NCBI GenBank assembly: GCA_028704635.1
Contig: JAQWFB010000007.1
Span: forward strand, 1-57,116
Direction of reading: 5' to 3'
From: Candidatus Shapirobacteria bacterium
Lineage (GTDB): Bacteria > Patescibacteriota > Microgenomatia > UBA12405
DNA: 57,116 nucleotides
Shown here: in pieces, positions 1-57,116 of the stretch
Position numbering within the stretch: position 1 is the stretch's first letter
Layout: every line of letters starts with the position of its first letter
Position numbers and translations under genes: made by a program
Notes under the pieces: generated by a model
The model's database searches: none
The model's input: the letters and a program-made list of their open reading frames with translations, nothing else
Told to the model about the DNA's origin: nothing

Positions 1-386
1 GCGGAATATCTTTCAATAAAACCGGCTTTAGGGCGATAAGTGAAACGAATTGGTTCAGTGCCGATCAAAGAAGAATCTTTTTCTAAAATATCAATATTTT
101 TTTGAAGCCAATTTTTAGTGGGGAGGATATTGTCAGAATCAATTAAAGCAATATATTTACCAATGGCCTGTTTAAACCCAACAGCCTTACCGGCTTCGGC
201 AGTTTTAAGAGGGTTTTTTAAAATTTTGGCCTGATATTTTTTGGCTATTTTTAGAGTATTATCAGTTGAACCACCGTCGGCAATAATTATTTCATAGTTT
301 TTTAAATTTTGTTTTTTGATGGATTTAAGACAAGTTTCTAGAACAGAGGCTGCATTGAGAGTTGGAATAATAAAGGAAACTATCAT
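1..386 (-). CDS. Family 2 glycosyltransferase, N-terminal part (runs off the left edge)
   Basis: Only the first 128 or so residues are in the window; the C-terminus lies beyond position 1. The protein begins MIVSFIIPTLNAASVLETCL, the usual first strand of a GT-A fold GT2 enzyme. It continues with IIIADGGSTDNT (nucleotide-sugar pocket) and ALIDSDNILP, a DxD-like metal site. It would transfer a sugar from a nucleotide donor on the cytoplasmic face. The ATG at 386 overlaps the TGA of the upstream methyltransferase gene by 4 bases (ATGA), so it is a translationally coupled member of the same minus-strand train. Donor and acceptor are unknown. Confidence 0.85.
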   Translation of the reverse strand, partial: MIVSFIIPTLNAASVLETCLKSIKKQNLKNYEIIIADGGSTDNTLKIAKKYQAKILKNPLKTAEAGKAVGFKQAIGKYIALIDSDNILPTKNWLQKNIDILEKDSSLIGTEPIRFTYRPKAGFIERYS

Positions 387-1063
387 TTTAAGTTTATAGT
401 TTTAATAATAAGTCTGGCGCCAAAAGTGGGAAAGGCTTTAGCTAAAATTTGACTTTTAAATCGACCTTTTTGGTCGAAATTAATAGAATCTGAAGTAAAA
501 TTGATAATTTTAAAATTGTGTTTTTCAAGAAGATCACCGAGAGAGATTTTGGTGAAATAACGGATATGACCAGCGGAGTGATCGAGACTGGTTTCTATTA
601 GAGGATTAACACCAAACAAAAGCATTAATCGGCGGCCGAGAGTAGCAATATTTGGAGTAGATAAAACTAAAAAACCGTTAGGTTTTAAAATTCTTTTAAT
701 TTCTTTCAGAAAAAAATCGGTGTCATAAATATGTTCAATGATTTCGCCAGCAGTGATGGTATTGAAAGTATTTTTTTGGTACGGAAAGGTAGAATGTAAA
801 TCAGCAATTTTAATTTTAAAACCTTTTTTTTGACCAATCTGAGCAACTTTTTTAGATATTTCAATTCCTTCAACTTCTTTATTTTTTTTATTTAGAATTT
901 TTATAAAATCACCGGTGCCACAACCAAGGTCTAAAACTTTTTGATTTTTATCGACCAAAGCGGCCATTATTTTTAGTCTTGAACTTAAACTTGGGTTACC
1001 ATAGCTTTTACTATTTTTATAAGTTTGATTATTAAAATTAGAAAATGATTTAGCTGTTGTCAT
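383..1063 (-). CDS. Class I SAM-dependent methyltransferase
   Basis: This 226-residue protein has a Rossmann-fold methyltransferase core. Motif I is VLDLGCGTGDFIKIL near residues 43-57, an acidic residue follows at the end of the next strand (VEGIEIS), and the later strand reads NTITAGEIIEHI, typical of the Methyltransf_11/UbiE-like group. A FLVLSTPNIATLGRRL segment follows, as in methyltransferases found in polysaccharide clusters. It is soluble, with no membrane segment. It overlaps the radical SAM gene upstream by 14 bases and a GT2 gene downstream by 4. The setting suggests methylation of a sugar, lipid carrier or glycan end, but the substrate is not visible. Confidence 0.85.
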   Translation of the reverse strand: MTTAKSFSNFNNQTYKNSKSYGNPSLSSRLKIMAALVDKNQKVLDLGCGTGDFIKILNKKNKEVEGIEISKKVAQIGQKKGFKIKIADLHSTFPYQKNTFNTITAGEIIEHIYDTDFFLKEIKRILKPNGFLVLSTPNIATLGRRLMLLFGVNPLIETSLDHSAGHIRYFTKISLGDLLEKHNFKIINFTSDSINFDQKGRFKSQILAKAFPTFGARLIIKTINLK

Positions 1064-2489
1064 TTTTAGAAAAATCTTTTAATTTTTTAAAATATTTAAA
1101 AGCGTAATTAAAAAGATGTTGTATGTCTTTTATTGATCGAATAGAAATTATTTTTTTAAAAATAAATTTGGGGGTGAGAATGCCTTTAAATAGATTTTGA
1201 ACTAGTTTTAATTGATCAGGTGGAGAAATAGGCGATTTTATTACTGGCTGTCGCATATCAAAATCATCCCAATTATTGGTTAAAAGTAAATTATTTTTTT
1301 GGCAATATTTAAAAAGTGGGGTGCCTGGGTAAGGAATTAAAATGGTGGCTTGGAGACTGTCGGCTAGGCCATCTTTAAAAATTTGTCTGGCTAAATTTAA
1401 GGTTTTTTGAGCGTCTTCTAAAGTTTCATTTGGGTATCCGATAATTGCGGTAATGTGTGGTTCGAGTTTGGCAGCTTTGGCTATTTTTAAAGTTTTAACA
1501 GCATCAGAAGTTTTTTCATTCTTATTAATAAAATCCAGAGTTGATTGATTGGCTGATTCAAGACCATATAAAATAAAACGGAAACCGGCTTGGTGCATTA
1601 ACTTATATTCTGATGAAGAAAGAGCGCCAAAGCGCATATTACAGCCGATTTTAACCTTTTTATTTAGGCCCCGACTAATTAAAGCCTGGCATAATTCTTT
1701 TAGCCAAGGACCAATGGGAAGAGTTCCTGAATCATCAAAAATTTCTTTAACGCCAAAATTATAAACTAAATTTTCAATTTCATTTAAAGTATGTTCGACA
1801 GAAAAATGGCGAAAGTTTTTACCTGGAAAAAGAGTCGTCCAAGAACAAAAAGTACATTGGCCCCACCAACAATCACGACCAGACATAATATATGATCCTG
1901 GTTTATATTTATAATTAGTATTGTTGTAGGCATAGAGTTGCCATTGGGTTAATTGTCGGTCGATAATCGGCAAGGAATTTAAATCGTGATTTTTTTGAAG
2001 TTTAAAAATTTTATCTTTTGGGGTTTTATTTTGATTTATTAATTCAATTAATTCGTCTAATAAAAAATCGTAATTACCACCAACTAAAACAAAATCGACT
2101 TTTGAATTTTTGATTGATTCTTCTGGAAGAGCGGTGACATGGTCTCCCATTAAAACAACAATCGGTTTCCATTTACATTCTTTTTTTATTTGATTAATAA
2201 TTTGCCAATGTTTTTTAACGACCGGGGTTTTGGTCTCAATGGTAATTAAATCAGGTTTATTTTTTTGAAGCTGTTTAAACCATTCTTTATAAGTTAAATT
2301 TTGAGCAATAGCATCATCCCAAAAAATTTTTAAACCTTTACTTTTTAACAAGGTGGCGGCATAAGCGGGAATAATTGGATAAATTACATTTCCAGTATTT
2401 GTCCATTGAAATTGACGATTTTGAGATAAAAAAGGAGTGCCTTTTTTAGACTCTAATGGCGGGTAGGAAATTGAAATTGATTTAACCAC
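1050..2489 (-). CDS. B12-binding-domain-type radical SAM protein
   Basis: The N-terminal third resembles a cobalamin-binding Rossmann domain (YPPLES, then PVVLMGDHVTALPEES). The radical SAM core carries DCWWGQCTFCSW, giving three cysteines spaced C-x4-C-x2-C near residues 207-215, which should hold the 4Fe-4S cluster. The frame is open to an ATG at 2558, but that start would overlap the upstream GT2 gene by 77 bases. I prefer the GTG at 2489, which overlaps the upstream stop by only 8 bases and starts the protein at the conserved first strand. Such proteins can be methyltransferases or other radical enzymes; with a SAM methyltransferase and glycosyltransferases beside it, glycan or lipid modification is likely. 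No exact substrate can be named. Confidence 0.85.
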   Translation of the reverse strand: MVKSISISYPPLESKKGTPFLSQNRQFQWTNTGNVIYPIIPAYAATLLKSKGLKIFWDDAIAQNLTYKEWFKQLQKNKPDLITIETKTPVVKKHWQIINQIKKECKWKPIVVLMGDHVTALPEESIKNSKVDFVLVGGNYDFLLDELIELINQNKTPKDKIFKLQKNHDLNSLPIIDRQLTQWQLYAYNNTNYKYKPGSYIMSGRDCWWGQCTFCSWTTLFPGKNFRHFSVEHTLNEIENLVYNFGVKEIFDDSGTLPIGPWLKELCQALISRGLNKKVKIGCNMRFGALSSSEYKLMHQAGFRFILYGLESANQSTLDFINKNEKTSDAVKTLKIAKAAKLEPHITAIIGYPNETLEDAQKTLNLARQIFKDGLADSLQATILIPYPGTPLFKYCQKNNLLLTNNWDDFDMRQPVIKSPISPPDQLKLVQNLFKGILTPKFIFKKIISIRSIKDIQHLFNYAFKYFKKLKDFSKNDNS

Positions 2490-3453
2490 CGATATACTTA
2501 CCTGTTTTTTGATCGAAGGCGTGTGGTTTAAATGTAACTTCTTTTTTGAATAAGCCATGTAGGAATAGTATACCGTAGTAAATATGGGTTATCGGTATGG
2601 TAATTGTAGCTAAAAAAGAAATCTTAAATTTATTTTCTTGAAAAATAAAATAAAAAAATGTAGTAATTAATATTGATATATAAAAATATAATGGTAATTT
2701 AAAGAAAAAATTGTGATGAAAGAAAATTAAAAATAAAATATAAAGAGCAAAAATACTGGGAATAAAATAGCCAATTTTTCGACTAGTTTGGGGGAATTTT
2801 TTGGCAAAAAAACCACGTTGAATGGCGTAACGAGTAATTTGTTGAAGATGGGGAATAATTACTGACCTGCGGTGATGATAAACGATTAAAGATGGGTGGT
2901 AAAAAATTTTTTTATGAAATTTTTTGACTAAATTTAAACAAAGAACAGTGTCTTCGCCAGGCCAGTAAGAAGTGTCAAAACCACCAGCTAAATTAAAATC
3001 ACTTTTTTTGACAATAAGGTTAACAGAGGGGTAATCATCAACAAAACGAGCTTTTTGGATGCTGTTTCGATAAATACCGGCACCGCCACTACCAAGCCAG
3101 CTAGACCAAACTAAACCGGAGGCTTTTTGTTTATAATTATCCTTTGAGGGAGTGAGACATGGCCCGCAAAAAGCAGTAAAATTGGGATTTTCTTTAACTA
3201 ACTTAAAAGCATTTTTAAAATAATTTTTACTTGGAAAAGAATCATCGTCAAAAAAAACTAAATAATCCCCTTTAGCTGTTTTGGTACCGAGGTTTCTTTT
3301 TTCTGAAGGATTGGCTGACCCAGAAATTTCGTCGGTTATAACTAAGACCTCAAAATTTTTAATGGATTGTTTTTTTAATTTTAATAAAGTTTCTTCTAAA
3401 TAAGGATTGGTTTGTCGAACTGGAATAATAATGGAAAAAATAGGATTTTTCAT
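2482..3453 (-). CDS. Family 2 glycosyltransferase with C-terminal membrane segments
   Basis: This 323-residue protein begins with a GT-A domain: FSIIIPVRQTNPYLEETLL, then VITDEISGSANPSEKRNLG and YLVFFDDDSFP as the DxD-type metal site. GGFDTSYWPGEDTVLCLNL is the usual acceptor-side ED motif. About three hydrophobic helices follow from residue 230 (FIPSIFALYILFLIF and others), so the enzyme should be anchored with its catalytic domain in the cytoplasm. It lies 2 bases after the next upstream GT2 gene. It probably adds a sugar to a lipid-linked chain; linkage and donor are unknown. Confidence 0.85.
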   Translation of the reverse strand: MKNPIFSIIIPVRQTNPYLEETLLKLKKQSIKNFEVLVITDEISGSANPSEKRNLGTKTAKGDYLVFFDDDSFPSKNYFKNAFKLVKENPNFTAFCGPCLTPSKDNYKQKASGLVWSSWLGSGGAGIYRNSIQKARFVDDYPSVNLIVKKSDFNLAGGFDTSYWPGEDTVLCLNLVKKFHKKIFYHPSLIVYHHRRSVIIPHLQQITRYAIQRGFFAKKFPQTSRKIGYFIPSIFALYILFLIFFHHNFFFKLPLYFYISILITTFFYFIFQENKFKISFLATITIPITHIYYGILFLHGLFKKEVTFKPHAFDQKTGKYIGG

Positions 3454-3455
3454 AA

Positions 3456-4259
3456 TTATTTTCCAGTATTAATTCTCATTTCTAATTCTGGGTCATAAAC
3501 CCACTTTCTTTTATTTTTATCATCATAATAATTTAGAATTTTGAGTCTATAAAAAACAGCAAGGGCTTCCATAAGACAACTATAAATAGTTTTAAGTCCA
3601 GTGGCGTGAGTTAAACTTTTAAAGTCGTAATTTAATTTAATTGGGGCTTCGTAAATTTTAGTAAATCCTAATTTATTGGCAACCGATAAAATTTCTAGAT
3701 CAAAAGCATAGTTTTTGACCAAAAGACGTGGAAGAACTTTTATTAAAACTAGTCGTTTGAAAATTTTTAATCCGGCTTGAGTGTCGTGAACATTAATTCC
3801 TAATAAGAATTTGGAAATAATGTGAGCACCAAAACTAATAATTCGTCTATCTAATGGGTAATTCACCATTGATGCTGGATGACGCTTAGAGGCAACGATT
3901 ATATCGGCGTTGTACCATTCCATGTGTTCTAATACTAGAGAAATTCCATTGGGATCGATTTCCATACCAGAATCAATAAAGGCAATGTAATCACCTTGGG
4001 TTTTGGCCATACCATAACGAACTGCGTAACCTTTACCGTGATTAGTTTTGTAACCAAAAGCCTTTAGGTTTTTTAATTTTAATTTTTTGATTTCTTTAAG
4101 TGATTTGTCGACAGAAGTACCATCAACAACGGCGATAATTTCATAATTGTAACGAATTTGTTTTAGAGTTTCGTTTATGATTTGAAGATCTTTTCTAATG
4201 GTTTTTTCTTGTTTGTAGACAGGGATTATGACCGATAGAAAATGATTACTATTTTTCAT
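3456..4259 (-). CDS. Dpm1/ALG5-like GT2: probable polyprenyl-phosphate sugar synthase
   Basis: This is a soluble GT2 domain of about 267 residues without an obvious C-terminal membrane anchor. Motifs are LSVIIPVYKQEKTI, EIIAVVDGTSVDKS, the glycine-rich NHGKGYAVRYGM, and IAFIDSGMEI, where the usual DxD aspartate pair is D-S-G. DTQAGLKIFKR is the family signature seen in dolichyl- and polyprenyl-phosphate sugar synthases. The frame opens at 4286, but that codon is TTG and the extra nine residues look unlike the family, so I use the ATG at 4259, which overlaps the upstream GT4 gene by 11 bases. Its product could feed the GT-C transferases encoded upstream. Confidence 0.8.
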   Translation of the reverse strand: MKNSNHFLSVIIPVYKQEKTIRKDLQIINETLKQIRYNYEIIAVVDGTSVDKSLKEIKKLKLKNLKAFGYKTNHGKGYAVRYGMAKTQGDYIAFIDSGMEIDPNGISLVLEHMEWYNADIIVASKRHPASMVNYPLDRRIISFGAHIISKFLLGINVHDTQAGLKIFKRLVLIKVLPRLLVKNYAFDLEILSVANKLGFTKIYEAPIKLNYDFKSLTHATGLKTIYSCLMEALAVFYRLKILNYYDDKNKRKWVYDPELEMRINTGK

Positions 4260-5343
4260 TTGACAACACCAAATTATAAAGGGCAAGTGTTTGAAGAGCA
4301 GTGTTTTGCCAATTAAAATTTTTGGCTCGAATTAAACCCAGTTTAGCATATTTTTGTCTTATATCTTGATTGTTCCAAAATTTTATCAATTTTTTTTCTA
4401 AATCTTTTTGGGAATGGGGATCAAATTTAAGACCATTGGAATCCATAATTTCATCTAGACAAGAATCTTGACTATATACTACAGGACAACCGGATTGCAT
4501 GGCTTGAATTAATGGTAGACCAAAACCTTCAGCAAAAGATGGTTGGCAATAGACAGTGGCTAGGTTGTAAATAAGGGGTAGTTCATTGTCTGGAATAAAA
4601 CCAGTTAATATTAGATCGTTGGTCTTAGATCGTCGATCGTAGATTGATTGAACCCAAAGAATATCTTGAGTCCAAGGATGATTTGGAATATCTTTTTTGG
4701 TAGCAGCAGAGCCGACAATTACTAATGGGTATTTTAGTTTTAAACAGGCTTTGACTAATGTTGGAATATTTTTATTCCAATTAATATCGCCGACAAATAG
4801 GATAAATTTTGATGGCAGTTTATATTTATTTTTGATTTCTTTTATTTTTTTTAAATCGGAGGAAACTTTAAAACTTGGATCAGCGGCGAGATGGGTGACA
4901 AAAATATTGTTTAATTTATATTTAGTGATTTGATTAATAATATTTTTGGAATAGTTTGAAACGGTTAAAACTTTATTGACTTGCAAAAGACGATGCTTTT
5001 GAATTAACCATTTTATTTCCCCTTTTATACCGACTGGAAAATGGGTTTTAAATTGACGGGGAATAAGATCATGGACAGTGACAACTGTAGGGATTTTAGT
5101 TTTTTTTGGAAGAGTTAATTTGAATGGATCAAAATAAGGATAATGGATTAGATTGTATTTTTTAGATGGTAGATCGTTGATATTTTTAATTAGATCAATT
5201 TGATAGTTTTTATAATCTAGATTGTTTTTAATTTCTTTTTGAAGGGCAGAAATCAAATTGGAGGTGTAGTGTCCGACGCCGCGAATAGCATTTGCGTCTT
5301 GTGTTGGAGAAATATCGATAGCAATTTTTATTTTTTTATCCAT
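4249..5343 (-). CDS. Family 4 (GT-B) glycosyltransferase with altered EX7E motif
   Basis: This 364-residue retaining GT-B enzyme opens with IAIDISPTQDANAIRGVGHY, the glycine-rich acceptor loop. VVTVHDLIP, LTVSNYSKNII and ILFVGDINWNKNIPTLV follow as landmarks of mannosyltransferase-like GT4 proteins. The donor-binding motif reads EGFGLPLIQAMQSG: the first glutamate is E272 but the second position is Q280 (codon CAA at 4504-4506) instead of Glu. An extra peptide near residues 233-243 (SIYDRRSKTND) matches a short DNA repeat also found elsewhere in the window. The gene sits between two GT2 genes in the train. Substrate is unknown. Confidence 0.85.
   Translation of the reverse strand: MDKKIKIAIDISPTQDANAIRGVGHYTSNLISALQKEIKNNLDYKNYQIDLIKNINDLPSKKYNLIHYPYFDPFKLTLPKKTKIPTVVTVHDLIPRQFKTHFPVGIKGEIKWLIQKHRLLQVNKVLTVSNYSKNIINQITKYKLNNIFVTHLAADPSFKVSSDLKKIKEIKNKYKLPSKFILFVGDINWNKNIPTLVKACLKLKYPLVIVGSAATKKDIPNHPWTQDILWVQSIYDRRSKTNDLILTGFIPDNELPLIYNLATVYCQPSFAEGFGLPLIQAMQSGCPVVYSQDSCLDEIMDSNGLKFDPHSQKDLEKKLIKFWNNQDIRQKYAKLGLIRAKNFNWQNTALQTLALYNLVLSNEK
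4611..4645. repeat. Short repeat cluster (TAGATCGT/ATCGTAGAT units) inside a GT4 gene
   Basis: TTAGATCGT occurs twice (4611-4619 and 4625-4633), followed by ATCGTAGAT at 4636-4644. Read on the coding minus strand it gives the peptide SIYDRRSKTND without breaking the frame. The same unit recurs at 6777-6807 and 37535-37558. Confidence 0.65.
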
Positions 5344-6171
5344 TTATTTTTTATCCCAATCATTTTTTAAGTCGATTTGGCGATTGGTTTTGACTAATTC
5401 CCAATATTTAGTGTAGTAAATTGGGAATCTTAAAGCAGAATAAAAAGAAAAAACAAAACCAGGAAAGCCATCGACATAACCACGGTGTCGGAAAAATGTT
5501 TTCAAAAACCACCAAGTTGGTTTATAAAGATAAAAGTTTATAAAGTTTATAAAGTTTATTTTTGTTTCTTTCTCTTGTAATTCTTGGGCTAAAAGGGTGG
5601 TGTAACGATTATGACGAAGAAGATATTTGGAAAAAGAAGTGTCGGCATAATGTTCTAAATCATTTTTAAGCCAACCCACCTCTCCTTCTATTTTGGCTTG
5701 TTCATGAACATCGACACACGGAAGACGACCTTTGCCTTTTTTATAAAATCTGATGGTTGGGTCGGGATATTGACCGCCTTTTTTTAAAAAAGCGCCTAAG
5801 AAATAATTTTTCCTCGGGATCCAAAAACCGTTTTGCTTAACACCACCAATATCTTTTTCTAAATATGAAATAATTTCTTTTTTAAGCTGAGGGGTGACAA
5901 TTTCGTCAGCATCGAGTTGAAGAATCCAATCACTAGTACAAGCATCAATAGCAATATTTTTATTGATATGAAAAATTGGTTTGTTGGTGGTCTTGATTAT
6001 TTTGACTTTTTTGAACTTAGAGGCAACCTCGATGGTTTTGTCTTGAGAATTACCATCGGCAATGATTATTTCGTCGACCCAATCAGATACAGCATTCAAA
6101 CATCGCTCAATATTGTTTTCTTCATTATAAGTGGCAATAGCGACTGAGATGGTTCTTTTTGTATTTTTCAT
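5344..6171 (-). CDS. WaaE/KdtX-type family 2 glycosyltransferase
   Basis: This 275-residue GT2 domain has ISVAIATYNEENNIERCL, WVDEIIIADGNSQDKT and ILQLDADEIVTPQLK, where DADE holds the metal site. The segment NYFLGAFLKKGGQYPD and a late VDVHEQAKI histidine motif match the lipopolysaccharide-core glucosyltransferase group (WaaE/KdtX-like). It has a short hydrophobic C-terminal region that may associate with the membrane. It shares its architecture with 22343-23125 and 24038-24973 in this window, so it is one of three paralogues. It overlaps the upstream GT39 gene by 4 bases and ends next to the GT4 start. Confidence 0.85.
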   Translation of the reverse strand: MKNTKRTISVAIATYNEENNIERCLNAVSDWVDEIIIADGNSQDKTIEVASKFKKVKIIKTTNKPIFHINKNIAIDACTSDWILQLDADEIVTPQLKKEIISYLEKDIGGVKQNGFWIPRKNYFLGAFLKKGGQYPDPTIRFYKKGKGRLPCVDVHEQAKIEGEVGWLKNDLEHYADTSFSKYLLRHNRYTTLLAQELQEKETKINFINFINFYLYKPTWWFLKTFFRHRGYVDGFPGFVFSFYSALRFPIYYTKYWELVKTNRQIDLKNDWDKK

Positions 6172-7790
6172 GGTTTTAAATAGATTTTAAACCCTGGCTG
6201 TTCATTTGGGAAATTAATAATTTTAATAGGTTCAAATGGAACTAATTCATCACTGGTGACAACTAGTGATCTTGAACGAATTCTACCCCATTCAATTTTT
6301 TGGAAATTGTATTTATTAAAATTTAGAACAGTAGAAAAACCGTATTGATCGGGGGTGGTTAGCTTTATTTCCTGCTGAATTTTTTCTGGCGGATATTTAG
6401 AAAAAAATAAAAATAAAATATAGGGTTGATCGTATTTATCGGTGACGTAAATTTTATCGTAATTATTTTTTTGGCTTTCTAAGTATGGAACTAATTGATC
6501 AAAGCCATATTCCCAAGCATAGGGATATCTTTTGGAATAATGAATAAAATAAGCATCGAAATAATAAGAGACAAAATATCCATAGACGATGATGAATATG
6601 ATGGAAATTACCTTTAAAATATTTTTATTTTTAAAAAAAGAGAAGAAATAATAAATTCCCAAGGCGATTAAAATTGACAAGGGAATAACCATAGAAAGAG
6701 CCCGAAGGGCGGATGGGGCCTGGTAAGTCAGAGATGAAGCAATGGGAGCAATTAATAAAAAGGCAATAAAAAATATTTTAGATCGTAGATGATAGATCGT
6801 AGATTTCAATAAAAATATAATACCTAGGAGTAAAAATGGTAATTCGATTAAATAAATTTGGCCCATTTCGGGAACCTTAGAACGGGGAACTTCGTCTCCG
6901 TTAATAGTTAAGAAATTTAAATCAAAATGAGAAGTATATTTTTGTCCCCAAGAAATTAAATAAAGAAGTCTTTTGTTATGCATGACACGGTTTATCAATT
7001 TAACATTATTGTGGTGGTTGATAAGTTCATTGGCACGATTAATTGGACCTTGGTCAGCAGTTAAGCCGACACCGCCAATTCGGGCAGTTCCTCCATTGTT
7101 TAGAAATGAAAATGTTACAGGTAAGGCTAATAAAACACCAAATAAAACTGGAATTAAAATTTGAGGAAGGTTTTTGATTAAATTTTTAAAATACAAAACA
7201 ACCAGTGTTAAGGCTAAAAGTGGAGCAATGAGGCGGGCTGAGTGGTAAATATAAAGCGATAAAACATAAAAAACAACAAACAAATTAAAATTTAATAAGA
7301 ATTTTTCTTTGATTGATTTGAAGAAAAAATAGGTGCCGATGATAATAAAAGAGAGAGCGGCGGAAGATTCCCAGGCGCCGCGACTAAAATGAATGTGCCA
7401 GGGTGAAAGAGTTAAAACAGTGGCAGTTAAAAGCGCTAGTTTATTATTTTTTGATAAAAGAAAAATTAATTTATACAAAAAAAGGATAGTTAATATAGAA
7501 AGTATCAAATTTGGCAATCTGACAGCCAATGGTGTGAGGCCAAAAATTTTGACGAAAGGTATGGCTAAATATACATAGCCGCCCGGTTTGTAATCCCCAA
7601 ATGATTTAAAATGAAGAGGCCAAGAGACGCCGTGTTCGTCTTTGCCGGTTTCGATAAGAGAATAGGCATTGTAACCGAGAGCAGCCTCGTCGGCATTGAG
7701 TGATGGCATGGAGCCAATATTAATAAAACGAATTAAAATGGCAATGACAACAATAATTAATAATGGTAATTTGTTAATTTTGGTAGGCAT
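6168..7790 (-). CDS. GT39/ArnT-like membrane glycosyltransferase (GT-C fold)
   Basis: This 540-residue protein has about ten or more hydrophobic helices and no signal peptide beyond its first helix. The first outer loop holds the catalytic-type motif NADEAALGYNAYSL (D34, E35), then FKSFGDYKPGGY. These match the PMT_2/ArnT group, which moves a sugar from a polyprenyl-phosphate carrier to an acceptor on the outer face. A soluble C-terminal tail follows the last helix. It is closely similar to the next upstream gene (7774-9414), indicating tandem duplication. The loop near residues 330-337 (STIYHLRSK) is made by a short DNA repeat. Acceptor unknown. Confidence 0.85.
   Translation of the reverse strand: MPTKINKLPLLIIVVIAILIRFINIGSMPSLNADEAALGYNAYSLIETGKDEHGVSWPLHFKSFGDYKPGGYVYLAIPFVKIFGLTPLAVRLPNLILSILTILFLYKLIFLLSKNNKLALLTATVLTLSPWHIHFSRGAWESSAALSFIIIGTYFFFKSIKEKFLLNFNLFVVFYVLSLYIYHSARLIAPLLALTLVVLYFKNLIKNLPQILIPVLFGVLLALPVTFSFLNNGGTARIGGVGLTADQGPINRANELINHHNNVKLINRVMHNKRLLYLISWGQKYTSHFDLNFLTINGDEVPRSKVPEMGQIYLIELPFLLLGIIFLLKSTIYHLRSKIFFIAFLLIAPIASSLTYQAPSALRALSMVIPLSILIALGIYYFFSFFKNKNILKVISIIFIIVYGYFVSYYFDAYFIHYSKRYPYAWEYGFDQLVPYLESQKNNYDKIYVTDKYDQPYILFLFFSKYPPEKIQQEIKLTTPDQYGFSTVLNFNKYNFQKIEWGRIRSRSLVVTSDELVPFEPIKIINFPNEQPGFKIYLKP
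6777..6807. repeat. Short repeat (two TAGATCGTAGAT units) inside a GT39 gene
   Basis: Two copies of TAGATCGTAGAT, separated by one base pair of offset sequence, lie at 6779-6804. On the coding strand they read STIYHLRSK, a loop between two membrane helices, so the frame is kept. Related units are at 4611-4645 and 37535-37558. Confidence 0.7.
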
Positions 7791-9414
7791 AGAAAGTGGA
7801 AATATTATTGATAGGACTTAGGGGTAAAAAATTTTTAAAGTCGGTTGATTTATTAATGTCTTGGCGATAAATTTCATTGTAGTTAAAAATAGCCAGTGTA
7901 TTGGACTGAGTTTTAATTAAATTAAAATCTGGGGTGGTAAATTTAATGTTGTCTATTTTTTCAACTTTACCGGTGTCACCGGATGAATTTTCAATTAATT
8001 TGGCCTGCTGTTGATATTTTTGAGGTGGATATTGTGAATAAAAAAGGTAATAAATATAAGCTTGACCATAAAAATCACTCATGACTACTTGACTGTATTT
8101 ATTTTGATTTTTGATCAAATATTCCATTGATTGTTGGTAACCGTAGAGAAAATCGTCTGGGCTTTTTTTGATCATATGATTTAAATAAAGGTCACTGTAA
8201 TAAATAAATGAAATTAAATAAACGCCCAAAATTAAGCACTTTATAAAAATGTTTTTATGTCTGTCGATAATGAAATAAATACCAAGGGAAATAAAATAAA
8301 CTAAGGGGATGGAAATGGACATTGATCTGACAGCTGAAATGGTATCTCGAGTGAGGGCGGCGGGAATAGGTGCTGCTAAAAGCCAAAGTAAAAAGAAAAT
8401 ATTAATTTTATCGATTTTGGGTCGACTTAGGGCAAAAAATATGCCTAAAAATAGGAAAATTAAACCGGGGTAAAGAATGACACCGATATAGGGAGCTGAA
8501 TGACGTGGGCTTTGCCAATCACCTTCAAAGGCTAAAAATTTTGGAGAAAAATTATTAAAATAACGAAGTAAAAAATTACGACCAAAAAAAACAGTGTGAT
8601 TATAAAAAATATTGTAATCTATTTGATTGCTTTCATTGACAATGGTGTTGATTTCTTCAGTGGAACGAGGGTAAGAAAAAAGACTGACGACTTTTAAACG
8701 ATTGGCATTGCCAGAAAAAAATAGGCCATAAATTATAGGAATTGAGAAAATGAAAAGAGGTAAAACAAAATTTAACAACAAACTTTTAATATTTTTTTTG
8801 TTGACTATTTTTAAATTGGTCAAAAATAAAATAATAATCAAAAAAAGACTAATCATTTTACCGGCCTGATAAGTAAAAAGTGACAGACCGAAAATGACAG
8901 CAGACCAAAATAAATATTTATTCGATTTTTTATTAATATATTTAAAGAAAAGAAAAGAAGCTAGCACTAATTCAAAGGTCAAAACATTAGTTTCCCAAGC
9001 ACCACGAGAGAAATGAATTGAATATGGGTTGAAAGCAGTGATGAGAGCGACCAGGACAGCTGTTTTATGGGATTTAGGGTTAATTTCTTTAATTAAAAAA
9101 AAGAGAAGAATTGGCAAAAGAGAACCAATAATTACTGACGGTAAACGGGTGGCGGTGACAGTTAGCCCGAGAAATTTTACAAATGGAATGGCAAGATAAA
9201 TGTAAAGACCGGGCTTATAATCGCCGAATGATTTAAAAATAATAGGTAAGGTTTGGCCATATTCGTCCTTGCCGGTTTCAATAATTGAATAGGCATTATA
9301 ACCAATGGCGGCTTCATCCCAAAGAAGAGTCGGATATTCCCCTATTTTGTAAAACCTTAAGAAAAAGGCAATTAGAAAAATGACGATTAAAAGTAATTTG
9401 TTATTTTTGGTCAT
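7774..9414 (-). CDS. GT39/ArnT-like membrane glycosyltransferase (GT-C fold)
   Basis: This 546-residue multi-helix protein has LLWDEAAIGYNAYSI in the first outer loop (D33, E34), followed by IIFKSFGDYKPGLYIYL and TATRLPS, the same string of motifs as the neighbour at 6168-7790. HFSRGAWETNVL in a later loop is also shared. The family uses lipid-phosphate sugars outside the membrane. The C-terminal 130 residues form a soluble tail with YGQAYIYYLFYSQYPP, again common to this set. It overlaps the downstream paralogue by 17 bases and the upstream one by 14. The duplication suggests different acceptors or linkages rather than redundancy, but that is inference. Confidence 0.85.
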   Translation of the reverse strand: MTKNNKLLLIVIFLIAFFLRFYKIGEYPTLLWDEAAIGYNAYSIIETGKDEYGQTLPIIFKSFGDYKPGLYIYLAIPFVKFLGLTVTATRLPSVIIGSLLPILLFFLIKEINPKSHKTAVLVALITAFNPYSIHFSRGAWETNVLTFELVLASFLFFKYINKKSNKYLFWSAVIFGLSLFTYQAGKMISLFLIIILFLTNLKIVNKKNIKSLLLNFVLPLFIFSIPIIYGLFFSGNANRLKVVSLFSYPRSTEEINTIVNESNQIDYNIFYNHTVFFGRNFLLRYFNNFSPKFLAFEGDWQSPRHSAPYIGVILYPGLIFLFLGIFFALSRPKIDKINIFFLLWLLAAPIPAALTRDTISAVRSMSISIPLVYFISLGIYFIIDRHKNIFIKCLILGVYLISFIYYSDLYLNHMIKKSPDDFLYGYQQSMEYLIKNQNKYSQVVMSDFYGQAYIYYLFYSQYPPQKYQQQAKLIENSSGDTGKVEKIDNIKFTTPDFNLIKTQSNTLAIFNYNEIYRQDINKSTDFKNFLPLSPINNISTFYAYQN

Positions 9415-11098
9415 TGATGATTAAAATATCAAAAGCCGGTTGTTGGTTGAGAAAATAAATAGTTTTGATTAATAATGTATTGTTACTTTTATTATAATTG
9501 CCAGGAGAGGTTATTAAAAGGGTTTTTTTGTTTACACTTTCGGTTTCTTTTTGAATTTCCCAATCATTAACAAATTTGAATTTATCAAATGCATTGACCC
9601 AATACCAATCGGCATGGAAATCCCAATTTAAATTAGAATCAGCTTGATAAGAAGATGGATTCCAAGGCCAATAGAATAAAACAAATTCATGGGCTTCGCC
9701 ATATTTTTTAGTAAATATAATTTGATCGTAACTACTATAATTTTCTTTTATATAATTGACAGTTTCTTTATATCCATACTGCCAAGAACTAGAATAATTT
9801 TGGGCATAGTTGTTAAAATAATTTTTGAAATATGAAAATGATTGAATAATTAAAATTATTAAAAATAAAATAGTAAAAATTGTTTTTGTTTTGGGATTTT
9901 TTAAAAAGGAAATGGTTTTAAAAAAGCCATAAACTATAAAAATTTGAGGCAACGGTAAAATAGACATGGCCCGAATAATAGGAAAATCACCAGTAGTGAC
10001 AACAGCAGGGGCTAAGCCGATTAAAAACCAAAATATTAGAAAAATAAAAACCCCTCCGTCCTTCGGACACCTCCCTTTGAAAAATGGGAGGCTTTTTATT
10101 GATTTTAAAATAATTATTATTAGTCCGATATAGAAAAATGGTAGACAAACGGAATAAAGAACACCTTCACCAGGAATATTAAATTGATAGTTTTGGGTGC
10201 TGTTGAAAAATAAAATTTTAGGGTTAAGAAAATTTAAATAATTTTGAGTGACAGTGGTGGTAAAAAGAGTGGCGCGATTATATTTTAATTTGGCGACTAA
10301 TTGGCTACCTTGATAATTATTACGATTATTTTCAATTACATTAATAGAGGCTGGATTAATAACAAAAACCCAGCGACTACGAGCTTGAGCATCTTTATTA
10401 AAATTGTTAATTAATTGCGGGATTATTAAAACGGAGAGAATCAATAAACTGATTATAAAAAATTTTTTATTTTTTAAAATTTTTTGTTTAAGTTCTTTAA
10501 AAAAAATAATAAAATAAATTAAAAGTAAAATTGGAACGACGATTTTACTGTTATGATAGGCATAAGTAGAAATAGAAAAAAAGAAAATGCCGAGTGGAAG
10601 AAATTTTATTTTTTTAATGGCTTTGATTAAAAATAAAAGTCCAAGAGAGAAAAAAAATTGAGCCACTGTTGATTGAAAAACACCGCGCGATGGGAAAAAG
10701 GTCCATGGAGAAATGGTGACCAAAAACATTAACAAAAAAGATTTATTTTTATTTTTGAAAATTTCCTGGCCGAGAAAATAAGCAACAATAACTAGTCCAA
10801 AACCACAAAGGGCGGAAACCATTCTAATCGTCCATTCGTTAATACCAAAAAAATAAATAAAAGGCATGGAGAGATACATATTGAGGGTCGTTGGGTAATC
10901 GCCGTAGGCTCGGAAATTAAAAATAGGCCAAGATGTTGACCATTGGTCTTTACCGGTGCTAATTAAACTGTAGGCGTTGTAACCATGGCTAACTTCGTCC
11001 CAGTTTAGAGCGACTGGAAATTTATTAAGCTGATAGAAGCGAAGAAAAAAAGCAACTAAAGCGATTAAAAAAAATAAAAGAATTTTTTTATTTTTCAT
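9401..11098 (-). CDS. GT39/ArnT-like membrane glycosyltransferase with an in-frame repeat peptide
   Basis: This 565-residue GT-C protein is the third of the tandem set. Its first loop reads LNWDEVSHGYNAYSLI (D34, E35), then FRAYGDYPTTLNMYL. About ten helices are followed by a soluble tail containing KYGEAHEFVLFYWPW. Residues about 335-350 (SLPFFKGRCPKDGGVF) are encoded by a GC-rich palindromic repeat at 10051-10095 whose close relative lies between genes at 37598-37637. The insertion falls in a loop between helices and does not break the frame, so the protein is probably still made. The gene overlaps both neighbours (14 and 11 bases). Confidence 0.85.
   Translation of the reverse strand: MKNKKILLFFLIALVAFFLRFYQLNKFPVALNWDEVSHGYNAYSLISTGKDQWSTSWPIFNFRAYGDYPTTLNMYLSMPFIYFFGINEWTIRMVSALCGFGLVIVAYFLGQEIFKNKNKSFLLMFLVTISPWTFFPSRGVFQSTVAQFFFSLGLLFLIKAIKKIKFLPLGIFFFSISTYAYHNSKIVVPILLLIYFIIFFKELKQKILKNKKFFIISLLILSVLIIPQLINNFNKDAQARSRWVFVINPASINVIENNRNNYQGSQLVAKLKYNRATLFTTTVTQNYLNFLNPKILFFNSTQNYQFNIPGEGVLYSVCLPFFYIGLIIIILKSIKSLPFFKGRCPKDGGVFIFLIFWFLIGLAPAVVTTGDFPIIRAMSILPLPQIFIVYGFFKTISFLKNPKTKTIFTILFLIILIIQSFSYFKNYFNNYAQNYSSSWQYGYKETVNYIKENYSSYDQIIFTKKYGEAHEFVLFYWPWNPSSYQADSNLNWDFHADWYWVNAFDKFKFVNDWEIQKETESVNKKTLLITSPGNYNKSNNTLLIKTIYFLNQQPAFDILIINDQK
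10051..10095. repeat. GC-rich double-hairpin repeat, in-frame copy inside a GT39 gene
   Basis: The element is CCTCCGTCCTTCGGACACC followed by CTCCCTTTG, a short spacer and GGGAGGCTTTTTATT. It folds as two hairpins: GTCC-TTC-GGAC and CCTCCC...GGGAGG. It is much richer in G and C than its surroundings. The copy at 37598-37637 matches nearly base for base, differing by the compensatory change GTCC/GGAC to GCCC/GGGC and a shorter loop in the second hairpin. Confidence 0.85.
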
Positions 11099-12749
11099 TT
11101 TTGCGTTTTAGTTTAATACCTGTAACTATAATCGAAATAAAACTGATCAGACTAATTAAATTAGCAATATTTCTAATAGGAGTATTTTTTAATTTTAAAA
11201 CAATGGAATGGTTGCCGGATGTTAGATTAAATTTAATAAGGCCTAAATCTTGATCGATTTGAAAATCTGATTTTTGCCTGTCGATATAAAGTTGCCAATT
11301 AGGAAAATAAACTAAAGGTAGAGTAATTTGGGCATTTGAGTTAGCAATGGCGGTTAAAATTACCCGGTTACTTTTTTTGACATAGTAATTTATGACTACA
11401 CCTTGAGAAACGATTGGTTGATTGGGGGCAAAAGCAGTAGGAAAATTTTGGCTGTATTTTGGCCAATAATCTTTTAATCCAGCAGCGCTTTGGGCTAGGA
11501 TTCTGTCTGAAGATAATTCCTGATTGTCGGTTAAATTTGAATACCAAATGTCTTCTTTAAAATAAGAAAAATTTAAAAGAATAGTAGTAATAGAAATAAT
11601 AACCACAGTTAAAATTTGAAGTTTTTTGTTGTTGATTAATAGAATAATAGAACCGGCGATAAAAGAAGCGGCAAAAATGGCAATAGATAAAAACCTCCAA
11701 GGAAATTGATAAAATGACATAAATGGGAATAATTTCCATATGAAGGTAGATTTATTGTGGGTTAGGAAAACAAAAAATAGGAAAATAAAAAAGAAAAGAA
11801 GTGGGAAGCTAAGATTTTTTTTGTTTTTTTTGAAAAATAAAAAGATGATGGAAATTAGTGGCAGTAGCCATTGAATGAGGCCAATAGAAAAAGCCATGTC
11901 GTCGACTGGGCCCCAAAGAGAGGCCCCAAAACCCCAAAAACGGGAAATAAAAAGTTGATCAAGGGTGGCAAAATGAATGATATATTGAAAATATCCTTGA
12001 GTCATAGTGTCGACGGTGACTAAATTTTTTTCTAAAAGAGCCGGAAGAACAAAAAAGGAACTGAGACCTAGGGAAAACAAAACTGGAATAGTTAAATTTA
12101 AAATTGATTTGAAATTTAATTTTTTATTTTTAAATAACAAGAAAAAGGAAAAGATGACTAGAACTGGAGCGATTGCTAAACTAGTAAGATTATGGCTTAG
12201 TAAAAGAGCGGTCAGGGAAAAAATTAAGAAAAATTTATTTTTATTAGAGTTTATAAATTTGGTTAGAAAATAAAAAACCCAAGGAATAATATTGATAGCT
12301 AGCGATTCGGCAATGGCGCCGCGAACAAAACTATCAGTGGCTTGATATGGGGCTAAAAGGAAAATGATAGCCGAAACAAAACCACCTAAATTTCCCCAAA
12401 AAAGACTCGCAAAAAAATACATGCCAAAAATTCCAATTACATGACATAGGGCAAAAGTAATTTTTAAACTATTGATAAAACTGAAACCTGTAAGATGAAA
12501 AACTTCAGCGACGCCATAAGCCAGAGGTGAATAATAATTAAAAAGAGGATAACCATAACCCATTCCCCCATCTTGAATAAAACGACAGGGAATTTGGCCG
12601 TCTTTTAGACATTTATCAAATTGGTCTAAGCGGAAAACATGCATGTCGTCCATCATGGAAAAATAACCTGGCTGAAGAAGACGGTAAAAAGTGAAAATAG
12701 AAATTAAAAATAAACAGATTAGAAGAATAATATTTTTTTTGAATTTCAT
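11088..12749 (-). CDS. PTPS-related multi-helix membrane protein (GT-C-like)
   Basis: This 553-residue protein resembles the 6-pyruvoyl-tetrahydropterin-synthase-related membrane family (PF10131 type), a misleading family name: these are GT-C-like membrane proteins. The first loop has SMMDDMHVFRLDQFDKCL (D34, D35), then DGQIPCRFIQDGGMGYGYPL. Some ten helices follow, then a soluble beta-rich tail ending LKLKNTPIRN and a last helix. A second member with the same landmarks lies at 28087-29826. It is flanked by GT39 genes with 11- and 4-base overlaps. A role in glycan transfer on the outer face fits its setting, but the activity of the family is not established. Confidence 0.75.
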   Translation of the reverse strand: MKFKKNIILLICLFLISIFTFYRLLQPGYFSMMDDMHVFRLDQFDKCLKDGQIPCRFIQDGGMGYGYPLFNYYSPLAYGVAEVFHLTGFSFINSLKITFALCHVIGIFGMYFFASLFWGNLGGFVSAIIFLLAPYQATDSFVRGAIAESLAINIIPWVFYFLTKFINSNKNKFFLIFSLTALLLSHNLTSLAIAPVLVIFSFFLLFKNKKLNFKSILNLTIPVLFSLGLSSFFVLPALLEKNLVTVDTMTQGYFQYIIHFATLDQLFISRFWGFGASLWGPVDDMAFSIGLIQWLLPLISIIFLFFKKNKKNLSFPLLFFFIFLFFVFLTHNKSTFIWKLFPFMSFYQFPWRFLSIAIFAASFIAGSIILLINNKKLQILTVVIISITTILLNFSYFKEDIWYSNLTDNQELSSDRILAQSAAGLKDYWPKYSQNFPTAFAPNQPIVSQGVVINYYVKKSNRVILTAIANSNAQITLPLVYFPNWQLYIDRQKSDFQIDQDLGLIKFNLTSGNHSIVLKLKNTPIRNIANLISLISFISIIVTGIKLKRKNEK

Positions 12750-14470
12750 TTATTAAAATTGAGATTAACTAAATAGATTTTTTCCTGATTAGAATAAATT
12801 TGTTTAACCCCATCTGTCTGATTAAGACTAATTGAAGTAGTGTTGTTTTTATTATAGTCTTCAATACTCAATTTTAATCTTATCAACTCTAACTCTGGAA
12901 CAATAAAAACGGATCCGGGAGGAATATTTTTGAGTAACGGAGACCATTCCATGTGACCAAGATAATATTTATTTTCGGTTTGCATGCCAGTAAAGAATTG
13001 ATTATTTTCAGAAATTAACAATGAAGCCGGAGATTTATTGTTGTCTACAGGAAGATATTCACTGTAATTTAAAAAAAATGGAATAAAAGATTCGGAATTA
13101 ATAAAGTATATTTTTGAAAAGTTGGTATTAACGGCTTTAATAGTGGCCTCTTTCATACCAAAATGCCAATTTTTAGCGGAAATGTTGGGATAGTGAAAAT
13201 AATATTGGTGGATAAATCGACCAAAGCAGATTACATACAAAAATAGAATAAAAGCAATTAAAAATTTGGATTTAGTAATTTTAAAAATTTGTTTAAGTCC
13301 AAGAATGGAAAAGAAAATTAAAAACGGTAACATTAAAATAAGACGAGTGGCATGAGGATAGAGAGAATCGCGAGTTAAGGCAAATGGGACAGGAGCCAAT
13401 AGTAAATTTAGTAAAAAAAATAAATAAAATTTACTATTAGGTATTTTTTTTAAAAGAAAAACAGAAATTCCAGTGATAATTAAAAAGAAATCTATGGGGA
13501 ATAGATTGCCGGTGGTTTGAGTTCCTTGTCTAAGATTTTCATCGCCGGTTAAAAATAGAAAATCGGTTGAAAAAGCAGAAAAATAGTTTTTTGTAAACAT
13601 TTCTAACCATTGGGTTACTTTGTTGTAAAAAATTTTTGAAATAAATGTTGTTTTGATTCCTATCTGCTGGCCATAAACCATAATAGAATCTTCTTGACGA
13701 AGATTATCGACAGTTTTACTAACGGTTGGGTCGCTAAAAATATTAATATAATTAAAACGGTATCCAGCTCGGCCTTTGAGGGTGTCGGAAATTATTGGTA
13801 AACAAATTAAAATTACTAAAAAAATGACCATTAATTTATTTTTGAGAGAAATTTTATTTATAGTTTTAAACCAAATTAAATAAAGAGTTAAAAAAATAAA
13901 AATTAGGTGTAATTTTGCCGTACTATAGGAATAAGTGAGCAGGGAAAAAGAAATGATGGAAATAAAAAGATTTTTAATTTGATTATTTTTAATAAATTTT
14001 ATCCAAAAATAAATTCCTAAAAGGGTTAAAAAAAGCATATTAGTTACAGCAAAACCAGTGCGACTGTAGTGAAAAAGCCATGGCGAAATGGCCAATAAAA
14101 ATCCACCAATAATTGACCAAATATTACTGTTTAATAAAAGTTTAATAATTAAACAAAAAAACAGAACTGTTAAGACTCCAAAAATGGCGGCTGGAATTCT
14201 AACCGAAGAATCGGTGTGTCCGATAAATTTTTGAGTTAGGGCAACTGAATAAATAAAAAACGATGGTTGCCAGTCGGAATAAGAATGAAAATGAATAGGA
14301 AATTTGTTGCCGTAATAATCGGTGTGATATTTATTAAAAATAAAAGCTTGATAACTAATGTCCGCTTCGTCGGAATATAAAGATGGTGGAACAGTGGTGT
14401 TTTTGTATAAATAAAGAAACAAAGAAAAAAATAAAAGCAAAACTAGACTTAAAATATAATTTTTTTTCAT
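12746..14470 (-). CDS. GT39/ArnT-like membrane glycosyltransferase (GT-C fold)
   Basis: This 574-residue protein has an N-terminal helix followed by LYSDEADISYQAFIF (D34, E35) and FHSYSDWQPSFFIYSV, the outer-loop motifs of the PMT_2/ArnT group. SPWLFHYSRTGFAVTN corresponds to the SPW.FH.SRG segment of its paralogues. The C-terminal tail is soluble. It is more diverged than the 6168-11098 trio. The end overlaps the PTPS-related gene by 4 bases (ATGA) and its start lies 3 bases after the previous stop, so it is in the same transcript. Expected reaction: transfer from a polyprenyl-phosphate sugar; acceptor unknown. Confidence 0.82.
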   Translation of the reverse strand: MKKNYILSLVLLLFFSLFLYLYKNTTVPPSLYSDEADISYQAFIFNKYHTDYYGNKFPIHFHSYSDWQPSFFIYSVALTQKFIGHTDSSVRIPAAIFGVLTVLFFCLIIKLLLNSNIWSIIGGFLLAISPWLFHYSRTGFAVTNMLFLTLLGIYFWIKFIKNNQIKNLFISIISFSLLTYSYSTAKLHLIFIFLTLYLIWFKTINKISLKNKLMVIFLVILICLPIISDTLKGRAGYRFNYINIFSDPTVSKTVDNLRQEDSIMVYGQQIGIKTTFISKIFYNKVTQWLEMFTKNYFSAFSTDFLFLTGDENLRQGTQTTGNLFPIDFFLIITGISVFLLKKIPNSKFYLFFLLNLLLAPVPFALTRDSLYPHATRLILMLPFLIFFSILGLKQIFKITKSKFLIAFILFLYVICFGRFIHQYYFHYPNISAKNWHFGMKEATIKAVNTNFSKIYFINSESFIPFFLNYSEYLPVDNNKSPASLLISENNQFFTGMQTENKYYLGHMEWSPLLKNIPPGSVFIVPELELIRLKLSIEDYNKNNTTSISLNQTDGVKQIYSNQEKIYLVNLNFNK

Positions 14471-14473
14471 AAT

Positions 14474-16162
14474 TTAGATGGTAATAAACCTTTCACAAAA
14501 AGTTTTTTCATTTAATTTTTCAATGTTTAAATCTTTAATAGAAATGTTGTTTGGATAAGTAACTAAATTTAAACTTTTACAAGTTGACCCTCTATAAATT
14601 GAAAAAATTCTGCCGGCGTCTGAAAGACGACTTATATAAAGTTTTGATTCTTTTTCGTCAAAAGTAAAGTTGTCGGTATCAAAAATTAAAGTGTAATTGT
14701 TTCCAGAAGGAAGGTATTTATTGTTATTTATAAAATGAATTTGATTAAATGAAATATTGTCTCTTGATTGAGAATAAATATTTTTAACTAAGTCAAAGTT
14801 ATTTTTTTGATAGGAATTGGTAAAGAATAAATAAGACCGAAATAATACTTCTGGCTCTCGGGTTAAAACATAAATTTCCCTGTTTTTGTTGTTTTCTAAT
14901 TTTAAATAATTAGAAATAACTCGGTGGCTGAACGAGAAAGATTCTGGTTGATATATTGGAGATTTGAAAAAATATATGTCAATAAAATTAATGAAGCTTA
15001 GTAAATATATTAAGACTAATGAAAATCTAAGATATTTATTTGAAAAAATTTGCCAAAATAAAAGAATGCCGGCAGCAATAAGAATAAAAAGAAATGGGTA
15101 TTGAAATGAAGAATGAAAAATATAGGAGGGTATGGTGTCGGAACGAATGGCTTCTGGAATTGGAGAAAGGAGGATAAATAAAGAAATTAAAATTAAGAAA
15201 TTTCGATTTTTGATATATAAAAAAATGATTCCCGTTATTATTAAGAAGGCGTCAATATAATAGAAATATCCCATTTTCCAAAGAGAGCCAGTGGCGGCGT
15301 GGTCGCCTTCTAAAAAAAGAATATCTGTGGAAAAATTATAAAGATATTTTTGGTTAAAATTTTTAAGATAAGCAGTATATTTATTAGTTAATAAATAATT
15401 TAAGGGCTTGGATTGAATTGATTGTTGTCTTTCTAAATTTACTTGATTTACTATTTGAGGAGAGTTTGGGGTTGCTAATTCACTTACCCTATTACCAACT
15501 GATTGACTTGGTAATGTGATTATAAAATTTAAAGTGATCAACAATGAAGCTAAAACGGCAATTAAGTAATGTTGACCATTTTTGTTATTAAATTTCCATA
15601 AAAAATAAGAACTGATGGTGATAAATGGAAAAAGTAATATTTTGGTGCCAATGTATGAATTGAAAGCTAAAAAGGCAGTGATTATTGATAAATAAATATA
15701 TTTTGGTTTTTTAGAAGTTAGGAGATAAAAAGTTAAAAGATAAAAAAATATGGCTATTGGAGCATCAAATGAAGTACGACTGACATAAATACTCCATGGA
15801 TTTATGGCGGCGACAAGGGTGGAAATTATAGCTAAACTGAAATTTTTAGTAATTTTAAAGGTTATTAAATAAATTAAAACTATACTGATACAACCAATTA
15901 AGACATAAGGCAGTCTGGCTGTGAAAAGATTAGTGGGAAGAATGCCTATTATTGGAGCAAAAATTAAACTCGACACTTCTCCAAGTTGAAACGGATTAGT
16001 GTTACCCTCGATATTACTAAATCCATAGAAGATTGATTTAGCATTTAACACAAAATGTAATTCATCATCGTTAATGCCGGACGGAATTCTTTCTAAAAAA
16101 ACAAGTCTAATTATTCCAGAAAATAATATTATTAAACACAAAATAATTAGTCTTTTTTTCAT
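14474..16162 (-). CDS. GT39-like membrane glycosyltransferase (GT-C fold)
   Basis: This 562-residue multi-helix protein has GINDDELHFVLNAKSIFYG in its first outer loop (D33, E34). NPWSIYVSRTSFDAPIA matches the SPW.I..SR.....P segment of GT39 proteins. About ten helices are followed by a soluble tail of about 150 residues ending with an unusual cysteine pair region (YRGSTCKSLNL and KTFCERF). The loop motif after the first helix differs from the GYNAYS group, so it belongs to another GT39 sub-branch. A 19-base gap separates it from the small anchored protein upstream. Confidence 0.8.
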   Translation of the reverse strand: MKKRLIILCLIILFSGIIRLVFLERIPSGINDDELHFVLNAKSIFYGFSNIEGNTNPFQLGEVSSLIFAPIIGILPTNLFTARLPYVLIGCISIVLIYLITFKITKNFSLAIISTLVAAINPWSIYVSRTSFDAPIAIFFYLLTFYLLTSKKPKYIYLSIITAFLAFNSYIGTKILLFPFITISSYFLWKFNNKNGQHYLIAVLASLLITLNFIITLPSQSVGNRVSELATPNSPQIVNQVNLERQQSIQSKPLNYLLTNKYTAYLKNFNQKYLYNFSTDILFLEGDHAATGSLWKMGYFYYIDAFLIITGIIFLYIKNRNFLILISLFILLSPIPEAIRSDTIPSYIFHSSFQYPFLFILIAAGILLFWQIFSNKYLRFSLVLIYLLSFINFIDIYFFKSPIYQPESFSFSHRVISNYLKLENNKNREIYVLTREPEVLFRSYLFFTNSYQKNNFDLVKNIYSQSRDNISFNQIHFINNNKYLPSGNNYTLIFDTDNFTFDEKESKLYISRLSDAGRIFSIYRGSTCKSLNLVTYPNNISIKDLNIEKLNEKTFCERFITI

Positions 16163-16181
16163 TTGAATAGTTTATTCTATC

Positions 16182-16784
16182 TTAAATAAGGATAAAAATA
16201 TTGGTTAAAAGGAGTAGGAGTAAAAAGATAACAGAGTAAAAAATATTTCTGGATTTAAAATTATTTATTTGTTTGTTCAAGTTATCTTTAAATGATTCTT
16301 TTATATTTTTAGCAGTGAAAGTAGTTTTGAAATTTATATTTTGAGTATTTGGATCCCCATAAATATAGAGAAGATTATCTTTTTGGCTATTGCTACTAAT
16401 TTTTAAAAGGAAAATATCACCTTTTTTTGAATTTAATGGTGGAAATTTAAAGTTTAGCCAACCAGGATCTTCAATACTACGACCAGAAATACTAAATGAT
16501 CGTAGGGTTTCCTGATTGTTATTTTGGATTTCTATATAGACGATATCTCTACTTTCTAAACCAGGATTCTTTAATAAAACAGAAACAGAATTTAAGTTGT
16601 TTCTGTCGGAAATAAAAGATTGGGTGTAAGAATGATTAATATCTAGAGGTAAAATTTTTTCAAATGATGTTTGAAAAACTCCTGGTCGTTCCCAAATAAA
16701 AATAGTAGGCAAAATTATAAATAATAATCCCAAAAAAGATACTTCAATAATAATTGAAATTAATAATTTAGTTATTTTTGCCAT
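16182..16784 (-). CDS. Small membrane-anchored beta-rich protein of unknown function
   Basis: This 200-residue protein has one helix at each end (LISIIIEVSFLGLLFIILP near residues 8-26 and FYSVIFLLLLLLTNIFILI at the C-terminus). The middle of about 130 residues is beta-rich: SVSVLLKNPGLESRDIVYIE, then WLNFKFPPL, FLLKISSNS and LLYIYGDP. The alternating strands and the wLnFkFPPl..skGd pattern recall jelly-roll or carbohydrate-binding-like domains often attached to glycosyltransferases. The domain should sit outside the cell. The frame opens with TTG at 16799; I use the ATG at 16784. It overlaps the upstream GT-C gene by 17 bases. No family was recognised with certainty. Confidence 0.7.
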   Translation of the reverse strand: MAKITKLLISIIIEVSFLGLLFIILPTIFIWERPGVFQTSFEKILPLDINHSYTQSFISDRNNLNSVSVLLKNPGLESRDIVYIEIQNNNQETLRSFSISGRSIEDPGWLNFKFPPLNSKKGDIFLLKISSNSQKDNLLYIYGDPNTQNINFKTTFTAKNIKESFKDNLNKQINNFKSRNIFYSVIFLLLLLLTNIFILI

Positions 16785-17958
16785 AGTAATATGATCCAAT
16801 AATACCGAGCAATAAAAGCAAATTATGAATGTTTTTTTGGATGGTGGATGGGTTAATTGACGTTTTTAGGTTGATTAGTTGGTAAGGTGAAGTTAAATTA
16901 ATAAAATTTGAATCGATGGGTATTAAATGTCCCCAAGTTAAATAATTATCGTTAAACAAAATAATATAAGCGAATATAAGTGCAAAAAATATTATGAAAA
17001 AAATTTTGTTTTTTATTTTGGAATTTATGAAAAAAATAATTATAAATGGAAAAAACCACATAATCCATTGGGGGTGAAAATTAACCAGGCCGATAAAAAT
17101 TAAAAAGGTTTGCAAAATGGCAGTTTCAAATTTATATTTTGATTTGGAAAAGTAATAAACAATTAAAATTAAAATGAAAAGAACAGGAAAAATTGGTAGG
17201 CCAGAAATTTTATATTCAAGAATTTTTTGAGTTAAACCTGAACCAAAAAATGAATCATAAAAACTTTTCTGTTTTAAAAATGGAAGAATGGTTAAAATTA
17301 AAGGTATAAGAGAAAAGACGGCATATTTAGTATTTTTGAAAATATTCTTTTTGTCGTAGAAAAATAAAAATGGCAAAAACATTATTGGATACATTTTAAG
17401 AGCAATAGCAAAACCAATGGTGAGGTATGACCAAAATTGTTTATTGTTTTTTATAAAATAAAAAGAAAGAAGAGTCAAAAATGCAGGAATGATGTCAAAA
17501 TTTCCAAGAATATAAATTAAATAAATTGAAATTGGATTAAAAAGCCAAAAATATAATATTTTTTTATTTTTATATATTTTATATAAAATATATCCGGTTA
17601 ATAGGTCAAAAACTAAATAAGGTATTTTTAATACCAACATAAAAAAGATCATATTTGGATAATTATTTTGAGCTTCTCCCCAATCATTGAGCCATTGATA
17701 TAAATCATTGGGATATAAAGGTGACAAAATAAAATCAACTGAACCAAAAAAATAGTAAGTAAATGGTAAATAGACATAAATATTAGTGTATGGAAGATTG
17801 GATTTATTTTTATCAACAAAATCATAAATATTTAAAACACCATGGGAAAGATATTGCATGTGAAATAACTGGCTTTTGATGTCGGGATGATAAAAAAAAG
17901 GCATGACTAGTAGCCGAATCAAAACAGCCAGTAGGATTATTTTTTTATATTTTGCCAT
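16768..17958 (-). CDS. GT87/PIG-M-like membrane glycosyltransferase (GT-C fold)
   Basis: This multi-helix protein of about 396 residues has a first-loop aspartate in YHPDIKSQLFHMQYL, followed by IYVYLPFTYYFFGSVDFIL. Downstream, LFNPISIYLIYILGNFDIIP and AIALKMYPIMFLPFLFFY match the pattern of GT87 and PIG-M-type mannosyltransferases (NP.....y.GQfD.ip and alk.yP...lP). It lacks the long soluble tail of the GT39 neighbours. The frame opens with TTG at 17973; the ATG at 17958 is more likely. It overlaps the genes on both sides, so it is translated as part of the train. Confidence 0.75.
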   Translation of the reverse strand: MAKYKKIILLAVLIRLLVMPFFYHPDIKSQLFHMQYLSHGVLNIYDFVDKNKSNLPYTNIYVYLPFTYYFFGSVDFILSPLYPNDLYQWLNDWGEAQNNYPNMIFFMLVLKIPYLVFDLLTGYILYKIYKNKKILYFWLFNPISIYLIYILGNFDIIPAFLTLLSFYFIKNNKQFWSYLTIGFAIALKMYPIMFLPFLFFYDKKNIFKNTKYAVFSLIPLILTILPFLKQKSFYDSFFGSGLTQKILEYKISGLPIFPVLFILILIVYYFSKSKYKFETAILQTFLIFIGLVNFHPQWIMWFFPFIIIFFINSKIKNKIFFIIFFALIFAYIILFNDNYLTWGHLIPIDSNFINLTSPYQLINLKTSINPSTIQKNIHNLLLLLGIIGSYYYGKNN

Positions 17959-18731
17959 TTTTGACCAGACCAAAGAATGGAATTAATGAGGTAGTGTTTA
18001 AATAGACCATGATATTTTTTACTGCCGGGAATTAAGCGGCGCCATTGATTAGAAGAATCCGCTAATTTGGCACCACTAACGCCATGACGATGAATGATTT
18101 GACACTTGGGAAAATAGATTACGTCTTTACCTATTTTGTTTATTTTTCGACAAAGATCCAGGTCTTCAAAATAGAAAAAATATTTTTCATTCCAGCCACC
18201 GATTGATTTAAAAAATGATTTGCGAGTGAGAATGCAACCGCCAGAAACAGCCCAAACTTTGATGGGATTATCAGTTTTGGGAGTATATTTTGAATAAGAA
18301 TTTTTTTGGTTTAAAAAAAATTCTTTAAAGGCATTTAAGGCTGATTGTTTGGGAAAGACTGATGCTTGAGGGGTTAAATCTGGATTTAAAAATTTTGGGC
18401 CGATAATGCCAATATTATTTTTATCTTTAAAATATTTAAATAAATTGTTAATGGAATCATCAATTAATTCGATATCTGAATTCATGAAAAGAATATACTC
18501 ATTTGTAGCTTGTTTAAAACCGATGTTATTGGCTTTGGAAAAACCCAGATTAGCACCGTTTTTTATAATTTTGACATTTTTTTCTTGAGAAAGAAGTTCG
18601 ACAGTGTTGTCTTCAGAGCCGTTATCGACAATAATAATTTCCGGATTATCTAAAAATTTATTAATAGTTTGAACACATTTTTGGGTGATTTTAGCAGTGT
18701 TCCAAGTGACGATAATGATAGAAATATTCAT
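17937..18731 (-). CDS. WbbL-like family 2 glycosyltransferase
   Basis: This 264-residue GT2 enzyme begins MNISIIIVTWNTAKITQKCV and has EIIIVDNGSEDNTVELL, GFSKANNIGF and FMNSDIEL as the donor and metal sites. It continues with the SGGCILTRKSFFKSIGGWNE and FYFEDLDLCRKI segments typical of rhamnosyltransferase-like (WbbL) proteins. A histidine motif QIIHRHG follows. The open frame reaches 18782, but the ATG at 18731 gives the family start and leaves 10 bases after the upstream stop. It is cytoplasmic. It is similar in layout to 20265-21137 and 23122-24033. Confidence 0.87.
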   Translation of the reverse strand: MNISIIIVTWNTAKITQKCVQTINKFLDNPEIIIVDNGSEDNTVELLSQEKNVKIIKNGANLGFSKANNIGFKQATNEYILFMNSDIELIDDSINNLFKYFKDKNNIGIIGPKFLNPDLTPQASVFPKQSALNAFKEFFLNQKNSYSKYTPKTDNPIKVWAVSGGCILTRKSFFKSIGGWNEKYFFYFEDLDLCRKINKIGKDVIYFPKCQIIHRHGVSGAKLADSSNQWRRLIPGSKKYHGLFKHYLINSILWSGQKWQNIKK

Positions 18732-18741
18732 AAATTTTATT

Positions 18742-20268
18742 TTAAAAAGTAAAAATTTCTGGTAATTTTCCCCAATTAGCAATAATGTATTGAAATCCTT
18801 GAAGATTCCATTTATTCATTTGCCAAAAAACTAATAATAAAGATATTATCCAGATGATATAACCTAATTTAAATTGTTTATTAAATATTTTTATATTAAT
18901 TGTTAGATATTTTTCAGTTATATATAACAATATGAAGAATAATAATGAAAAACGAAAAATACTATAATTATTATTGTTTGTTTTATAGGTGAAATAACCC
19001 CAATAGAAAGAAGATAAAAATGGCAAAATATAAAAAATAGCTAGAGATATAAGGCTTGGTTCTGTTAATAGTTTATATAAGAAATAACCTGAAGCAATAA
19101 TTAAAAAAGGCATAAAAGGAAGACTGTACCAAGGATAATTTGAGCCACCTAAAAATAGAAAGACAAAAAGATAACTGGTAAAGACGGTAATAATATAAAA
19201 ATGTTTTTTGGTATTTTTATAACAGATGGTAAATAGAGAAATTAGACCGAAAATCCAATAGCCTTCTTTTGGAAAATTTTTGAAATTTGGACCAATTACT
19301 GATGATAAAAAACCCAATGGACCATAAAATCCTCTATTCGCTTGATCAAAAAGGAGTTTAAAAAAAAGATCTGGAGCTAAATAATACATATAACCGTAAT
19401 AAAGGCTACTTATAATAATAAAAGGAATTAAAAAATAGAGATATTTTTTAAAAGGTATTTTTTCTTTAAATAGAAAAACTAAGACGGCTAAAATTATAAA
19501 AATGGCTGATTCTTTGGTTATAAAAGCTAATCCTGAAAAAATACCGGCAGTTAATAAAAGTAATGGAGATAGTTTTTTATTTTTGTTTTGAATAAATAAA
19601 ATTATTAAGGAAAAAATTAAAAGTGAAAAAGGAATTAATATATTTTCAAATAGAGCAAATCGAGACATTAAAACAAAAGTGGTAACAGTTGAATAAATTA
19701 TTAAAGATAAAAATGAAACGATTAAATTTTTATAAAGAAGAAAACCAAAAATAAAAATTAAAACACCGGTGATTAATGATAAATAAAGTGCTATTTGACG
19801 ATATTCAGCTGGTTTTAAACTATCAAAGGAGGAAACATCGCTTTTAATTCCTAAAGAAAAGAGAAAACTACCAAAGATTGGATGATCGAAAAAGGGTTGG
19901 ACAAGCCTAATGGTTTCTTTACCTTTACCAATATCGACATCGGTGACAAAAGTAACTGGATAATTAAAATCAGAAATATTTTTAAGGGTAGGATTTTGAT
20001 TATTGACGGTAATACTGACTCCGTTGAAACCTTTATTATGAGTTTTTTGATCATCTAGTATTTTATAAACATCCATGTTTGTCCAACCGGTTGGAATACC
20101 AGTTTTTCTAAAGGTATCGCCAACAAAAGGATAATTTCTTTCATCAAAAATAGTAGTATCAGGAATTCTTTCATAACCTAACCATTTTATGTAATAAAAA
20201 TGGTGAGAAAGGAACAAGACCAAAACAGTGATTAAAAAATATATTATATATATTTTTTGTGGCTTCAT
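18742..20268 (-). CDS. GT39-like multi-helix membrane protein
   Basis: This 508-residue protein has one N-terminal helix and then an outer loop with TTIFDERNYPFVGDTF (D42, E43). The loop is unusually long (to about residue 150) and contains ITVNNQNPTLKNISDF and VTFVTDVDIG, so a small outer domain is inserted before the second helix. LVQPFFDHPIFGSFLFSLG and ILIPFSLLIFSL are GT-C-like. No soluble C-terminal tail is present, unlike the GT39 trio. The spacing to its neighbours (10-base gap and 4-base overlap) places it in the same transcript. The glycosyltransferase role is inferred from the DE motif, topology and context. Confidence 0.7.
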   Translation of the reverse strand: MKPQKIYIIYFLITVLVLFLSHHFYYIKWLGYERIPDTTIFDERNYPFVGDTFRKTGIPTGWTNMDVYKILDDQKTHNKGFNGVSITVNNQNPTLKNISDFNYPVTFVTDVDIGKGKETIRLVQPFFDHPIFGSFLFSLGIKSDVSSFDSLKPAEYRQIALYLSLITGVLIFIFGFLLYKNLIVSFLSLIIYSTVTTFVLMSRFALFENILIPFSLLIFSLIILFIQNKNKKLSPLLLLTAGIFSGLAFITKESAIFIILAVLVFLFKEKIPFKKYLYFLIPFIIISSLYYGYMYYLAPDLFFKLLFDQANRGFYGPLGFLSSVIGPNFKNFPKEGYWIFGLISLFTICYKNTKKHFYIITVFTSYLFVFLFLGGSNYPWYSLPFMPFLIIASGYFLYKLLTEPSLISLAIFYILPFLSSFYWGYFTYKTNNNNYSIFRFSLLFFILLYITEKYLTINIKIFNKQFKLGYIIWIISLLLVFWQMNKWNLQGFQYIIANWGKLPEIFTF

Positions 20269-21137
20269 AAAAATTTTTTAAATATTTCTCGATCAGTGAG
20301 TTTGGGAAAAACGATTGGCGGGGCGGATTTTTTGATTTGTTTTTTGGCGGCACGAATAATTTTTATATAATTGGGACCGGATAAAACTCGGCCAATCAGA
20401 GTAAATTTATTTAAGAAGAGAAGTTGTGGATCATCGATATTTCGCCAAACAGACAAAAGACGATTTCTTTCTTTGACATAATTTAAAAGGCTTTTAGGAA
20501 ATTTGGACATAGTTGATTCGTGGCGATGTTCAATAATACATTTTGGTTCCCATAAAAGTGTATATCCCGATTTCCAAGCTCTGAGACCAAGATCTAAATC
20601 TTCACAATAAAAAGGTTCGTAAACTTTATCAAAACCACCTAATTTTTGAAATAAATCTTTTCTAACAATTGAACCACCACCAGAAAGCCAACCAGTAATA
20701 TGAGTTTTTTTAATATCTTTACCTGGTTCGTGTTGAAGATAGCCATTTTGCCAGAAAATCCTGGCCCAATTTTCATTACCTAATTCGGCAAAACCAACTC
20801 CAAAAACTTTTGGATCGGAAAAATGATGGAGAGCGTTTTTAATATAGTTTTGATGAGGAAAAATATCACTATTTAACATGACGACCAAATCTCCTTTACT
20901 TTTAAAAATGGCATTATTGGAATTTTTTCCGAATCCTAGGTTATTTTTATGAGTAATTAATTTTAATTTAGAATATTTTTTTTTGAGCTCTTTTATATAA
21001 ATAACACTTTTATCAGAGGAGGCGTCATCGGCAACAATAATTTCTTGGGCTTCAGGACTCATTTTAATCACTTGTTCTAAATTTTTTTTAAGTAAATCTA
21101 GTCCATTCCAATTAGTAATAATGACCGATATTTTCAT
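20265..21137 (-). CDS. WbbL-like family 2 glycosyltransferase
   Basis: This 290-residue cytoplasmic GT2 enzyme starts MKISVIITNWNGLDLLKKNL and carries EIIVADDASSDKSV, GFGKNSNNAI and VVMLNSDIFP. It continues with SGGGSIVRKDLFQKLGGFDK and FYCEDLDLGLRAWKSGY. The late motif IIEHRHESTMSKF is shared with rhamnosyltransferase-like enzymes, and a basic tail (RAAKKQIKKSAPPIV) may touch the membrane. The stop overlaps the next gene by 4 bases and the start lies one base after the GT4 stop, so these are coupled. Confidence 0.87.
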   Translation of the reverse strand: MKISVIITNWNGLDLLKKNLEQVIKMSPEAQEIIVADDASSDKSVIYIKELKKKYSKLKLITHKNNLGFGKNSNNAIFKSKGDLVVMLNSDIFPHQNYIKNALHHFSDPKVFGVGFAELGNENWARIFWQNGYLQHEPGKDIKKTHITGWLSGGGSIVRKDLFQKLGGFDKVYEPFYCEDLDLGLRAWKSGYTLLWEPKCIIEHRHESTMSKFPKSLLNYVKERNRLLSVWRNIDDPQLLFLNKFTLIGRVLSGPNYIKIIRAAKKQIKKSAPPIVFPKLTDREIFKKFL

Positions 21138-21138
21138 G

Positions 21139-22320
21139 TTATTTTTTAATTAAATTAAGTAAATCTTTTTCAAAATTATCTTTTGAAAATTTTTGACATT
21201 TGCCAATAGCTTTTTTAGACATTCTTCTTAAATCATCCGACGATTCTATTAAACTTTTGGTTTTAAAGACTAATTCATCGATAGTTGTCCATAAATATCC
21301 GTCAACACCATCGGAAATAATTTCGGGAATACCACCTTTGGCAATTACGACAGGAACTAGGCCAGAAGCCATGGCTTCAACAACAGTCATACCAAAATGT
21401 TCAGTGTTTTCTGGATGGGTCATTTCGTCAACATCAAATCCAGCGGCATGCCAATATATTTTTGATTTTGAATAAATTTCTTTTAAATCATCAAAACTGG
21501 GATTAATTATAAATTCAATTGGAAACCCAGAAGCTTTTTCTTTTAAATATTTAAGGTAGGAATTTTGGTCAGGGTTAGTAAGACTGCCACCGGCCAATAT
21601 TAATCTCCAATTGGCTACTTTTTCTTCTTCAAATAATTTTTTAAAAGCATCGATTAAAATGTCCTGTTTTTTGGCATTTAAGATATTATCAAAACGACCA
21701 ACCGATAAAATAAAATTCTTTTTATCATCTGATGGTTCAAATTTATCAACATCAACCGGCGGATAAATAATATTAATTTTGGAAGGAAGACTGTCTTGAT
21801 AAAATTTGGCAGTAAATTGAGAATTACAAATTATTTTTGAAAATAACAGTAATTTTGAATTATTAATTATTTTATTTAAAATATTTTGATTATCAGAGAA
21901 AGGAACTTGGATATGGAGAAGATTTTGTTTAGCAAAAACAATAGGAATGCTACCATCGCCTAAATAAAATAAAATATCGTATTTACTGGTAGTCTTTAAT
22001 TTATTAAAAAAATTAATAAATTTTTTGTGTATTTTTTGAGGATTAAGAGAATGGTTGATGAACTTGGATAAATTTCTCTCTTCTTCAAGAAAATCAATTT
22101 GTTTTGGTTTTAATTGAAAAACATCTTTAACTAAATTTAAACCATCTAACTTTAGAGAGAATCTTTTTGTAGCTTTTTCTATTAATTTTTGGTCACCAGA
22201 CCAAAATAAATCAACTTTATAACCATGTTTTAATAAAATTTCAGCAACTGTTAGACAATATCTTTCGCCACCGCCTAATGTGTCCAAATAGGGATCGTAG
22301 ATTGCAACTCTTTTTACCAT
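21139..22320 (-). CDS. ALG11-like family 4 glycosyltransferase
   Basis: This GT-B enzyme of about 393 residues begins MVKRVAIYDPYLDTLGGGERY, the glycine-rich loop of ALG11-type mannosyltransferases. ICNSQFTAKFYQ and NIIYPPVDVDKFEP mark the start of the donor domain, and ILSVGRFDNILNAKKQDIL the nucleotide-binding strand. The catalytic EX7E is complete: EHFGMTVVEAMASG. The first codon of the open frame (22323) is TTG and the next is ATG, which I use. A 22-base gap upstream contains a TATTAT box 7 bases before the ATG, so an internal promoter is possible. ALG11 proteins add alpha-1,2-mannose to a lipid-linked glycan; mannose here is a guess. Confidence 0.87.
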   Translation of the reverse strand: MVKRVAIYDPYLDTLGGGERYCLTVAEILLKHGYKVDLFWSGDQKLIEKATKRFSLKLDGLNLVKDVFQLKPKQIDFLEEERNLSKFINHSLNPQKIHKKFINFFNKLKTTSKYDILFYLGDGSIPIVFAKQNLLHIQVPFSDNQNILNKIINNSKLLLFSKIICNSQFTAKFYQDSLPSKINIIYPPVDVDKFEPSDDKKNFILSVGRFDNILNAKKQDILIDAFKKLFEEEKVANWRLILAGGSLTNPDQNSYLKYLKEKASGFPIEFIINPSFDDLKEIYSKSKIYWHAAGFDVDEMTHPENTEHFGMTVVEAMASGLVPVVIAKGGIPEIISDGVDGYLWTTIDELVFKTKSLIESSDDLRRMSKKAIGKCQKFSKDNFEKDLLNLIKK

Positions 22321-22327
22321 CAAATTT

Positions 22328-22333
22328 ATAATA
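22328..22333 (-). promoter_or_regulatory. Candidate internal -10 box before the ALG11-like gene
   Basis: TATTAT on the minus strand lies 7 bases before the ATG at 22320, in one of the few gaps of the train. No good -35 is seen. The spacing matches the leaderless pattern found at unit-opening genes in this window, but chance matches are expected in such AT-rich DNA. Confidence 0.35.
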
Positions 22334-22342
22334 GCATTAAAT

Positions 22343-23125
22343 CTACTTATTTTGTTTTTGTTGAATTTCCCAAAGGCGGGCGTAAATTAAAAAGGTATCG
22401 AAAGTTTCAAATAAAACGGAAATCCAACCAACAGTGCCGTCCTTCCACATTTTTTGAATAATTAGTCTTTCCCAGATTTTAGTTAACATCATTCTGATGA
22501 AACGCCACCAAACAACAGGTGGATGATTGTTTTGAAAAAGAGCCTGAGCCTCCATATCTGTCCAAACTAAGGTTTTATTGACCATCGAAGTGAGGTCACG
22601 ATGAGTGTAATGGAGAAGATCCGATTTTAAATGCTCTAGGGGGCCGTCAATGACAGGTTCTTCATGAAGGATGCCTTTGTAGCCTTTAAAATATTTTTTA
22701 CAATAGAGACGTTTGACATAGTCTGGATAAGAACCGCCATATCTAACTCTTTTACCTAAATAGTGATTGGCTCGAGGAATGGCATAGTGGGAAATTGGGT
22801 TATTTTTAATGTTTATTTTTTTAATGATTTCTTGTTTTAATTGTGGAGTGATTCTTTCATCAGCGTCGATATATAAAATCCAATCTTTGGTGGCATTATT
22901 AAAACCTAAATTACGCCATTTGGAAAAATTTTTATTATATTCATCAATTGCTTTAACTATTTTTATTGATGGAATAATTTTTTTAGCAAGAGCGACAGTG
23001 TTGTCAGTGGAATTGGCGGCGACAAGAATAATTTCATCAGCCCAATCGCAAGATTTTAGACAATCGACAATCATTTTCTCTTCGTTGCCAGCTAAAATGA
23101 TAATGGAAAGATTTTTTATGGTCAT
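22343..23125 (-). CDS. WaaE/KdtX-type family 2 glycosyltransferase
   Basis: This 260-residue GT2 enzyme has LSIIILAGNEEKMIVDCL, WADEIILVAANSTDNT and ILYIDADERITPQLKQEI with the DADE metal motif. YLGKRVRYGGSYPDYVKRLY and GILHEEPVIDG follow, as in lipopolysaccharide-core glucosyltransferases. It is a paralogue of 5344-6171 and 24038-24973. The ATG at 23125 overlaps the TGA of the upstream GT2 gene by 4 bases. It should work on the cytoplasmic side; substrate unknown. Confidence 0.85.
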   Translation of the reverse strand: MTIKNLSIIILAGNEEKMIVDCLKSCDWADEIILVAANSTDNTVALAKKIIPSIKIVKAIDEYNKNFSKWRNLGFNNATKDWILYIDADERITPQLKQEIIKKINIKNNPISHYAIPRANHYLGKRVRYGGSYPDYVKRLYCKKYFKGYKGILHEEPVIDGPLEHLKSDLLHYTHRDLTSMVNKTLVWTDMEAQALFQNNHPPVVWWRFIRMMLTKIWERLIIQKMWKDGTVGWISVLFETFDTFLIYARLWEIQQKQNK

Positions 23126-24033
23126 TTCCAGCTCCCTTTATTCATTTTATTACTATAAATATCTATAATCGCTTGTTTTTGCCATCTTGATTTACTAAAT
23201 AATATTTTAAGAGATTCTCTAAAGATGGCGAATTTTGTTCTTGTTTTGGCGTATTTATAGGCAAAATAAATTCTGTTACGAGTTATAAAATAATTTTGTA
23301 AATTTCCTGGGCCATTGGTTGATCCAGAATTTAAGTGCCAAATAATTGATTTGGGGATGCAAGCCATTTTAAAACCGGCATTTTTGGCTCGCTGGCAAAA
23401 ATCAACATCTTCAAAATACATGAAATAATTTTCGTCTAATTTCCCAATTTTTTGGAAGACTTGACGACTGGCCATTAGACAACATCCACTGATAAAATCA
23501 ACATTATTAATAATTTTATTAAATTGATCATTATCAACTTCATCAATACTAATATTACTGCCATAAATATTATTCCAATCGATTTGACCACCCATCGACC
23601 AAATAACTTTGCCTAAATCTTTTTTTTGATACCGATCTTTATGGTATTCAAAACCGGGAGCAAAATAAATTTTAGGGCCGATAATATCGTAATTGGTTGA
23701 TTCTTTTAATAATTCTTCTAAAAAATTTGGCTTAACTAAAACATCGTTATTTAAAAGGACTAAAAAATCAAATTTATTTTTGAGAGCGTAATCTATACCA
23801 AAATTATTACCACCAGCATAACCATAATTTCCCTTAGTATTAATAATTTTTACTAATTTATTATTTTTATATTCTTGATTGAAAATTTTTAGGGAATCAT
23901 CTGAAGAACCATTGTCAACTAAAATAATTTGATAATCAAAAGAATCGTGTTTTATTTTAAGAACCGAAGTAATAGTCTCAATAGTAAGTTTTGCTTGTTT
24001 CCAATTTAAAACAATGATTGCAATTTTTTTCAT
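23122..24033 (-). CDS. WbbL-like family 2 glycosyltransferase
   Basis: This 303-residue cytoplasmic GT2 enzyme starts MKKIAIIVLNWKQAKLTIET and has IILVDNGSSDDSLK, YGYAGGNNFGID and LVLLNNDVLVKPNF as donor and metal sites. It continues with FISGCCLMASRQVFQKIGKL and YFMYFEDVDFCQRAKNAGF. IIWHLNSGST and the following region rich in aromatic and basic residues (NYFITRNRIYFAYKY) are typical of rhamnosyltransferase-like enzymes. It is the third WbbL-type member of the train and is coupled to the downstream GT2 gene by an ATGA overlap. Confidence 0.87.
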   Translation of the reverse strand: MKKIAIIVLNWKQAKLTIETITSVLKIKHDSFDYQIILVDNGSSDDSLKIFNQEYKNNKLVKIINTKGNYGYAGGNNFGIDYALKNKFDFLVLLNNDVLVKPNFLEELLKESTNYDIIGPKIYFAPGFEYHKDRYQKKDLGKVIWSMGGQIDWNNIYGSNISIDEVDNDQFNKIINNVDFISGCCLMASRQVFQKIGKLDENYFMYFEDVDFCQRAKNAGFKMACIPKSIIWHLNSGSTNGPGNLQNYFITRNRIYFAYKYAKTRTKFAIFRESLKILFSKSRWQKQAIIDIYSNKMNKGSWK

Positions 24034-24037
24034 GAAA

Positions 24038-24973
24038 CTAAAAGTTTTTAGTTAGATAACTTAAAGTTAGACGAATTTTGAGTAAAAGTCTTTTAAAAAA
24101 ATTGGCAGAATATTCTTTTCTGAAATATTTATTAAACCAAAAATCATATTCGAAAGTAGTTTCTTGACTGGCAGAGACAAAAGATTCTTTGGTGATGGAT
24201 TTTTCTTGACAACCTTGTTTTTCCCAAAGTTTGACATAAATTAGAGCAATGGCAAAAGCTTGAAGAAGGGAAAAAATTAAACCATGGAAACCATCTTTGT
24301 AGCCTTCGGCAAAGAAAAAACGACTATTAAATTCTTGGATTGGTTTCAAAAGAAAATCGCTGGTTTTGATTTTATAATTTTGAGCAAATAATTCATCGGC
24401 CTGAATCCCACTGTAGCGAAGAGCTCGAGTGACAAATTGACTAACACTGGTGTAATTATTGTGTTGGATGGCCATTTTTTCGGAGTCTAAGAGAGTGATG
24501 CCATTGCCTTTGGTTGTTGGCTGACTGTGAATTTCTTTTTTCCAAGTGACGGCTCCTTTTTTAAAAAAGCGAATTAAATAATCAGGCCAACTATTAGAAT
24601 GGCGAATCCATTTTCCAAAAATAATATTTTTGCGAGGAATTTTAACAAAATCAACATCGGCTCTTTTTGTGACAGAGAGCAACTCGTTTTTTAATGTCTT
24701 GGTTAAAAATTCATCTGGATCAAGGAGTAAAATCCATTTGCCAGTGGCCTTGGAAAGGGCAAAATTTCTGGCTGGTTCGACAAACTTCATTGGACGATAG
24801 GAAAAAACTTGGGCTCCAGCTTTTTTGGCAATTTCTTGGCTGCCATCAGTAGAATTCATATCGACAACGATTATCTCATCGGCTAAATTTTTAATGGAAC
24901 GGAGACATTTATTTAAAGCTTCGGCTTCATTTCGAACATTGATGACGGCCGAAATATTAGGTTTGTTTTTCAT
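24038..24973 (-). CDS. WaaE/KdtX-type family 2 glycosyltransferase
   Basis: This 311-residue GT2 enzyme has ISAVINVRNEAEALNKCLRS, LADEIIVVDMNSTDGSQEI and ILLLDPDEFLTKTLKNEL, where DPDE replaces the DADE of its paralogues. KNIIFGKWIRHSNSWPDYL and WKKEIHSQPTTKG fit the group. A basic tail follows (FFKRLLLKIRLTLSYL). The frame reaches 25057 but would overlap the previous gene by 65 bases; the ATG at 24973 gives the family start, leaves a 19-base gap, and has AGGA about nine bases upstream as a possible ribosome site. Confidence 0.85.
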   Translation of the reverse strand: MKNKPNISAVINVRNEAEALNKCLRSIKNLADEIIVVDMNSTDGSQEIAKKAGAQVFSYRPMKFVEPARNFALSKATGKWILLLDPDEFLTKTLKNELLSVTKRADVDFVKIPRKNIIFGKWIRHSNSWPDYLIRFFKKGAVTWKKEIHSQPTTKGNGITLLDSEKMAIQHNNYTSVSQFVTRALRYSGIQADELFAQNYKIKTSDFLLKPIQEFNSRFFFAEGYKDGFHGLIFSLLQAFAIALIYVKLWEKQGCQEKSITKESFVSASQETTFEYDFWFNKYFRKEYSANFFKRLLLKIRLTLSYLTKNF

Positions 24974-24992
24974 AATTGAATGTCCTATTTTA

Positions 24993-26681
24993 TCATCTTT
25001 GGACTTTGTAAATCCTAACTTGGCTATTATTAAAAATTTCGTTAATTTGAAGATCAAAAGTACTTAAAGAAAATTTCTGATCACTGACTAAATAAATATA
25101 ATCGATACTATTGTTGACAAGAAAACCACGAGCAAAAAATTGGTCAGTACTGGAAAAGAATTTTTCTTCTTCAGCACGTCTTTGTTGCCAGTTAAAACCA
25201 GTAATATCTAAATTCATTTCATCTTCTAAAAACGTTTGTTTGCCACTAAAGGCGGAAACATAGGCAGTAGTTTCATAAGCATACAAAGGAATAGGGGTGG
25301 TCATTTTATCTTTTTCATATTTATCATAAGGATAAGTTAAAACAAAGCCGTCGTTTTGATTTTTTAAAAAATTTAAAGCCTCAATTTCCGAATTAGGCAA
25401 AGAACTTGGAGGGGGGTTGCCGAAATAATCCTTTAAAGTACTAAAACTGGTAAGACAAGAAATTAATAATAAAATTGAAACTAATGTTTTATGTTTTGAC
25501 CAGAGTTTTGATAAAAATTGGGCGAAATAAAAATTGGCAAAAAAGAGAAAATAATAAAAAAACTGAATAGTATTCCAAGCAGTCCCCTTTTGAATAAAAA
25601 GGAGGGGAGTTAGGAAGGAAAAAATAAAAATAAAAATAATTAATTTATCAAAATCATTAATTTCTTTTTTAACTGTCTTGGAAAAAATAGTGAAAAAACC
25701 CAAAAATCTGGTGCCAAGATTACCAATTAAAAAAATAAAAACCAATCCAATCTCTAAAATTGCAGAAATTAAAATATTAGTTTGATTGAATCTGAATGAG
25801 GCTAGTTTTGGTAAGTAAAATTTATCAAGGGATTCGATCATAGAATGAGTAAACCAAAATGGTTTGAATTCTAATAATTGACCACCTTTTAAAACACCTA
25901 AACCAAAAAGAATTAAAAGTGAAATTAAACCCATAACTAGGCAAATAATAAAATTGAAACCAAAAATTTTTTTGGAACGAATTGCATTGTAAAGCCAATA
26001 ACAAGAAAGGGCTAATCCAATTAAAATTCCGGCGTAGACCTTAATACCGCTTAATAGGGCAAAAATCATACCAATTAAAATCGCGATTTTAATTGAATTA
26101 GAATTATGATGTTTAAGCCAAAGAATTAGACCAAGCAAAATTACTATTAAAGATAAAGCAAAAGGTGGATTTAATAGAGTGGAAACTGATTGCATCGACC
26201 AAAATAAGGATTCGCCTCCTATTTGATGATTTTTAATTAGAGTGTAAATCCAACCAAAAGATCCAGAAAAATAATTTAATAAAACAAAAAAAATACTGGT
26301 AATATTATTTTTAGTAATTAAAAAAGCAAGTTTAAAAGATAAAAACCCAATCAATAAAGAAAAAATAATCGGCAGTATTTGAAAATAAAGAAAACCGGAA
26401 TCAATGGTGGTTATTTTTGAAATAATTGCGACTAGAAAATCAAAACCCCAATGGTAATTCTGCAAAATAGAACCCGAATATATTGGATTTTGAGGAGGAA
26501 TCTGTTGTTTTAGTTGATTGATTAAACTTAAGTGCCAAATGGCATCGTGACCATTTGGGCCCCAAAAACCTAACCCAAATTGATATTTCAGACCACTTCT
26601 AAACATGGTTAAGGAAAATAAAATTGTACTTAAAACAATTAGAATAACAGATAGTTTTTTTATTTTTTTGTTTTTAAACAT
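24993..26681 (-). CDS. Multi-helix membrane protein, probable GT-C-like enzyme
   Basis: This protein of about 562 residues has ten or more hydrophobic helices. After the first helix comes GFWGPNGHDAIWHLSLINQL with an aspartate in the position of the GT-C catalytic residue. YSGSILQNYHWGFDFLVAI and QKGTAWNTIQFFYYFLFFAN are further conserved-looking segments. The soluble tail includes GFVLTYPYDKYEK. It does not carry the DE motif of the GT39 set, so I place it as a distinct GT-C-like family without a firm name. The frame opens with TTG at 26702; the ATG at 26681 overlaps the flippase gene by 22 bases. Confidence 0.65.
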   Translation of the reverse strand: MFKNKKIKKLSVILIVLSTILFSLTMFRSGLKYQFGLGFWGPNGHDAIWHLSLINQLKQQIPPQNPIYSGSILQNYHWGFDFLVAIISKITTIDSGFLYFQILPIIFSLLIGFLSFKLAFLITKNNITSIFFVLLNYFSGSFGWIYTLIKNHQIGGESLFWSMQSVSTLLNPPFALSLIVILLGLILWLKHHNSNSIKIAILIGMIFALLSGIKVYAGILIGLALSCYWLYNAIRSKKIFGFNFIICLVMGLISLLILFGLGVLKGGQLLEFKPFWFTHSMIESLDKFYLPKLASFRFNQTNILISAILEIGLVFIFLIGNLGTRFLGFFTIFSKTVKKEINDFDKLIIFIFIFSFLTPLLFIQKGTAWNTIQFFYYFLFFANFYFAQFLSKLWSKHKTLVSILLLISCLTSFSTLKDYFGNPPPSSLPNSEIEALNFLKNQNDGFVLTYPYDKYEKDKMTTPIPLYAYETTAYVSAFSGKQTFLEDEMNLDITGFNWQQRRAEEEKFFSSTDQFFARGFLVNNSIDYIYLVSDQKFSLSTFDLQINEIFNNSQVRIYKVQR

Positions 26682-28114
26682 GAGAGTTGACGCCAAAACC
26701 AAATAATTTCATCTTTGGAGAATAAAAAGGTGTAAAAACCGTAGACTAAAACTGAAATCAAAATTTTGCCGATAATGTTGACTAAACTGCTCAAATTTAG
26801 AGATTGAAATATTAGGCAGGGAATAATCATTAAAATAGTGGCAATAGTAGGGTTGGAAATGGTTTTAATAATTTTAATGTCAAAAACTTTTTGGGCAACA
26901 AACCAAACAATAAAAGAACTTAAACTAACAATTAAAACAGCATAAGCGGTTCCAGTGTAGCCAAATTTATAACTTAAAAGAGGATAAAAAAATAAAGTTA
27001 AAACAGTCCACATGATCATAAATTTAGTGGTAAGAGTAATTTTACCGATGGCGTTAAAAGCATTGGTTAATGGAGTGGTAATTGAGGCAATAACGACACT
27101 GATGGCATAAAAATAAAGAGGGAAAATGGCCGGTGACCATTTTTTATAATTGGGAATCAAATTAATTATATCCGGAGCAATTAAAGCAATGCCGACAGTC
27201 ATAGGAAACACAACCAAGGCGATAAAATAAAGACTTTTCTCGAGTGATTTTTTTAAAATTTCTTTATGGTCTTGAAGACGGGCAAAAGTGGGGAAAGTAA
27301 CCCTCATAATAGCATCCATAAAACTTAAGGGAATTCTGGGGCCTTTTTGAGCCCAGGAAAGAATACCAAAATCAGTTCGACCAATAATACCGGCAACTAA
27401 TAAATTTGATAAACGATCTTTGGCCATGGCAATAAAAGAATTTAATTGAAAAGGAATACCGTATTTAAAAAGTGATTTAGCTGATTCCCAGTTAAAAGAA
27501 AAACCAATTGGCCAAAAACTATATTTGTAAATAATAATTAATCCTAAAAGACTGCGAATAAAAGTGGCAATAGCATAGGAATAAACATCAAAACCTAAAA
27601 AGGCAAAAAGAACAGCAAAACCATAAAAACAAGCATTTTCAATAATATCGACAGTGGAAATCAATTTGAAATTAAGTTTTCTTTCGAGAAGAACGGAAGG
27701 AATAGTTTTGAGTGAAGCACAAATAAAAGAAAAACAAAGGGAAATAAAAATCCAAAATTCTTGAGGGCCATAACTTTTATTTCGGCTAAATTCAGTAAAA
27801 ATAAAAAAAGTAACAATTAAAGAAATAATCACCAAAATCTGCTGAATAGTAAAAGTTGTTTGTAATTCTTCTTTTTTTACTTCATCTTTTTTTTGAATTA
27901 AAGCAGCCGCTAAACCGAGATCGGAAAAGTACCCTAAAATACTGACAGATTCAGCAACAATAGCAAAAAGGCCGACTTCGCCAACGCCTAATAAAATAGT
28001 TAAAAGAAAAAACCCAATTACAGAAATTGCTTGAATACCTATATTCCTTAGAGATAAAAATAAAACATTTTTAGTAGTTTTATTTTTTATTTCTTGAAGA
28101 TTAATTTCTTCCAT
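26660..28114 (-). CDS. Wzx-type polysaccharide flippase (MATE/MOP superfamily)
   Basis: This 484-residue integral membrane protein has about twelve to fourteen helices and the start typical of lipopolysaccharide/polysaccharide exporters (KNVLFLSLRNIGIQAISVIG, then GEVGLFAIVAESVSILGYFS and GLAAALIQKKD). It should move lipid-linked oligosaccharides from the inner to the outer membrane face. It is the only flippase in the window. It overlaps the PTPS-related gene upstream by 28 bases and the GT-C-like gene downstream by 22. Its presence supports a lipid-linked assembly route for the glycan made by the cluster; no clear Wzy polymerase or Wzz was recognised. Confidence 0.85.
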   Translation of the reverse strand: MEEINLQEIKNKTTKNVLFLSLRNIGIQAISVIGFFLLTILLGVGEVGLFAIVAESVSILGYFSDLGLAAALIQKKDEVKKEELQTTFTIQQILVIISLIVTFFIFTEFSRNKSYGPQEFWIFISLCFSFICASLKTIPSVLLERKLNFKLISTVDIIENACFYGFAVLFAFLGFDVYSYAIATFIRSLLGLIIIYKYSFWPIGFSFNWESAKSLFKYGIPFQLNSFIAMAKDRLSNLLVAGIIGRTDFGILSWAQKGPRIPLSFMDAIMRVTFPTFARLQDHKEILKKSLEKSLYFIALVVFPMTVGIALIAPDIINLIPNYKKWSPAIFPLYFYAISVVIASITTPLTNAFNAIGKITLTTKFMIMWTVLTLFFYPLLSYKFGYTGTAYAVLIVSLSSFIVWFVAQKVFDIKIIKTISNPTIATILMIIPCLIFQSLNLSSLVNIIGKILISVLVYGFYTFLFSKDEIIWFWRQLSCLKTKK

Positions 28115-29826
28115 AAAGGTATTAATAAATAGAACATTAACCCTAACCAGGCAAACAAAGAAATATAATTAGAAACGATTCTAATTGGAGTATTTTGTAG
28201 TTTTACGTAAATTTGATGATCACCGGCTTTTAGATCGATAACCATTCGACCAAGTTCTGGTTCGATTTGATAATCAATTTTTTTACCTTTGTCAGTAATT
28301 TCAAAATTTGGAAAAGCTAATTGAGAAATAGTAACCTTGGCATCTTGATTTAAAAATAAATTAAAATATAGCCAATCTGTCCCCTTTTTTTGACCAGACA
28401 TATTAATTAAGGCTTCTTTTGGGTCGATATTATCGATATAAGGAATAGCAGCTGATTTGGCGGCAGTACTGGCTGTTTTTGGTAAATAATCATAGATACC
28501 TGAGGTGATTTGATTATTCCAGGCTTTTCCAGAAAATTTTTCTTCATCGGTTAATGGCCCACTTTGAATTGGATGAAAATAATTTAAATTGAGGATAATT
28601 AAAGTAATAGTGATTATTGAGGTGGTAATAATCGATACTTTTTTATTAAAATATTTTTTTAAAATAAAAGGTAAGACGCCGACTGAAAGTGATAGTAAAA
28701 AAGCTGTATGGTTTAAAAAGCGCCATGGAAATTGAATTTTTTGAATGGGAGTAAAAATTTGCCAAATAAAAGTTGATTTATTATGAACCATAAAAATACT
28801 TAATAATCCAAGAGTCGAGAGAAACAACGAAAGAATTATTTTTCTATCTAAAGTTTTTTTTCTAATTAAAAGAAAGGCGGAAAATAATACTATTAATAGT
28901 GGAATAATCCATTGAAGGTATCCAACCATAAAAGACATGCCATCGTTTGGCCCCCAAACAGATGGTCCATCGCTCCAAAAATTACTGAAAAATAATTGGG
29001 AAATTGAAGCAAAATGAACCGAATAGTTATAGTAACCTTCAAACATAGATTCGACTTGAGTGTATTTAGTTTCAAAAAGCACTGGTAATGTAAAAAACGC
29101 GGTTAAGGATAGAGCAAAAATTCCGGAAAATAAAAATTTGAAAAATAAAGGAAATTCTTTAAATATTTTTTTAGACAAAACAATTTTATTCTCGACAAAT
29201 AACCAAAATAAACACCAAGCCAGGAAAAATGGAGTGAAAGTTAAAACCATTGGATTGTGTGATAACAAAAGACCGGCATAGCCTAAGGCAATACCGATTA
29301 TATTTTTACACTTGCCGTCTTTAATAAGTTTGTAGGCAAAATAAAAAATTAAAGGAAAAAAGACAGCTGCCCACGCTTCATTGTAAGCACCACGAACATA
29401 AATATTGAGTGCGTGGTAGGGAGCATAAGTATAAAAAAGAGCGGAAAAAATACCACCGATTTGGCCAAAAATAGTACTAACCAAAAGATACATAAAAAAG
29501 GTAGATAAAATGATTTGAGTAATAGCGATTAACTTGGCTGAAGTGACAAAAGAAAAACCAAAAGTGCGGTAAACTTGGCCAACTATATAAGGCATGGGTG
29601 GATAAAAATTAAAAAGTGGATATCCATATTCATAACCCAAATCAGGAGACCAACGACAAGGAATTTGACCATCCTTTAGGCATTTTTCCATTTCCAATTG
29701 ACGAATCATTTGCATGTCATCATGCATGTTGTAATAACCGGGTTTAAGCAAGAAAAAAAAGGCGGGTATTATTAAAATGAAAAGGATTGTGGGGAATAAA
29801 AATTTTTTATTTATTTTAAATTTCAT
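28087..29826 (-). CDS. PTPS-related multi-helix membrane protein (GT-C-like)
   Basis: This 579-residue protein is the paralogue of 11088-12749. It shares HDDMQMIRQLEMEKCLKDGQ (D36, D37), PCRWSPDLGYEYGYPLFNFY, then FVRGA/YVRGAYNE-type loop and the C-terminal LQNTPIRIVSNYISLFAWL. About ten helices precede a soluble beta-rich tail. The frame runs to 29859, but the ATG at 29826 gives the matching start and an 11-base overlap with the upstream GT39 gene. It belongs to the PF10131-like group; function in the cluster is inferred to be in glycan assembly outside the membrane. Confidence 0.75.
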   Translation of the reverse strand: MKFKINKKFLFPTILFILIIPAFFFLLKPGYYNMHDDMQMIRQLEMEKCLKDGQIPCRWSPDLGYEYGYPLFNFYPPMPYIVGQVYRTFGFSFVTSAKLIAITQIILSTFFMYLLVSTIFGQIGGIFSALFYTYAPYHALNIYVRGAYNEAWAAVFFPLIFYFAYKLIKDGKCKNIIGIALGYAGLLLSHNPMVLTFTPFFLAWCLFWLFVENKIVLSKKIFKEFPLFFKFLFSGIFALSLTAFFTLPVLFETKYTQVESMFEGYYNYSVHFASISQLFFSNFWSDGPSVWGPNDGMSFMVGYLQWIIPLLIVLFSAFLLIRKKTLDRKIILSLFLSTLGLLSIFMVHNKSTFIWQIFTPIQKIQFPWRFLNHTAFLLSLSVGVLPFILKKYFNKKVSIITTSIITITLIILNLNYFHPIQSGPLTDEEKFSGKAWNNQITSGIYDYLPKTASTAAKSAAIPYIDNIDPKEALINMSGQKKGTDWLYFNLFLNQDAKVTISQLAFPNFEITDKGKKIDYQIEPELGRMVIDLKAGDHQIYVKLQNTPIRIVSNYISLFAWLGLMFYLLIPLWKKLIFKK

Positions 29827-31357
29827 ATAAAAGTAGCTTGTCGCCGTCTGGTTTGTCAAATGATTTAATGATTTTAAATTGATTTAATTGATTGGAATCT
29901 ATTTTGACACGCGATTTATTCATTAAAAGATAAACTTCGTCTCCGTGATTTTTGGCATCAATTAAGTCAGAAGGTGTTTCAGTAAAACCCAAACCTTGTC
30001 CAATTATTGTTAATTGTGGAACTTTATTACAATAAATTTGAAGACCATTTGGAAGAGTGCCAAAAGCACCTTCAGTACCGATGATTACATTGGCAACTTG
30101 CGATCTTTGTTTTAGAAAATCAGCTGATTCTTTAATACCCCACCCAGATGTCCAATCTGAAAGATAACCAGTTTCAGTAGAATATATTTTTTGATGGAAA
30201 GGGTCAACGGAAATTTTGTAGATAAAATTTATATTTAAAGTGAAAACGGTAATAATAAAAATAAATTTTAAAATATTTGATTTGATTTTGGTTAAAAAAT
30301 TTAGAAAACCGATAGAAATTAAAATAATTAAAGGTGGAAGAGTGAAAAGAATGTAGCGAGCAGTAAAAACCTTAGCCATAGCAGCGTTGGCAATTAAAGG
30401 TAAAATCCACCAAAAAATTAATACTAAATATTTAAAATTTAAATTTTTAGATTTTTTAGTTTTGATTAAAAGTAAGATTAATCCGACAAGACTAAAAATT
30501 AAAAGTGGCCAGGAAATATATTGATTATAAAGAGACAAGGTGTCTAATAAATGTGGGTTTAATGGATCAAAAGGATGTTTTAAGATTTCAGAAATTGACC
30601 AAACATAATCTTTATTACGAACAGCAATTTGACTAAATTGAGGTCCAAGACGGAGAATATTATAGATTAAAAAGGCAATAATAGATGAAATTATCGGAAG
30701 AATAATCAATTTAAAATTACGGTAGTTAAATAATAAAAAAGTGACGAAGGATAAAACAATGAAATATATTGCTGGTGATTTGGTGAGCCAAGAAAAACCT
30801 AAAATTGCGCCTAAAATTAGAGATAAATCTAGTTTGGGATATTTGGATAATAAAAAAGAAAATAGTAGAGCCGCTAGGCCAAAAAATGAGAGTAAGGTGT
30901 CGGCTAGAGCCATGCGGTCGAAAAAAAACGTGAAAGGAATTAGACAATAAATTAGAGAAGAAAAAATTGATGAATAAAATTTTTTGTCGATACTGTTTTT
31001 AATAAATTTAAAAATATTTTTTTCTTTATCTTCATAATTTAAAAAAATAGCCGTAGTAAAAAATAAAAGCAAAATAAGGCCAAAACCAGCAAAAACAGAA
31101 ACAATACGTCCAGAAATGAGTGGATCGGAAATTAACTTAAGAGTGACAGCATTGATCCACATAAAAAGTGGTTGTTTACCATCAGTTTGAGGAATAAATC
31201 GAAGGGTTTCTTCTGATTGTATTATTTGAGCCCAGCGAATATAAATGGCTTCATCACCAAAAACAGGAATAGAAGTTAAATTTTGGAGGCGAGAAAAAAA
31301 ATAAAATCCGGAAATTAAAATTAGAAGAAAAAAACAAAAGAACTTATTTTTTGTCAT
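29816..31357 (-). CDS. GT39/ArnT-like membrane glycosyltransferase (GT-C fold)
   Basis: This 513-residue protein has one N-terminal helix, then PVFGDEAIYIRWAQII (D35, E36) and QTDGKQPLFMWINAV, the DE...KQPL signature of the PMT_2 group. FFFDRMALADTLL corresponds to the ..SR.ala...l motif in the second outer loop, and FTARYILFTLPPLIIL to the late TaRY.l...P segment. It overlaps the ALG5-like GT2 gene upstream by 14 bases, which suggests that this transferase uses the polyprenyl-phosphate sugar made by that enzyme. Confidence 0.87.
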   Translation of the reverse strand: MTKNKFFCFFLLILISGFYFFSRLQNLTSIPVFGDEAIYIRWAQIIQSEETLRFIPQTDGKQPLFMWINAVTLKLISDPLISGRIVSVFAGFGLILLLFFTTAIFLNYEDKEKNIFKFIKNSIDKKFYSSIFSSLIYCLIPFTFFFDRMALADTLLSFFGLAALLFSFLLSKYPKLDLSLILGAILGFSWLTKSPAIYFIVLSFVTFLLFNYRNFKLIILPIISSIIAFLIYNILRLGPQFSQIAVRNKDYVWSISEILKHPFDPLNPHLLDTLSLYNQYISWPLLIFSLVGLILLLIKTKKSKNLNFKYLVLIFWWILPLIANAAMAKVFTARYILFTLPPLIILISIGFLNFLTKIKSNILKFIFIITVFTLNINFIYKISVDPFHQKIYSTETGYLSDWTSGWGIKESADFLKQRSQVANVIIGTEGAFGTLPNGLQIYCNKVPQLTIIGQGLGFTETPSDLIDAKNHGDEVYLLMNKSRVKIDSNQLNQFKIIKSFDKPDGDKLLLYEI

Positions 31358-32108
31358 AAATGCCTTTGAAATTATTGATTAAGACACGTTTAATTTCATT
31401 AATCATTTGAATTGATTCTTTTCTGTAGCGAGTACCATTATCACCTTTAGTGTCGCTAATGTCCTCGTTTTGCCAATCAACTTCGACTTCTTTTATTTTA
31501 TAACCCCATTTTTGGGCCATAAATAAAAGTTCAACATCAAAAGCGGAAACGCGCCAACCTTTTTTGTCTGATTTGTCTTTAAAAAATTGAAGATTTGGAA
31601 AGAGATCTTTAGCGACTTCAGTTTTAAACATTTTAAAACCACATTGGGTGTCAATAATATTGTGTAAAAGCACAGCTCGACGAAGGGAGAGGAAAACTGC
31701 TCCACCGATTTTACGAAAAAGAGTATTACCTTCACGAGAAACGCCTCGTGAGCCGATAACAACATCATATCTTTTATTAAAAAATGGCAATAATTTATTC
31801 ATTTCTTTTAATGGAGTGGATTGATCCATATCGGTAAAAAGTACGATTGGATATTTGGCTTCTTGAATGCCGCCCCAAACAGCTGATGGTTTGCCACCAT
31901 GGGGTAGATCTAAAACACGAAAACCTTTATGCTTGGAGGCAAAATCTTTAATTAATTTAAGACTTTTGTCGGTTGATTCATCGTTGCAAATTATTACTTC
32001 CCATTGAAATTTTTGAGTTTTAAGAAAATCAAAGACTTCGTCTAGAACACCTTTTTTTAAATTATTCTCTTCGTTGTAGCAAGGAATGATTATTGAGATT
32101 GAATTCAT
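31344..32108 (-). CDS. ALG5/Dpm1-like GT2: probable polyprenyl-phosphate sugar synthase
   Basis: This 254-residue GT2 enzyme has ISIIIPCYNEENNL, EVIICNDESTDKS, LPHGGKPSAVWGGI and VLFTDMDQSTPLKEMN with the DxD. VIGSRGVSREGN and IDTQCGFKMFK are the landmarks of dolichyl-phosphate glucosyltransferase-like (ALG5) proteins. No C-terminal helix is seen. It is the first gene of the 32-kb minus-strand train. The open frame begins at a TTG (32123), but the ATG at 32108 gives the family start and lies 6 bases after a perfect TATAAT, so a leaderless start is likely. Confidence 0.88.
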   Translation of the reverse strand: MNSISIIIPCYNEENNLKKGVLDEVFDFLKTQKFQWEVIICNDESTDKSLKLIKDFASKHKGFRVLDLPHGGKPSAVWGGIQEAKYPIVLFTDMDQSTPLKEMNKLLPFFNKRYDVVIGSRGVSREGNTLFRKIGGAVFLSLRRAVLLHNIIDTQCGFKMFKTEVAKDLFPNLQFFKDKSDKKGWRVSAFDVELLFMAQKWGYKIKEVEVDWQNEDISDTKGDNGTRYRKESIQMINEIKRVLINNFKGIYDKK

Positions 32109-32114
32109 TAAATG

Positions 32115-32143
32115 ATTATACAATCAATTTGATTGATTGAAAA
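32115..32143 (-). promoter_or_regulatory. Promoter of the 32-kb glycosyltransferase train (leaderless type)
   Basis: On the minus strand the -10 is a perfect TATAAT (32115-32120), with TTTTCA (32138-32143) as a 4-of-6 -35 at 17-base spacing. Six bases separate the -10 from the ATG at 32108, so transcription would begin at or next to the start codon. It is back to back with the rightward promoter of the gene at 32169. Confidence 0.6.
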
Positions 32144-32162
32144 ATAGACGTTATGTTAATAT
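32133..32162 (+). promoter_or_regulatory. Rightward promoter of the GT39-like gene at 32169 (leaderless type)
   Basis: TTGATT (32133-32138) and TAATAT (32157-32162) are spaced by 18 bases; the GTG start codon follows 6 bases later. No ribosome site fits in the space. It overlaps the leftward promoter region. Confidence 0.5.
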
Positions 32163-32168
32163 TAAAAA

Positions 32169-33668
32169 GTGTTAGAAATAAAACATATCCTTAAAGGAAA
32201 AGCTATAATAGTATTAGGGTTTATTTTGGTGATTGGTTTAATAATGAGAGTTTATAATTTTGAAAAGTCGTTTGCTTTTGCCCATGATCAAGATTTGTAT
32301 TCTTGGATTACCAAAGACATTGTCGTGAATAAACATCTGCGAACTGTTGGACAAATAACTAGTGTTGATGGTGTTTTTATTGGGCCTCTCTACTATTATA
32401 TTATGGCTCTGAGTTATTTATTGTTTGGTATGAATCCAGTTAGCGCCATTGTTCCACTGACATTCGTTGGTTTATTAACAATAATAAGTTTTTATATTTT
32501 GGGTAAAAAATATTTTTCAAAAAGAGTTGGGTTAATTATGGCCTTTATTTACGCTGTTTCTTATGGAGCAGCTCTTTATGATAAATGGTCGTGTCCGACT
32601 GAATTAGCGATTCTTTGGACGGTTTGGTTTTTATATGTGATATTGGGAATGTTTAGAAAAAATTTGAAATTAATGCCATTTTTTGGTGTTTTAGCTGGAC
32701 TTACTTACCATATTCATATTGCCTTATTACCTGTTCTACTAATTCCAATTTTAGCCTATTTTATGTCTGGTGGAAAATTTAAGGAAAATTTAAAACAAAT
32801 AAAAGTTAAAAATATTTTAATAACTTTATTGTTGTTTATGTTGGTTAGTAGCCCTTTTTGGATTTTTGAATTGAAACACAATTTTTCTCAGGTTAGAAGC
32901 GTGATTACTGCTTCCCAAAAGGATCTAGGTCAACCAGTAGGATTTGTAAAATTTAAAAAAGTTGTTAATGCATCTGCAATTGAGATGCAACAAAGATTAT
33001 TGATTGGGTTACCAATTAAACCAGTGGAAATTGTTTGGCCTATTTTTTTATTAGTAACTTGTGTTGTTTATAAATTTAAAAAAATAAAAGGAAAAGAATT
33101 AATTGCCTTTTTTATTTGGTTTTTTATAATTGGTTTAGCCCAATATACCTCGAAAAGAATAGTAAGTGAATATTATTTCACAAATTATCTGGCTATTTTT
33201 GTAATTATAGTTTCTTTATTTTTAGATATATTTTTGAGTAAAAAATATTTAGATAAAGTTGTTTTTGGAATTGGCGGAATTTATTTGATAGCTAATTTTT
33301 CTTGGTTGGTAAAAATTACCAATCAAAACAACGATTCTTATTTATATAAAAAACAATTAGTTGAATATATTCGGGCTGATCAATTAAAAAAGGGCTATCC
33401 TTGTATTGGGGTAAATTATGTGGCTAAATTTGGAGATGGAGTGGGGTTTAGGTATCTATTTTGGTATAAAGGAGTTGAAATAATTAAACCAAGCGGATCA
33501 GTACCAACATACAATGTGATCGTTCCATGGGAAACAAGTGCTAGTGAAATTAGTGAGAAGTTTGGAAGATTTGGAGTAGTTTTACCAGTGCAAAAGGAAG
33601 CCTCGAACAATGAGTGGTGTAAGGCAAAAGAAAATCAATTAGACCCATTATTGGGATATACGGAATAA
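32169..33668 (+). CDS. GT39-like membrane protein with DQ in place of DE
   Basis: This 499-residue, GTG-started protein has about ten helices. Its first outer loop reads FAFAHDQDLYSWITKDIV (D40, Q41): the catalytic-type aspartate is present but the usual Glu is Gln. VFIGPLYYYIMAL and YDKWSCPTELAILW follow, and GLTYHIHIALLPVLL is typical of this sub-branch. It is most similar in motif layout to the gene at 34581-36077, also a DQ type. It is transcribed away from the main train and converges on the gene ending at 33684, with only 15 bases between. It is the only rightward glycosyltransferase in the window. Confidence 0.78.
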   Translation: MLEIKHILKGKAIIVLGFILVIGLIMRVYNFEKSFAFAHDQDLYSWITKDIVVNKHLRTVGQITSVDGVFIGPLYYYIMALSYLLFGMNPVSAIVPLTFVGLLTIISFYILGKKYFSKRVGLIMAFIYAVSYGAALYDKWSCPTELAILWTVWFLYVILGMFRKNLKLMPFFGVLAGLTYHIHIALLPVLLIPILAYFMSGGKFKENLKQIKVKNILITLLLFMLVSSPFWIFELKHNFSQVRSVITASQKDLGQPVGFVKFKKVVNASAIEMQQRLLIGLPIKPVEIVWPIFLLVTCVVYKFKKIKGKELIAFFIWFFIIGLAQYTSKRIVSEYYFTNYLAIFVIIVSLFLDIFLSKKYLDKVVFGIGGIYLIANFSWLVKITNQNNDSYLYKKQLVEYIRADQLKKGYPCIGVNYVAKFGDGVGFRYLFWYKGVEIIKPSGSVPTYNVIVPWETSASEISEKFGRFGVVLPVQKEASNNEWCKAKENQLDPLLGYTE

Positions 33669-33683
33669 ATTAAAAATAAATAG

Positions 33684-34565
33684 TTATTTTACAGAATTGA
33701 TTAGTTGATTAAATTCTTGCTGAATATTTTTATTACTGAAAATACCACTACTCATGCTCTTGGCAACATCGTTTGATTGTGAATCTAAAATGTTAATAGC
33801 TGTTTTAAAATCATTTGAATTTAATGCTTTATTGTAAGAATCACCAGTGTCATTAAAATATCCTTCAATTAATTTTTCATACAATTTAATTGTATTATTG
33901 ACAGTAGTAATATATCCAAAATAATAAGTATCATTAGGAACAGAAGGATAACCATTACCACTTGTAATAAAAACAAGTATTCCTTTTTCTTTAGTTGCTA
34001 CTCCCAATAAACTATGAGAAGACGAACATATAGGGAAAATTGTTCCCAGAAAAGAAATTTTATTTGGAGTACTGCTGTCATAAATATAATTTTTAAGAAA
34101 GCTAGCAGCGCCTGTTGTACTGCCTTCTTTTAATAAACTATAAAAACTTGTAATTTTATTTTGTTCATCAACTGTTCGATTAGTGCATTCTTTTGTACAT
34201 GGATTACAATTTTTTGTTACATTATTTATATTGTAATCATTTACTTTATAACCAAGTTGAATTAATTTACTGTCATTAAAAGCAATGGTCGGTTTTGGTG
34301 TGTTATTTATTTGTTGAGGTGTTGTAACTGATGTTGGAATATCAGTTGGAGTTACTTCAGAAGTATTACTAGTGTTTTGTTTAATTGGAGATTGTTTAGA
34401 ATTTTTATTATTTAAAATAAAAATAAAAGAAATTATTACTATTAGTAAAATAGTAAAACAAACAATAAATAAATATTTAAAAAGATTTGTTTTAGGAGTT
34501 ATTGGTTGAATAGGTAATGTTTCAATAGGTTGATTTGCAGTATTAGTGTTGTTTATTTCTTCCAT
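33684..34565 (-). CDS. Single-pass membrane-anchored protein of unknown function
   Basis: This 293-residue protein has a short cytoplasmic N-terminus rich in Asn, Thr and Pro, one helix (LFIVCFTILLIVIISFIFIL near residues 31-50), and a Ser/Thr/Pro linker (SEVTPTDIPTSVTTPQQ). An outer domain follows with CNPCTKECTN and a later FPICSSSHSLLGV, so four cysteines could form disulfides. The C-terminal helix-rich part (LNSNDFKTAINILDSQ) resembles no family I recognise. It has its own -10 box (perfect TATAAT 7 bases before the ATG). It lies between two glycosyltransferase units, so a surface role is possible, but this is context only. Confidence 0.7.
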   Translation of the reverse strand: MEEINNTNTANQPIETLPIQPITPKTNLFKYLFIVCFTILLIVIISFIFILNNKNSKQSPIKQNTSNTSEVTPTDIPTSVTTPQQINNTPKPTIAFNDSKLIQLGYKVNDYNINNVTKNCNPCTKECTNRTVDEQNKITSFYSLLKEGSTTGAASFLKNYIYDSSTPNKISFLGTIFPICSSSHSLLGVATKEKGILVFITSGNGYPSVPNDTYYFGYITTVNNTIKLYEKLIEGYFNDTGDSYNKALNSNDFKTAINILDSQSNDVAKSMSSGIFSNKNIQQEFNQLINSVK

Positions 34566-34572
34566 AACTTAT

Positions 34573-34578
34573 ATTATA
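34573..34578 (-). promoter_or_regulatory. -10 box of the anchored-protein gene (leaderless type)
   Basis: Perfect TATAAT on the minus strand, 7 bases before the ATG at 34565. No convincing -35 at 16-18 bases. The 15-base gap to the upstream GT39 stop leaves no room for a longer leader. Confidence 0.5.
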
Positions 34579-34580
34579 TA

Positions 34581-36077
34581 CTATTTTTTACCATCTGAAT
34601 TATGGACTAGCTTAAAAAGCTTAATTCCATTTACCTCCCATTGATTATCGATTTTTGCCCAACCAAAGGCGGCAACAGACCACTCTGGGTTGTTAATAGG
34701 ATTACATTCAATTTGGAAGGGTTCGCAAACAACAAATAATTGTTCAGCCAGTTTATCAGGAAGATTAACTATTTTTGCTTCTTTATTACCTAAAACATAA
34801 CGATATGGAGGATCATAATTTTGCTTAGCAAGTAGGGCAAAATTAAAATCTTTGTTGTTGGAATTAGCAATAATTAAATCGGCAATTTGATTGACGGTTT
34901 TTAATTGACTGTTGGGTTGATAGCGGAAAGGATTTTCTAAAAAAGAAAAAATAGTTATTAGAATTAAAAAAGGAATGCCTATAAATTTAAACTTGTTAAT
35001 TAAAAAACCAGCAAGAATAAAAACAACAGGGAAAAGAAAAGCAAAATAGTGGTCGTAGATATGTTGTTTGTAAAGAGCCAAAGCAGTTAAACCAGACAGA
35101 TACCAAAAGAAAACAATCCAAAAAGTAGTTTTTTGTTTTTTGAACTTTAAAATAAGTGGGAAAAGACTAATAAAGAAAACTATGCTGACGATTAGACCAA
35201 CCGTTCCATTTTTACCAGCCAAAAGTCGAGTGTTTACTTGATTAAACATTGCAGGCAATTCAGGAAGGGCTTTGTAGGCTTTAATGTTGACGGTGGTTTC
35301 ACGATAAGTAAAAAAACTTAAAAGAGCCTTGGAATTTTGACCGTCATGTTTAATATCAAAAAGAATTTGAGGAGTTAGGGATAAAATAAAAATAAAAATG
35401 GCTAAAAAAGTGTATTTTAAAAATGGCCCTGCCTGCCGGCAGGCAGGTTTTAATTGTTTTGATTTTTTCTGAATAAATTTGATGAGATTATAAAGCCAAA
35501 AAAGACCAATGAACGGTAAAAGGGCTAAACCAAGATAATGGCTGTTGATGACCATAATAAAAGCCAGTGATGCATATAAAAAGTAGTGGTATTTTTTAGA
35601 TCGGAAACTTTCAAAAAAGAAATAAACAAAAAGTAAACTGAAAAACGGCATAATGTTGGGATTCCAAATAAAATTGGAATATTTAATGACTACTGGAGAA
35701 ATGGCGAAAAGAAAGGCAGAAATTAAACCGACCGAACGGCTAAACCAACGCTTACCAACAAAATAAATTAGAAAAACGGTGGCAATATTGAGAAGGGCAA
35801 TAAAAATAGCTGGGCCGACTGGATTGTAGTTGGATAAAAATAAAGATGGAGCAATTAGATAATAAAAGTAAGGGCCGAGATACATGTTGCCGATGCTGGT
35901 TTGAGGGCCAATGAAAAATAAATTGCCATGTTGAAGAAAATCTTTAATAATAACGACATCTCTTCCCTGGTCGCCTAAGAATTCCATGTAGTCTGAGATC
36001 TGATAAAGACGAAGAAAAGAGGCTAATATTAAAATAGAAATTAATAGCCAGTGTTTTTTTAAAATAGTTTTAATCAC
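34581..36077 (-). CDS. GT39-like membrane glycosyltransferase (DQ type) with an in-frame palindrome
   Basis: This 498-residue protein starts at GTG 36077 and has about ten helices. The first loop reads EFLGDQGRDVVIIKDFL (D36, Q37) and IGNMYLGPYFYYLIAP; NFIWNPNIMPFFSLLFVYFF is the second-loop signature. In a basic cytoplasmic or loop segment, a 20-base perfect palindrome (35428-35447) encodes KPACRQAGPF near residues 210-218 without breaking the frame. The GTGATTAA overlap with the upstream Dpm1-like GT2 gene ties the pair together: donor-lipid synthase first, transferase second. Confidence 0.82.
   Translation of the reverse strand: MIKTILKKHWLLISILILASFLRLYQISDYMEFLGDQGRDVVIIKDFLQHGNLFFIGPQTSIGNMYLGPYFYYLIAPSLFLSNYNPVGPAIFIALLNIATVFLIYFVGKRWFSRSVGLISAFLFAISPVVIKYSNFIWNPNIMPFFSLLFVYFFFESFRSKKYHYFLYASLAFIMVINSHYLGLALLPFIGLFWLYNLIKFIQKKSKQLKPACRQAGPFLKYTFLAIFIFILSLTPQILFDIKHDGQNSKALLSFFTYRETTVNIKAYKALPELPAMFNQVNTRLLAGKNGTVGLIVSIVFFISLFPLILKFKKQKTTFWIVFFWYLSGLTALALYKQHIYDHYFAFLFPVVFILAGFLINKFKFIGIPFLILITIFSFLENPFRYQPNSQLKTVNQIADLIIANSNNKDFNFALLAKQNYDPPYRYVLGNKEAKIVNLPDKLAEQLFVVCEPFQIECNPINNPEWSVAAFGWAKIDNQWEVNGIKLFKLVHNSDGKK
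35428..35447. repeat. Perfect 20-base palindrome inside a GT39 gene
   Basis: CCTGCCTGCCGGCAGGCAGG is its own reverse complement and much richer in G and C than the surrounding DNA. Read on the minus strand it gives the peptide PACRQAG. It is built from CCTG/CAGG units. Confidence 0.9.
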
Positions 36078-36798
36078 GGTGAAAATTAATTTTAAACCAA
36101 AGTCTGAAGAGGTCAGAAAAACTCTTAATAATGACTCTAATATTTCGGCCGGTGGCTTGACCCTCGACTCGAGGATAATGATGAACGCCGATTTCGACGA
36201 TCTTAAATCCGGCTTTTTTTGATTTGATTAAAAATTCACTGCTAATAAAAGCTCCCCTTTCGGCTTCTAGTTTAGGAATAGTGTCGACTACTTTTTTATT
36301 AATAAGTTTAAAACCACAATCAATGTCGGTGACATGAAGACCGAAAAGAATGAAAACAACTAATTCCCACATTTTTGAGGTAATAATGGCAAATTTAGAA
36401 ACCTGACGAGCAAGGTAGTAACCAATCACAACATCGGCTTTAGTTTTTTGTTGTTTTTTAATAAGTTTAGTGACCTCGGTGAAATCGAATTGGCCATCAG
36501 CATCGGTGAAGGCAATCCATTGATACTGAGAGTTGTAGAGACCGCTTTTAAGGGCAGCACCATAACCACGATTGGGATTGTGGGTGATTATTTTTATTTG
36601 TTTTGGATATTCCTTTTTTATTTCTTCTAGAACTTTAGCCGTGTTATCTTTAGAGCCATCATTTATTAGAATTATTTCCCAATTTTGGGCAATTTTTTTA
36701 AGTACAGGAATGGTTTTATCAATAGTACTTTTGATATTTTTTTCTTCGTTATAGCAAGGAAAAAAGACTGAAAGTTCATTGATTAAAAATTTAGTCAT
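36070..36798 (-). CDS. Dpm1-like GT2: probable polyprenyl-phosphate sugar synthase
   Basis: This 242-residue GT2 enzyme has ELSVFFPCYNEEKNI, EIILINDGSKDNT, PNRGYGAALKSGLY and IAFTDADGQFD, a classic DADGQ metal site. VTDIDCGFKLINKKV and GVHHYPRVEGQATGRN are strong Dpm1/GtrB-family signatures. No C-terminal helices are present. The frame opens 25 codons earlier with a TTG-like start, but the ATG at 36798 gives the family N-terminus and lies 6 bases after TATACT. It overlaps the GT39-like gene downstream by 8 bases and probably makes its lipid-phosphate sugar donor. Confidence 0.9.
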   Translation of the reverse strand: MTKFLINELSVFFPCYNEEKNIKSTIDKTIPVLKKIAQNWEIILINDGSKDNTAKVLEEIKKEYPKQIKIITHNPNRGYGAALKSGLYNSQYQWIAFTDADGQFDFTEVTKLIKKQQKTKADVVIGYYLARQVSKFAIITSKMWELVVFILFGLHVTDIDCGFKLINKKVVDTIPKLEAERGAFISSEFLIKSKKAGFKIVEIGVHHYPRVEGQATGRNIRVIIKSFSDLFRLWFKINFHRD

Positions 36799-36804
36799 GA
36801 GTAA

Positions 36805-36810
36805 AGTATA
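36805..36810 (-). promoter_or_regulatory. -10 box of the Dpm1-like/GT39 pair (leaderless type)
   Basis: TATACT on the minus strand ends 6 bases before the ATG at 36798. No clear -35 at normal spacing. The divergent surface-protein promoter lies about 40 bases to the right. Confidence 0.45.
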
Positions 36811-36850
36811 AAGCAAAAAAGGACTAAAAAACAGGTACATCGCTTTTTGC

Positions 36851-36879
36851 TTGACAAATAGACCATATGGCAATATAAT
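36851..36879 (+). promoter_or_regulatory. Consensus sigma70-type promoter of the surface-protein gene
   Basis: TTGACA (36851-36856) and TATAAT (36874-36879) are both perfect and 17 bases apart. A second TATAAT follows at 36884-36889. The expected start of transcription near 36886 leaves a leader of about 20 bases before the GTG at 36908. It is the best promoter in the window and implies strong expression. Confidence 0.85.
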
Positions 36880-36907
36880 AGCCTATAATTAAATATTAAT
36901 AACGCAG

Positions 36908-37525
36908 GTGGAACACAAAATAATAAATATTAGTCTTGCTTTGGGCGCGATGGCGGTATTGTTTTTATCGCTTTTCAATCCTACAAAAGCTTTTGGTTAC
37001 AATGATAGTAATAGTACAAAAACTATTTCGATTGACAAAAAAGTCCGATCTATTGACGATTCTCAATATTATGACAATATTGAATCTTCAAAAAAGACTT
37101 TTTATGAAAAAGATGTAGTCGAGTTTCAGGTTGAAGTTAAAAATATTGGAACCGAAGTTGTCTATAATGTCAATGTTAAAGATATGTTGCCAAAATATTT
37201 ATCTTTAATTTTTTATCCTGGCAAATTTAATAGTGATCAATATATTGTTGAATGGAATATTGACAAATTGGAAGCTAATGAAGGTAAAAAATATTTAATT
37301 AGAGCTAAAATTAATGACAGCACTAAATTAAATGTTTCTACTAAACAAACCAATAAAGCTGAGGCTTGTGGTGCTGGTCAATGTGATGTTGATACTGCCA
37401 GTTATTTTATTGGTAAAGCTACTGTACCAGCTACTGGTGCTTCAGACATTGCTGTTAAAACAATTTTAGTTACTTTATTAGCCGCTGGTGGATTTTCTTT
37501 AAGAAAATTCGTTAGAGAATATTAA
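36908..37525 (+). CDS. Secreted DUF11-like surface protein with VPATG sorting-like C-terminus
   Basis: This 205-residue protein has a signal peptide (helix from about residue 7 to 24, possible cut near TKAFG). A single beta-sandwich domain of the DUF11 type follows (VVEFQVEVKNIGTEVVYNVN, then DMLPKYLSL and VEWNIDKLEANEGKKYLIRA). The C-terminal region has one cysteine pair (EACGAGQC), VPATGASD, a hydrophobic helix and RKFVREY. This VPATG-helix-basic order mimics an LPxTG sortase signal, although the first residue differs. The start is GTG; no ATG is near. It lies behind a consensus promoter and ends at a strong terminator, so it is a single-gene, probably abundant surface protein. It could be an acceptor for the glycans, which is speculation. 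Confidence 0.8.
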   Translation: MEHKIINISLALGAMAVLFLSLFNPTKAFGYNDSNSTKTISIDKKVRSIDDSQYYDNIESSKKTFYEKDVVEFQVEVKNIGTEVVYNVNVKDMLPKYLSLIFYPGKFNSDQYIVEWNIDKLEANEGKKYLIRAKINDSTKLNVSTKQTNKAEACGAGQCDVDTASYFIGKATVPATGASDIAVKTILVTLLAAGGFSLRKFVREY

Positions 37526-37534
37526 GCTAGTTAA

Positions 37535-37558
37535 TAGATCGTAGATTTTAGATCGTAT
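37535..37558. repeat. Short TAGATCGTAGAT-type repeat after the surface-protein gene
   Basis: TAGATCGTAGAT followed by TTTAGATCGTATAA begins 10 bases after the stop codon. It is the intergenic relative of the in-gene copies at 4611-4645 and 6777-6807. Confidence 0.65.
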
Positions 37559-37562
37559 AAAT

Positions 37563-37586
37563 CCCCTGCTTCGGCGGGGGGTTTTT
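37563..37586 (+). terminator. Rho-independent terminator of the surface-protein gene
   Basis: CCCCTGC (37563-37569), loop TTCG, GCGGGGG (37574-37580), then G and five T. The seven-base-pair stem with a UUCG loop and a U-run is a strong terminator on the plus strand. Confidence 0.9.
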
Positions 37587-37597
37587 GGTTTTTAAAA

Positions 37598-37637
37598 CCC
37601 TCCGCCCTTCGGGCACCTCCCTTGACAGGGAGGCTTT
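37598..37637. repeat. GC-rich double-hairpin repeat, intergenic copy
   Basis: CCCTCCGCCCTTCGGGCACC leads into CCTCCC-TTGACA-GGGAGG (37616-37633) and CTTTTTATT. It is the near-identical partner of the in-gene copy at 10051-10095. It fills the gap between convergent genes and ends at the stop codon of 37638-38822, so it probably also ends transcription from one or both sides. Confidence 0.85.
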
Positions 37638-38822
37638 TTATTTAGTGATGAGGCGGAGACTCATGATTCCAAGTGTTGAATAGCGACTGGAAAAATCCTG
37701 ATCAGCACCAAACCAAGGGTCGTGAATCTTGTAATTGCCATTACTTCCGCTAATAATAACAATAAAATGCATTCCGACGATTGTGCTCATTCGCATTTGA
37801 GCGATGACATAACGACCAGCCTTTAATTCATTATCTACTGTTGAAGCGTTGTATGAAACTTGTTTAAAGGTATATCCTGACGGAGGAGAAGGAGTGAGCA
37901 TGTAAGCAGTGTTGCTCCAAAAAATACTGGAATTGGCAGCATAGGCTGATGGGGTAATATCGAAGCCGAGTTTTTTGTAAGTCATAGAAACACTACTGAG
38001 GTAGCATCCGACTTCACCAATAGTGTCATTTGAACTTCCAATAAATTGTTTACACCAACGTGGATCCCTTTGGGAATAAAAATTACCATCACTACCCGTT
38101 CCGGGAGATGAAGACAAACAACTACTTCCACCGGCTGAGTTAGAGAAGCTTTTTAAGGCAGCTAATTGTGATTGAGCTGCGGCTAAAAGTTGTTGGTATT
38201 TTTTCTCATCATTTTTTGTGCTTTCTAAAAGTTTGTCTTTGGCGACTTTTTGATTATCAAGAGTGGTTTTTTGAGTGGCTAATGTTTTTTGAAGAGTTTC
38301 CATTTCTTGTTGTTTTTGAGTTTTGGCCGTTTTTTGGGCATCATAATTAGCTCTGACTGTTTCCATATTGATTAGACTGGTTTGACTGGCTTTTTGAACA
38401 TTGGCAACATATTTGTATTGTTCTAAAAAATTATTTAAGTCAGATGAAAACAAAAAAGCAAACGGAGGAACTTTTTTTTGAAGTTTATAATTGTCAATTA
38501 TTTGGAGAACATAAAGTGAAGAAAGTTTGTTTAGTTTAGTGTTAAGGCCATCAATTTCAACAGTAAGACTGGCTATTTCCTTTTCAAGATTTTTGATTGA
38601 ATTTTCAGTTTGAGTAATTCTTAAAAGAGTTAATTCATATTGCGAAGTTAAAATTTTTATTTGATTAGCAAGAGTGTTTTTGGCAGTGCCTAGTTCGGAA
38701 AGTTTTTGAGTGTATTCGGTGATTTTTTTTTCTAAATCTTCCCTATCATCAGCGTATGAAATAGTTGGGCTGAACAAAAAAAAAGATAGTGCTAAAAATA
38801 AAAAAAAAGTTTTTTTAAACAT
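37638..38822 (-). CDS. Secreted coiled-coil protein with C39-like cysteine peptidase domain, FtsEX partner
   Basis: This 394-residue protein has a signal peptide (cut after ISYA, residue 24) and a long coiled coil (about 25-220). The coiled coil is interrupted near 117-145 by PPFAFLFSSDLNNFLEQYKY, like the FtsX-binding hairpin of PcsB and CwlO. A Gly/Ser linker leads to a papain-like C39_2-type domain with C273 (GEVGCYLSS), H352 (GMHFIVIIS) and D368 (KIHDPWFG). PcsB and CwlO carry CHAP or NlpC/P60 domains in this place; here it is C39-like. It starts 6 bases after ftsX, so it is probably the wall hydrolase activated by FtsEX. Whether it cuts peptidoglycan or protein is not shown by the sequence. 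Confidence 0.82.
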   Translation of the reverse strand: MFKKTFFLFLALSFFLFSPTISYADDREDLEKKITEYTQKLSELGTAKNTLANQIKILTSQYELTLLRITQTENSIKNLEKEIASLTVEIDGLNTKLNKLSSLYVLQIIDNYKLQKKVPPFAFLFSSDLNNFLEQYKYVANVQKASQTSLINMETVRANYDAQKTAKTQKQQEMETLQKTLATQKTTLDNQKVAKDKLLESTKNDEKKYQQLLAAAQSQLAALKSFSNSAGGSSCLSSSPGTGSDGNFYSQRDPRWCKQFIGSSNDTIGEVGCYLSSVSMTYKKLGFDITPSAYAANSSIFWSNTAYMLTPSPPSGYTFKQVSYNASTVDNELKAGRYVIAQMRMSTIVGMHFIVIISGSNGNYKIHDPWFGADQDFSSRYSTLGIMSLRLITK

Positions 38823-38828
38823 TAAACC

Positions 38829-39701
38829 TTAAAATTTAATATATCTTTTGGCTCCGATCCAACTGGCGATGAACCCTAAAAGAGTTCCGGTTATAATTTC
38901 AGCAAACAAAAGAATTAAATAAAAATTGACATTTAAATCGATAAAAGTTATCGGCTGAAAAAAAGAATTGATCGACTTTTGAAAAATTAGGGCAAGTAAA
39001 AAACTAAAAAGAAAACCAAAAATACTACCAAAAAGACCGTATATTATTCCTTCCAGTAGGAAAGGTTTTTTGACATAAAAGCTGGAAGCACCTAAAAGCC
39101 GGCTAATTTTGATTTCATCTTTTCGGTTAGTGATTTTCATGCCAATAATAGTGATCATGGTTAAAAATGAAATAGAAGCAATTATTAAAATAATGGCAAA
39201 ACCAACCTGTCTGGTGGCGTTAGTCCAATTTAAGAGAGAAGTGATGATATCTTTTTGATAGATAATTTCATCGATGACATTGGTTTTAGTCGAATAATTT
39301 TGATAAATCTTTTCTAATACTTCCGGCTCTGAAACTGTAATTTCAAAAGAGGCTGGTAAAATACTAGCAGTTACCATTTCAGTTAAAAGAGGATTGTTTT
39401 TATTTTGTTCTTTGTAGATGGTTAAAGCTTTTTCTTTGGAAATGAAGGTGATTTCTTTAATTCCCTGGTAACTTGATAAATCTTTTTGTAAATTTTCGAC
39501 AGTGGCAGTATCAAGACCATCTTTTAAAAACAAAGTGATTTCCGGTTTAGTTTCAAAATATTTTAATACTGTGGAAAGACCAGAATTAATTATGATGAAG
39601 GTGGAAATAAAGAAGAAACTTAGAAACATTGCCGTGGTGGCAATTAGACTTTGAAATGGAGAACGTCTAATGTGGTGCCAAGTAGTTTGTAGTGGGCTCA
39701 T
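38829..39701 (-). CDS. ftsX: Cell division protein FtsX (permease subunit)
   Basis: This 290-residue protein has four helices: one near residues 20-42 (MFLSFFFISTFIIINSG), an outer domain of about 120 residues (FLKDGLDTATVENLQKDL and ILPASFEITVSEPE), and three C-terminal helices. The ISRLLGASSFYVKKPFLLEG segment is the FtsX hallmark. It forms a complex with FtsE and controls a wall hydrolase from across the membrane. The ATG overlaps the ftsE stop by 4 bases and the putative hydrolase gene follows after 6 bases. Confidence 0.92.
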   Translation of the reverse strand: MSPLQTTWHHIRRSPFQSLIATTAMFLSFFFISTFIIINSGLSTVLKYFETKPEITLFLKDGLDTATVENLQKDLSSYQGIKEITFISKEKALTIYKEQNKNNPLLTEMVTASILPASFEITVSEPEVLEKIYQNYSTKTNVIDEIIYQKDIITSLLNWTNATRQVGFAIILIIASISFLTMITIIGMKITNRKDEIKISRLLGASSFYVKKPFLLEGIIYGLFGSIFGFLFSFLLALIFQKSINSFFQPITFIDLNVNFYLILLFAEIITGTLLGFIASWIGAKRYIKF

Positions 39702-40378
39702 GATTTTTTAGAAATATTATAATCTTTAACAATTTCACCATCGTTAATTTTAATGACTCTTTTGCCCATTGATTCGACAATTTCGTTGTTGTGAGTGGTC
39801 ATAATAATTGTGGTGTTATTTTCTTTATTTATATCTTTTAAGAGCTTGACTAAGTTCCAAGAATTTTCTGGATCTAAATTACCGGTTGGTTCATCGGCTA
39901 AAATAACTTCTGGCTCGATAGCTAAGGCTCGGGCAAGAGAGGCACGTTGAAGCTCGCCGCCGGCAAGCTGAGAAGGAAATAAAAATCGGCGAGTGCCAAG
40001 ATTAACTTCTTTGATAACTTTGTCGATGCGTGATTGAATTTTTTCTTTTGGATAATTAACAATGTCTAATATTAAGGCAATATTCTCTTCAATGGTTTTA
40101 TCGGAAATGAGTTGATAATCTTGAAAAACGACACCAATTTTTCGGCGAGTATTATTGACATCATCTTTATTGCCATTAGAAAGATCAATATCACCTAATA
40201 AAATTTTTCCAGAAGTAGGTTTGAGTTGATTTAAAATAAGTTTTAAAAGAGTTGATTTACCGGCGCCAGAATTACCAATAAGAAATACAAATTCTCCTTG
40301 ATCAATTTCAAAGCTAATGTCTTTTAGGGCATAGACGATGCCAAACTTTTTATCGACTTGATCAAAGACAATTTTCAT
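39698..40378 (-). CDS. ftsE: Cell division ATP-binding protein FtsE
   Basis: This 226-residue ABC ATPase has Walker A GNSGAGKSTLLKLI, a Q-loop in GVVFQDYQLI, signature LAGGELQRASLARAL (LAGGE instead of LSGGE), Walker B EVILADEPTGNLDPE and the switch histidine in IIMTTHNNEIV. The start VFDQVDKKFGIVYALKDI matches FtsE. It powers FtsX to switch on the peptidoglycan hydrolase at division or elongation. It lies in an order seen in Gram-positive bacteria (prfB nearby, ftsE, ftsX, hydrolase). Confidence 0.93.
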   Translation of the reverse strand: MKIVFDQVDKKFGIVYALKDISFEIDQGEFVFLIGNSGAGKSTLLKLILNQLKPTSGKILLGDIDLSNGNKDDVNNTRRKIGVVFQDYQLISDKTIEENIALILDIVNYPKEKIQSRIDKVIKEVNLGTRRFLFPSQLAGGELQRASLARALAIEPEVILADEPTGNLDPENSWNLVKLLKDINKENNTTIIMTTHNNEIVESMGKRVIKINDGEIVKDYNISKKS

Positions 40379-40386
40379 AATTTATT

Positions 40387-40881
40387 TTATTCTAAGATTT
40401 TGATAATACCAACATCAAGAAACCAACCAGCTTTTGTGGAAGCATTAGTTTCTCCTTTAATTTCAACCTTTTTACCGACAAACAGATCAAGATCGGCTGT
40501 TGATGAAGTTAGAGCGGCGTATTGAGTCTTACCACCTTCTCTCTGTAAGGTGTGAGTGCCTTCGCCATTAATACCGCCTTTAACAAGGGTGCCGGTGGCG
40601 GTGTCAGTAAAAGTTTTTCCGGTGTCGCCATAAGATTGTCCGACGACTAATTCTTCTGCGCTTTTAATATCATCTGCTGAAGTGACATTTCCTTGAGTAA
40701 TATTACTAATAAGGCTTTCGTTAGGACTACTGAGAGGCCAAAGGCGAGAAAGGCCAAAACCAATACCAATAGCTAAAACTACAATCATAATGTAGGGGAG
40801 TTTTGAGTTTTTATTTTTTTGAGAAGTGTTTGAAGTGAAGTATGGGGTTTGAGTATTTTGAGATAAATTTTGGATGTCCAT
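40387..40881 (-). CDS. Membrane-anchored protein with OB-fold-like outer domain
   Basis: This 164-residue protein has a polar N-terminus (residues 1-27), one helix (LPYIMIVVLAIGIGFGLSRL) and an outer part. The last 75 residues are beta-rich (GTLVKGGINGEGTHTLQR, AALTSSTADLDLFVGKKVEI and WFLDVGIIKILE), with the vGkkVeikGe pattern of small OB-fold domains. It lies 8 bases upstream of ftsE and is probably cotranscribed. No name can be given; a link to envelope or division is suggested only by position. Confidence 0.65.
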   Translation of the reverse strand: MDIQNLSQNTQTPYFTSNTSQKNKNSKLPYIMIVVLAIGIGFGLSRLWPLSSPNESLISNITQGNVTSADDIKSAEELVVGQSYGDTGKTFTDTATGTLVKGGINGEGTHTLQREGGKTQYAALTSSTADLDLFVGKKVEIKGETNASTKAGWFLDVGIIKILE

Positions 40882-40951
40882 TTTAATTTTAAAATCTAAT
40901 AATTCAGTATAACAAAAAATAGAAATTTTCTTAAATTAAATCCCTATTGAT

Positions 40952-41269
40952 TTAGAATTTAATTCTAATATTTTTTAAACCCATATAGATCATAAATAAA
41001 AGGATGGCAATTACTAAATAAAATTGAAAATGTTTTGGGTCTAAAAGCATTTTCATTAATGGTGTTTTTTGATTAAAAATAAGATGAAATATTACTGAAA
41101 TTGGTAAGGTTAACCAAAGCCAAGCGCTTCGAGAAATATTGAGATGAAAAATGGAAAATAATTTTGTTAGAAATGGTGAAAGTAGAAAAACAAGTAAATA
41201 AGCGGTGACAAAATCAAAGGTGGCAAATGGACCGATTTTAAATTGTCGAAAAAATGTAATATAGTTCAT
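40952..41269 (-). CDS. Small three-helix membrane protein, unknown
   Basis: This 105-residue protein has about three hydrophobic helices (FVTAYLLVFLLSPFLTKLF, WLWLTLPISVIFHLIF and FYLVIAILLFMIYMGL). Between the second and third lies NQKTPLMKMLLDPKHF. I do not recognise a family. A TATACT box 5 bases before the ATG and intergenic gaps on both sides suggest that it is expressed from its own start. Codon use looks like that of its neighbours. Confidence 0.6.
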   Translation of the reverse strand: MNYITFFRQFKIGPFATFDFVTAYLLVFLLSPFLTKLFSIFHLNISRSAWLWLTLPISVIFHLIFNQKTPLMKMLLDPKHFQFYLVIAILLFMIYMGLKNIRIKF

Positions 41270-41274
41270 ACTTT

Positions 41275-41280
41275 AGTATA
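41275..41280 (-). promoter_or_regulatory. -10 box of the small membrane protein gene (leaderless type)
   Basis: TATACT on the minus strand ends 5 bases before the ATG at 41269. No clear -35. It fits the pattern of other unit-opening genes in the window. Confidence 0.4.
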
Positions 41281-41303
41281 TACATATTTGTATCAGAAAA
41301 TGC

Positions 41304-42335
41304 TTATTTAACTTTATCGGAGATGAATTGATGGAAACCTTGATACTTGTCGTCGTTGGTGGTGAATATCCATTGTTTAGTAAAATTGGTTTTTTCTGGG
41401 TGATAAATTATTCCATCGGTACTATTGGTTCCAATTGGTATTTCAATTTTATTAAGAGAAATATTCTTTAAATTTTTATTTAAAATTAGACCAACTTGTA
41501 AAGCATCAGTGTCGGAAAGAGTTTTGGAAAGGTTATTTTGCCAAAAGAAATAAAGATTTTTTAATTGATCTGTGGTGTTAACAAAATCTCCTGATTTAAT
41601 TTTATTTAAAATGGCGTCAATTAAAAGTTGTTGACGTTGAATGCGGCCAATGTCGGTGCCACCTTGGGCGACAGTTTCGGCGCTTTTTCGAGAACGAACA
41701 AATTCGGTAATATTATTAGAATCTAAATGAACCCACCCTGAAGGAAATTCTATGGTTTTATAGATTGGAATTGAGGGTGATGGATTTTTAATGTATTCTT
41801 GATTGGGATATTGATCATCAATAAAACCTTTTTCTAGATACAAATCGACACCGCCGATGATGTTGACAAAACTGATTAAATTATCGGTAGAAATAATAAC
41901 GACATGATCGATGGATTGTCCATACAGTATTTCAAAATTTGATTTTAAAAAATCAAATTTATCTTGATTTGATTCTAAGCTTAATGGGTAGAGATTGTTT
42001 ATTTTTACCTCTTTTTCATAAAACCAAAGATCTCTGGGTGTGGAAATTAAATTTAATTTGAAAGTTTTTAAATTCAACGAGGCAAAAATTATGGTGTCAG
42101 TAGTAGTGGTTTTTTCGAGAGCATCGTCGCGTTTATCAAGACCCAAAATTAAAAAATTAATTTTATTTTGTGATTGATAATGATTTGATTTAACTGAATT
42201 GTAGACGGTCTCGATTAAATAATTTGGAGATTTGCCTATAGATCGGGAAATTATACTAGAGACAACGACTATTGAAAAAATAATTAAAAAAATAATACTG
42301 AGAATAATTTTGGTAATTATTTTAAACAATTTCAT
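41304..42335 (-). CDS. LytR-CpsA-Psr (LCP) family protein
   Basis: This 343-residue protein has an N-terminal helix (IILSIIFLIIFSIVVVSSII) and an outer LCP domain. FLILGLDKRDD, TDTIIFASLNLKTFKLNLIS with TPRDLW, and VDLYLEKGFIDD are LCP landmarks. FVRSRKS and GGTDIGRIQRQQLLIDAIL hold the arginines that bind the pyrophosphate lipid head. LCP enzymes move glycopolymers from polyprenyl-pyrophosphate onto peptidoglycan (or proteins). This is a plausible last step for the glycan built by the large cluster. It starts 2 bases after prfB. Confidence 0.9.
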   Translation of the reverse strand: MKLFKIITKIILSIIFLIIFSIVVVSSIISRSIGKSPNYLIETVYNSVKSNHYQSQNKINFLILGLDKRDDALEKTTTTDTIIFASLNLKTFKLNLISTPRDLWFYEKEVKINNLYPLSLESNQDKFDFLKSNFEILYGQSIDHVVIISTDNLISFVNIIGGVDLYLEKGFIDDQYPNQEYIKNPSPSIPIYKTIEFPSGWVHLDSNNITEFVRSRKSAETVAQGGTDIGRIQRQQLLIDAILNKIKSGDFVNTTDQLKNLYFFWQNNLSKTLSDTDALQVGLILNKNLKNISLNKIEIPIGTNSTDGIIYHPEKTNFTKQWIFTTNDDKYQGFHQFISDKVK

Positions 42336-42337
42336 GT

Positions 42338-43411
42338 TTATAGCTTTAACTCAGCTTCAATAAAAGCATCGAGGTCACCATCGAGAACGCCAGTGGTATC
42401 GGAAGTTTCATGTCTAGTGCGTAAATCTTTGACCATTTTGTAGGGATGCAAGACATAGGATCTAATTTGATGACCCCAACCAGCAACAACATTATCACCT
42501 TTGATATCTTTTTTTTCTTGACTTTGCTTTTCTTGTTCGATGGCCCAAATTTTTGATAATAAAACTTCCATCGCCATGTTGCGATTTTGTTCCTGAGAAC
42601 GTTGGCTTTGACTGCAAACGGCAATACCAGTGGGTTTATGAACAACACGAACCGCAGTGGAAACTTTATTGACGTTTTGACCACCGCAACCACCGGATCT
42701 GTAGGCAGAAAATTCAATATCTTCTGATTTAACGGCAACAGTGTTGTCATTTTCAATAACAGGGCTGACTTCAACTTTAGCAAAAGAAGTTTGACGAAGT
42801 TGATCGGCATTGAAAGGAGAAAGTCTAACTAAACGATGAGTGCCTGATTCGTGTTTAAGATAGCCATAGGCATAATTGGCATAAACCTTAAAATAAACTG
42901 ATTTAATACCCACTTCTTCACCAGGTGTGATGTCGATTAAATCAAATTTCCATCCCTTGCGTTCAAAATATTTCATATACATACGCTGCAACATTGCAGC
43001 CCAATCCATAGCTTCAGTGCCACCCTGCCCTGAGTGAACTGAAAAAATAGCACTATTTTTGTCGTATTTACCTGATAAATATGTTTGTAACTCTAAACTG
43101 GAAATTTCTTTCTCCAAGTCTTTTAGTTGAGATTCCATTTCATTTTTCAAAGTGATGTCTGGTTCGTTTTTTAAAAGATCTTCAAATTCCTCTAAATTTT
43201 GGATATTTAATTCGATTGAATCAATACTTTGAATATTTTTTTGAAGGTCGGAAATATTTTGAAGAAGTTCTTGAGCTTTAATTTGATCTTTCCAAAGATC
43301 TTCTTCTTCTGATTTTAATTTTAAATCATTTAATTTAATTAAATTATCATCATAAGACAATTTCGATTTTAATATAATTATTTTTGATTTAAGCTCTGAA
43401 AGTGAGGACAT
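42338..43411 (-). CDS. prfB: Peptide chain release factor 2
   Basis: This 357-residue protein has the RF2-type tripeptide region in [19 protein letters not shown] (SPF, reading UGA and UAA). The catalytic GGQ lies in [20 protein letters not shown]. An N-terminal coiled-coil domain opens it. The frame is continuous from the ATG at 43411, so the programmed +1 frameshift known from many prfB genes is absent. Its presence, with TGA stops in this window, argues against a UGA-recoded genome. The residue before GGQ (Cys) and the following QNVNKV resemble cyanobacterial-type RF2 rather than the SGAGGQHVN form. Confidence 0.95.
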
Positions 43412-43413
43412 AA

Positions 43414-43827
43414 TTATTGTGACTCGATACTTCTGAGAGTGTTTTGATAAATATTGTTGATGATCATTTTTTGAATTTCTTTAATTTGTGTTTGAGGAAA
43501 TCCTTGGCTTTGTTCTTTAATTAAATTTATTTTTTCTTGAATTAAAGTTGCCGCTGGGTTTTGGTTTAAATTTTCTAATTGTTTTCGACTGTTTTCTGGG
43601 ATTGATAGATAAATATTATTGGAAATTTCGGTTGTTTTCCCAAGAATAAAATTTGATTTTTGCTCATCAACAGACAATGTAGAATCAATAGTTTGAAATG
43701 AGTTTGTTTTTTGTCCGGAGATAAAAGAAATTGTAAAAAAAACAATAATACTAAATACGGCCAATCTAATTAATGATTGAAAAGTAAATCTGGTGTGTTT
43801 CTTTTTATGTTTATGACCAGTGGACAC
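43414..43827 (-). CDS. Small membrane-anchored protein, unknown
   Basis: This 137-residue protein opens with a very basic stretch ([11 protein letters not shown]), then one helix ([20 protein letters not shown]) and an outer helix-rich part ([18 protein letters not shown] and [20 protein letters not shown]). Its start is GTG at 43827. It lies 2 bases before prfB. I recognise no family. The layout suggests an outer coiled-coil or stalk anchored by one helix. Confidence 0.65.
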
Positions 43828-43854
43828 AATATGATTTTATCATTAAAAAGGGGT

Positions 43855-44247
43855 TTATTTTGATTTTTCTGTAAGGTATTCCGTGATTGGAGCATCGCCG
43901 ATAATACATTTCTGGTCTTTTTGGTCGACAAGGAAAGGAACAGGCAAGCCCCCATTGCTTAATTGATCTGGACAAATTTGTTGAACCATTTTAGAAAAAG
44001 TGGTCTTGTTTGACTCATTTTCGTAAACTTCAAGTTGGCTGATTTTTAATTTTTGATCAATTTGGTTGGTGGAAACAAATTCTTCGACAATTTTACAGTG
44101 AGGACAGGTGGTGCCATAAAATAAAATATAATTGTTCTGTGGCATAGAATTATTCTGAGTGAGAGAAGCTGGTTTTTTAGAAGTGAGAAAATAAAAACTA
44201 ATTAAAAGGGCAATAATAATTAAAGTAGGAATAATTTTTTTTATCAT
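43855..44247 (-). CDS. Membrane-anchored thioredoxin-like protein (CPHC)
   Basis: This 130-residue protein has an N-terminal helix (IIPTLIIIALLISFYFLTS) and a thioredoxin-like outer domain with YGTTCPHCKIV (C48, C51). A later GGLPVPFLVDQK holds the cis-proline. Two further cysteines are at QQICPDQL and QKCIIGDAP. CPHC is the DsbA-type active site, so thiol exchange in secreted proteins is likely. It overlaps the cyclophilin lipoprotein gene by 4 bases (ATGA), which points to a joint role in folding outside the membrane. Confidence 0.8.
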   Translation of the reverse strand: MIKKIIPTLIIIALLISFYFLTSKKPASLTQNNSMPQNNYILFYGTTCPHCKIVEEFVSTNQIDQKLKISQLEVYENESNKTTFSKMVQQICPDQLSNGGLPVPFLVDQKDQKCIIGDAPITEYLTEKSK

Positions 44248-44915
44248 TTGGTTTTGGTGGTAATGTCAATTATTTTGTCACCTTGTTGAATTTTATCTAA
44301 AATATCGAGGCCGGAAACAACTTCGCCAAAATTAACATAATCACCCGTTAAATGCTGACAACCTTCGGTGGTAAAACAAATAAAAAATTGACTATCATTA
44401 CTGACTTGATTGGTTTCACCAGTTCTGGCTAAACCAAAACTACCTCGAACAAAAGGAATATTGTTTAATTCAGAGGCTTGTTTGCCACCACCCATACCAG
44501 TTCCAGTTGGATCGCCGCCTTGAGCCATGAAACCAGTAATGACTCGATGGAAAGTTAAATTTTTATAAAAACCAGAATCGGCTTTTTTTATAAAATTAGC
44601 GACAGTATTGGGAGTTTCTTTTGAATATAATTTAGCAATTATTTCACCGTCTTTGGTTTTAATAGAAATAAGAGTTTCTCCAGTGTTTGTTTTAGCAGAA
44701 TCAGTTGAAGAGATTGGGGCTTCGGTAACAACAGGATTTTGCAAAGCAGAATTGTTCTCTTGAGTAGGATTGTTTTCTTGAATAGAATTATTGGTTGTAT
44801 CTTGAGTCATATTTAGATTTAAATTTGTTTCTGTATTTTTATTTGTGCAAGCAGAAAATAAAACAGAAGAAAGAATAATTAAGCTAATAAGTTGAAGTTT
44901 ATTTTTTAAATTCAC
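44244..44915 (-). CDS. Cyclophilin-type peptidyl-prolyl isomerase, lipoprotein
   Basis: This 223-residue protein starts at GTG and has a lipoprotein signal (LFSAC, C23), a Thr/Asn/Gln-rich linker to about residue 75, and a cyclophilin domain. Landmarks are VANFIKKADSGFYKNLTFHR, FMAQGGDPTGTGMGGGKQAS and SQFFICFTTEGCQHLTGDYV. It should twist prolyl bonds of secreted proteins on the outer face of the membrane. It lies 5 bases after the C39-like peptidase gene and overlaps the thioredoxin-like gene, so the three form one unit. Confidence 0.9.
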   Translation of the reverse strand: MNLKNKLQLISLIILSSVLFSACTNKNTETNLNLNMTQDTTNNSIQENNPTQENNSALQNPVVTEAPISSTDSAKTNTGETLISIKTKDGEIIAKLYSKETPNTVANFIKKADSGFYKNLTFHRVITGFMAQGGDPTGTGMGGGKQASELNNIPFVRGSFGLARTGETNQVSNDSQFFICFTTEGCQHLTGDYVNFGEVVSGLDILDKIQQGDKIIDITTKTK

Positions 44916-44920
44916 AACAA

Positions 44921-45703
44921 TTATTTTAACAAAATCAGAACTCTTTTGGGGCCATTATCAATATCTTCTTTTTTACCAGATGGTGGAAAATCGTGAATAC
45001 TCTCCATGAGTAAGCTGTAGGAATATTTAAAATAAGCACCGGATTTAGTACCAACATCGTGGACGATAAATTGCTTTTTGTTGTCATCGTAGCCAAGAAT
45101 TACCAAACTATGATAGTAAGGCCCGCCTGAATTAAAATGTTTATTTTCTTTGTATAAAGTTTTTCCGTTGCCAGTGACGACAATTGGAATATTTTGAATT
45201 AGATATTTTTTAAGGTCTTCTATTGTGGGAGTTTCAATGATTTTTGTTTGATAACCCAAATATTTTTGAGCCACTAAATTCATTTGCTCAATATTTATAT
45301 CATGAGTAAAACCTTGCTGATTTTCAAATTCGATCATTTTTAAAATGGCGTCGCGATTTTCTGTGGTGGTAATGCTTTTATTATTTTTATAAAAATAATC
45401 AACAGTTATAAGAGATGCTTCTTCACAAGCGTCTTGCCAAGGTTGATCCCAATTTTTTTCTGGAGCTTGTTGAACGAATGCAGTTTCAATTAAATATTTA
45501 TTTGGTAGGCCAGATTCTAAAATTTTAGTGGGTTCTGGAGCAATATTTTCTTTAACTTCTTCTATTTTGGTAACTGTTTGAGTAATTTTGTTTTCAATAT
45601 TTTCTTTAGTTAATTTTTTAGGGAAAAGAAAACAAGTTAAAAGAAAAATGAGAACTAATAAAATCAATGCCAGTGGAATTATTTTCTTGATAAAAAACCT
45701 CAT
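44921..45703 (-). CDS. Membrane-anchored C39-like cysteine peptidase
   Basis: This 260-residue protein has one N-terminal helix (PLALILLVLIFLLTCFLF) and a Peptidase_C39_2-type outer domain. C93 lies in PWQDACEEASL, H198 in GPYYHSLVILGYD and D216 in FIVHDVGTKSG, giving the papain-like triad. Q79 in FVQQAPEKNW could form the oxyanion hole. It has no ABC part, so it is not a bacteriocin exporter. Substrate is unknown. It opens the unit with the cyclophilin and thioredoxin-like genes, from a perfect TATAAT 7 bases before its ATG. Confidence 0.82.
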   Translation of the reverse strand: MRFFIKKIIPLALILLVLIFLLTCFLFPKKLTKENIENKITQTVTKIEEVKENIAPEPTKILESGLPNKYLIETAFVQQAPEKNWDQPWQDACEEASLITVDYFYKNNKSITTTENRDAILKMIEFENQQGFTHDINIEQMNLVAQKYLGYQTKIIETPTIEDLKKYLIQNIPIVVTGNGKTLYKENKHFNSGGPYYHSLVILGYDDNKKQFIVHDVGTKSGAYFKYSYSLLMESIHDFPPSGKKEDIDNGPKRVLILLK

Positions 45704-45710
45704 AGTTTCT

Positions 45711-45716
45711 ATTATA
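45711..45716 (-). promoter_or_regulatory. -10 box of the C39/cyclophilin/thioredoxin-like unit (leaderless type)
   Basis: Perfect TATAAT on the minus strand, 7 bases before the ATG at 45703. No ribosome site lies between. The -35 region is only A and T. Confidence 0.5.
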
Positions 45717-45755
45717 ATTTAAATAATTAAAAAATTTTAAATTAAACCTAATTTA

Positions 45756-45783
45756 TTGCAAATTTTAAATATTATAGTACAAT
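45756..45783 (+). promoter_or_regulatory. Promoter of typA (leaderless type)
   Basis: TTGCAA (45756-45761) and TACAAT (45778-45783) are 16 bases apart, and the ATG follows 6 bases later. TATAGT at 45773-45778 is an alternative -10. The AAGG just before the ATG is too close to act as a normal ribosome site. Confidence 0.45.
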
Positions 45784-45789
45784 GCAAGG

Positions 45790-47628
45790 ATGCCCAAATT
45801 TACAGATATAAGAAATGTTGCTGTTATTGCCCACGTTGACCATGGCAAGACCACTTTAGTGGACGCAATGTTGAAACAAACCCATACTTTTAGAGAAAAC
45901 CAAGCGGAAATGAACGTGGACCGAATCATGGATAGTAATGATTTGGAAAGAGAAAAAGGAATCACAATTTTATCTAAAAATACCTCTGTTTTTTATAAAA
46001 ATACTAAAATTAATATTATTGATACTCCTGGACACGCTGATTTTGGCGGAGAAGTGGAAAGAGTTTTAAATATGGCTGACGGAGTACTTCTAATAGTAGA
46101 TGCTTCTGAAGGGCCACTTTCACAAACTAAATTTGTTTTAAAAAGAGCTTTGGATTATAAATTAAAAGTTATTTTGGTTATTAATAAAATTGACCGAAAA
46201 GACGAAAGAATTAAAGATGTGGTAGCTGACACTGAAAATTTATTTTTATCTTTAGCTGATGACCCAGAACTTTTGGATTTCCCAATTATTTATGCCATTG
46301 GCCGAGATGGAAAAACATTTTTAGAAATGCCAGAATCGCTCGATCAAGCTGGTGACATGACTCCCCTTTTTGAAACTATTTTAAAAACAATTCCAAATGC
46401 TGAAAAAGATTCCGACAAACCTTTCCAAATGTTGGTTTCGGCTTTTGAAAAAAATGAATATTTAGGTAGATTGGCTTTGGGAAGAGTAAGCCAAGGGATG
46501 GTTAAAAAAGGTGATTTTATTTCATTGGTTAAGGCTGATCAAAAAGTAGTCGGTAATTTTAGGGTGGAAAAAATGTATGTAAATGAAGGAATTTCAAAAG
46601 TGGAAGTGCAAGAAGCTAGTGCTGGAGAGATTATTTATATATCAGGAATTTCTGCAATTGAAATTGGTCAAACTTTAACTTCAGTGGATTGCCAAGTGGC
46701 TTTGCCAGCAATTGAAGTGGCTGAACCAACTATTAAAGCTAGTTTTGGACCTAATACATCGATGTTTGCTCGCGATGAATCAAGATTTTTGACCAGTCGA
46801 GAACTTAAAGAAAGATTAAGAGAAGAAGTAGAAGCTAATTTGGGTTTAAAAATTGAAGACGATCCAAATGATAGTATTCGCATGTTGGTTTCTGGTCGAG
46901 GTGAATTGCATTTAGCTATTTTAATCGAAAAATTACGACGTGAGGGTTATGCAATGGAAATTGGAAAACCAGAGGTTATTTTTAAAACAATTGATGGAAA
47001 AGTATTTGAACCTTTTAATGAATTAACAATTATTGTCCCTGATGAATTTGTAGGAACTATTACTTCGGAACTTGGTAAAAGAAAAGCGGAAATGCTTGAT
47101 ATGCAAACTGATGAAAAAGTTGGAACCAGACTTACTTATAAAATTAGTGAAAGAAATGCTTTGGGTTTAAGAAACACCTTAGTGACTGAAACTAAAGGGA
47201 TGGTTTCTTTGAATACTTTATTTTTAGGATATGAACCAAAACAAGAAGAAAATAAAAAAGAAAGAAACGGAGTATTGATTGCCTTTGAATCTGGTAAGGC
47301 TTTGTCTTTTGGATTAGATTTGGCTCAAAAAAGAGGTATTCTTTTTATTTCTCCAACTGAAATGGTTTATGAAGGACAAGTTATTGGTCTTAGACCAATG
47401 ATTGGCGATTTGGAAATTAATATCTGTAAAGGTAAACAATTGACTAACATGCGCTCGGCTGGAAATGATGATGGTATTACTTTGGCACCAGCAACAAAAT
47501 ATACAATTGAAGAATCTTTAGATTTTATTAATAATGATGAATTTATTGATGTGACTCCAAAAACAATTCGTTTGAGAAAAAGAATTTTAAACAAAACTGA
47601 CAGATTGCGAGCTTCGAGAAAAAATTAA
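45790..47628 (+). CDS. typA: Translational GTPase TypA/BipA
   Basis: This 612-residue protein has the GTPase motifs [15 protein letters not shown] (G1), [10 protein letters not shown] (G2 region), [13 protein letters not shown] (G3) and VINKIDRKD (G4). Translation-factor domains II, III and V and the TypA-specific C-terminal domain follow ([17 protein letters not shown], then [20 protein letters not shown]). It binds ribosomes and helps in assembly or stress. It is a single-gene unit on the plus strand; its stop overlaps the stop of the DUF5665-like gene on the other strand by 4 bases. Confidence 0.96.
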
Positions 47629-47921
47629 TTTGTGTTAATTATTTGATCTTGAATAATTTGGGTTTGAGGAACAACGACTTTAGTCCAATTGACCTGACTC
47701 ATTGTAGTTTCTATCCATTTAGAAATTGATGCAGTTAAATTAAATTGCGAAAAAATATAGACTAGTACAGAGGCAACAATTACGGTACCAAAAAGAGTGC
47801 CGAGAGAACGAAAGATACCAACTAAAAAATTAGACCAAGAAATTTTGAACGGGTTAGTGTAATTGTCTATTTTTTGATTGATTTTTTGCAACTCTAAAAG
47901 TATTTCTTGATTTTGATCCAT
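47625..47921 (-). CDS. Small membrane protein, DUF5665-like
   Basis: This 98-residue protein has a short coiled N-terminus (ILLELQKINQKIDNYTNPF), then SWSNFLVGIFRSLGTLFGTV and one helix to about residue 68. An outer tail follows (WIETTMSQVNWTKVVVPQ). The NP....w.nF..G..rglG...G pattern is typical of DUF5665. Function is unknown. It lies 1 base after the HIT gene and is probably cotranscribed with it. Confidence 0.75.
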   Translation of the reverse strand: MDQNQEILLELQKINQKIDNYTNPFKISWSNFLVGIFRSLGTLFGTVIVASVLVYIFSQFNLTASISKWIETTMSQVNWTKVVVPQTQIIQDQIINTN

Positions 47922-47922
47922 A

Positions 47923-48330
47923 TTATTTATTAATTGAACTTTTAATTATATTGTTTATCTCTAAAAATTTTTCATTAGAAAGTTGTAGATGAGGAATGGA
48001 TTTTAGGGCTGGTTGAATTGAATCATCTAAATTTCTGGGGATAATATGGATATGAGCGTGTTCGACTTCGTTGCCCATGGTGATAAAACTAATATATTCC
48101 GGATTTAAGGCAGAATTTTTGATATCAATGGCTATTTTTTGAGCAACTTGCCAAAATTCGCCACAATTAGGAGAATCGTAAACCCAACGAAAATGAGTTT
48201 TTGGAACTAAAAGAGTGTGTCCAATGGCGATTGGATTAATATCGAGAAAAGCTAAAAAATTATCATCTTCATAAACCTTATGACAGGGAATTTCCCCTTT
48301 TATTATTTTACAAAAAATACAATTATCCAT
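47923..48330 (-). CDS. HIT family nucleotide-binding hydrolase
   Basis: This 135-residue protein has the histidine triad EHAHIHIIPRN near residues 91-100. The N-terminal CIFCKIIKGEIPCHKVYEDD has the cysteines seen in many HIT proteins, and FLDINPIAIGHTLLVPKTH is the other core motif. HIT proteins split nucleotide phosphoramidates or similar adenylyl compounds. It is soluble. A TATTAT box lies 5 bases before the ATG. Confidence 0.93.
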   Translation of the reverse strand: MDNCIFCKIIKGEIPCHKVYEDDNFLAFLDINPIAIGHTLLVPKTHFRWVYDSPNCGEFWQVAQKIAIDIKNSALNPEYISFITMGNEVEHAHIHIIPRNLDDSIQPALKSIPHLQLSNEKFLEINNIIKSSINK

Positions 48331-48334
48331 AGTG

Positions 48335-48341
48335 TATAATA
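48335..48341. promoter_or_regulatory. Overlapping divergent -10 boxes for the HIT and ppnP-like genes
   Basis: On the plus strand TATAAT (48335-48340) faces the ppnP-like gene, giving a leader of about 45 bases. On the minus strand TATTAT (48336-48341) lies 5 bases before the HIT ATG. The two boxes share five base pairs, so the two promoters could not be used at the same moment on one DNA molecule. Confidence 0.45.
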
Positions 48342-48390
48342 CAACAATTTTAGTTGTTCTTTAAATTAAAAATAGAAAGGTGTGTTTATT

Positions 48391-48675
48391 ATGGGAAAAA
48401 TAACTCATTTGGGTTATTATGATGGAAATTTTCAGTCTTTAGGATTTATCGCAGACGGAGAAGGTAAAAGTGTTACAGTAATTAACCCAGGTGTATATAA
48501 CTTCCGTGAAGAAAAACATGAAGTAGTAATAATCGTTGTTGCCGGTGAAATAATTATCAACGGAACTAGGTATAAGCCATATCAAAGGAAGAATATTAAA
48601 AAAGGCGAAGCAATAATACTAGAAACTGAGAATACCTCTATCTACTTAAAAGAAACAAAAGGTTACAGAAAATAG
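48391..48675 (+). CDS. ppnP: Pyrimidine/purine nucleoside phosphorylase-like cupin (PpnP/DUF1255)
   Basis: This 94-residue protein has the small cupin pattern of PpnP: SLGFIADGEGKSVTVINPGV, YNFREEKHEVVIIVVAGEI, NGTRYKPYQ and an end with SIYLKETKGY. PpnP splits nucleosides with phosphate to give the base and (deoxy)ribose-1-phosphate. The start is the ATG with AAAGGTG about 7-10 bases upstream, a proper ribosome site, unlike most neighbours. Codon choice (ATA, AGG, ATC, GTT mixed) seems to differ from the flanks, which might mean recent gain. A large inverted repeat follows. Assignment rests on pattern only. Confidence 0.68.
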   Translation: MGKITHLGYYDGNFQSLGFIADGEGKSVTVINPGVYNFREEKHEVVIIVVAGEIIINGTRYKPYQRKNIKKGEAIILETENTSIYLKETKGYRK

Positions 48676-48689
48676 AATAACTAAAATGG

Positions 48690-48734
48690 TTGGAGATGAA
48701 AACTTATTAATTTATTAATAAAATTCATCTCCAG
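48690..48734. terminator. Long hairpin between convergent ppnP-like and nrnA-like genes
   Basis: TGGAGATGAA (48690-48699) pairs with TTCATCTCCA (48725-48734). Inside, TTATTAA pairs with TTAATAA around a four-base loop, with a small internal loop between the stems. The repeat is symmetric and could stop transcription from both sides, though no long T-run follows on either strand. Confidence 0.65.
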
Positions 48735-48739
48735 CCTAA

Positions 48740-49735
48740 CTACTTTTCTAAATCTGGATATACTAATTTGAGATTTTTTAAAAGAATCTCAGTGGCTTCG
48801 GCTAATGATCCATTAATAGTGGCACCGGCAGCGGCAATATGACCACCACCACCAACAGCGGTTGATATTTTAGATAGATCATACTTGCTCGCATCTCGGG
48901 TTCTGAAACTGATTTTGACGGAATTTGGTTGATATTCAATCATACTAATCCCAATATCCCACCCGGTAACTGATTTAACTACATTGGAAACCTCTGAACC
49001 ATTGATGACACTATTACTAATACCACTTTCTTTTATGGTCTCGAAATCTAGGGAGGCTATGGCAACTTTTCCCGAAAGATAGGTTTTAACTGAACCAAGT
49101 ATTAAAGATAAAAATTTTAGACGATCGGGATGGTCATTATTTTCAATTTCAAAAATAAATTTATCAAAATTAGGATTTATTTTAGAAAGATTGGCAACAG
49201 CCAAAAAAGTTTTATAAGTGGTGTTAACGTATTTGAAACCGCCAGTGTCAGTGTAGATGCCAACAAACAAACAAGAAGCAATTTCTTTGGTTATTTTGAC
49301 ATGATTGTCTTGAAGTAAATTGTAAATTAATTGGCAAGCGGCTGGTGTTTTGGCATCAACTAAATTGATGTCGGCAAATTTTGGGTTGCTTTTGTGATGG
49401 TCGATAATGATGGTTTTTAAATTTTTACTGAAAACAATTTCACCCTGTCTAGAAATTAGCTTTGGGCTGGCAATGTCGGCAATGATAAATAAATCATAAT
49501 CGTCTTGGTTAATTTGAAAAAAATTCTTAGGTAAAATTTTATCGACTCCAGGAAGAGTTGAAAAATTTTTAGGAAATTCAGAATCACCACCAAGAAGAGT
49601 AACTTTTTTACCCATTTTAGTTAAAGCGTGAAATAGAGCTAAATTTGCACCAATTGAATCGCCGTCGGGGCTGGGATGGAGAGTGAGTAAAATATTTTTA
49701 GCTTTTTTGATTTCTTGCCAGATTTTTTTATTCAT
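48740..49735 (-). CDS. nrnA: DHH/DHHA1 phosphoesterase, NrnA-like
   Basis: This 331-residue protein has HPSPDGDSIGANLALFHAL (DHH motif I), FIIADIASP (II), IIIDHHKSNPKF (DHH) and GIYTDTGGFKY (IV). The DHHA1 domain ends in GGGGHIAAAGATI. These match oligoribonuclease/pAp phosphatase (NrnA), which degrades short RNA and 3'-phosphoadenosine 5'-phosphate, or c-di-AMP phosphoesterases without the sensory part. The frame is open upstream to 49909, but that would run 170 bases into secA; the ATG at 49735, 4 bases after the secA stop, begins exactly at the family N-terminus. Confidence 0.88.
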   Translation of the reverse strand: MNKKIWQEIKKAKNILLTLHPSPDGDSIGANLALFHALTKMGKKVTLLGGDSEFPKNFSTLPGVDKILPKNFFQINQDDYDLFIIADIASPKLISRQGEIVFSKNLKTIIIDHHKSNPKFADINLVDAKTPAACQLIYNLLQDNHVKITKEIASCLFVGIYTDTGGFKYVNTTYKTFLAVANLSKINPNFDKFIFEIENNDHPDRLKFLSLILGSVKTYLSGKVAIASLDFETIKESGISNSVINGSEVSNVVKSVTGWDIGISMIEYQPNSVKISFRTRDASKYDLSKISTAVGGGGHIAAAGATINGSLAEATEILLKNLKLVYPDLEK

Positions 49736-49739
49736 ATTT

Positions 49740-52394
49740 TTAACTGAATTTTGGATAACAACATTTTTTGTATTTTTTGCCTGAACCACAAGGACAGAGA
49801 TCGTTGCGACCGATGACTTGATCATTTTTAATTGTAACTTGCTTTGGTGGTAGTTCTGGTTCGGCTTGAGGATTTTCTGACATTGAATCTCCCCTGCCCT
49901 CGGTGACATTTTTGGGAATTAAATTTGGATCAGTGACCGGTTCGAGGCGATACAATTTGCGAACTAAATTGTATTCAAACTGAGACATTAATTTTTGAAA
50001 CATTTCAAAACCTTCTTTTCGATATTCGATTAAGGGATCTTTTTGGGCATAGCCGCGAAGACGAACACCATCACGCAAATCGTCGAGGGCAGTTAAATGT
50101 TCAACCCATAAAGGATCGAGAGTGGAAATAATGGCAAAGGAAGTTATACTGTTGGCTAAATCGGCACCAAAATAATCAACACGTTGTTGCCATTGATCGG
50201 TGAGAGTTTTGATTAAAAACTCAGATGCATTATCGGATTTTTCTAATTTATTTTTAAGTTCGGCACGTTGTCGAGGATCGAGGGGTAATATTTCACAAAA
50301 TTCTAAAACTACTTTTTCAGAATCTATTTTTCCACTTTCATAATCTGAATTTATGGAAACAATGGAATTAATTTGAGTCTCGATATTTTTAAAAATGGTT
50401 TCTCGATTTTTATCAGGATTATCCCTTTGGTTTAAAAGTGTTTGATCGCGTAATTGATAAACAATTGTTCGTTGTTTATTAATGACATCGTCATATTCGA
50501 CTAAATTTTTACGGGAATCAAAATTGAAACCTTCGACTTTAACTTGGATTTGTTCGATAACTTTAGAAACTAAAGGATGAGTTAGTGGGACATCTTCGGG
50601 CATATTGAATCGACTCATTAGAGAACTGATTTTTTCTCCACCGAAGACACGCATTAAATCATCGTCAAGAGCGACATAAAACCGAGAAAAACCAGGATCA
50701 CCTTGACGACCGGAACGACCACGAAGTTGGTTGTCAATGCGGCGAGATTCGTGGCGCTCAGTGCCGATGACACATAAACCACCAAGGGATAAAACTTCAT
50801 CGTGTTCTTTTTGCCAAACTTTTTTATCAACATCATCTTTTGGACCACCAAGAATAATATCGACACCACGACCAGCCATGTTGGTGGCGACAGTGATGGC
50901 ACCTTTTTTACCAGCTTTAGAAATTATTTCAGCCTCGGATCGGTGATTTTTAGCGTTCAGCATTTGATGAGGTAAACCTTTTTTCTTTAAAAGATTAGAA
51001 ACTATTTGGTTTTTTTCAATTGAAGTGGTACCGATTAAAACTGGTTGACCAGCTTCGTATCTTTCCTCAACAAAATTGGCGACAGCAACATATTTTGAAC
51101 GTTGAGATTTGAAAATTAAATCCCCTTCATCAATTCGCTGTTTTGGATTGTTGGTAGGAATCGGAACAACATCTAAATTGTATATTTTTTTAAACTCTTC
51201 AGATTCGGTGGCGGCAGTTCCAGTCATGCCAGCGAGTTTATCATAGAGACGAAAATAATTTTGAAAAGTGATGGTGGCCCAGGTTTGAGATTCTTGTTGG
51301 ACTTTAACACCTTCTTTAGCTTCAACGGCTTGGTGAAGACCATCAGACCAACGACGACCATTCATTAGACGACCAGTAAATTCATCAACAATAATTATTT
51401 CACCGTCTTTAACGACATAATCTTTGTCTTTGTGAAAAATTGCCCGGGCTTTGATAGCATTTTCAATGTAATGAATGGTTTCAAAAGATTCCTCATATAA
51501 GTTAGAAACGTTTAAAACTTTTTCAACTTTGCGAATGCCGTATTCTGAAAGAGTGGCAGAACGAGTTTTTTCATCGATAACATAATCCGTTGGTTGAAGT
51601 TTTTCTGTAATTTCGGCAAATTTATAATACTTATCGACGGGCTGATTGTTGGGAGAAGAAATAATTAGAGGAGTTCGGGCTTCATCGATTAAAACAAAAT
51701 CAACTTCATCAACAACGGCAAAATAATGAGATCGTTGAACGACGCGACTTTGATCGGGGGCCATGTGGTCACGAAGATAATCAAAACCAAATTCATTATT
51801 GGTGCCATAAGTGACATCGGCTAAATAAGCCTCCTGACGAGTGACGGGACGTAGATGGGCTAAGCGGTTATCGATAGTTTCGCTTGGATCAGTATAATTT
51901 GGATCCAAAATGAAAGATTGTTCATTGATAATACAAGACGTGCTGATACCTAAAAGACTGAGAGCTTTTGGATACCAACCAGCGCCGACACGAGTTAGAT
52001 AATCGTTTGGGGTAATAATGTGGACGCCTTTTTCAGTGAGAGCATTTAAATAGGCTGGAAAAACCACGGAGTGAGTTTTTCCTTCCCCAGTTTTTTGTTC
52101 GGCAATAGCACCTTGATGAAGGGTGATGGCAGCTATTAATTGAACGTCGTAAGCTCTTTCGCCAATGACTCGGCGAATGGCCTCACGAATGACAGCAAAA
52201 GCTTCAGGCAAGATATCATCGAGTGTTTTGCCTGTCTTTAGGAGTTCTTTGAAGTAAATTGTTTTTTGAGAAAGTTCATTGTCATTTAATTTGGAAATTT
52301 CTGATTCAAAATCGTTAATTTTTCGAATAATCGGTTGGTACGATTTAATGCGGCGGATATCTTCGTCAAATAAATTTTTGAGTGACTTAAACAT
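49740..52394 (-). CDS. secA: Preprotein translocase ATPase SecA
   Basis: This 884-residue protein has Walker A EQKTGEGKTH, DEVDFVLIDEARTPLIIS (Walker B), YGTNNEFGFDYLRDHM, ATNMAGRGVDIILGGP and GTERHESRRIDNQLRGRSGR. It ends with a zinc-binding SEC-C motif (CPCGSGKKYKKCC), absent in some small genomes. SecA drives proteins through SecYEG, and this window encodes many clients: lipoprotein, C39 proteins and the DUF11-like surface protein. The ATG at 52394 follows a TATAAT by 7 bases and lies just below the serS terminator. Confidence 0.97.
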   Translation of the reverse strand: MFKSLKNLFDEDIRRIKSYQPIIRKINDFESEISKLNDNELSQKTIYFKELLKTGKTLDDILPEAFAVIREAIRRVIGERAYDVQLIAAITLHQGAIAEQKTGEGKTHSVVFPAYLNALTEKGVHIITPNDYLTRVGAGWYPKALSLLGISTSCIINEQSFILDPNYTDPSETIDNRLAHLRPVTRQEAYLADVTYGTNNEFGFDYLRDHMAPDQSRVVQRSHYFAVVDEVDFVLIDEARTPLIISSPNNQPVDKYYKFAEITEKLQPTDYVIDEKTRSATLSEYGIRKVEKVLNVSNLYEESFETIHYIENAIKARAIFHKDKDYVVKDGEIIIVDEFTGRLMNGRRWSDGLHQAVEAKEGVKVQQESQTWATITFQNYFRLYDKLAGMTGTAATESEEFKKIYNLDVVPIPTNNPKQRIDEGDLIFKSQRSKYVAVANFVEERYEAGQPVLIGTTSIEKNQIVSNLLKKKGLPHQMLNAKNHRSEAEIISKAGKKGAITVATNMAGRGVDIILGGPKDDVDKKVWQKEHDEVLSLGGLCVIGTERHESRRIDNQLRGRSGRQGDPGFSRFYVALDDDLMRVFGGEKISSLMSRFNMPEDVPLTHPLVSKVIEQIQVKVEGFNFDSRKNLVEYDDVINKQRTIVYQLRDQTLLNQRDNPDKNRETIFKNIETQINSIVSINSDYESGKIDSEKVVLEFCEILPLDPRQRAELKNKLEKSDNASEFLIKTLTDQWQQRVDYFGADLANSITSFAIISTLDPLWVEHLTALDDLRDGVRLRGYAQKDPLIEYRKEGFEMFQKLMSQFEYNLVRKLYRLEPVTDPNLIPKNVTEGRGDSMSENPQAEPELPPKQVTIKNDQVIGRNDLCPCGSGKKYKKCCYPKFS

Positions 52395-52401
52395 ATGGGT
52401 A

Positions 52402-52407
52402 ATTATA
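52402..52407 (-). promoter_or_regulatory. -10 box of secA (leaderless type)
   Basis: Perfect TATAAT on the minus strand, 7 bases before the secA ATG. It starts only 4 bases beyond the T-run of the serS terminator, so the -35 region would fall inside the terminator hairpin. Confidence 0.55.
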
Positions 52408-52410
52408 TAT

Positions 52411-52469
52411 TAAAAAAACACCTTCTGGACCTTTCCAGTCTAATGAATGGAAAAGTCCAGATTGAGGTG
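52411..52469 (-). terminator. Rho-independent terminator of serS
   Basis: On the minus strand CACCT pairs with AGGTG (outer stem), TCTGGAC with GTCCAGA, and TTTCCA with TGGAAA, with one mismatch and a 10-base loop. Seven T follow at once (52412-52418). It begins 6 bases after the serS stop. This is the longest hairpin terminator in the window. Confidence 0.9.
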
Positions 52470-52475
52470 GCTCCT

Positions 52476-53744
52476 CTAGCTATTGTTGGGCCTAATAATC
52501 TCGAAACCAGTGTATGGTTGCAAGACTTTCGGAATTTTAATTGAACCGTCGGATTGTTGATGATTTTCAATAATGGCTAAAACGGCACGGTCGGTAATAA
52601 GAGTGGCATTTAAAATGTGGACTAATTCGTTTTTGCCGTCGATTTTAACTTTAGTATTTAAACGACGAGCTTGATAATCTCCACAATTACTGCATGATTG
52701 AGTTTCACGATAAGCATTTTGACCAGGAAACCAAGTGTTGATGTCGTACATACGACGATTTGGTTGAGGTAAATCACCAGTACAGGCTTTGACAATTTGG
52801 TAAGGTAATTCTAATTCTTGCATTAATTCTTCTTCATTGGCCAACATTTCTAAACACATGGCATCGGAAATTTTGTAGTCGGGAAGTGTAAAAACATTCA
52901 TTTCGACTTTGTTGAAAAAATGGACACGAAGCATGCCTTTCATATCTTTGCCGTACGTGCCAGCTTCTCTCCTAAAACAAGGCGAAAAATTAATATATTT
53001 AATTGGGAAAGATTTTTGATCAATAATTTCATCCATATGGTATGGAACAACGGAATGCTCGGAACTACTAATAAAAATTAGATCATCTTCGGGAATTGAA
53101 TAATAAGCACCCATTAAATTTTTATTGCTGGCGTAACCACATTTCCATTCAGTGTCACTTTTGATCATAACTGGAGGAATCATGCCAATAAAACCTTTTT
53201 TGGCTAATTTAGTGAAAGCATAGAACATGACTGCCATTTCTAAAACGGCGCCCTGACCTTTGAAATAACCAAAACGAGAACCAGAAAGTTGGGCAGCTTT
53301 TTTAATATCAATGATGTCGAGTTTTTCGCCAAGATCAGCGTGATCGAGTGGTTGAAAATCAAATTTAGGAATTTCACCAACGGTTTTGAAGACAACATTG
53401 TCGGCGTCGTCTTTACCAATTGGAACGTCGTCGGCGGGAATGTTGGGAATTTCTTCTAAAATAGAATTTTGTTTATCTTCGGTGGTTTTTAAATCAGCTT
53501 CTAGAGTTTTTAATTTTTCTTTAATTACAGAGGCTTCTTTTAATTGATCATCAGTAGGCTTACCTTTTAAATTGCGACTTAAAGCATTTTGTTTAGAACG
53601 AAGAATTTCAACTTGGGAAAGAATTTCACGGCGACTTTTGTCAAGTTCTAAAACCTTGTCGGCAAGCGTGGAATCTTTTTGGCGATTTGTAAGCGCAGTT
53701 TTAATGAGGTCAGGCTGTTGTCGTAATAAATTAATATCAATCAT
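52476..53744 (-). CDS. serS: Seryl-tRNA synthetase
   Basis: This 422-residue class II synthetase has an N-terminal coiled-coil arm (residues about 25-105) that binds the long arm of tRNA-Ser. Motif 2 is SPCFRREAGTYGKDMKGMLR and motif 3 region RMYDINTWFPGQNAYRETQ, followed by SCSNCGDYQARRLN. It charges tRNA-Ser with serine. It has its own terminator and a TAAAAT/TACAAT pair just upstream, so it seems to be a single-gene unit. Confidence 0.96.
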   Translation of the reverse strand: MIDINLLRQQPDLIKTALTNRQKDSTLADKVLELDKSRREILSQVEILRSKQNALSRNLKGKPTDDQLKEASVIKEKLKTLEADLKTTEDKQNSILEEIPNIPADDVPIGKDDADNVVFKTVGEIPKFDFQPLDHADLGEKLDIIDIKKAAQLSGSRFGYFKGQGAVLEMAVMFYAFTKLAKKGFIGMIPPVMIKSDTEWKCGYASNKNLMGAYYSIPEDDLIFISSSEHSVVPYHMDEIIDQKSFPIKYINFSPCFRREAGTYGKDMKGMLRVHFFNKVEMNVFTLPDYKISDAMCLEMLANEEELMQELELPYQIVKACTGDLPQPNRRMYDINTWFPGQNAYRETQSCSNCGDYQARRLNTKVKIDGKNELVHILNATLITDRAVLAIIENHQQSDGSIKIPKVLQPYTGFEIIRPNNS

Positions 53745-53750
53745 TTGATA

Positions 53751-53761
53751 ATTTTATTGTA
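53751..53761 (-). promoter_or_regulatory. Candidate -10 boxes of serS
   Basis: TAAAAT (53751-53756), 6 bases before the ATG, and TACAAT (53756-53761), 11 bases before it, overlap by one base. The first fits the leaderless spacing. The stretch between 53762 and 53821 shows no gene. Confidence 0.35.
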
Positions 53762-53821
53762 GCAAAATCATTGAAAAAAAATGCCCGCAATTTTATCGCA
53801 AGTTTTTAAAATCCCTATAAA

Positions 53822-53841
53822 TCTCCCTTTGACAAGGGAGA
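53822..53841. terminator. Hairpin after the GNAT gene, short form of the CTCCC repeat
   Basis: TCTCCCTT, loop TGAC, AAGGGAGA form a perfect eight-base-pair stem, followed on the plus strand by CTTTTATAT. It lies 3 bases past the end of the minus-strand GNAT gene. It resembles the second hairpin of the repeats at 10051-10095 and 37598-37637. Confidence 0.7.
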
Positions 53842-53844
53842 CTT

Positions 53845-54393
53845 TTATATATTTTTATACATTAAAACGGCATCAACAAATTTATCTTTGTGTTTTATAC
53901 CTCTAGGTAAACGACCGAATTCAACAAAACCCATTTTTTTATATAAATTTTGAGCAATAGGGTTATCGCCAAAAACTTCCAATTCAATTATTTTTAAACC
54001 CTTAATTTTTTCAATTGATTCGGAAATAACTAATTCCATTAATTTTTTACCAATTCCGTCACCCCGATAATCTTTAGAAACTGTTATTCCAAATCCACCA
54101 ATATGGCTTTTGATTTTATCTTTGAGTTCAATATGACTGGTGGCGATTAAATTATCACCAATAAAAGCCATAAGAAAAACTAACTCTGATTTATTTATTT
54201 TTTCAATAAATGACTTTAACCATTTTGTTTCTTCTTCCAAAGTTTGTTGTTCTCCTTGAAGAGTTAAAAAAGTTTTTTCGAGAGAAAGTTTATTGATGTA
54301 ATTCATTAAAATTTCGGCATCATCGATCGTGGGATAGTGGAAAGAAACTGTTTTACCAGATTTGGTGGTTGATCGGGAAATTATATTTTCCAT
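53845..54393 (-). CDS. GNAT family N-acetyltransferase
   Basis: This 182-residue protein has the GNAT fold. GGFGITVSKDYRGDGIGKKL holds the acetyl-CoA loop (RGDGIG), IIELEVFGDNPIAQNLYKKM is motif B, and GFVEFGRLPRGIKHKD the end common to amino-acid or phosphinothricin-type acetyltransferases. The frame extends to a TTG at 54411; the ATG at 54393 leaves 7 bases after the HD gene stop. It is the last gene of the greA-lysS unit. Substrate unknown. Confidence 0.85.
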   Translation of the reverse strand: MENIISRSTTKSGKTVSFHYPTIDDAEILMNYINKLSLEKTFLTLQGEQQTLEEETKWLKSFIEKINKSELVFLMAFIGDNLIATSHIELKDKIKSHIGGFGITVSKDYRGDGIGKKLMELVISESIEKIKGLKIIELEVFGDNPIAQNLYKKMGFVEFGRLPRGIKHKDKFVDAVLMYKNI

Positions 54394-54400
54394 TAATTGA

Positions 54401-54991
54401 TTATAGCCCAATCTCTGAGGCGATTTGTTGCATCGATATTAAACAAACTTCAATAAATTTTTCGAGAGGAATATTCAGGCCATCTTTTAATTCACATTGA
54501 GAAACTTCGTCGCGACGAGTGCCAGCGGCAAATCGGGGCTCTTTTAAAAATCTTTTTAAAACTGATGAAGTTTTTACATCCGCTAATTTTCGAGATGGAT
54601 AAATCAAAGCAACAGCTGTAATTAGTCCAGTTAGACTGTCGGCACAAAAAATTGACCATTGGGCTTTGGAAATTGGTTTGACACCAGAAATTTCTGGAGC
54701 ATGGGCTTTTATAATTTTGTCGACAGAATCGGTGATTTCTAAATTTAATTTTTGTAGAGCTTCTTTGGTTTTATTGGGATGAAATTCTTTAAACTCGCCG
54801 ACATAATCGATGTCGTGAATTAATCCGGCTAAAAGCCAATCCTCTTTTGGTGGTTCGTTTTCGTCCAATTGATTATTTTGTTTTAAATAATCATGAATTC
54901 CACCCATGCAGGCTTCGAGAGCAAGAGAATGGAAATAAATATTTTTTTCTAAAGTTTTTTTTGCAGCGTCTTGAAAAAGTTGACGATCCAT
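54401..54991 (-). CDS. HD-domain hydrolase
   Basis: This 196-residue protein has an HD-type metal site: H19-region FHSLALEACM, then LAGLIHDIDYVGEFKEFHP with the HD pair, and IIKAHAPEI. It resembles small HDIG phosphohydrolases often placed beside tRNA-synthetase genes. It is soluble. It lies 4 bases after lysS and 7 before the GNAT gene. The substrate (a nucleotide or nucleic-acid phosphate) is not known. Confidence 0.85.
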   Translation of the reverse strand: MDRQLFQDAAKKTLEKNIYFHSLALEACMGGIHDYLKQNNQLDENEPPKEDWLLAGLIHDIDYVGEFKEFHPNKTKEALQKLNLEITDSVDKIIKAHAPEISGVKPISKAQWSIFCADSLTGLITAVALIYPSRKLADVKTSSVLKRFLKEPRFAAGTRRDEVSQCELKDGLNIPLEKFIEVCLISMQQIASEIGL

Positions 54992-54995
54992 TTTT

Positions 54996-56456
54996 TTAAT
55001 CTTCCTTTCTCATAGATGGAAATAAAATGACGTCTTTGATAGTTGGTGAGTCGGTGACGAGTTGGACAAAACGATCAAGACCCATTCCCCAACCAGCGGT
55101 TGGTGGCATGCCGTATTCGAGGGCACGAATATAATCACTATCGAATTGGGAAGCAATTTCAGAACCTTGGTCGGCTAATTTTTGCTCATCCATCCATCTA
55201 TCTGATTGATCTTTGGGATCATTTAATTCATTGTAGGCTTTCAAAAATTCTGTGCCACAAACAAGCAATTGAAAAGATGCAATTTTAGTTGGATCGTTTT
55301 CTTTACGTTTGGCCAGAGAAATCATTTCAGAAGGATAATCCATAATAAAAGTTGGCTCAATTATTTGGGGGCGGACATGTTGTTTATAAAGCTCATCAAA
55401 ACAAGCACCGAGACCGTAAACATTTTTTAAATCGACTTTTAATTTTTTATTTTCTAATTCTTTTTTAAAATCTTCTTCTGATTTAATTTGATCAATGTCG
55501 ATGCCGGTTTTTTCTGAAATAGCGTCTTTGAATGTGAGTCGTTTAATTGGTTTTTCAAAATCTAGTTCAGTGCCTTGGAAAGAAATCTTAAGAGTATTTT
55601 TGGTAACCATTAATAAATGCTTGATTAAATCTTCGGTAAATTTCATCAAAACTTCGTAATCAACATAGGCCCAATAAAATTCAATTTGAGTAAATTCTGG
55701 ATTATGAAAACGAGAAACACCTTCGTTTCTAAAATCACGACTGACTTCGTAGACCTTTTCAAAACCGCCAATAATAAGGCGTTTTAGATATAATTCATCA
55801 GAAATACGAAGGTACATGTCCATGTCGAGTTCATTGTGATGTGTGACAAATGGCTTGGCAGCAGCGCCACCGTAAACTGGTTGCAAAACAGGAGTTTCAA
55901 CTTCCATAAAACCATGATCATCTAGAAAATGGCGCATTTCGGATAAAACTTTAGTTCTAGTTTCAAAAACTTGACGGGATTCGGGATTGACAATTAAATC
56001 AACATAACGTTGACGATAAGCGATTTCAACATCTTTTAATCCGTGGAATTTTTCTGGAAGCGGTCGAATATTTTTGGCTAAAATTTGGAATTTTTCAACA
56101 TTAATAGTTATTTCACCGGCTTGAGTTTTAAAAATAGTTCCAGAAACAGAAATAATATCACCTAAGTCTAATAATTTGGTTTGAGACATTTTATCGGCTA
56201 AGGTTTTTTCTTGAAAAAAAAGTTGAATTTTACCAGCTTGATCTTGAAGATCGGCAAACATAATTTTACCGTGACCACGGAGAGACATAAGACGACCAGC
56301 GATCAAAACTGCATTGTCCATCTTTTCTTTGGCATCAACAGTACTTATCTTATTTTCGAGATTTGGCTGAGGGTAAATATTTGAATTAAGACTCTTAAGT
56401 TGAGAAAGTTTTTCCTGACGCTGTCGTTGAAGTTCGTTTTGTTTTAAGTCTGCCAT
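54996..56456 (-). CDS. lysS: Lysyl-tRNA synthetase, class II
   Basis: This 486-residue protein has an OB-fold anticodon domain (AGRLMSLRGHGKIMFADLQD), motif 1 around MRHFLDDHGFMEVETPVLQP, motif 2 FRNEGVSRFHNPEFTQIEFY and motif 3 GWGMGLDRFVQLVT. It charges tRNA-Lys. The frame opens at a TTG (56462), but the ATG at 56456 is preferred. It lies 8 bases after greA, an order common in bacteria. Confidence 0.96.
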   Translation of the reverse strand: MADLKQNELQRQRQEKLSQLKSLNSNIYPQPNLENKISTVDAKEKMDNAVLIAGRLMSLRGHGKIMFADLQDQAGKIQLFFQEKTLADKMSQTKLLDLGDIISVSGTIFKTQAGEITINVEKFQILAKNIRPLPEKFHGLKDVEIAYRQRYVDLIVNPESRQVFETRTKVLSEMRHFLDDHGFMEVETPVLQPVYGGAAAKPFVTHHNELDMDMYLRISDELYLKRLIIGGFEKVYEVSRDFRNEGVSRFHNPEFTQIEFYWAYVDYEVLMKFTEDLIKHLLMVTKNTLKISFQGTELDFEKPIKRLTFKDAISEKTGIDIDQIKSEEDFKKELENKKLKVDLKNVYGLGACFDELYKQHVRPQIIEPTFIMDYPSEMISLAKRKENDPTKIASFQLLVCGTEFLKAYNELNDPKDQSDRWMDEQKLADQGSEIASQFDSDYIRALEYGMPPTAGWGMGLDRFVQLVTDSPTIKDVILFPSMRKED

Positions 56457-56464
56457 AGACAATT

Positions 56465-56926
56465 TTAGCAGATGGAAACGATTTTGTAGGTTATTTTTCC
56501 AGCTGGAGCACTGACTTCAACTTCGTCATTAATTTTTTTACCGATCAAAGCCACCCCTAACGGAGATTGATCAGAAATTTTATTAGCGTTGGGATCGGCT
56601 TCAAGATGGCTAACAATATTGAATTCTTTTGTTAGATTACCAGAGACTTTAATTTTAACTTTACAACCAATTTCGACCTGGTCACGTTTACATTCGCCAC
56701 TAATAATAGAAGCGTCTTCCAAAGCCGTTTCTAAATTATTAATTTTTTCATCAACAACTTCCAATTCTACTTTAAGTTGGGCAACAAGGCCATCTTCACC
56801 AGATTCGTCTGGTTGGGCGACTTCTTCAATTTGAGTAATTAAATGCTCTTGTCTATTTTTAAGTTCGTTTAATTGTTCGACTAGACTATCGTAACCTTCT
56901 TGAGTTAACAAATTTTTGTGGCTCAT
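56465..56926 (-). CDS. greA: Transcription elongation factor GreA
   Basis: This 153-residue protein has the coiled-coil finger (LNELKNRQEHLITQIEEVAQ, then PDESGEDGLVAQLKVELEVV) with acidic residues at its tip that go to the RNA polymerase active site. The C-terminal globular domain carries DQSPLGVALIGKKINDEVEV. It rescues backtracked polymerase. It opens the greA-lysS-HD-GNAT unit. A consensus promoter and a leader of about 60 bases with a hairpin lie upstream; no clear ribosome site precedes the ATG. Confidence 0.95.
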   Translation of the reverse strand: MSHKNLLTQEGYDSLVEQLNELKNRQEHLITQIEEVAQPDESGEDGLVAQLKVELEVVDEKINNLETALEDASIISGECKRDQVEIGCKVKIKVSGNLTKEFNIVSHLEADPNANKISDQSPLGVALIGKKINDEVEVSAPAGKITYKIVSIC

Positions 56927-56938
56927 TTTTTTTAAATA

Positions 56939-56974
56939 AATAAAAAATAAATCCCCAGCTCTTAAGGCCAGGGG
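56939..56974 (-). terminator. Leader hairpin with T-run before greA (possible attenuator)
   Basis: On the minus strand CCCCTGGC pairs with GCTGGGG around CTTAAGA (56953-56974), with a small bulge at TG/T. ATTTATTTTTTATT follows (56939-56952). It lies between the greA promoter and ATG, so it could end part of the transcripts early. The pairing is short and not perfect. Confidence 0.55.
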
Positions 56975-56992
56975 TTTGGGCTATTGGGGTAT

Positions 56993-57021
56993 ATATTAGA
57001 GTAAATACTTTTCTTTGTCAA
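56993..57021 (-). promoter_or_regulatory. Sigma70-type promoter of the greA-lysS operon
   Basis: On the minus strand TTGACA (57016-57021) is perfect and TAATAT (56993-56998) follows at exactly 17 bases. Transcription would begin near 56986, giving a leader of about 60 bases. Confidence 0.82.
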
Positions 57022-57043
57022 ATGTTTATGTGTACAATAATAC

Positions 57044-57116
57044 ATGTTTGATTTTTTTAGATTAGTTCCCAAGAAAAGATCGGTAAAAATTAAATCTAAG
57101 AGTGGTGTAATTTTTA
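57044..57116 (+). CDS. Rightward gene, first 24 codons only
   Basis: An open frame begins with ATG at 57044 and runs off the right edge. It reads MFDFFRLVPKKRSVKIKSKS and ends with GVIF at the edge: a short hydrophobic start, then a basic stretch. TACAAT (57033-57038) lies 5 bases before the ATG, matching the leaderless spacing at other genes. It is divergent from greA. Too little is present to name a product. Confidence 0.5.
   Translation, partial: MFDFFRLVPKKRSVKIKSKSGVIF

Follow-up and report, generated by a model that had tools for sequence, protein, structure and literature searches.

Bacteria of the CPR have reduced genomes and little-known surfaces, and much is still to be learned about the construction of their envelope and their attachment to hosts. 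The locus described here raises the question of why such a genome would carry some 26 transferase-like genes side by side, and whether these serve one product or several. The window, i.e. the whole stretch of DNA that was analysed (57,116 nucleotides), is a complete contig of a 1.0 Mb, Shapirobacteria-like genome from an uncultured bacterium. Comparison with related genomes revealed that the locus is notable for more than its size, being collinear and conserved to considerable depth, and the recurrence of the same row of genes in the same order across the class suggests that the lineage invests in one elaborate and conserved cell-surface sugar structure. No earlier description of the locus was found in a search of freely accessible, published full-text papers.

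Extent and gene content of the locus

The locus occupies positions 1–36.9 kb of the window and encodes 13 GT-C, 11 GT2 (10 complete and one cut) and two GT4 proteins, together with a single Wzx-type flippase, a methyltransferase, a B12 radical SAM protein and two small ORFs without a family. The original prediction of about 26 transferase-like genes in 37 kb was thus borne out by Pfam matches, paralogy and fold. All genes lie on the minus strand, with the exception of that for GTC12. From 32123 down to 383 they form an unbroken train in which, using ATG starts, gaps do not exceed 22 bp; the overlaps are of the predicted 4–28 bp, save for one of 77 bp. A second run (33684–36873) is set apart from this main train by the divergent GTC12 gene (32169..33668, plus strand).

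The contig shares an exact 127-bp overlap with another contig at each of its ends, and the locus is consequently longer than originally reported. At the low end the partner is contig C10 and the overlap lies inside the cut GT2 (1..382), indicating that the locus runs on into C10; the join at the opposite end is presumably to contig C16. This eleventh GT2, truncated by the contig edge so that only the N-terminal part (with the GT2 domain seen at 72–377) is in the window, continues as C10:3–749 to yield a joined protein of approximately 335 aa, while its full-length orthologues in genomes G009, G025, G017, G015 and G007 measure 338–354 aa.

The ten complete GT2 proteins were identified by Pfam, and were followed by orthology except where noted below. 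GT2a (2482..3453, with approximately three hydrophobic segments), GT2b (3456..4286), GT2e (20265..21137), GT2f (22343..23125), GT2g (23122..24033) and GT2h (24038..25057) belong to the core of the locus, as do GT2i (31344..32123) and GT2j (36070..36873), which were assigned by Pfam and PDB profile matches; GT2c (5344..6171) serves as a core marker and GT2d (17937..18782) is near-core. Pfam likewise confirmed the two predicted GT4 proteins, GT4a (4249..5343) and GT4b (21139..22323), both core by orthology, the Wzx/MOP-type flippase (26660..28114, core), the SAM methyltransferase (383..1063, a variable member by orthology) and the B12-binding/radical SAM protein (1050..2558). The last is core in the family (52–78% identity in seven genomes); its B12 domain scores under the Pfam cut-off and its nearest NCBIfam models, HpnJ/BchE, lie far under theirs. 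Nothing scored above an NCBIfam cut-off among the ten window proteins tried. The small ORFs encode a variable, membrane-anchored protein of 205 aa that accompanies GTC7 (16182..16799) and a protein of 293 aa with one hydrophobic segment (33684..34565).

Assignment of the GT-C proteins and the question of protein glycosylation

All 13 predicted GT-C membrane proteins were upheld, nine by passing Pfam cut-offs in hmmscan. Seven of these match the GT39 protein O-mannosyltransferase family (PMT or PMT_2): GTC1 (6168..7790, PMT-type, core), its core paralogues GTC2 (7774..9414) and GTC3 (9401..11098), both PMT/PMT_2-type, GTC5 (12746..14470, PMT_2-type, variable), GTC8 (18742..20268, PMT-type, variable slot), GTC12 (PMT_2-type, a variable module and a GTC13 paralogue) and GTC13 (34581..36077, PMT-type), the most widely conserved of all, with a match in 36 of 37 relatives. 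The other two are GTC4 (11088..12749), which passes for PTPS_related (PF10131) and is usual though not universal, and GTC7 (16768..17973, variable), which passes for GT87. In several relatives the position of GTC8 holds a YfhO-family GT-C of 700–800 aa instead. GTC11 (29816..31357), a core PMT_2-type protein whose gene overlaps that of GT2i, scored 23.7 bits against PMT_2 by hmmscan (cut-off 26.1) and 27.6 bits, above the cut-off, in the genome search.

No Pfam match was obtained for GTC6, GTC9 and GTC10. GTC6 (14474..16162, variable) is paralogous to GTC1/2/3/5 (E 1e-40), and GTC10 (28087..29859), a core PF10131-like protein with a C-terminal beta domain, is a paralogue of GTC4 (E 4e-150) with a GT-C fold in its model. 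GTC9 (24993..26702), a core marker also lacking an NCBIfam match, is a GT-C by fold only; for both GTC9 and GTC10 the top matches of the structure models were exclusively GT-C enzymes. Profiles of GTC1, GTC9, GTC10 and GTC13 found no useful match in the PDB. In all 13 proteins the first loop predicted to lie outside the membrane carries an acidic, presumably catalytic residue, which is invariant in each ortholog set in which it could be compared (2–15 sequences; GTC8 has no set); the candidates are D36/D40 in GTC13 and D35 in GTC11. Across the class, the copies of each of the paralogues GTC2, GTC3, GTC5 and GTC6 group in a single clade, from which it follows that the duplications are old and that every copy has kept its own identity.

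These assignments bear on the possibility that the GT-Cs, or an oligosaccharyltransferase-like GTC9, modify S-layer or pilus proteins by O-mannosylation or by N-glycosylation of the PglB/AglB kind, which we consider unlikely, though with some evidence in its favour: the seven PMT/PMT_2 matches, a conserved DUF11 surface-type protein that flanks the locus, and GTC9 itself, which is encoded directly behind the flippase and whose model best matches STT3/PglB/AglB (E 7e-9 to 5e-7, TM 0.5–0.56, with large rmsd). However, PMT_2 also includes GT-Cs of wall polymers (PMC8035078), and the GTC10 model, used as a control, likewise retrieves STT3 among its best matches, if less strongly (E 1e-5, TM 0.40), so that the nearness of GTC9 to STT3 is partly generic. 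Moreover, WWDYG and DxD-type motifs are absent from all 11 GTC9 orthologues, and Pfam STT3 (PF02516) has no match above cut-off in the genome, the sub-threshold match being to GTC5. With motifs and Pfam match missing and the case weakened by the control, GTC9 is not put forward as a true oligosaccharyltransferase.

Conservation of gene order across family and class

Six genomes of the family keep 21–26 genes in the same order (Kendall tau 0.99–1.0), the core order being constant in all family genomes compared, while the kept genes share roughly 40–87% identity across genera. Collinear versions also occur elsewhere in the class, tau being 1.00 over 19 genes in genome G076. In a sample of 137 genomes of the class, 35 cases could be tested on one contig, and in every one of them GT2c follows GTC9 on the same strand at a distance of 16–36 kb downstream; co-location held in 40/40 and 35/35 testable genomes. 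The flippase gene directly precedes that of GTC9 in nearly all compared loci, and among the samples searched GTC9 turned up nowhere outside the class. Since independent genomes display the same order, an assembly artefact is ruled out.

Between the constant core genes lies a GT-C slot whose content varies. A hypervariable serotype island was rejected as a description of the core and retained for the slot. It is improbable that the locus is just an enlarged version of an ordinary Wzx/Wzy capsule or O-antigen-like serotype locus. It resembles such loci in combining GT2 and GT4 enzymes with Wzx and in having sugar-nucleotide genes on the continuing contig, where a Wzy_C/O-antigen-ligase-like protein is also encoded (C10:58.6 kb). 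Serotype loci, however, differ among close strains, whereas this locus is conserved across the genera of the family and in much of its order beyond it; it is also rich in GT-Cs, 13 of which would not be expected, and, as originally noted, Pfam recognised no Wzy among its proteins. Several independent small GT-A/GT-C modules, each decorating its own polymer and clustered by chance, would account for the overlapping GT2/GT-C pairs 36070/34581 and 31344/29816 and for the single GT-Cs inserted variably on either strand, but are very improbable, as the strict order of 20-odd genes around a central single flippase, shared by much of the class, favours one product.

Putative donor synthases and sugar supply

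The best solved relatives of the GT2i and GT2j profiles are DPMS, GtrB and ArnC (E down to approximately 1e-23), while a control profile of GT2c returned GmaR and SunS at the top and not DPMS. GT2i (DPMS/GtrB/ArnC-like) and GT2j (ArnC/GtrB/DPMS-like) hence resemble polyprenyl-phosphate-sugar synthases, putative makers of the donors used by the GT-Cs, although both are without the membrane helices present in GtrB and ArnC. Genome-wide counts, which derive from family searches, include two GtrA proteins elsewhere. Contig C10 encodes GalE, two nucleotide-sugar dehydrogenases, a DegT aminotransferase and a ManC-like protein. Wzm/Wzt, two further Wzx flippases and an initiating transferase of WcaJ/WbaP-like type are encoded there as well, the locus itself being devoid of an initiating transferase. 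The claim that donors must come from elsewhere is therefore only half right: the sugar-nucleotide genes are indeed outside, but on the adjoining contig C10, while two donor-synthase-like enzymes are encoded within the locus.

Proposed assembly of the glycan

The locus probably directs the stepwise assembly of a single complex glycan of the cell surface, which is built lipid-linked inside the cell, flipped, and extended outside with polyprenyl-phosphate sugars. The families suggest that cytoplasmic GT2 and GT4 enzymes would assemble a polyprenyl-linked oligosaccharide, its first sugar being attached by an enzyme of WcaJ/WbaP or WecA type from outside the locus, and that the flippase would turn this oligosaccharide outward. 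GT2i and GT2j, by homology, would make polyprenyl-phosphate sugars with which the 13 GT-Cs, judging by fold and acidic residue, would lengthen and branch the glycan. The original notion of lipid-linked chain building and flipping beside outer GT-C transfer is supported. A constant set of approximately 22 genes would specify a conserved backbone and the variable slot lineage-specific branches, and the finished glycan may be left on its lipid or moved to wall or protein by a ligase, for which an LCP protein (41304), the Wzy_C-type protein of C10 and GTC9 are candidates. Some members of the cluster may work towards other products, and a single Wzx flippase might not handle oligosaccharide as well as monosaccharide carriers.

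Relation to known systems

Gram-positive bacteria possess multi-component transmembrane glycosylation systems, namely CsbB/GtcA/YfhO, GtlA/GtcA/GtlB and GacI/GacK/GacL (PMC8035078). Common to these and, by predicted role, to the locus are a GT-A enzyme for the polyprenyl-phosphate sugar, a flippase and a GT-C acting outside, and GT-Cs of the YfhO family and PMT_2 occur both in those systems and in this type of cluster. By homology, the locus holds GT-A synthases (GT2i, GT2j), Wzx and GT-Cs with the first-loop acidic residue. The Gram-positive systems usually comprise about three genes and add one sugar, whereas here 13 GT-Cs, 11 GT2s and two GT4s are arranged together.

The eukaryotic dolichol (ALG) pathway employs cytoplasmic transferases, flipping, extension by GT-Cs with donors from DPM1/ALG5-like GT2 enzymes, and an STT3-fold GT-C. 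The likeness is one of logic only, given the findings for STT3 and GTC9 above. Mycobacterial arabinogalactan and lipoarabinomannan are assembled by EmbA–C, AftA–D and PimE. The locus would share with that assembly its many GT-Cs, polyprenyl-phosphate sugars and, as proposed here, a conserved branched envelope glycan; its models resemble AftA, AftD and Emb weakly in fold, although the GTC1, GTC9, GTC10 and GTC13 profiles matched no such PDB sequence at the thresholds used, and gene set and order differ. It is tempting, if rather doubtful, to regard the product as an envelope glycan or lipoglycan that defines the class and has so far gone unseen. In function it would correspond to arabinogalactan or the LPS core, its genes would have been inherited as a single block from a time before the families of the class diverged, and GTC9 would be a novel kind of en-bloc glycan ligase with the STT3 fold.

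Gene order and identities kept over much of the class, with a fixed backbone and variable decoration, point to one defined surface glycan under long-term selection, for the testing of which GT2i, GT2j, GTC9, GTC10 and GTC13 are now named. The true start of GT2j probably lies approximately 30 codons within its ORF.

Enzyme content of the locus

The window spans the whole of contig C1 (57,116 bp). The genome carrying this contig (1.0 Mb in 16 contigs, 96% complete) finds its closest named relatives, as judged by PrfB comparison, among Candidatus Shapirobacteria MAGs (Microgenomates; 68% identity). Pfam analysis of the glycosyltransferase locus (window 1-36.9 kb) bore out the set recognised in the original prediction. 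Ten GT2 enzymes (GT2a-GT2j) are complete and an eleventh (72-377) is cut by the contig edge; with them come two GT4 enzymes, a flippase of the Wzx type, a methyltransferase and a radical SAM protein whose B12-binding match is weak. Among the 13 GT-C-type membrane proteins (GTC1-GTC13, numbered from the low-coordinate end), seven passed the PMT or PMT_2 cut-off, one that of PTPS_related and one that of GT87; GTC11 exceeded the PMT_2 cut-off in the genome search only, while GTC6 and GTC10 (28087-29859, -) were joined to GT-C families via profile homology. GTC9 (24993-26702, -) is assigned to the GT-C enzymes by its predicted fold, the sole tie between them. The window holds 10 of the 17 PMT_2 matches of the whole genome and 11 of its roughly two dozen GT2 genes.

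Continuation onto neighbouring contigs

The low end of C1 and the start of contig C10 share an exact 127 bp overlap located within the cut GT2, and another exact 127-bp overlap links the right end of C1 (57116) to the start of C16 (L012), which is the continuation of the window on that side. Such end overlaps are typical output of k-mer assembly graphs. The C1-C10 join is confirmed by relatives in which the orthologue of this GT2 is full-length and comes right after the radical SAM gene. The Shapirobacteria contig JALHFY010000001.1 (G017) carries the locus and, after it, orthologues of C10 genes that encode a membrane protein with TPR repeats, a protein of 327 aa, and the subunits Wzm and Wzt.

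The original prediction that sugar-nucleotide genes are absent holds for the window, but such genes are present on C10, where GalE and two nucleotide-sugar dehydrogenases exceed the cut-off. The contig also encodes a DegT aminotransferase, an acetyltransferase, a GFO/IDH oxidoreductase and a ManC-like nucleotidyltransferase. A WcaJ/WbaP-like initiating transferase and a Wzy_C protein are found there too, as are another two flippases of the Wzx type and B12 radical SAM proteins. The ManC-like enzyme, the initiating transferase and apparent peptidoglycan genes (Mur ligases, MraY) lie at C10:60-80 kb (L004). Just past the split GT2, two B12-binding/radical SAM proteins, additional to the one in the window, adjoin GT2s (C10 2619-7926, L001), and B12 radical SAM chemistry may thus act on the glycan or its lipid. 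The TPR protein (C10 9072-10826, L001; 584 aa), whose G017 orthologue follows the locus, has 8 hydrophobic segments, counted by simple hydropathy, and C-terminal TPR repeats, recalling TMTC-type O-mannosyltransferases.

Conserved gene order

In the family, the order is GT2j-GTC13-(GTC12)-GT2i-GTC11-GTC10-flippase-GTC9-GT2h-GT2g-GT2f-GT4b-GT2e-(slot)-GT2d-(slot)-GTC5-GTC4-GTC3-GTC2-GTC1-GT2c-GT4a-GT2b-GT2a-radical SAM-GT2. Kendall tau, whose p-values gauge shared order and not independence of lineages, was 0.99-1.0 over 21-26 shared genes in G009, G025, G017, G021, G015 and G007, and 1.0 over 21 genes in G003, where the compared stretch stops early. Outside the family, competing profile HMMs gave 0.99 for G027 (order level; 23 genes), 1.00 for G076 (19 genes) and G144 (13 genes), 0.91 for G039 (20 genes), 0.89 for G089 (11 genes) and 0.87 for G071 (16 genes). 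Order was looser in G061 (0.81), G037 (0.78) and G055, the DeMMO6 MAG (0.76), and by these HMMs was not kept in G038 (0.39). Since the flanks differ in G027 and G039 while the locus order stays, this collinearity is not mere background synteny.

GTC9 was found at E <= 1e-100 in 46 of the 137 class genomes sampled and, in a phylum-wide sample (n=117 genomes), was confined to members of this class. By hand count from the listed best matches of the GTC9, GTC10 and GT2c searches, GTC10 was no more than 15 kb from GTC9 and shared its strand in all of these genomes with both on one contig (40/40), and GT2c (5344-6171) lay 16-36 kb downstream of GTC9, likewise on its strand, in all with these two on one contig (35/35).

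Within the family there is little or no variation in the presence of the GT2s, GT4s, the flippase, GTC1-3, GTC9-11 and GTC13, whereas GTC5-8, GTC12, a 205-aa ORF and the methyltransferase vary; in several relatives YfhO-family GT-Cs (700-800 aa) fill the slot. This arrangement suggests a conserved backbone with variable decoration. In a tree covering family and class, GTC2, GTC3, GTC5 and GTC6 each form one branch and GTC1 nearly so; the duplications are therefore older than the sampled diversity, the copies having been kept with separate roles.

Proposed route

The best solved relatives of the GT2i (31344-32123) and GT2j (36070-36873) profiles are the polyprenyl-phosphate sugar synthases DPMS, GtrB and ArnC, which were not those of the control GT2c profile. 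GT-C enzymes usually bear a DxD or modified acidic motif (PMC8035078); an acidic residue occurs in the first predicted outer loop of all 13 GT-Cs and is invariant in each ortholog set (2-15 sequences; GTC8 is without a set). MraY, a second PNPT-type enzyme and GtrA proteins are encoded elsewhere in the genome, and an LCP glycopolymer transferase at window 41304. It is likely that the glycan would be assembled on a lipid at the cytoplasmic side, flipped outward, and there extended and branched from polyprenyl-phosphate sugars. Enzyme families, donor-synthase homology and the GT-C fold are read from sequence; the lipid carrier, direction, order of sugars and acceptor we infer.

GTC9 yielded no Pfam or NCBIfam family match and no sequence match in the PDB. 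Its AlphaFold model (pLDDT 81) has STT3, PglB and AglB as top fold matches (TM up to 0.56; E-values for STT3 and AglB between 7e-9 and 5e-7); the control GTC10 model also retrieves STT3, though with poorer scores (E 1e-5, TM about 0.4). WWDYG and DxD motifs are absent from GTC9, and STT3 had no match above cut-off anywhere in the genome. An en-bloc ligase role for GTC9 is a lead rather than a conclusion, and gains support from its position directly behind the flippase.

Flanking genes

Divergent from GT2j lies a DUF11 surface-type protein (36908-37525, +), kept at this position in most family loci (33-61% identity), possibly a surface protein linked to the glycan. In family genomes the locus directly adjoins genes for FtsE, FtsX and an EnvC-like coiled-coil protein (37638-40378), and immediately upstream of these come PrfB and, in most cases, an LCP protein; beyond the family, the locus occurs without these flanks. 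Further along, a 389-aa ORF (48740-49909, -) shares 170 bp with the end of SecA, read in a different frame, and the ORF's true start is probably internal.
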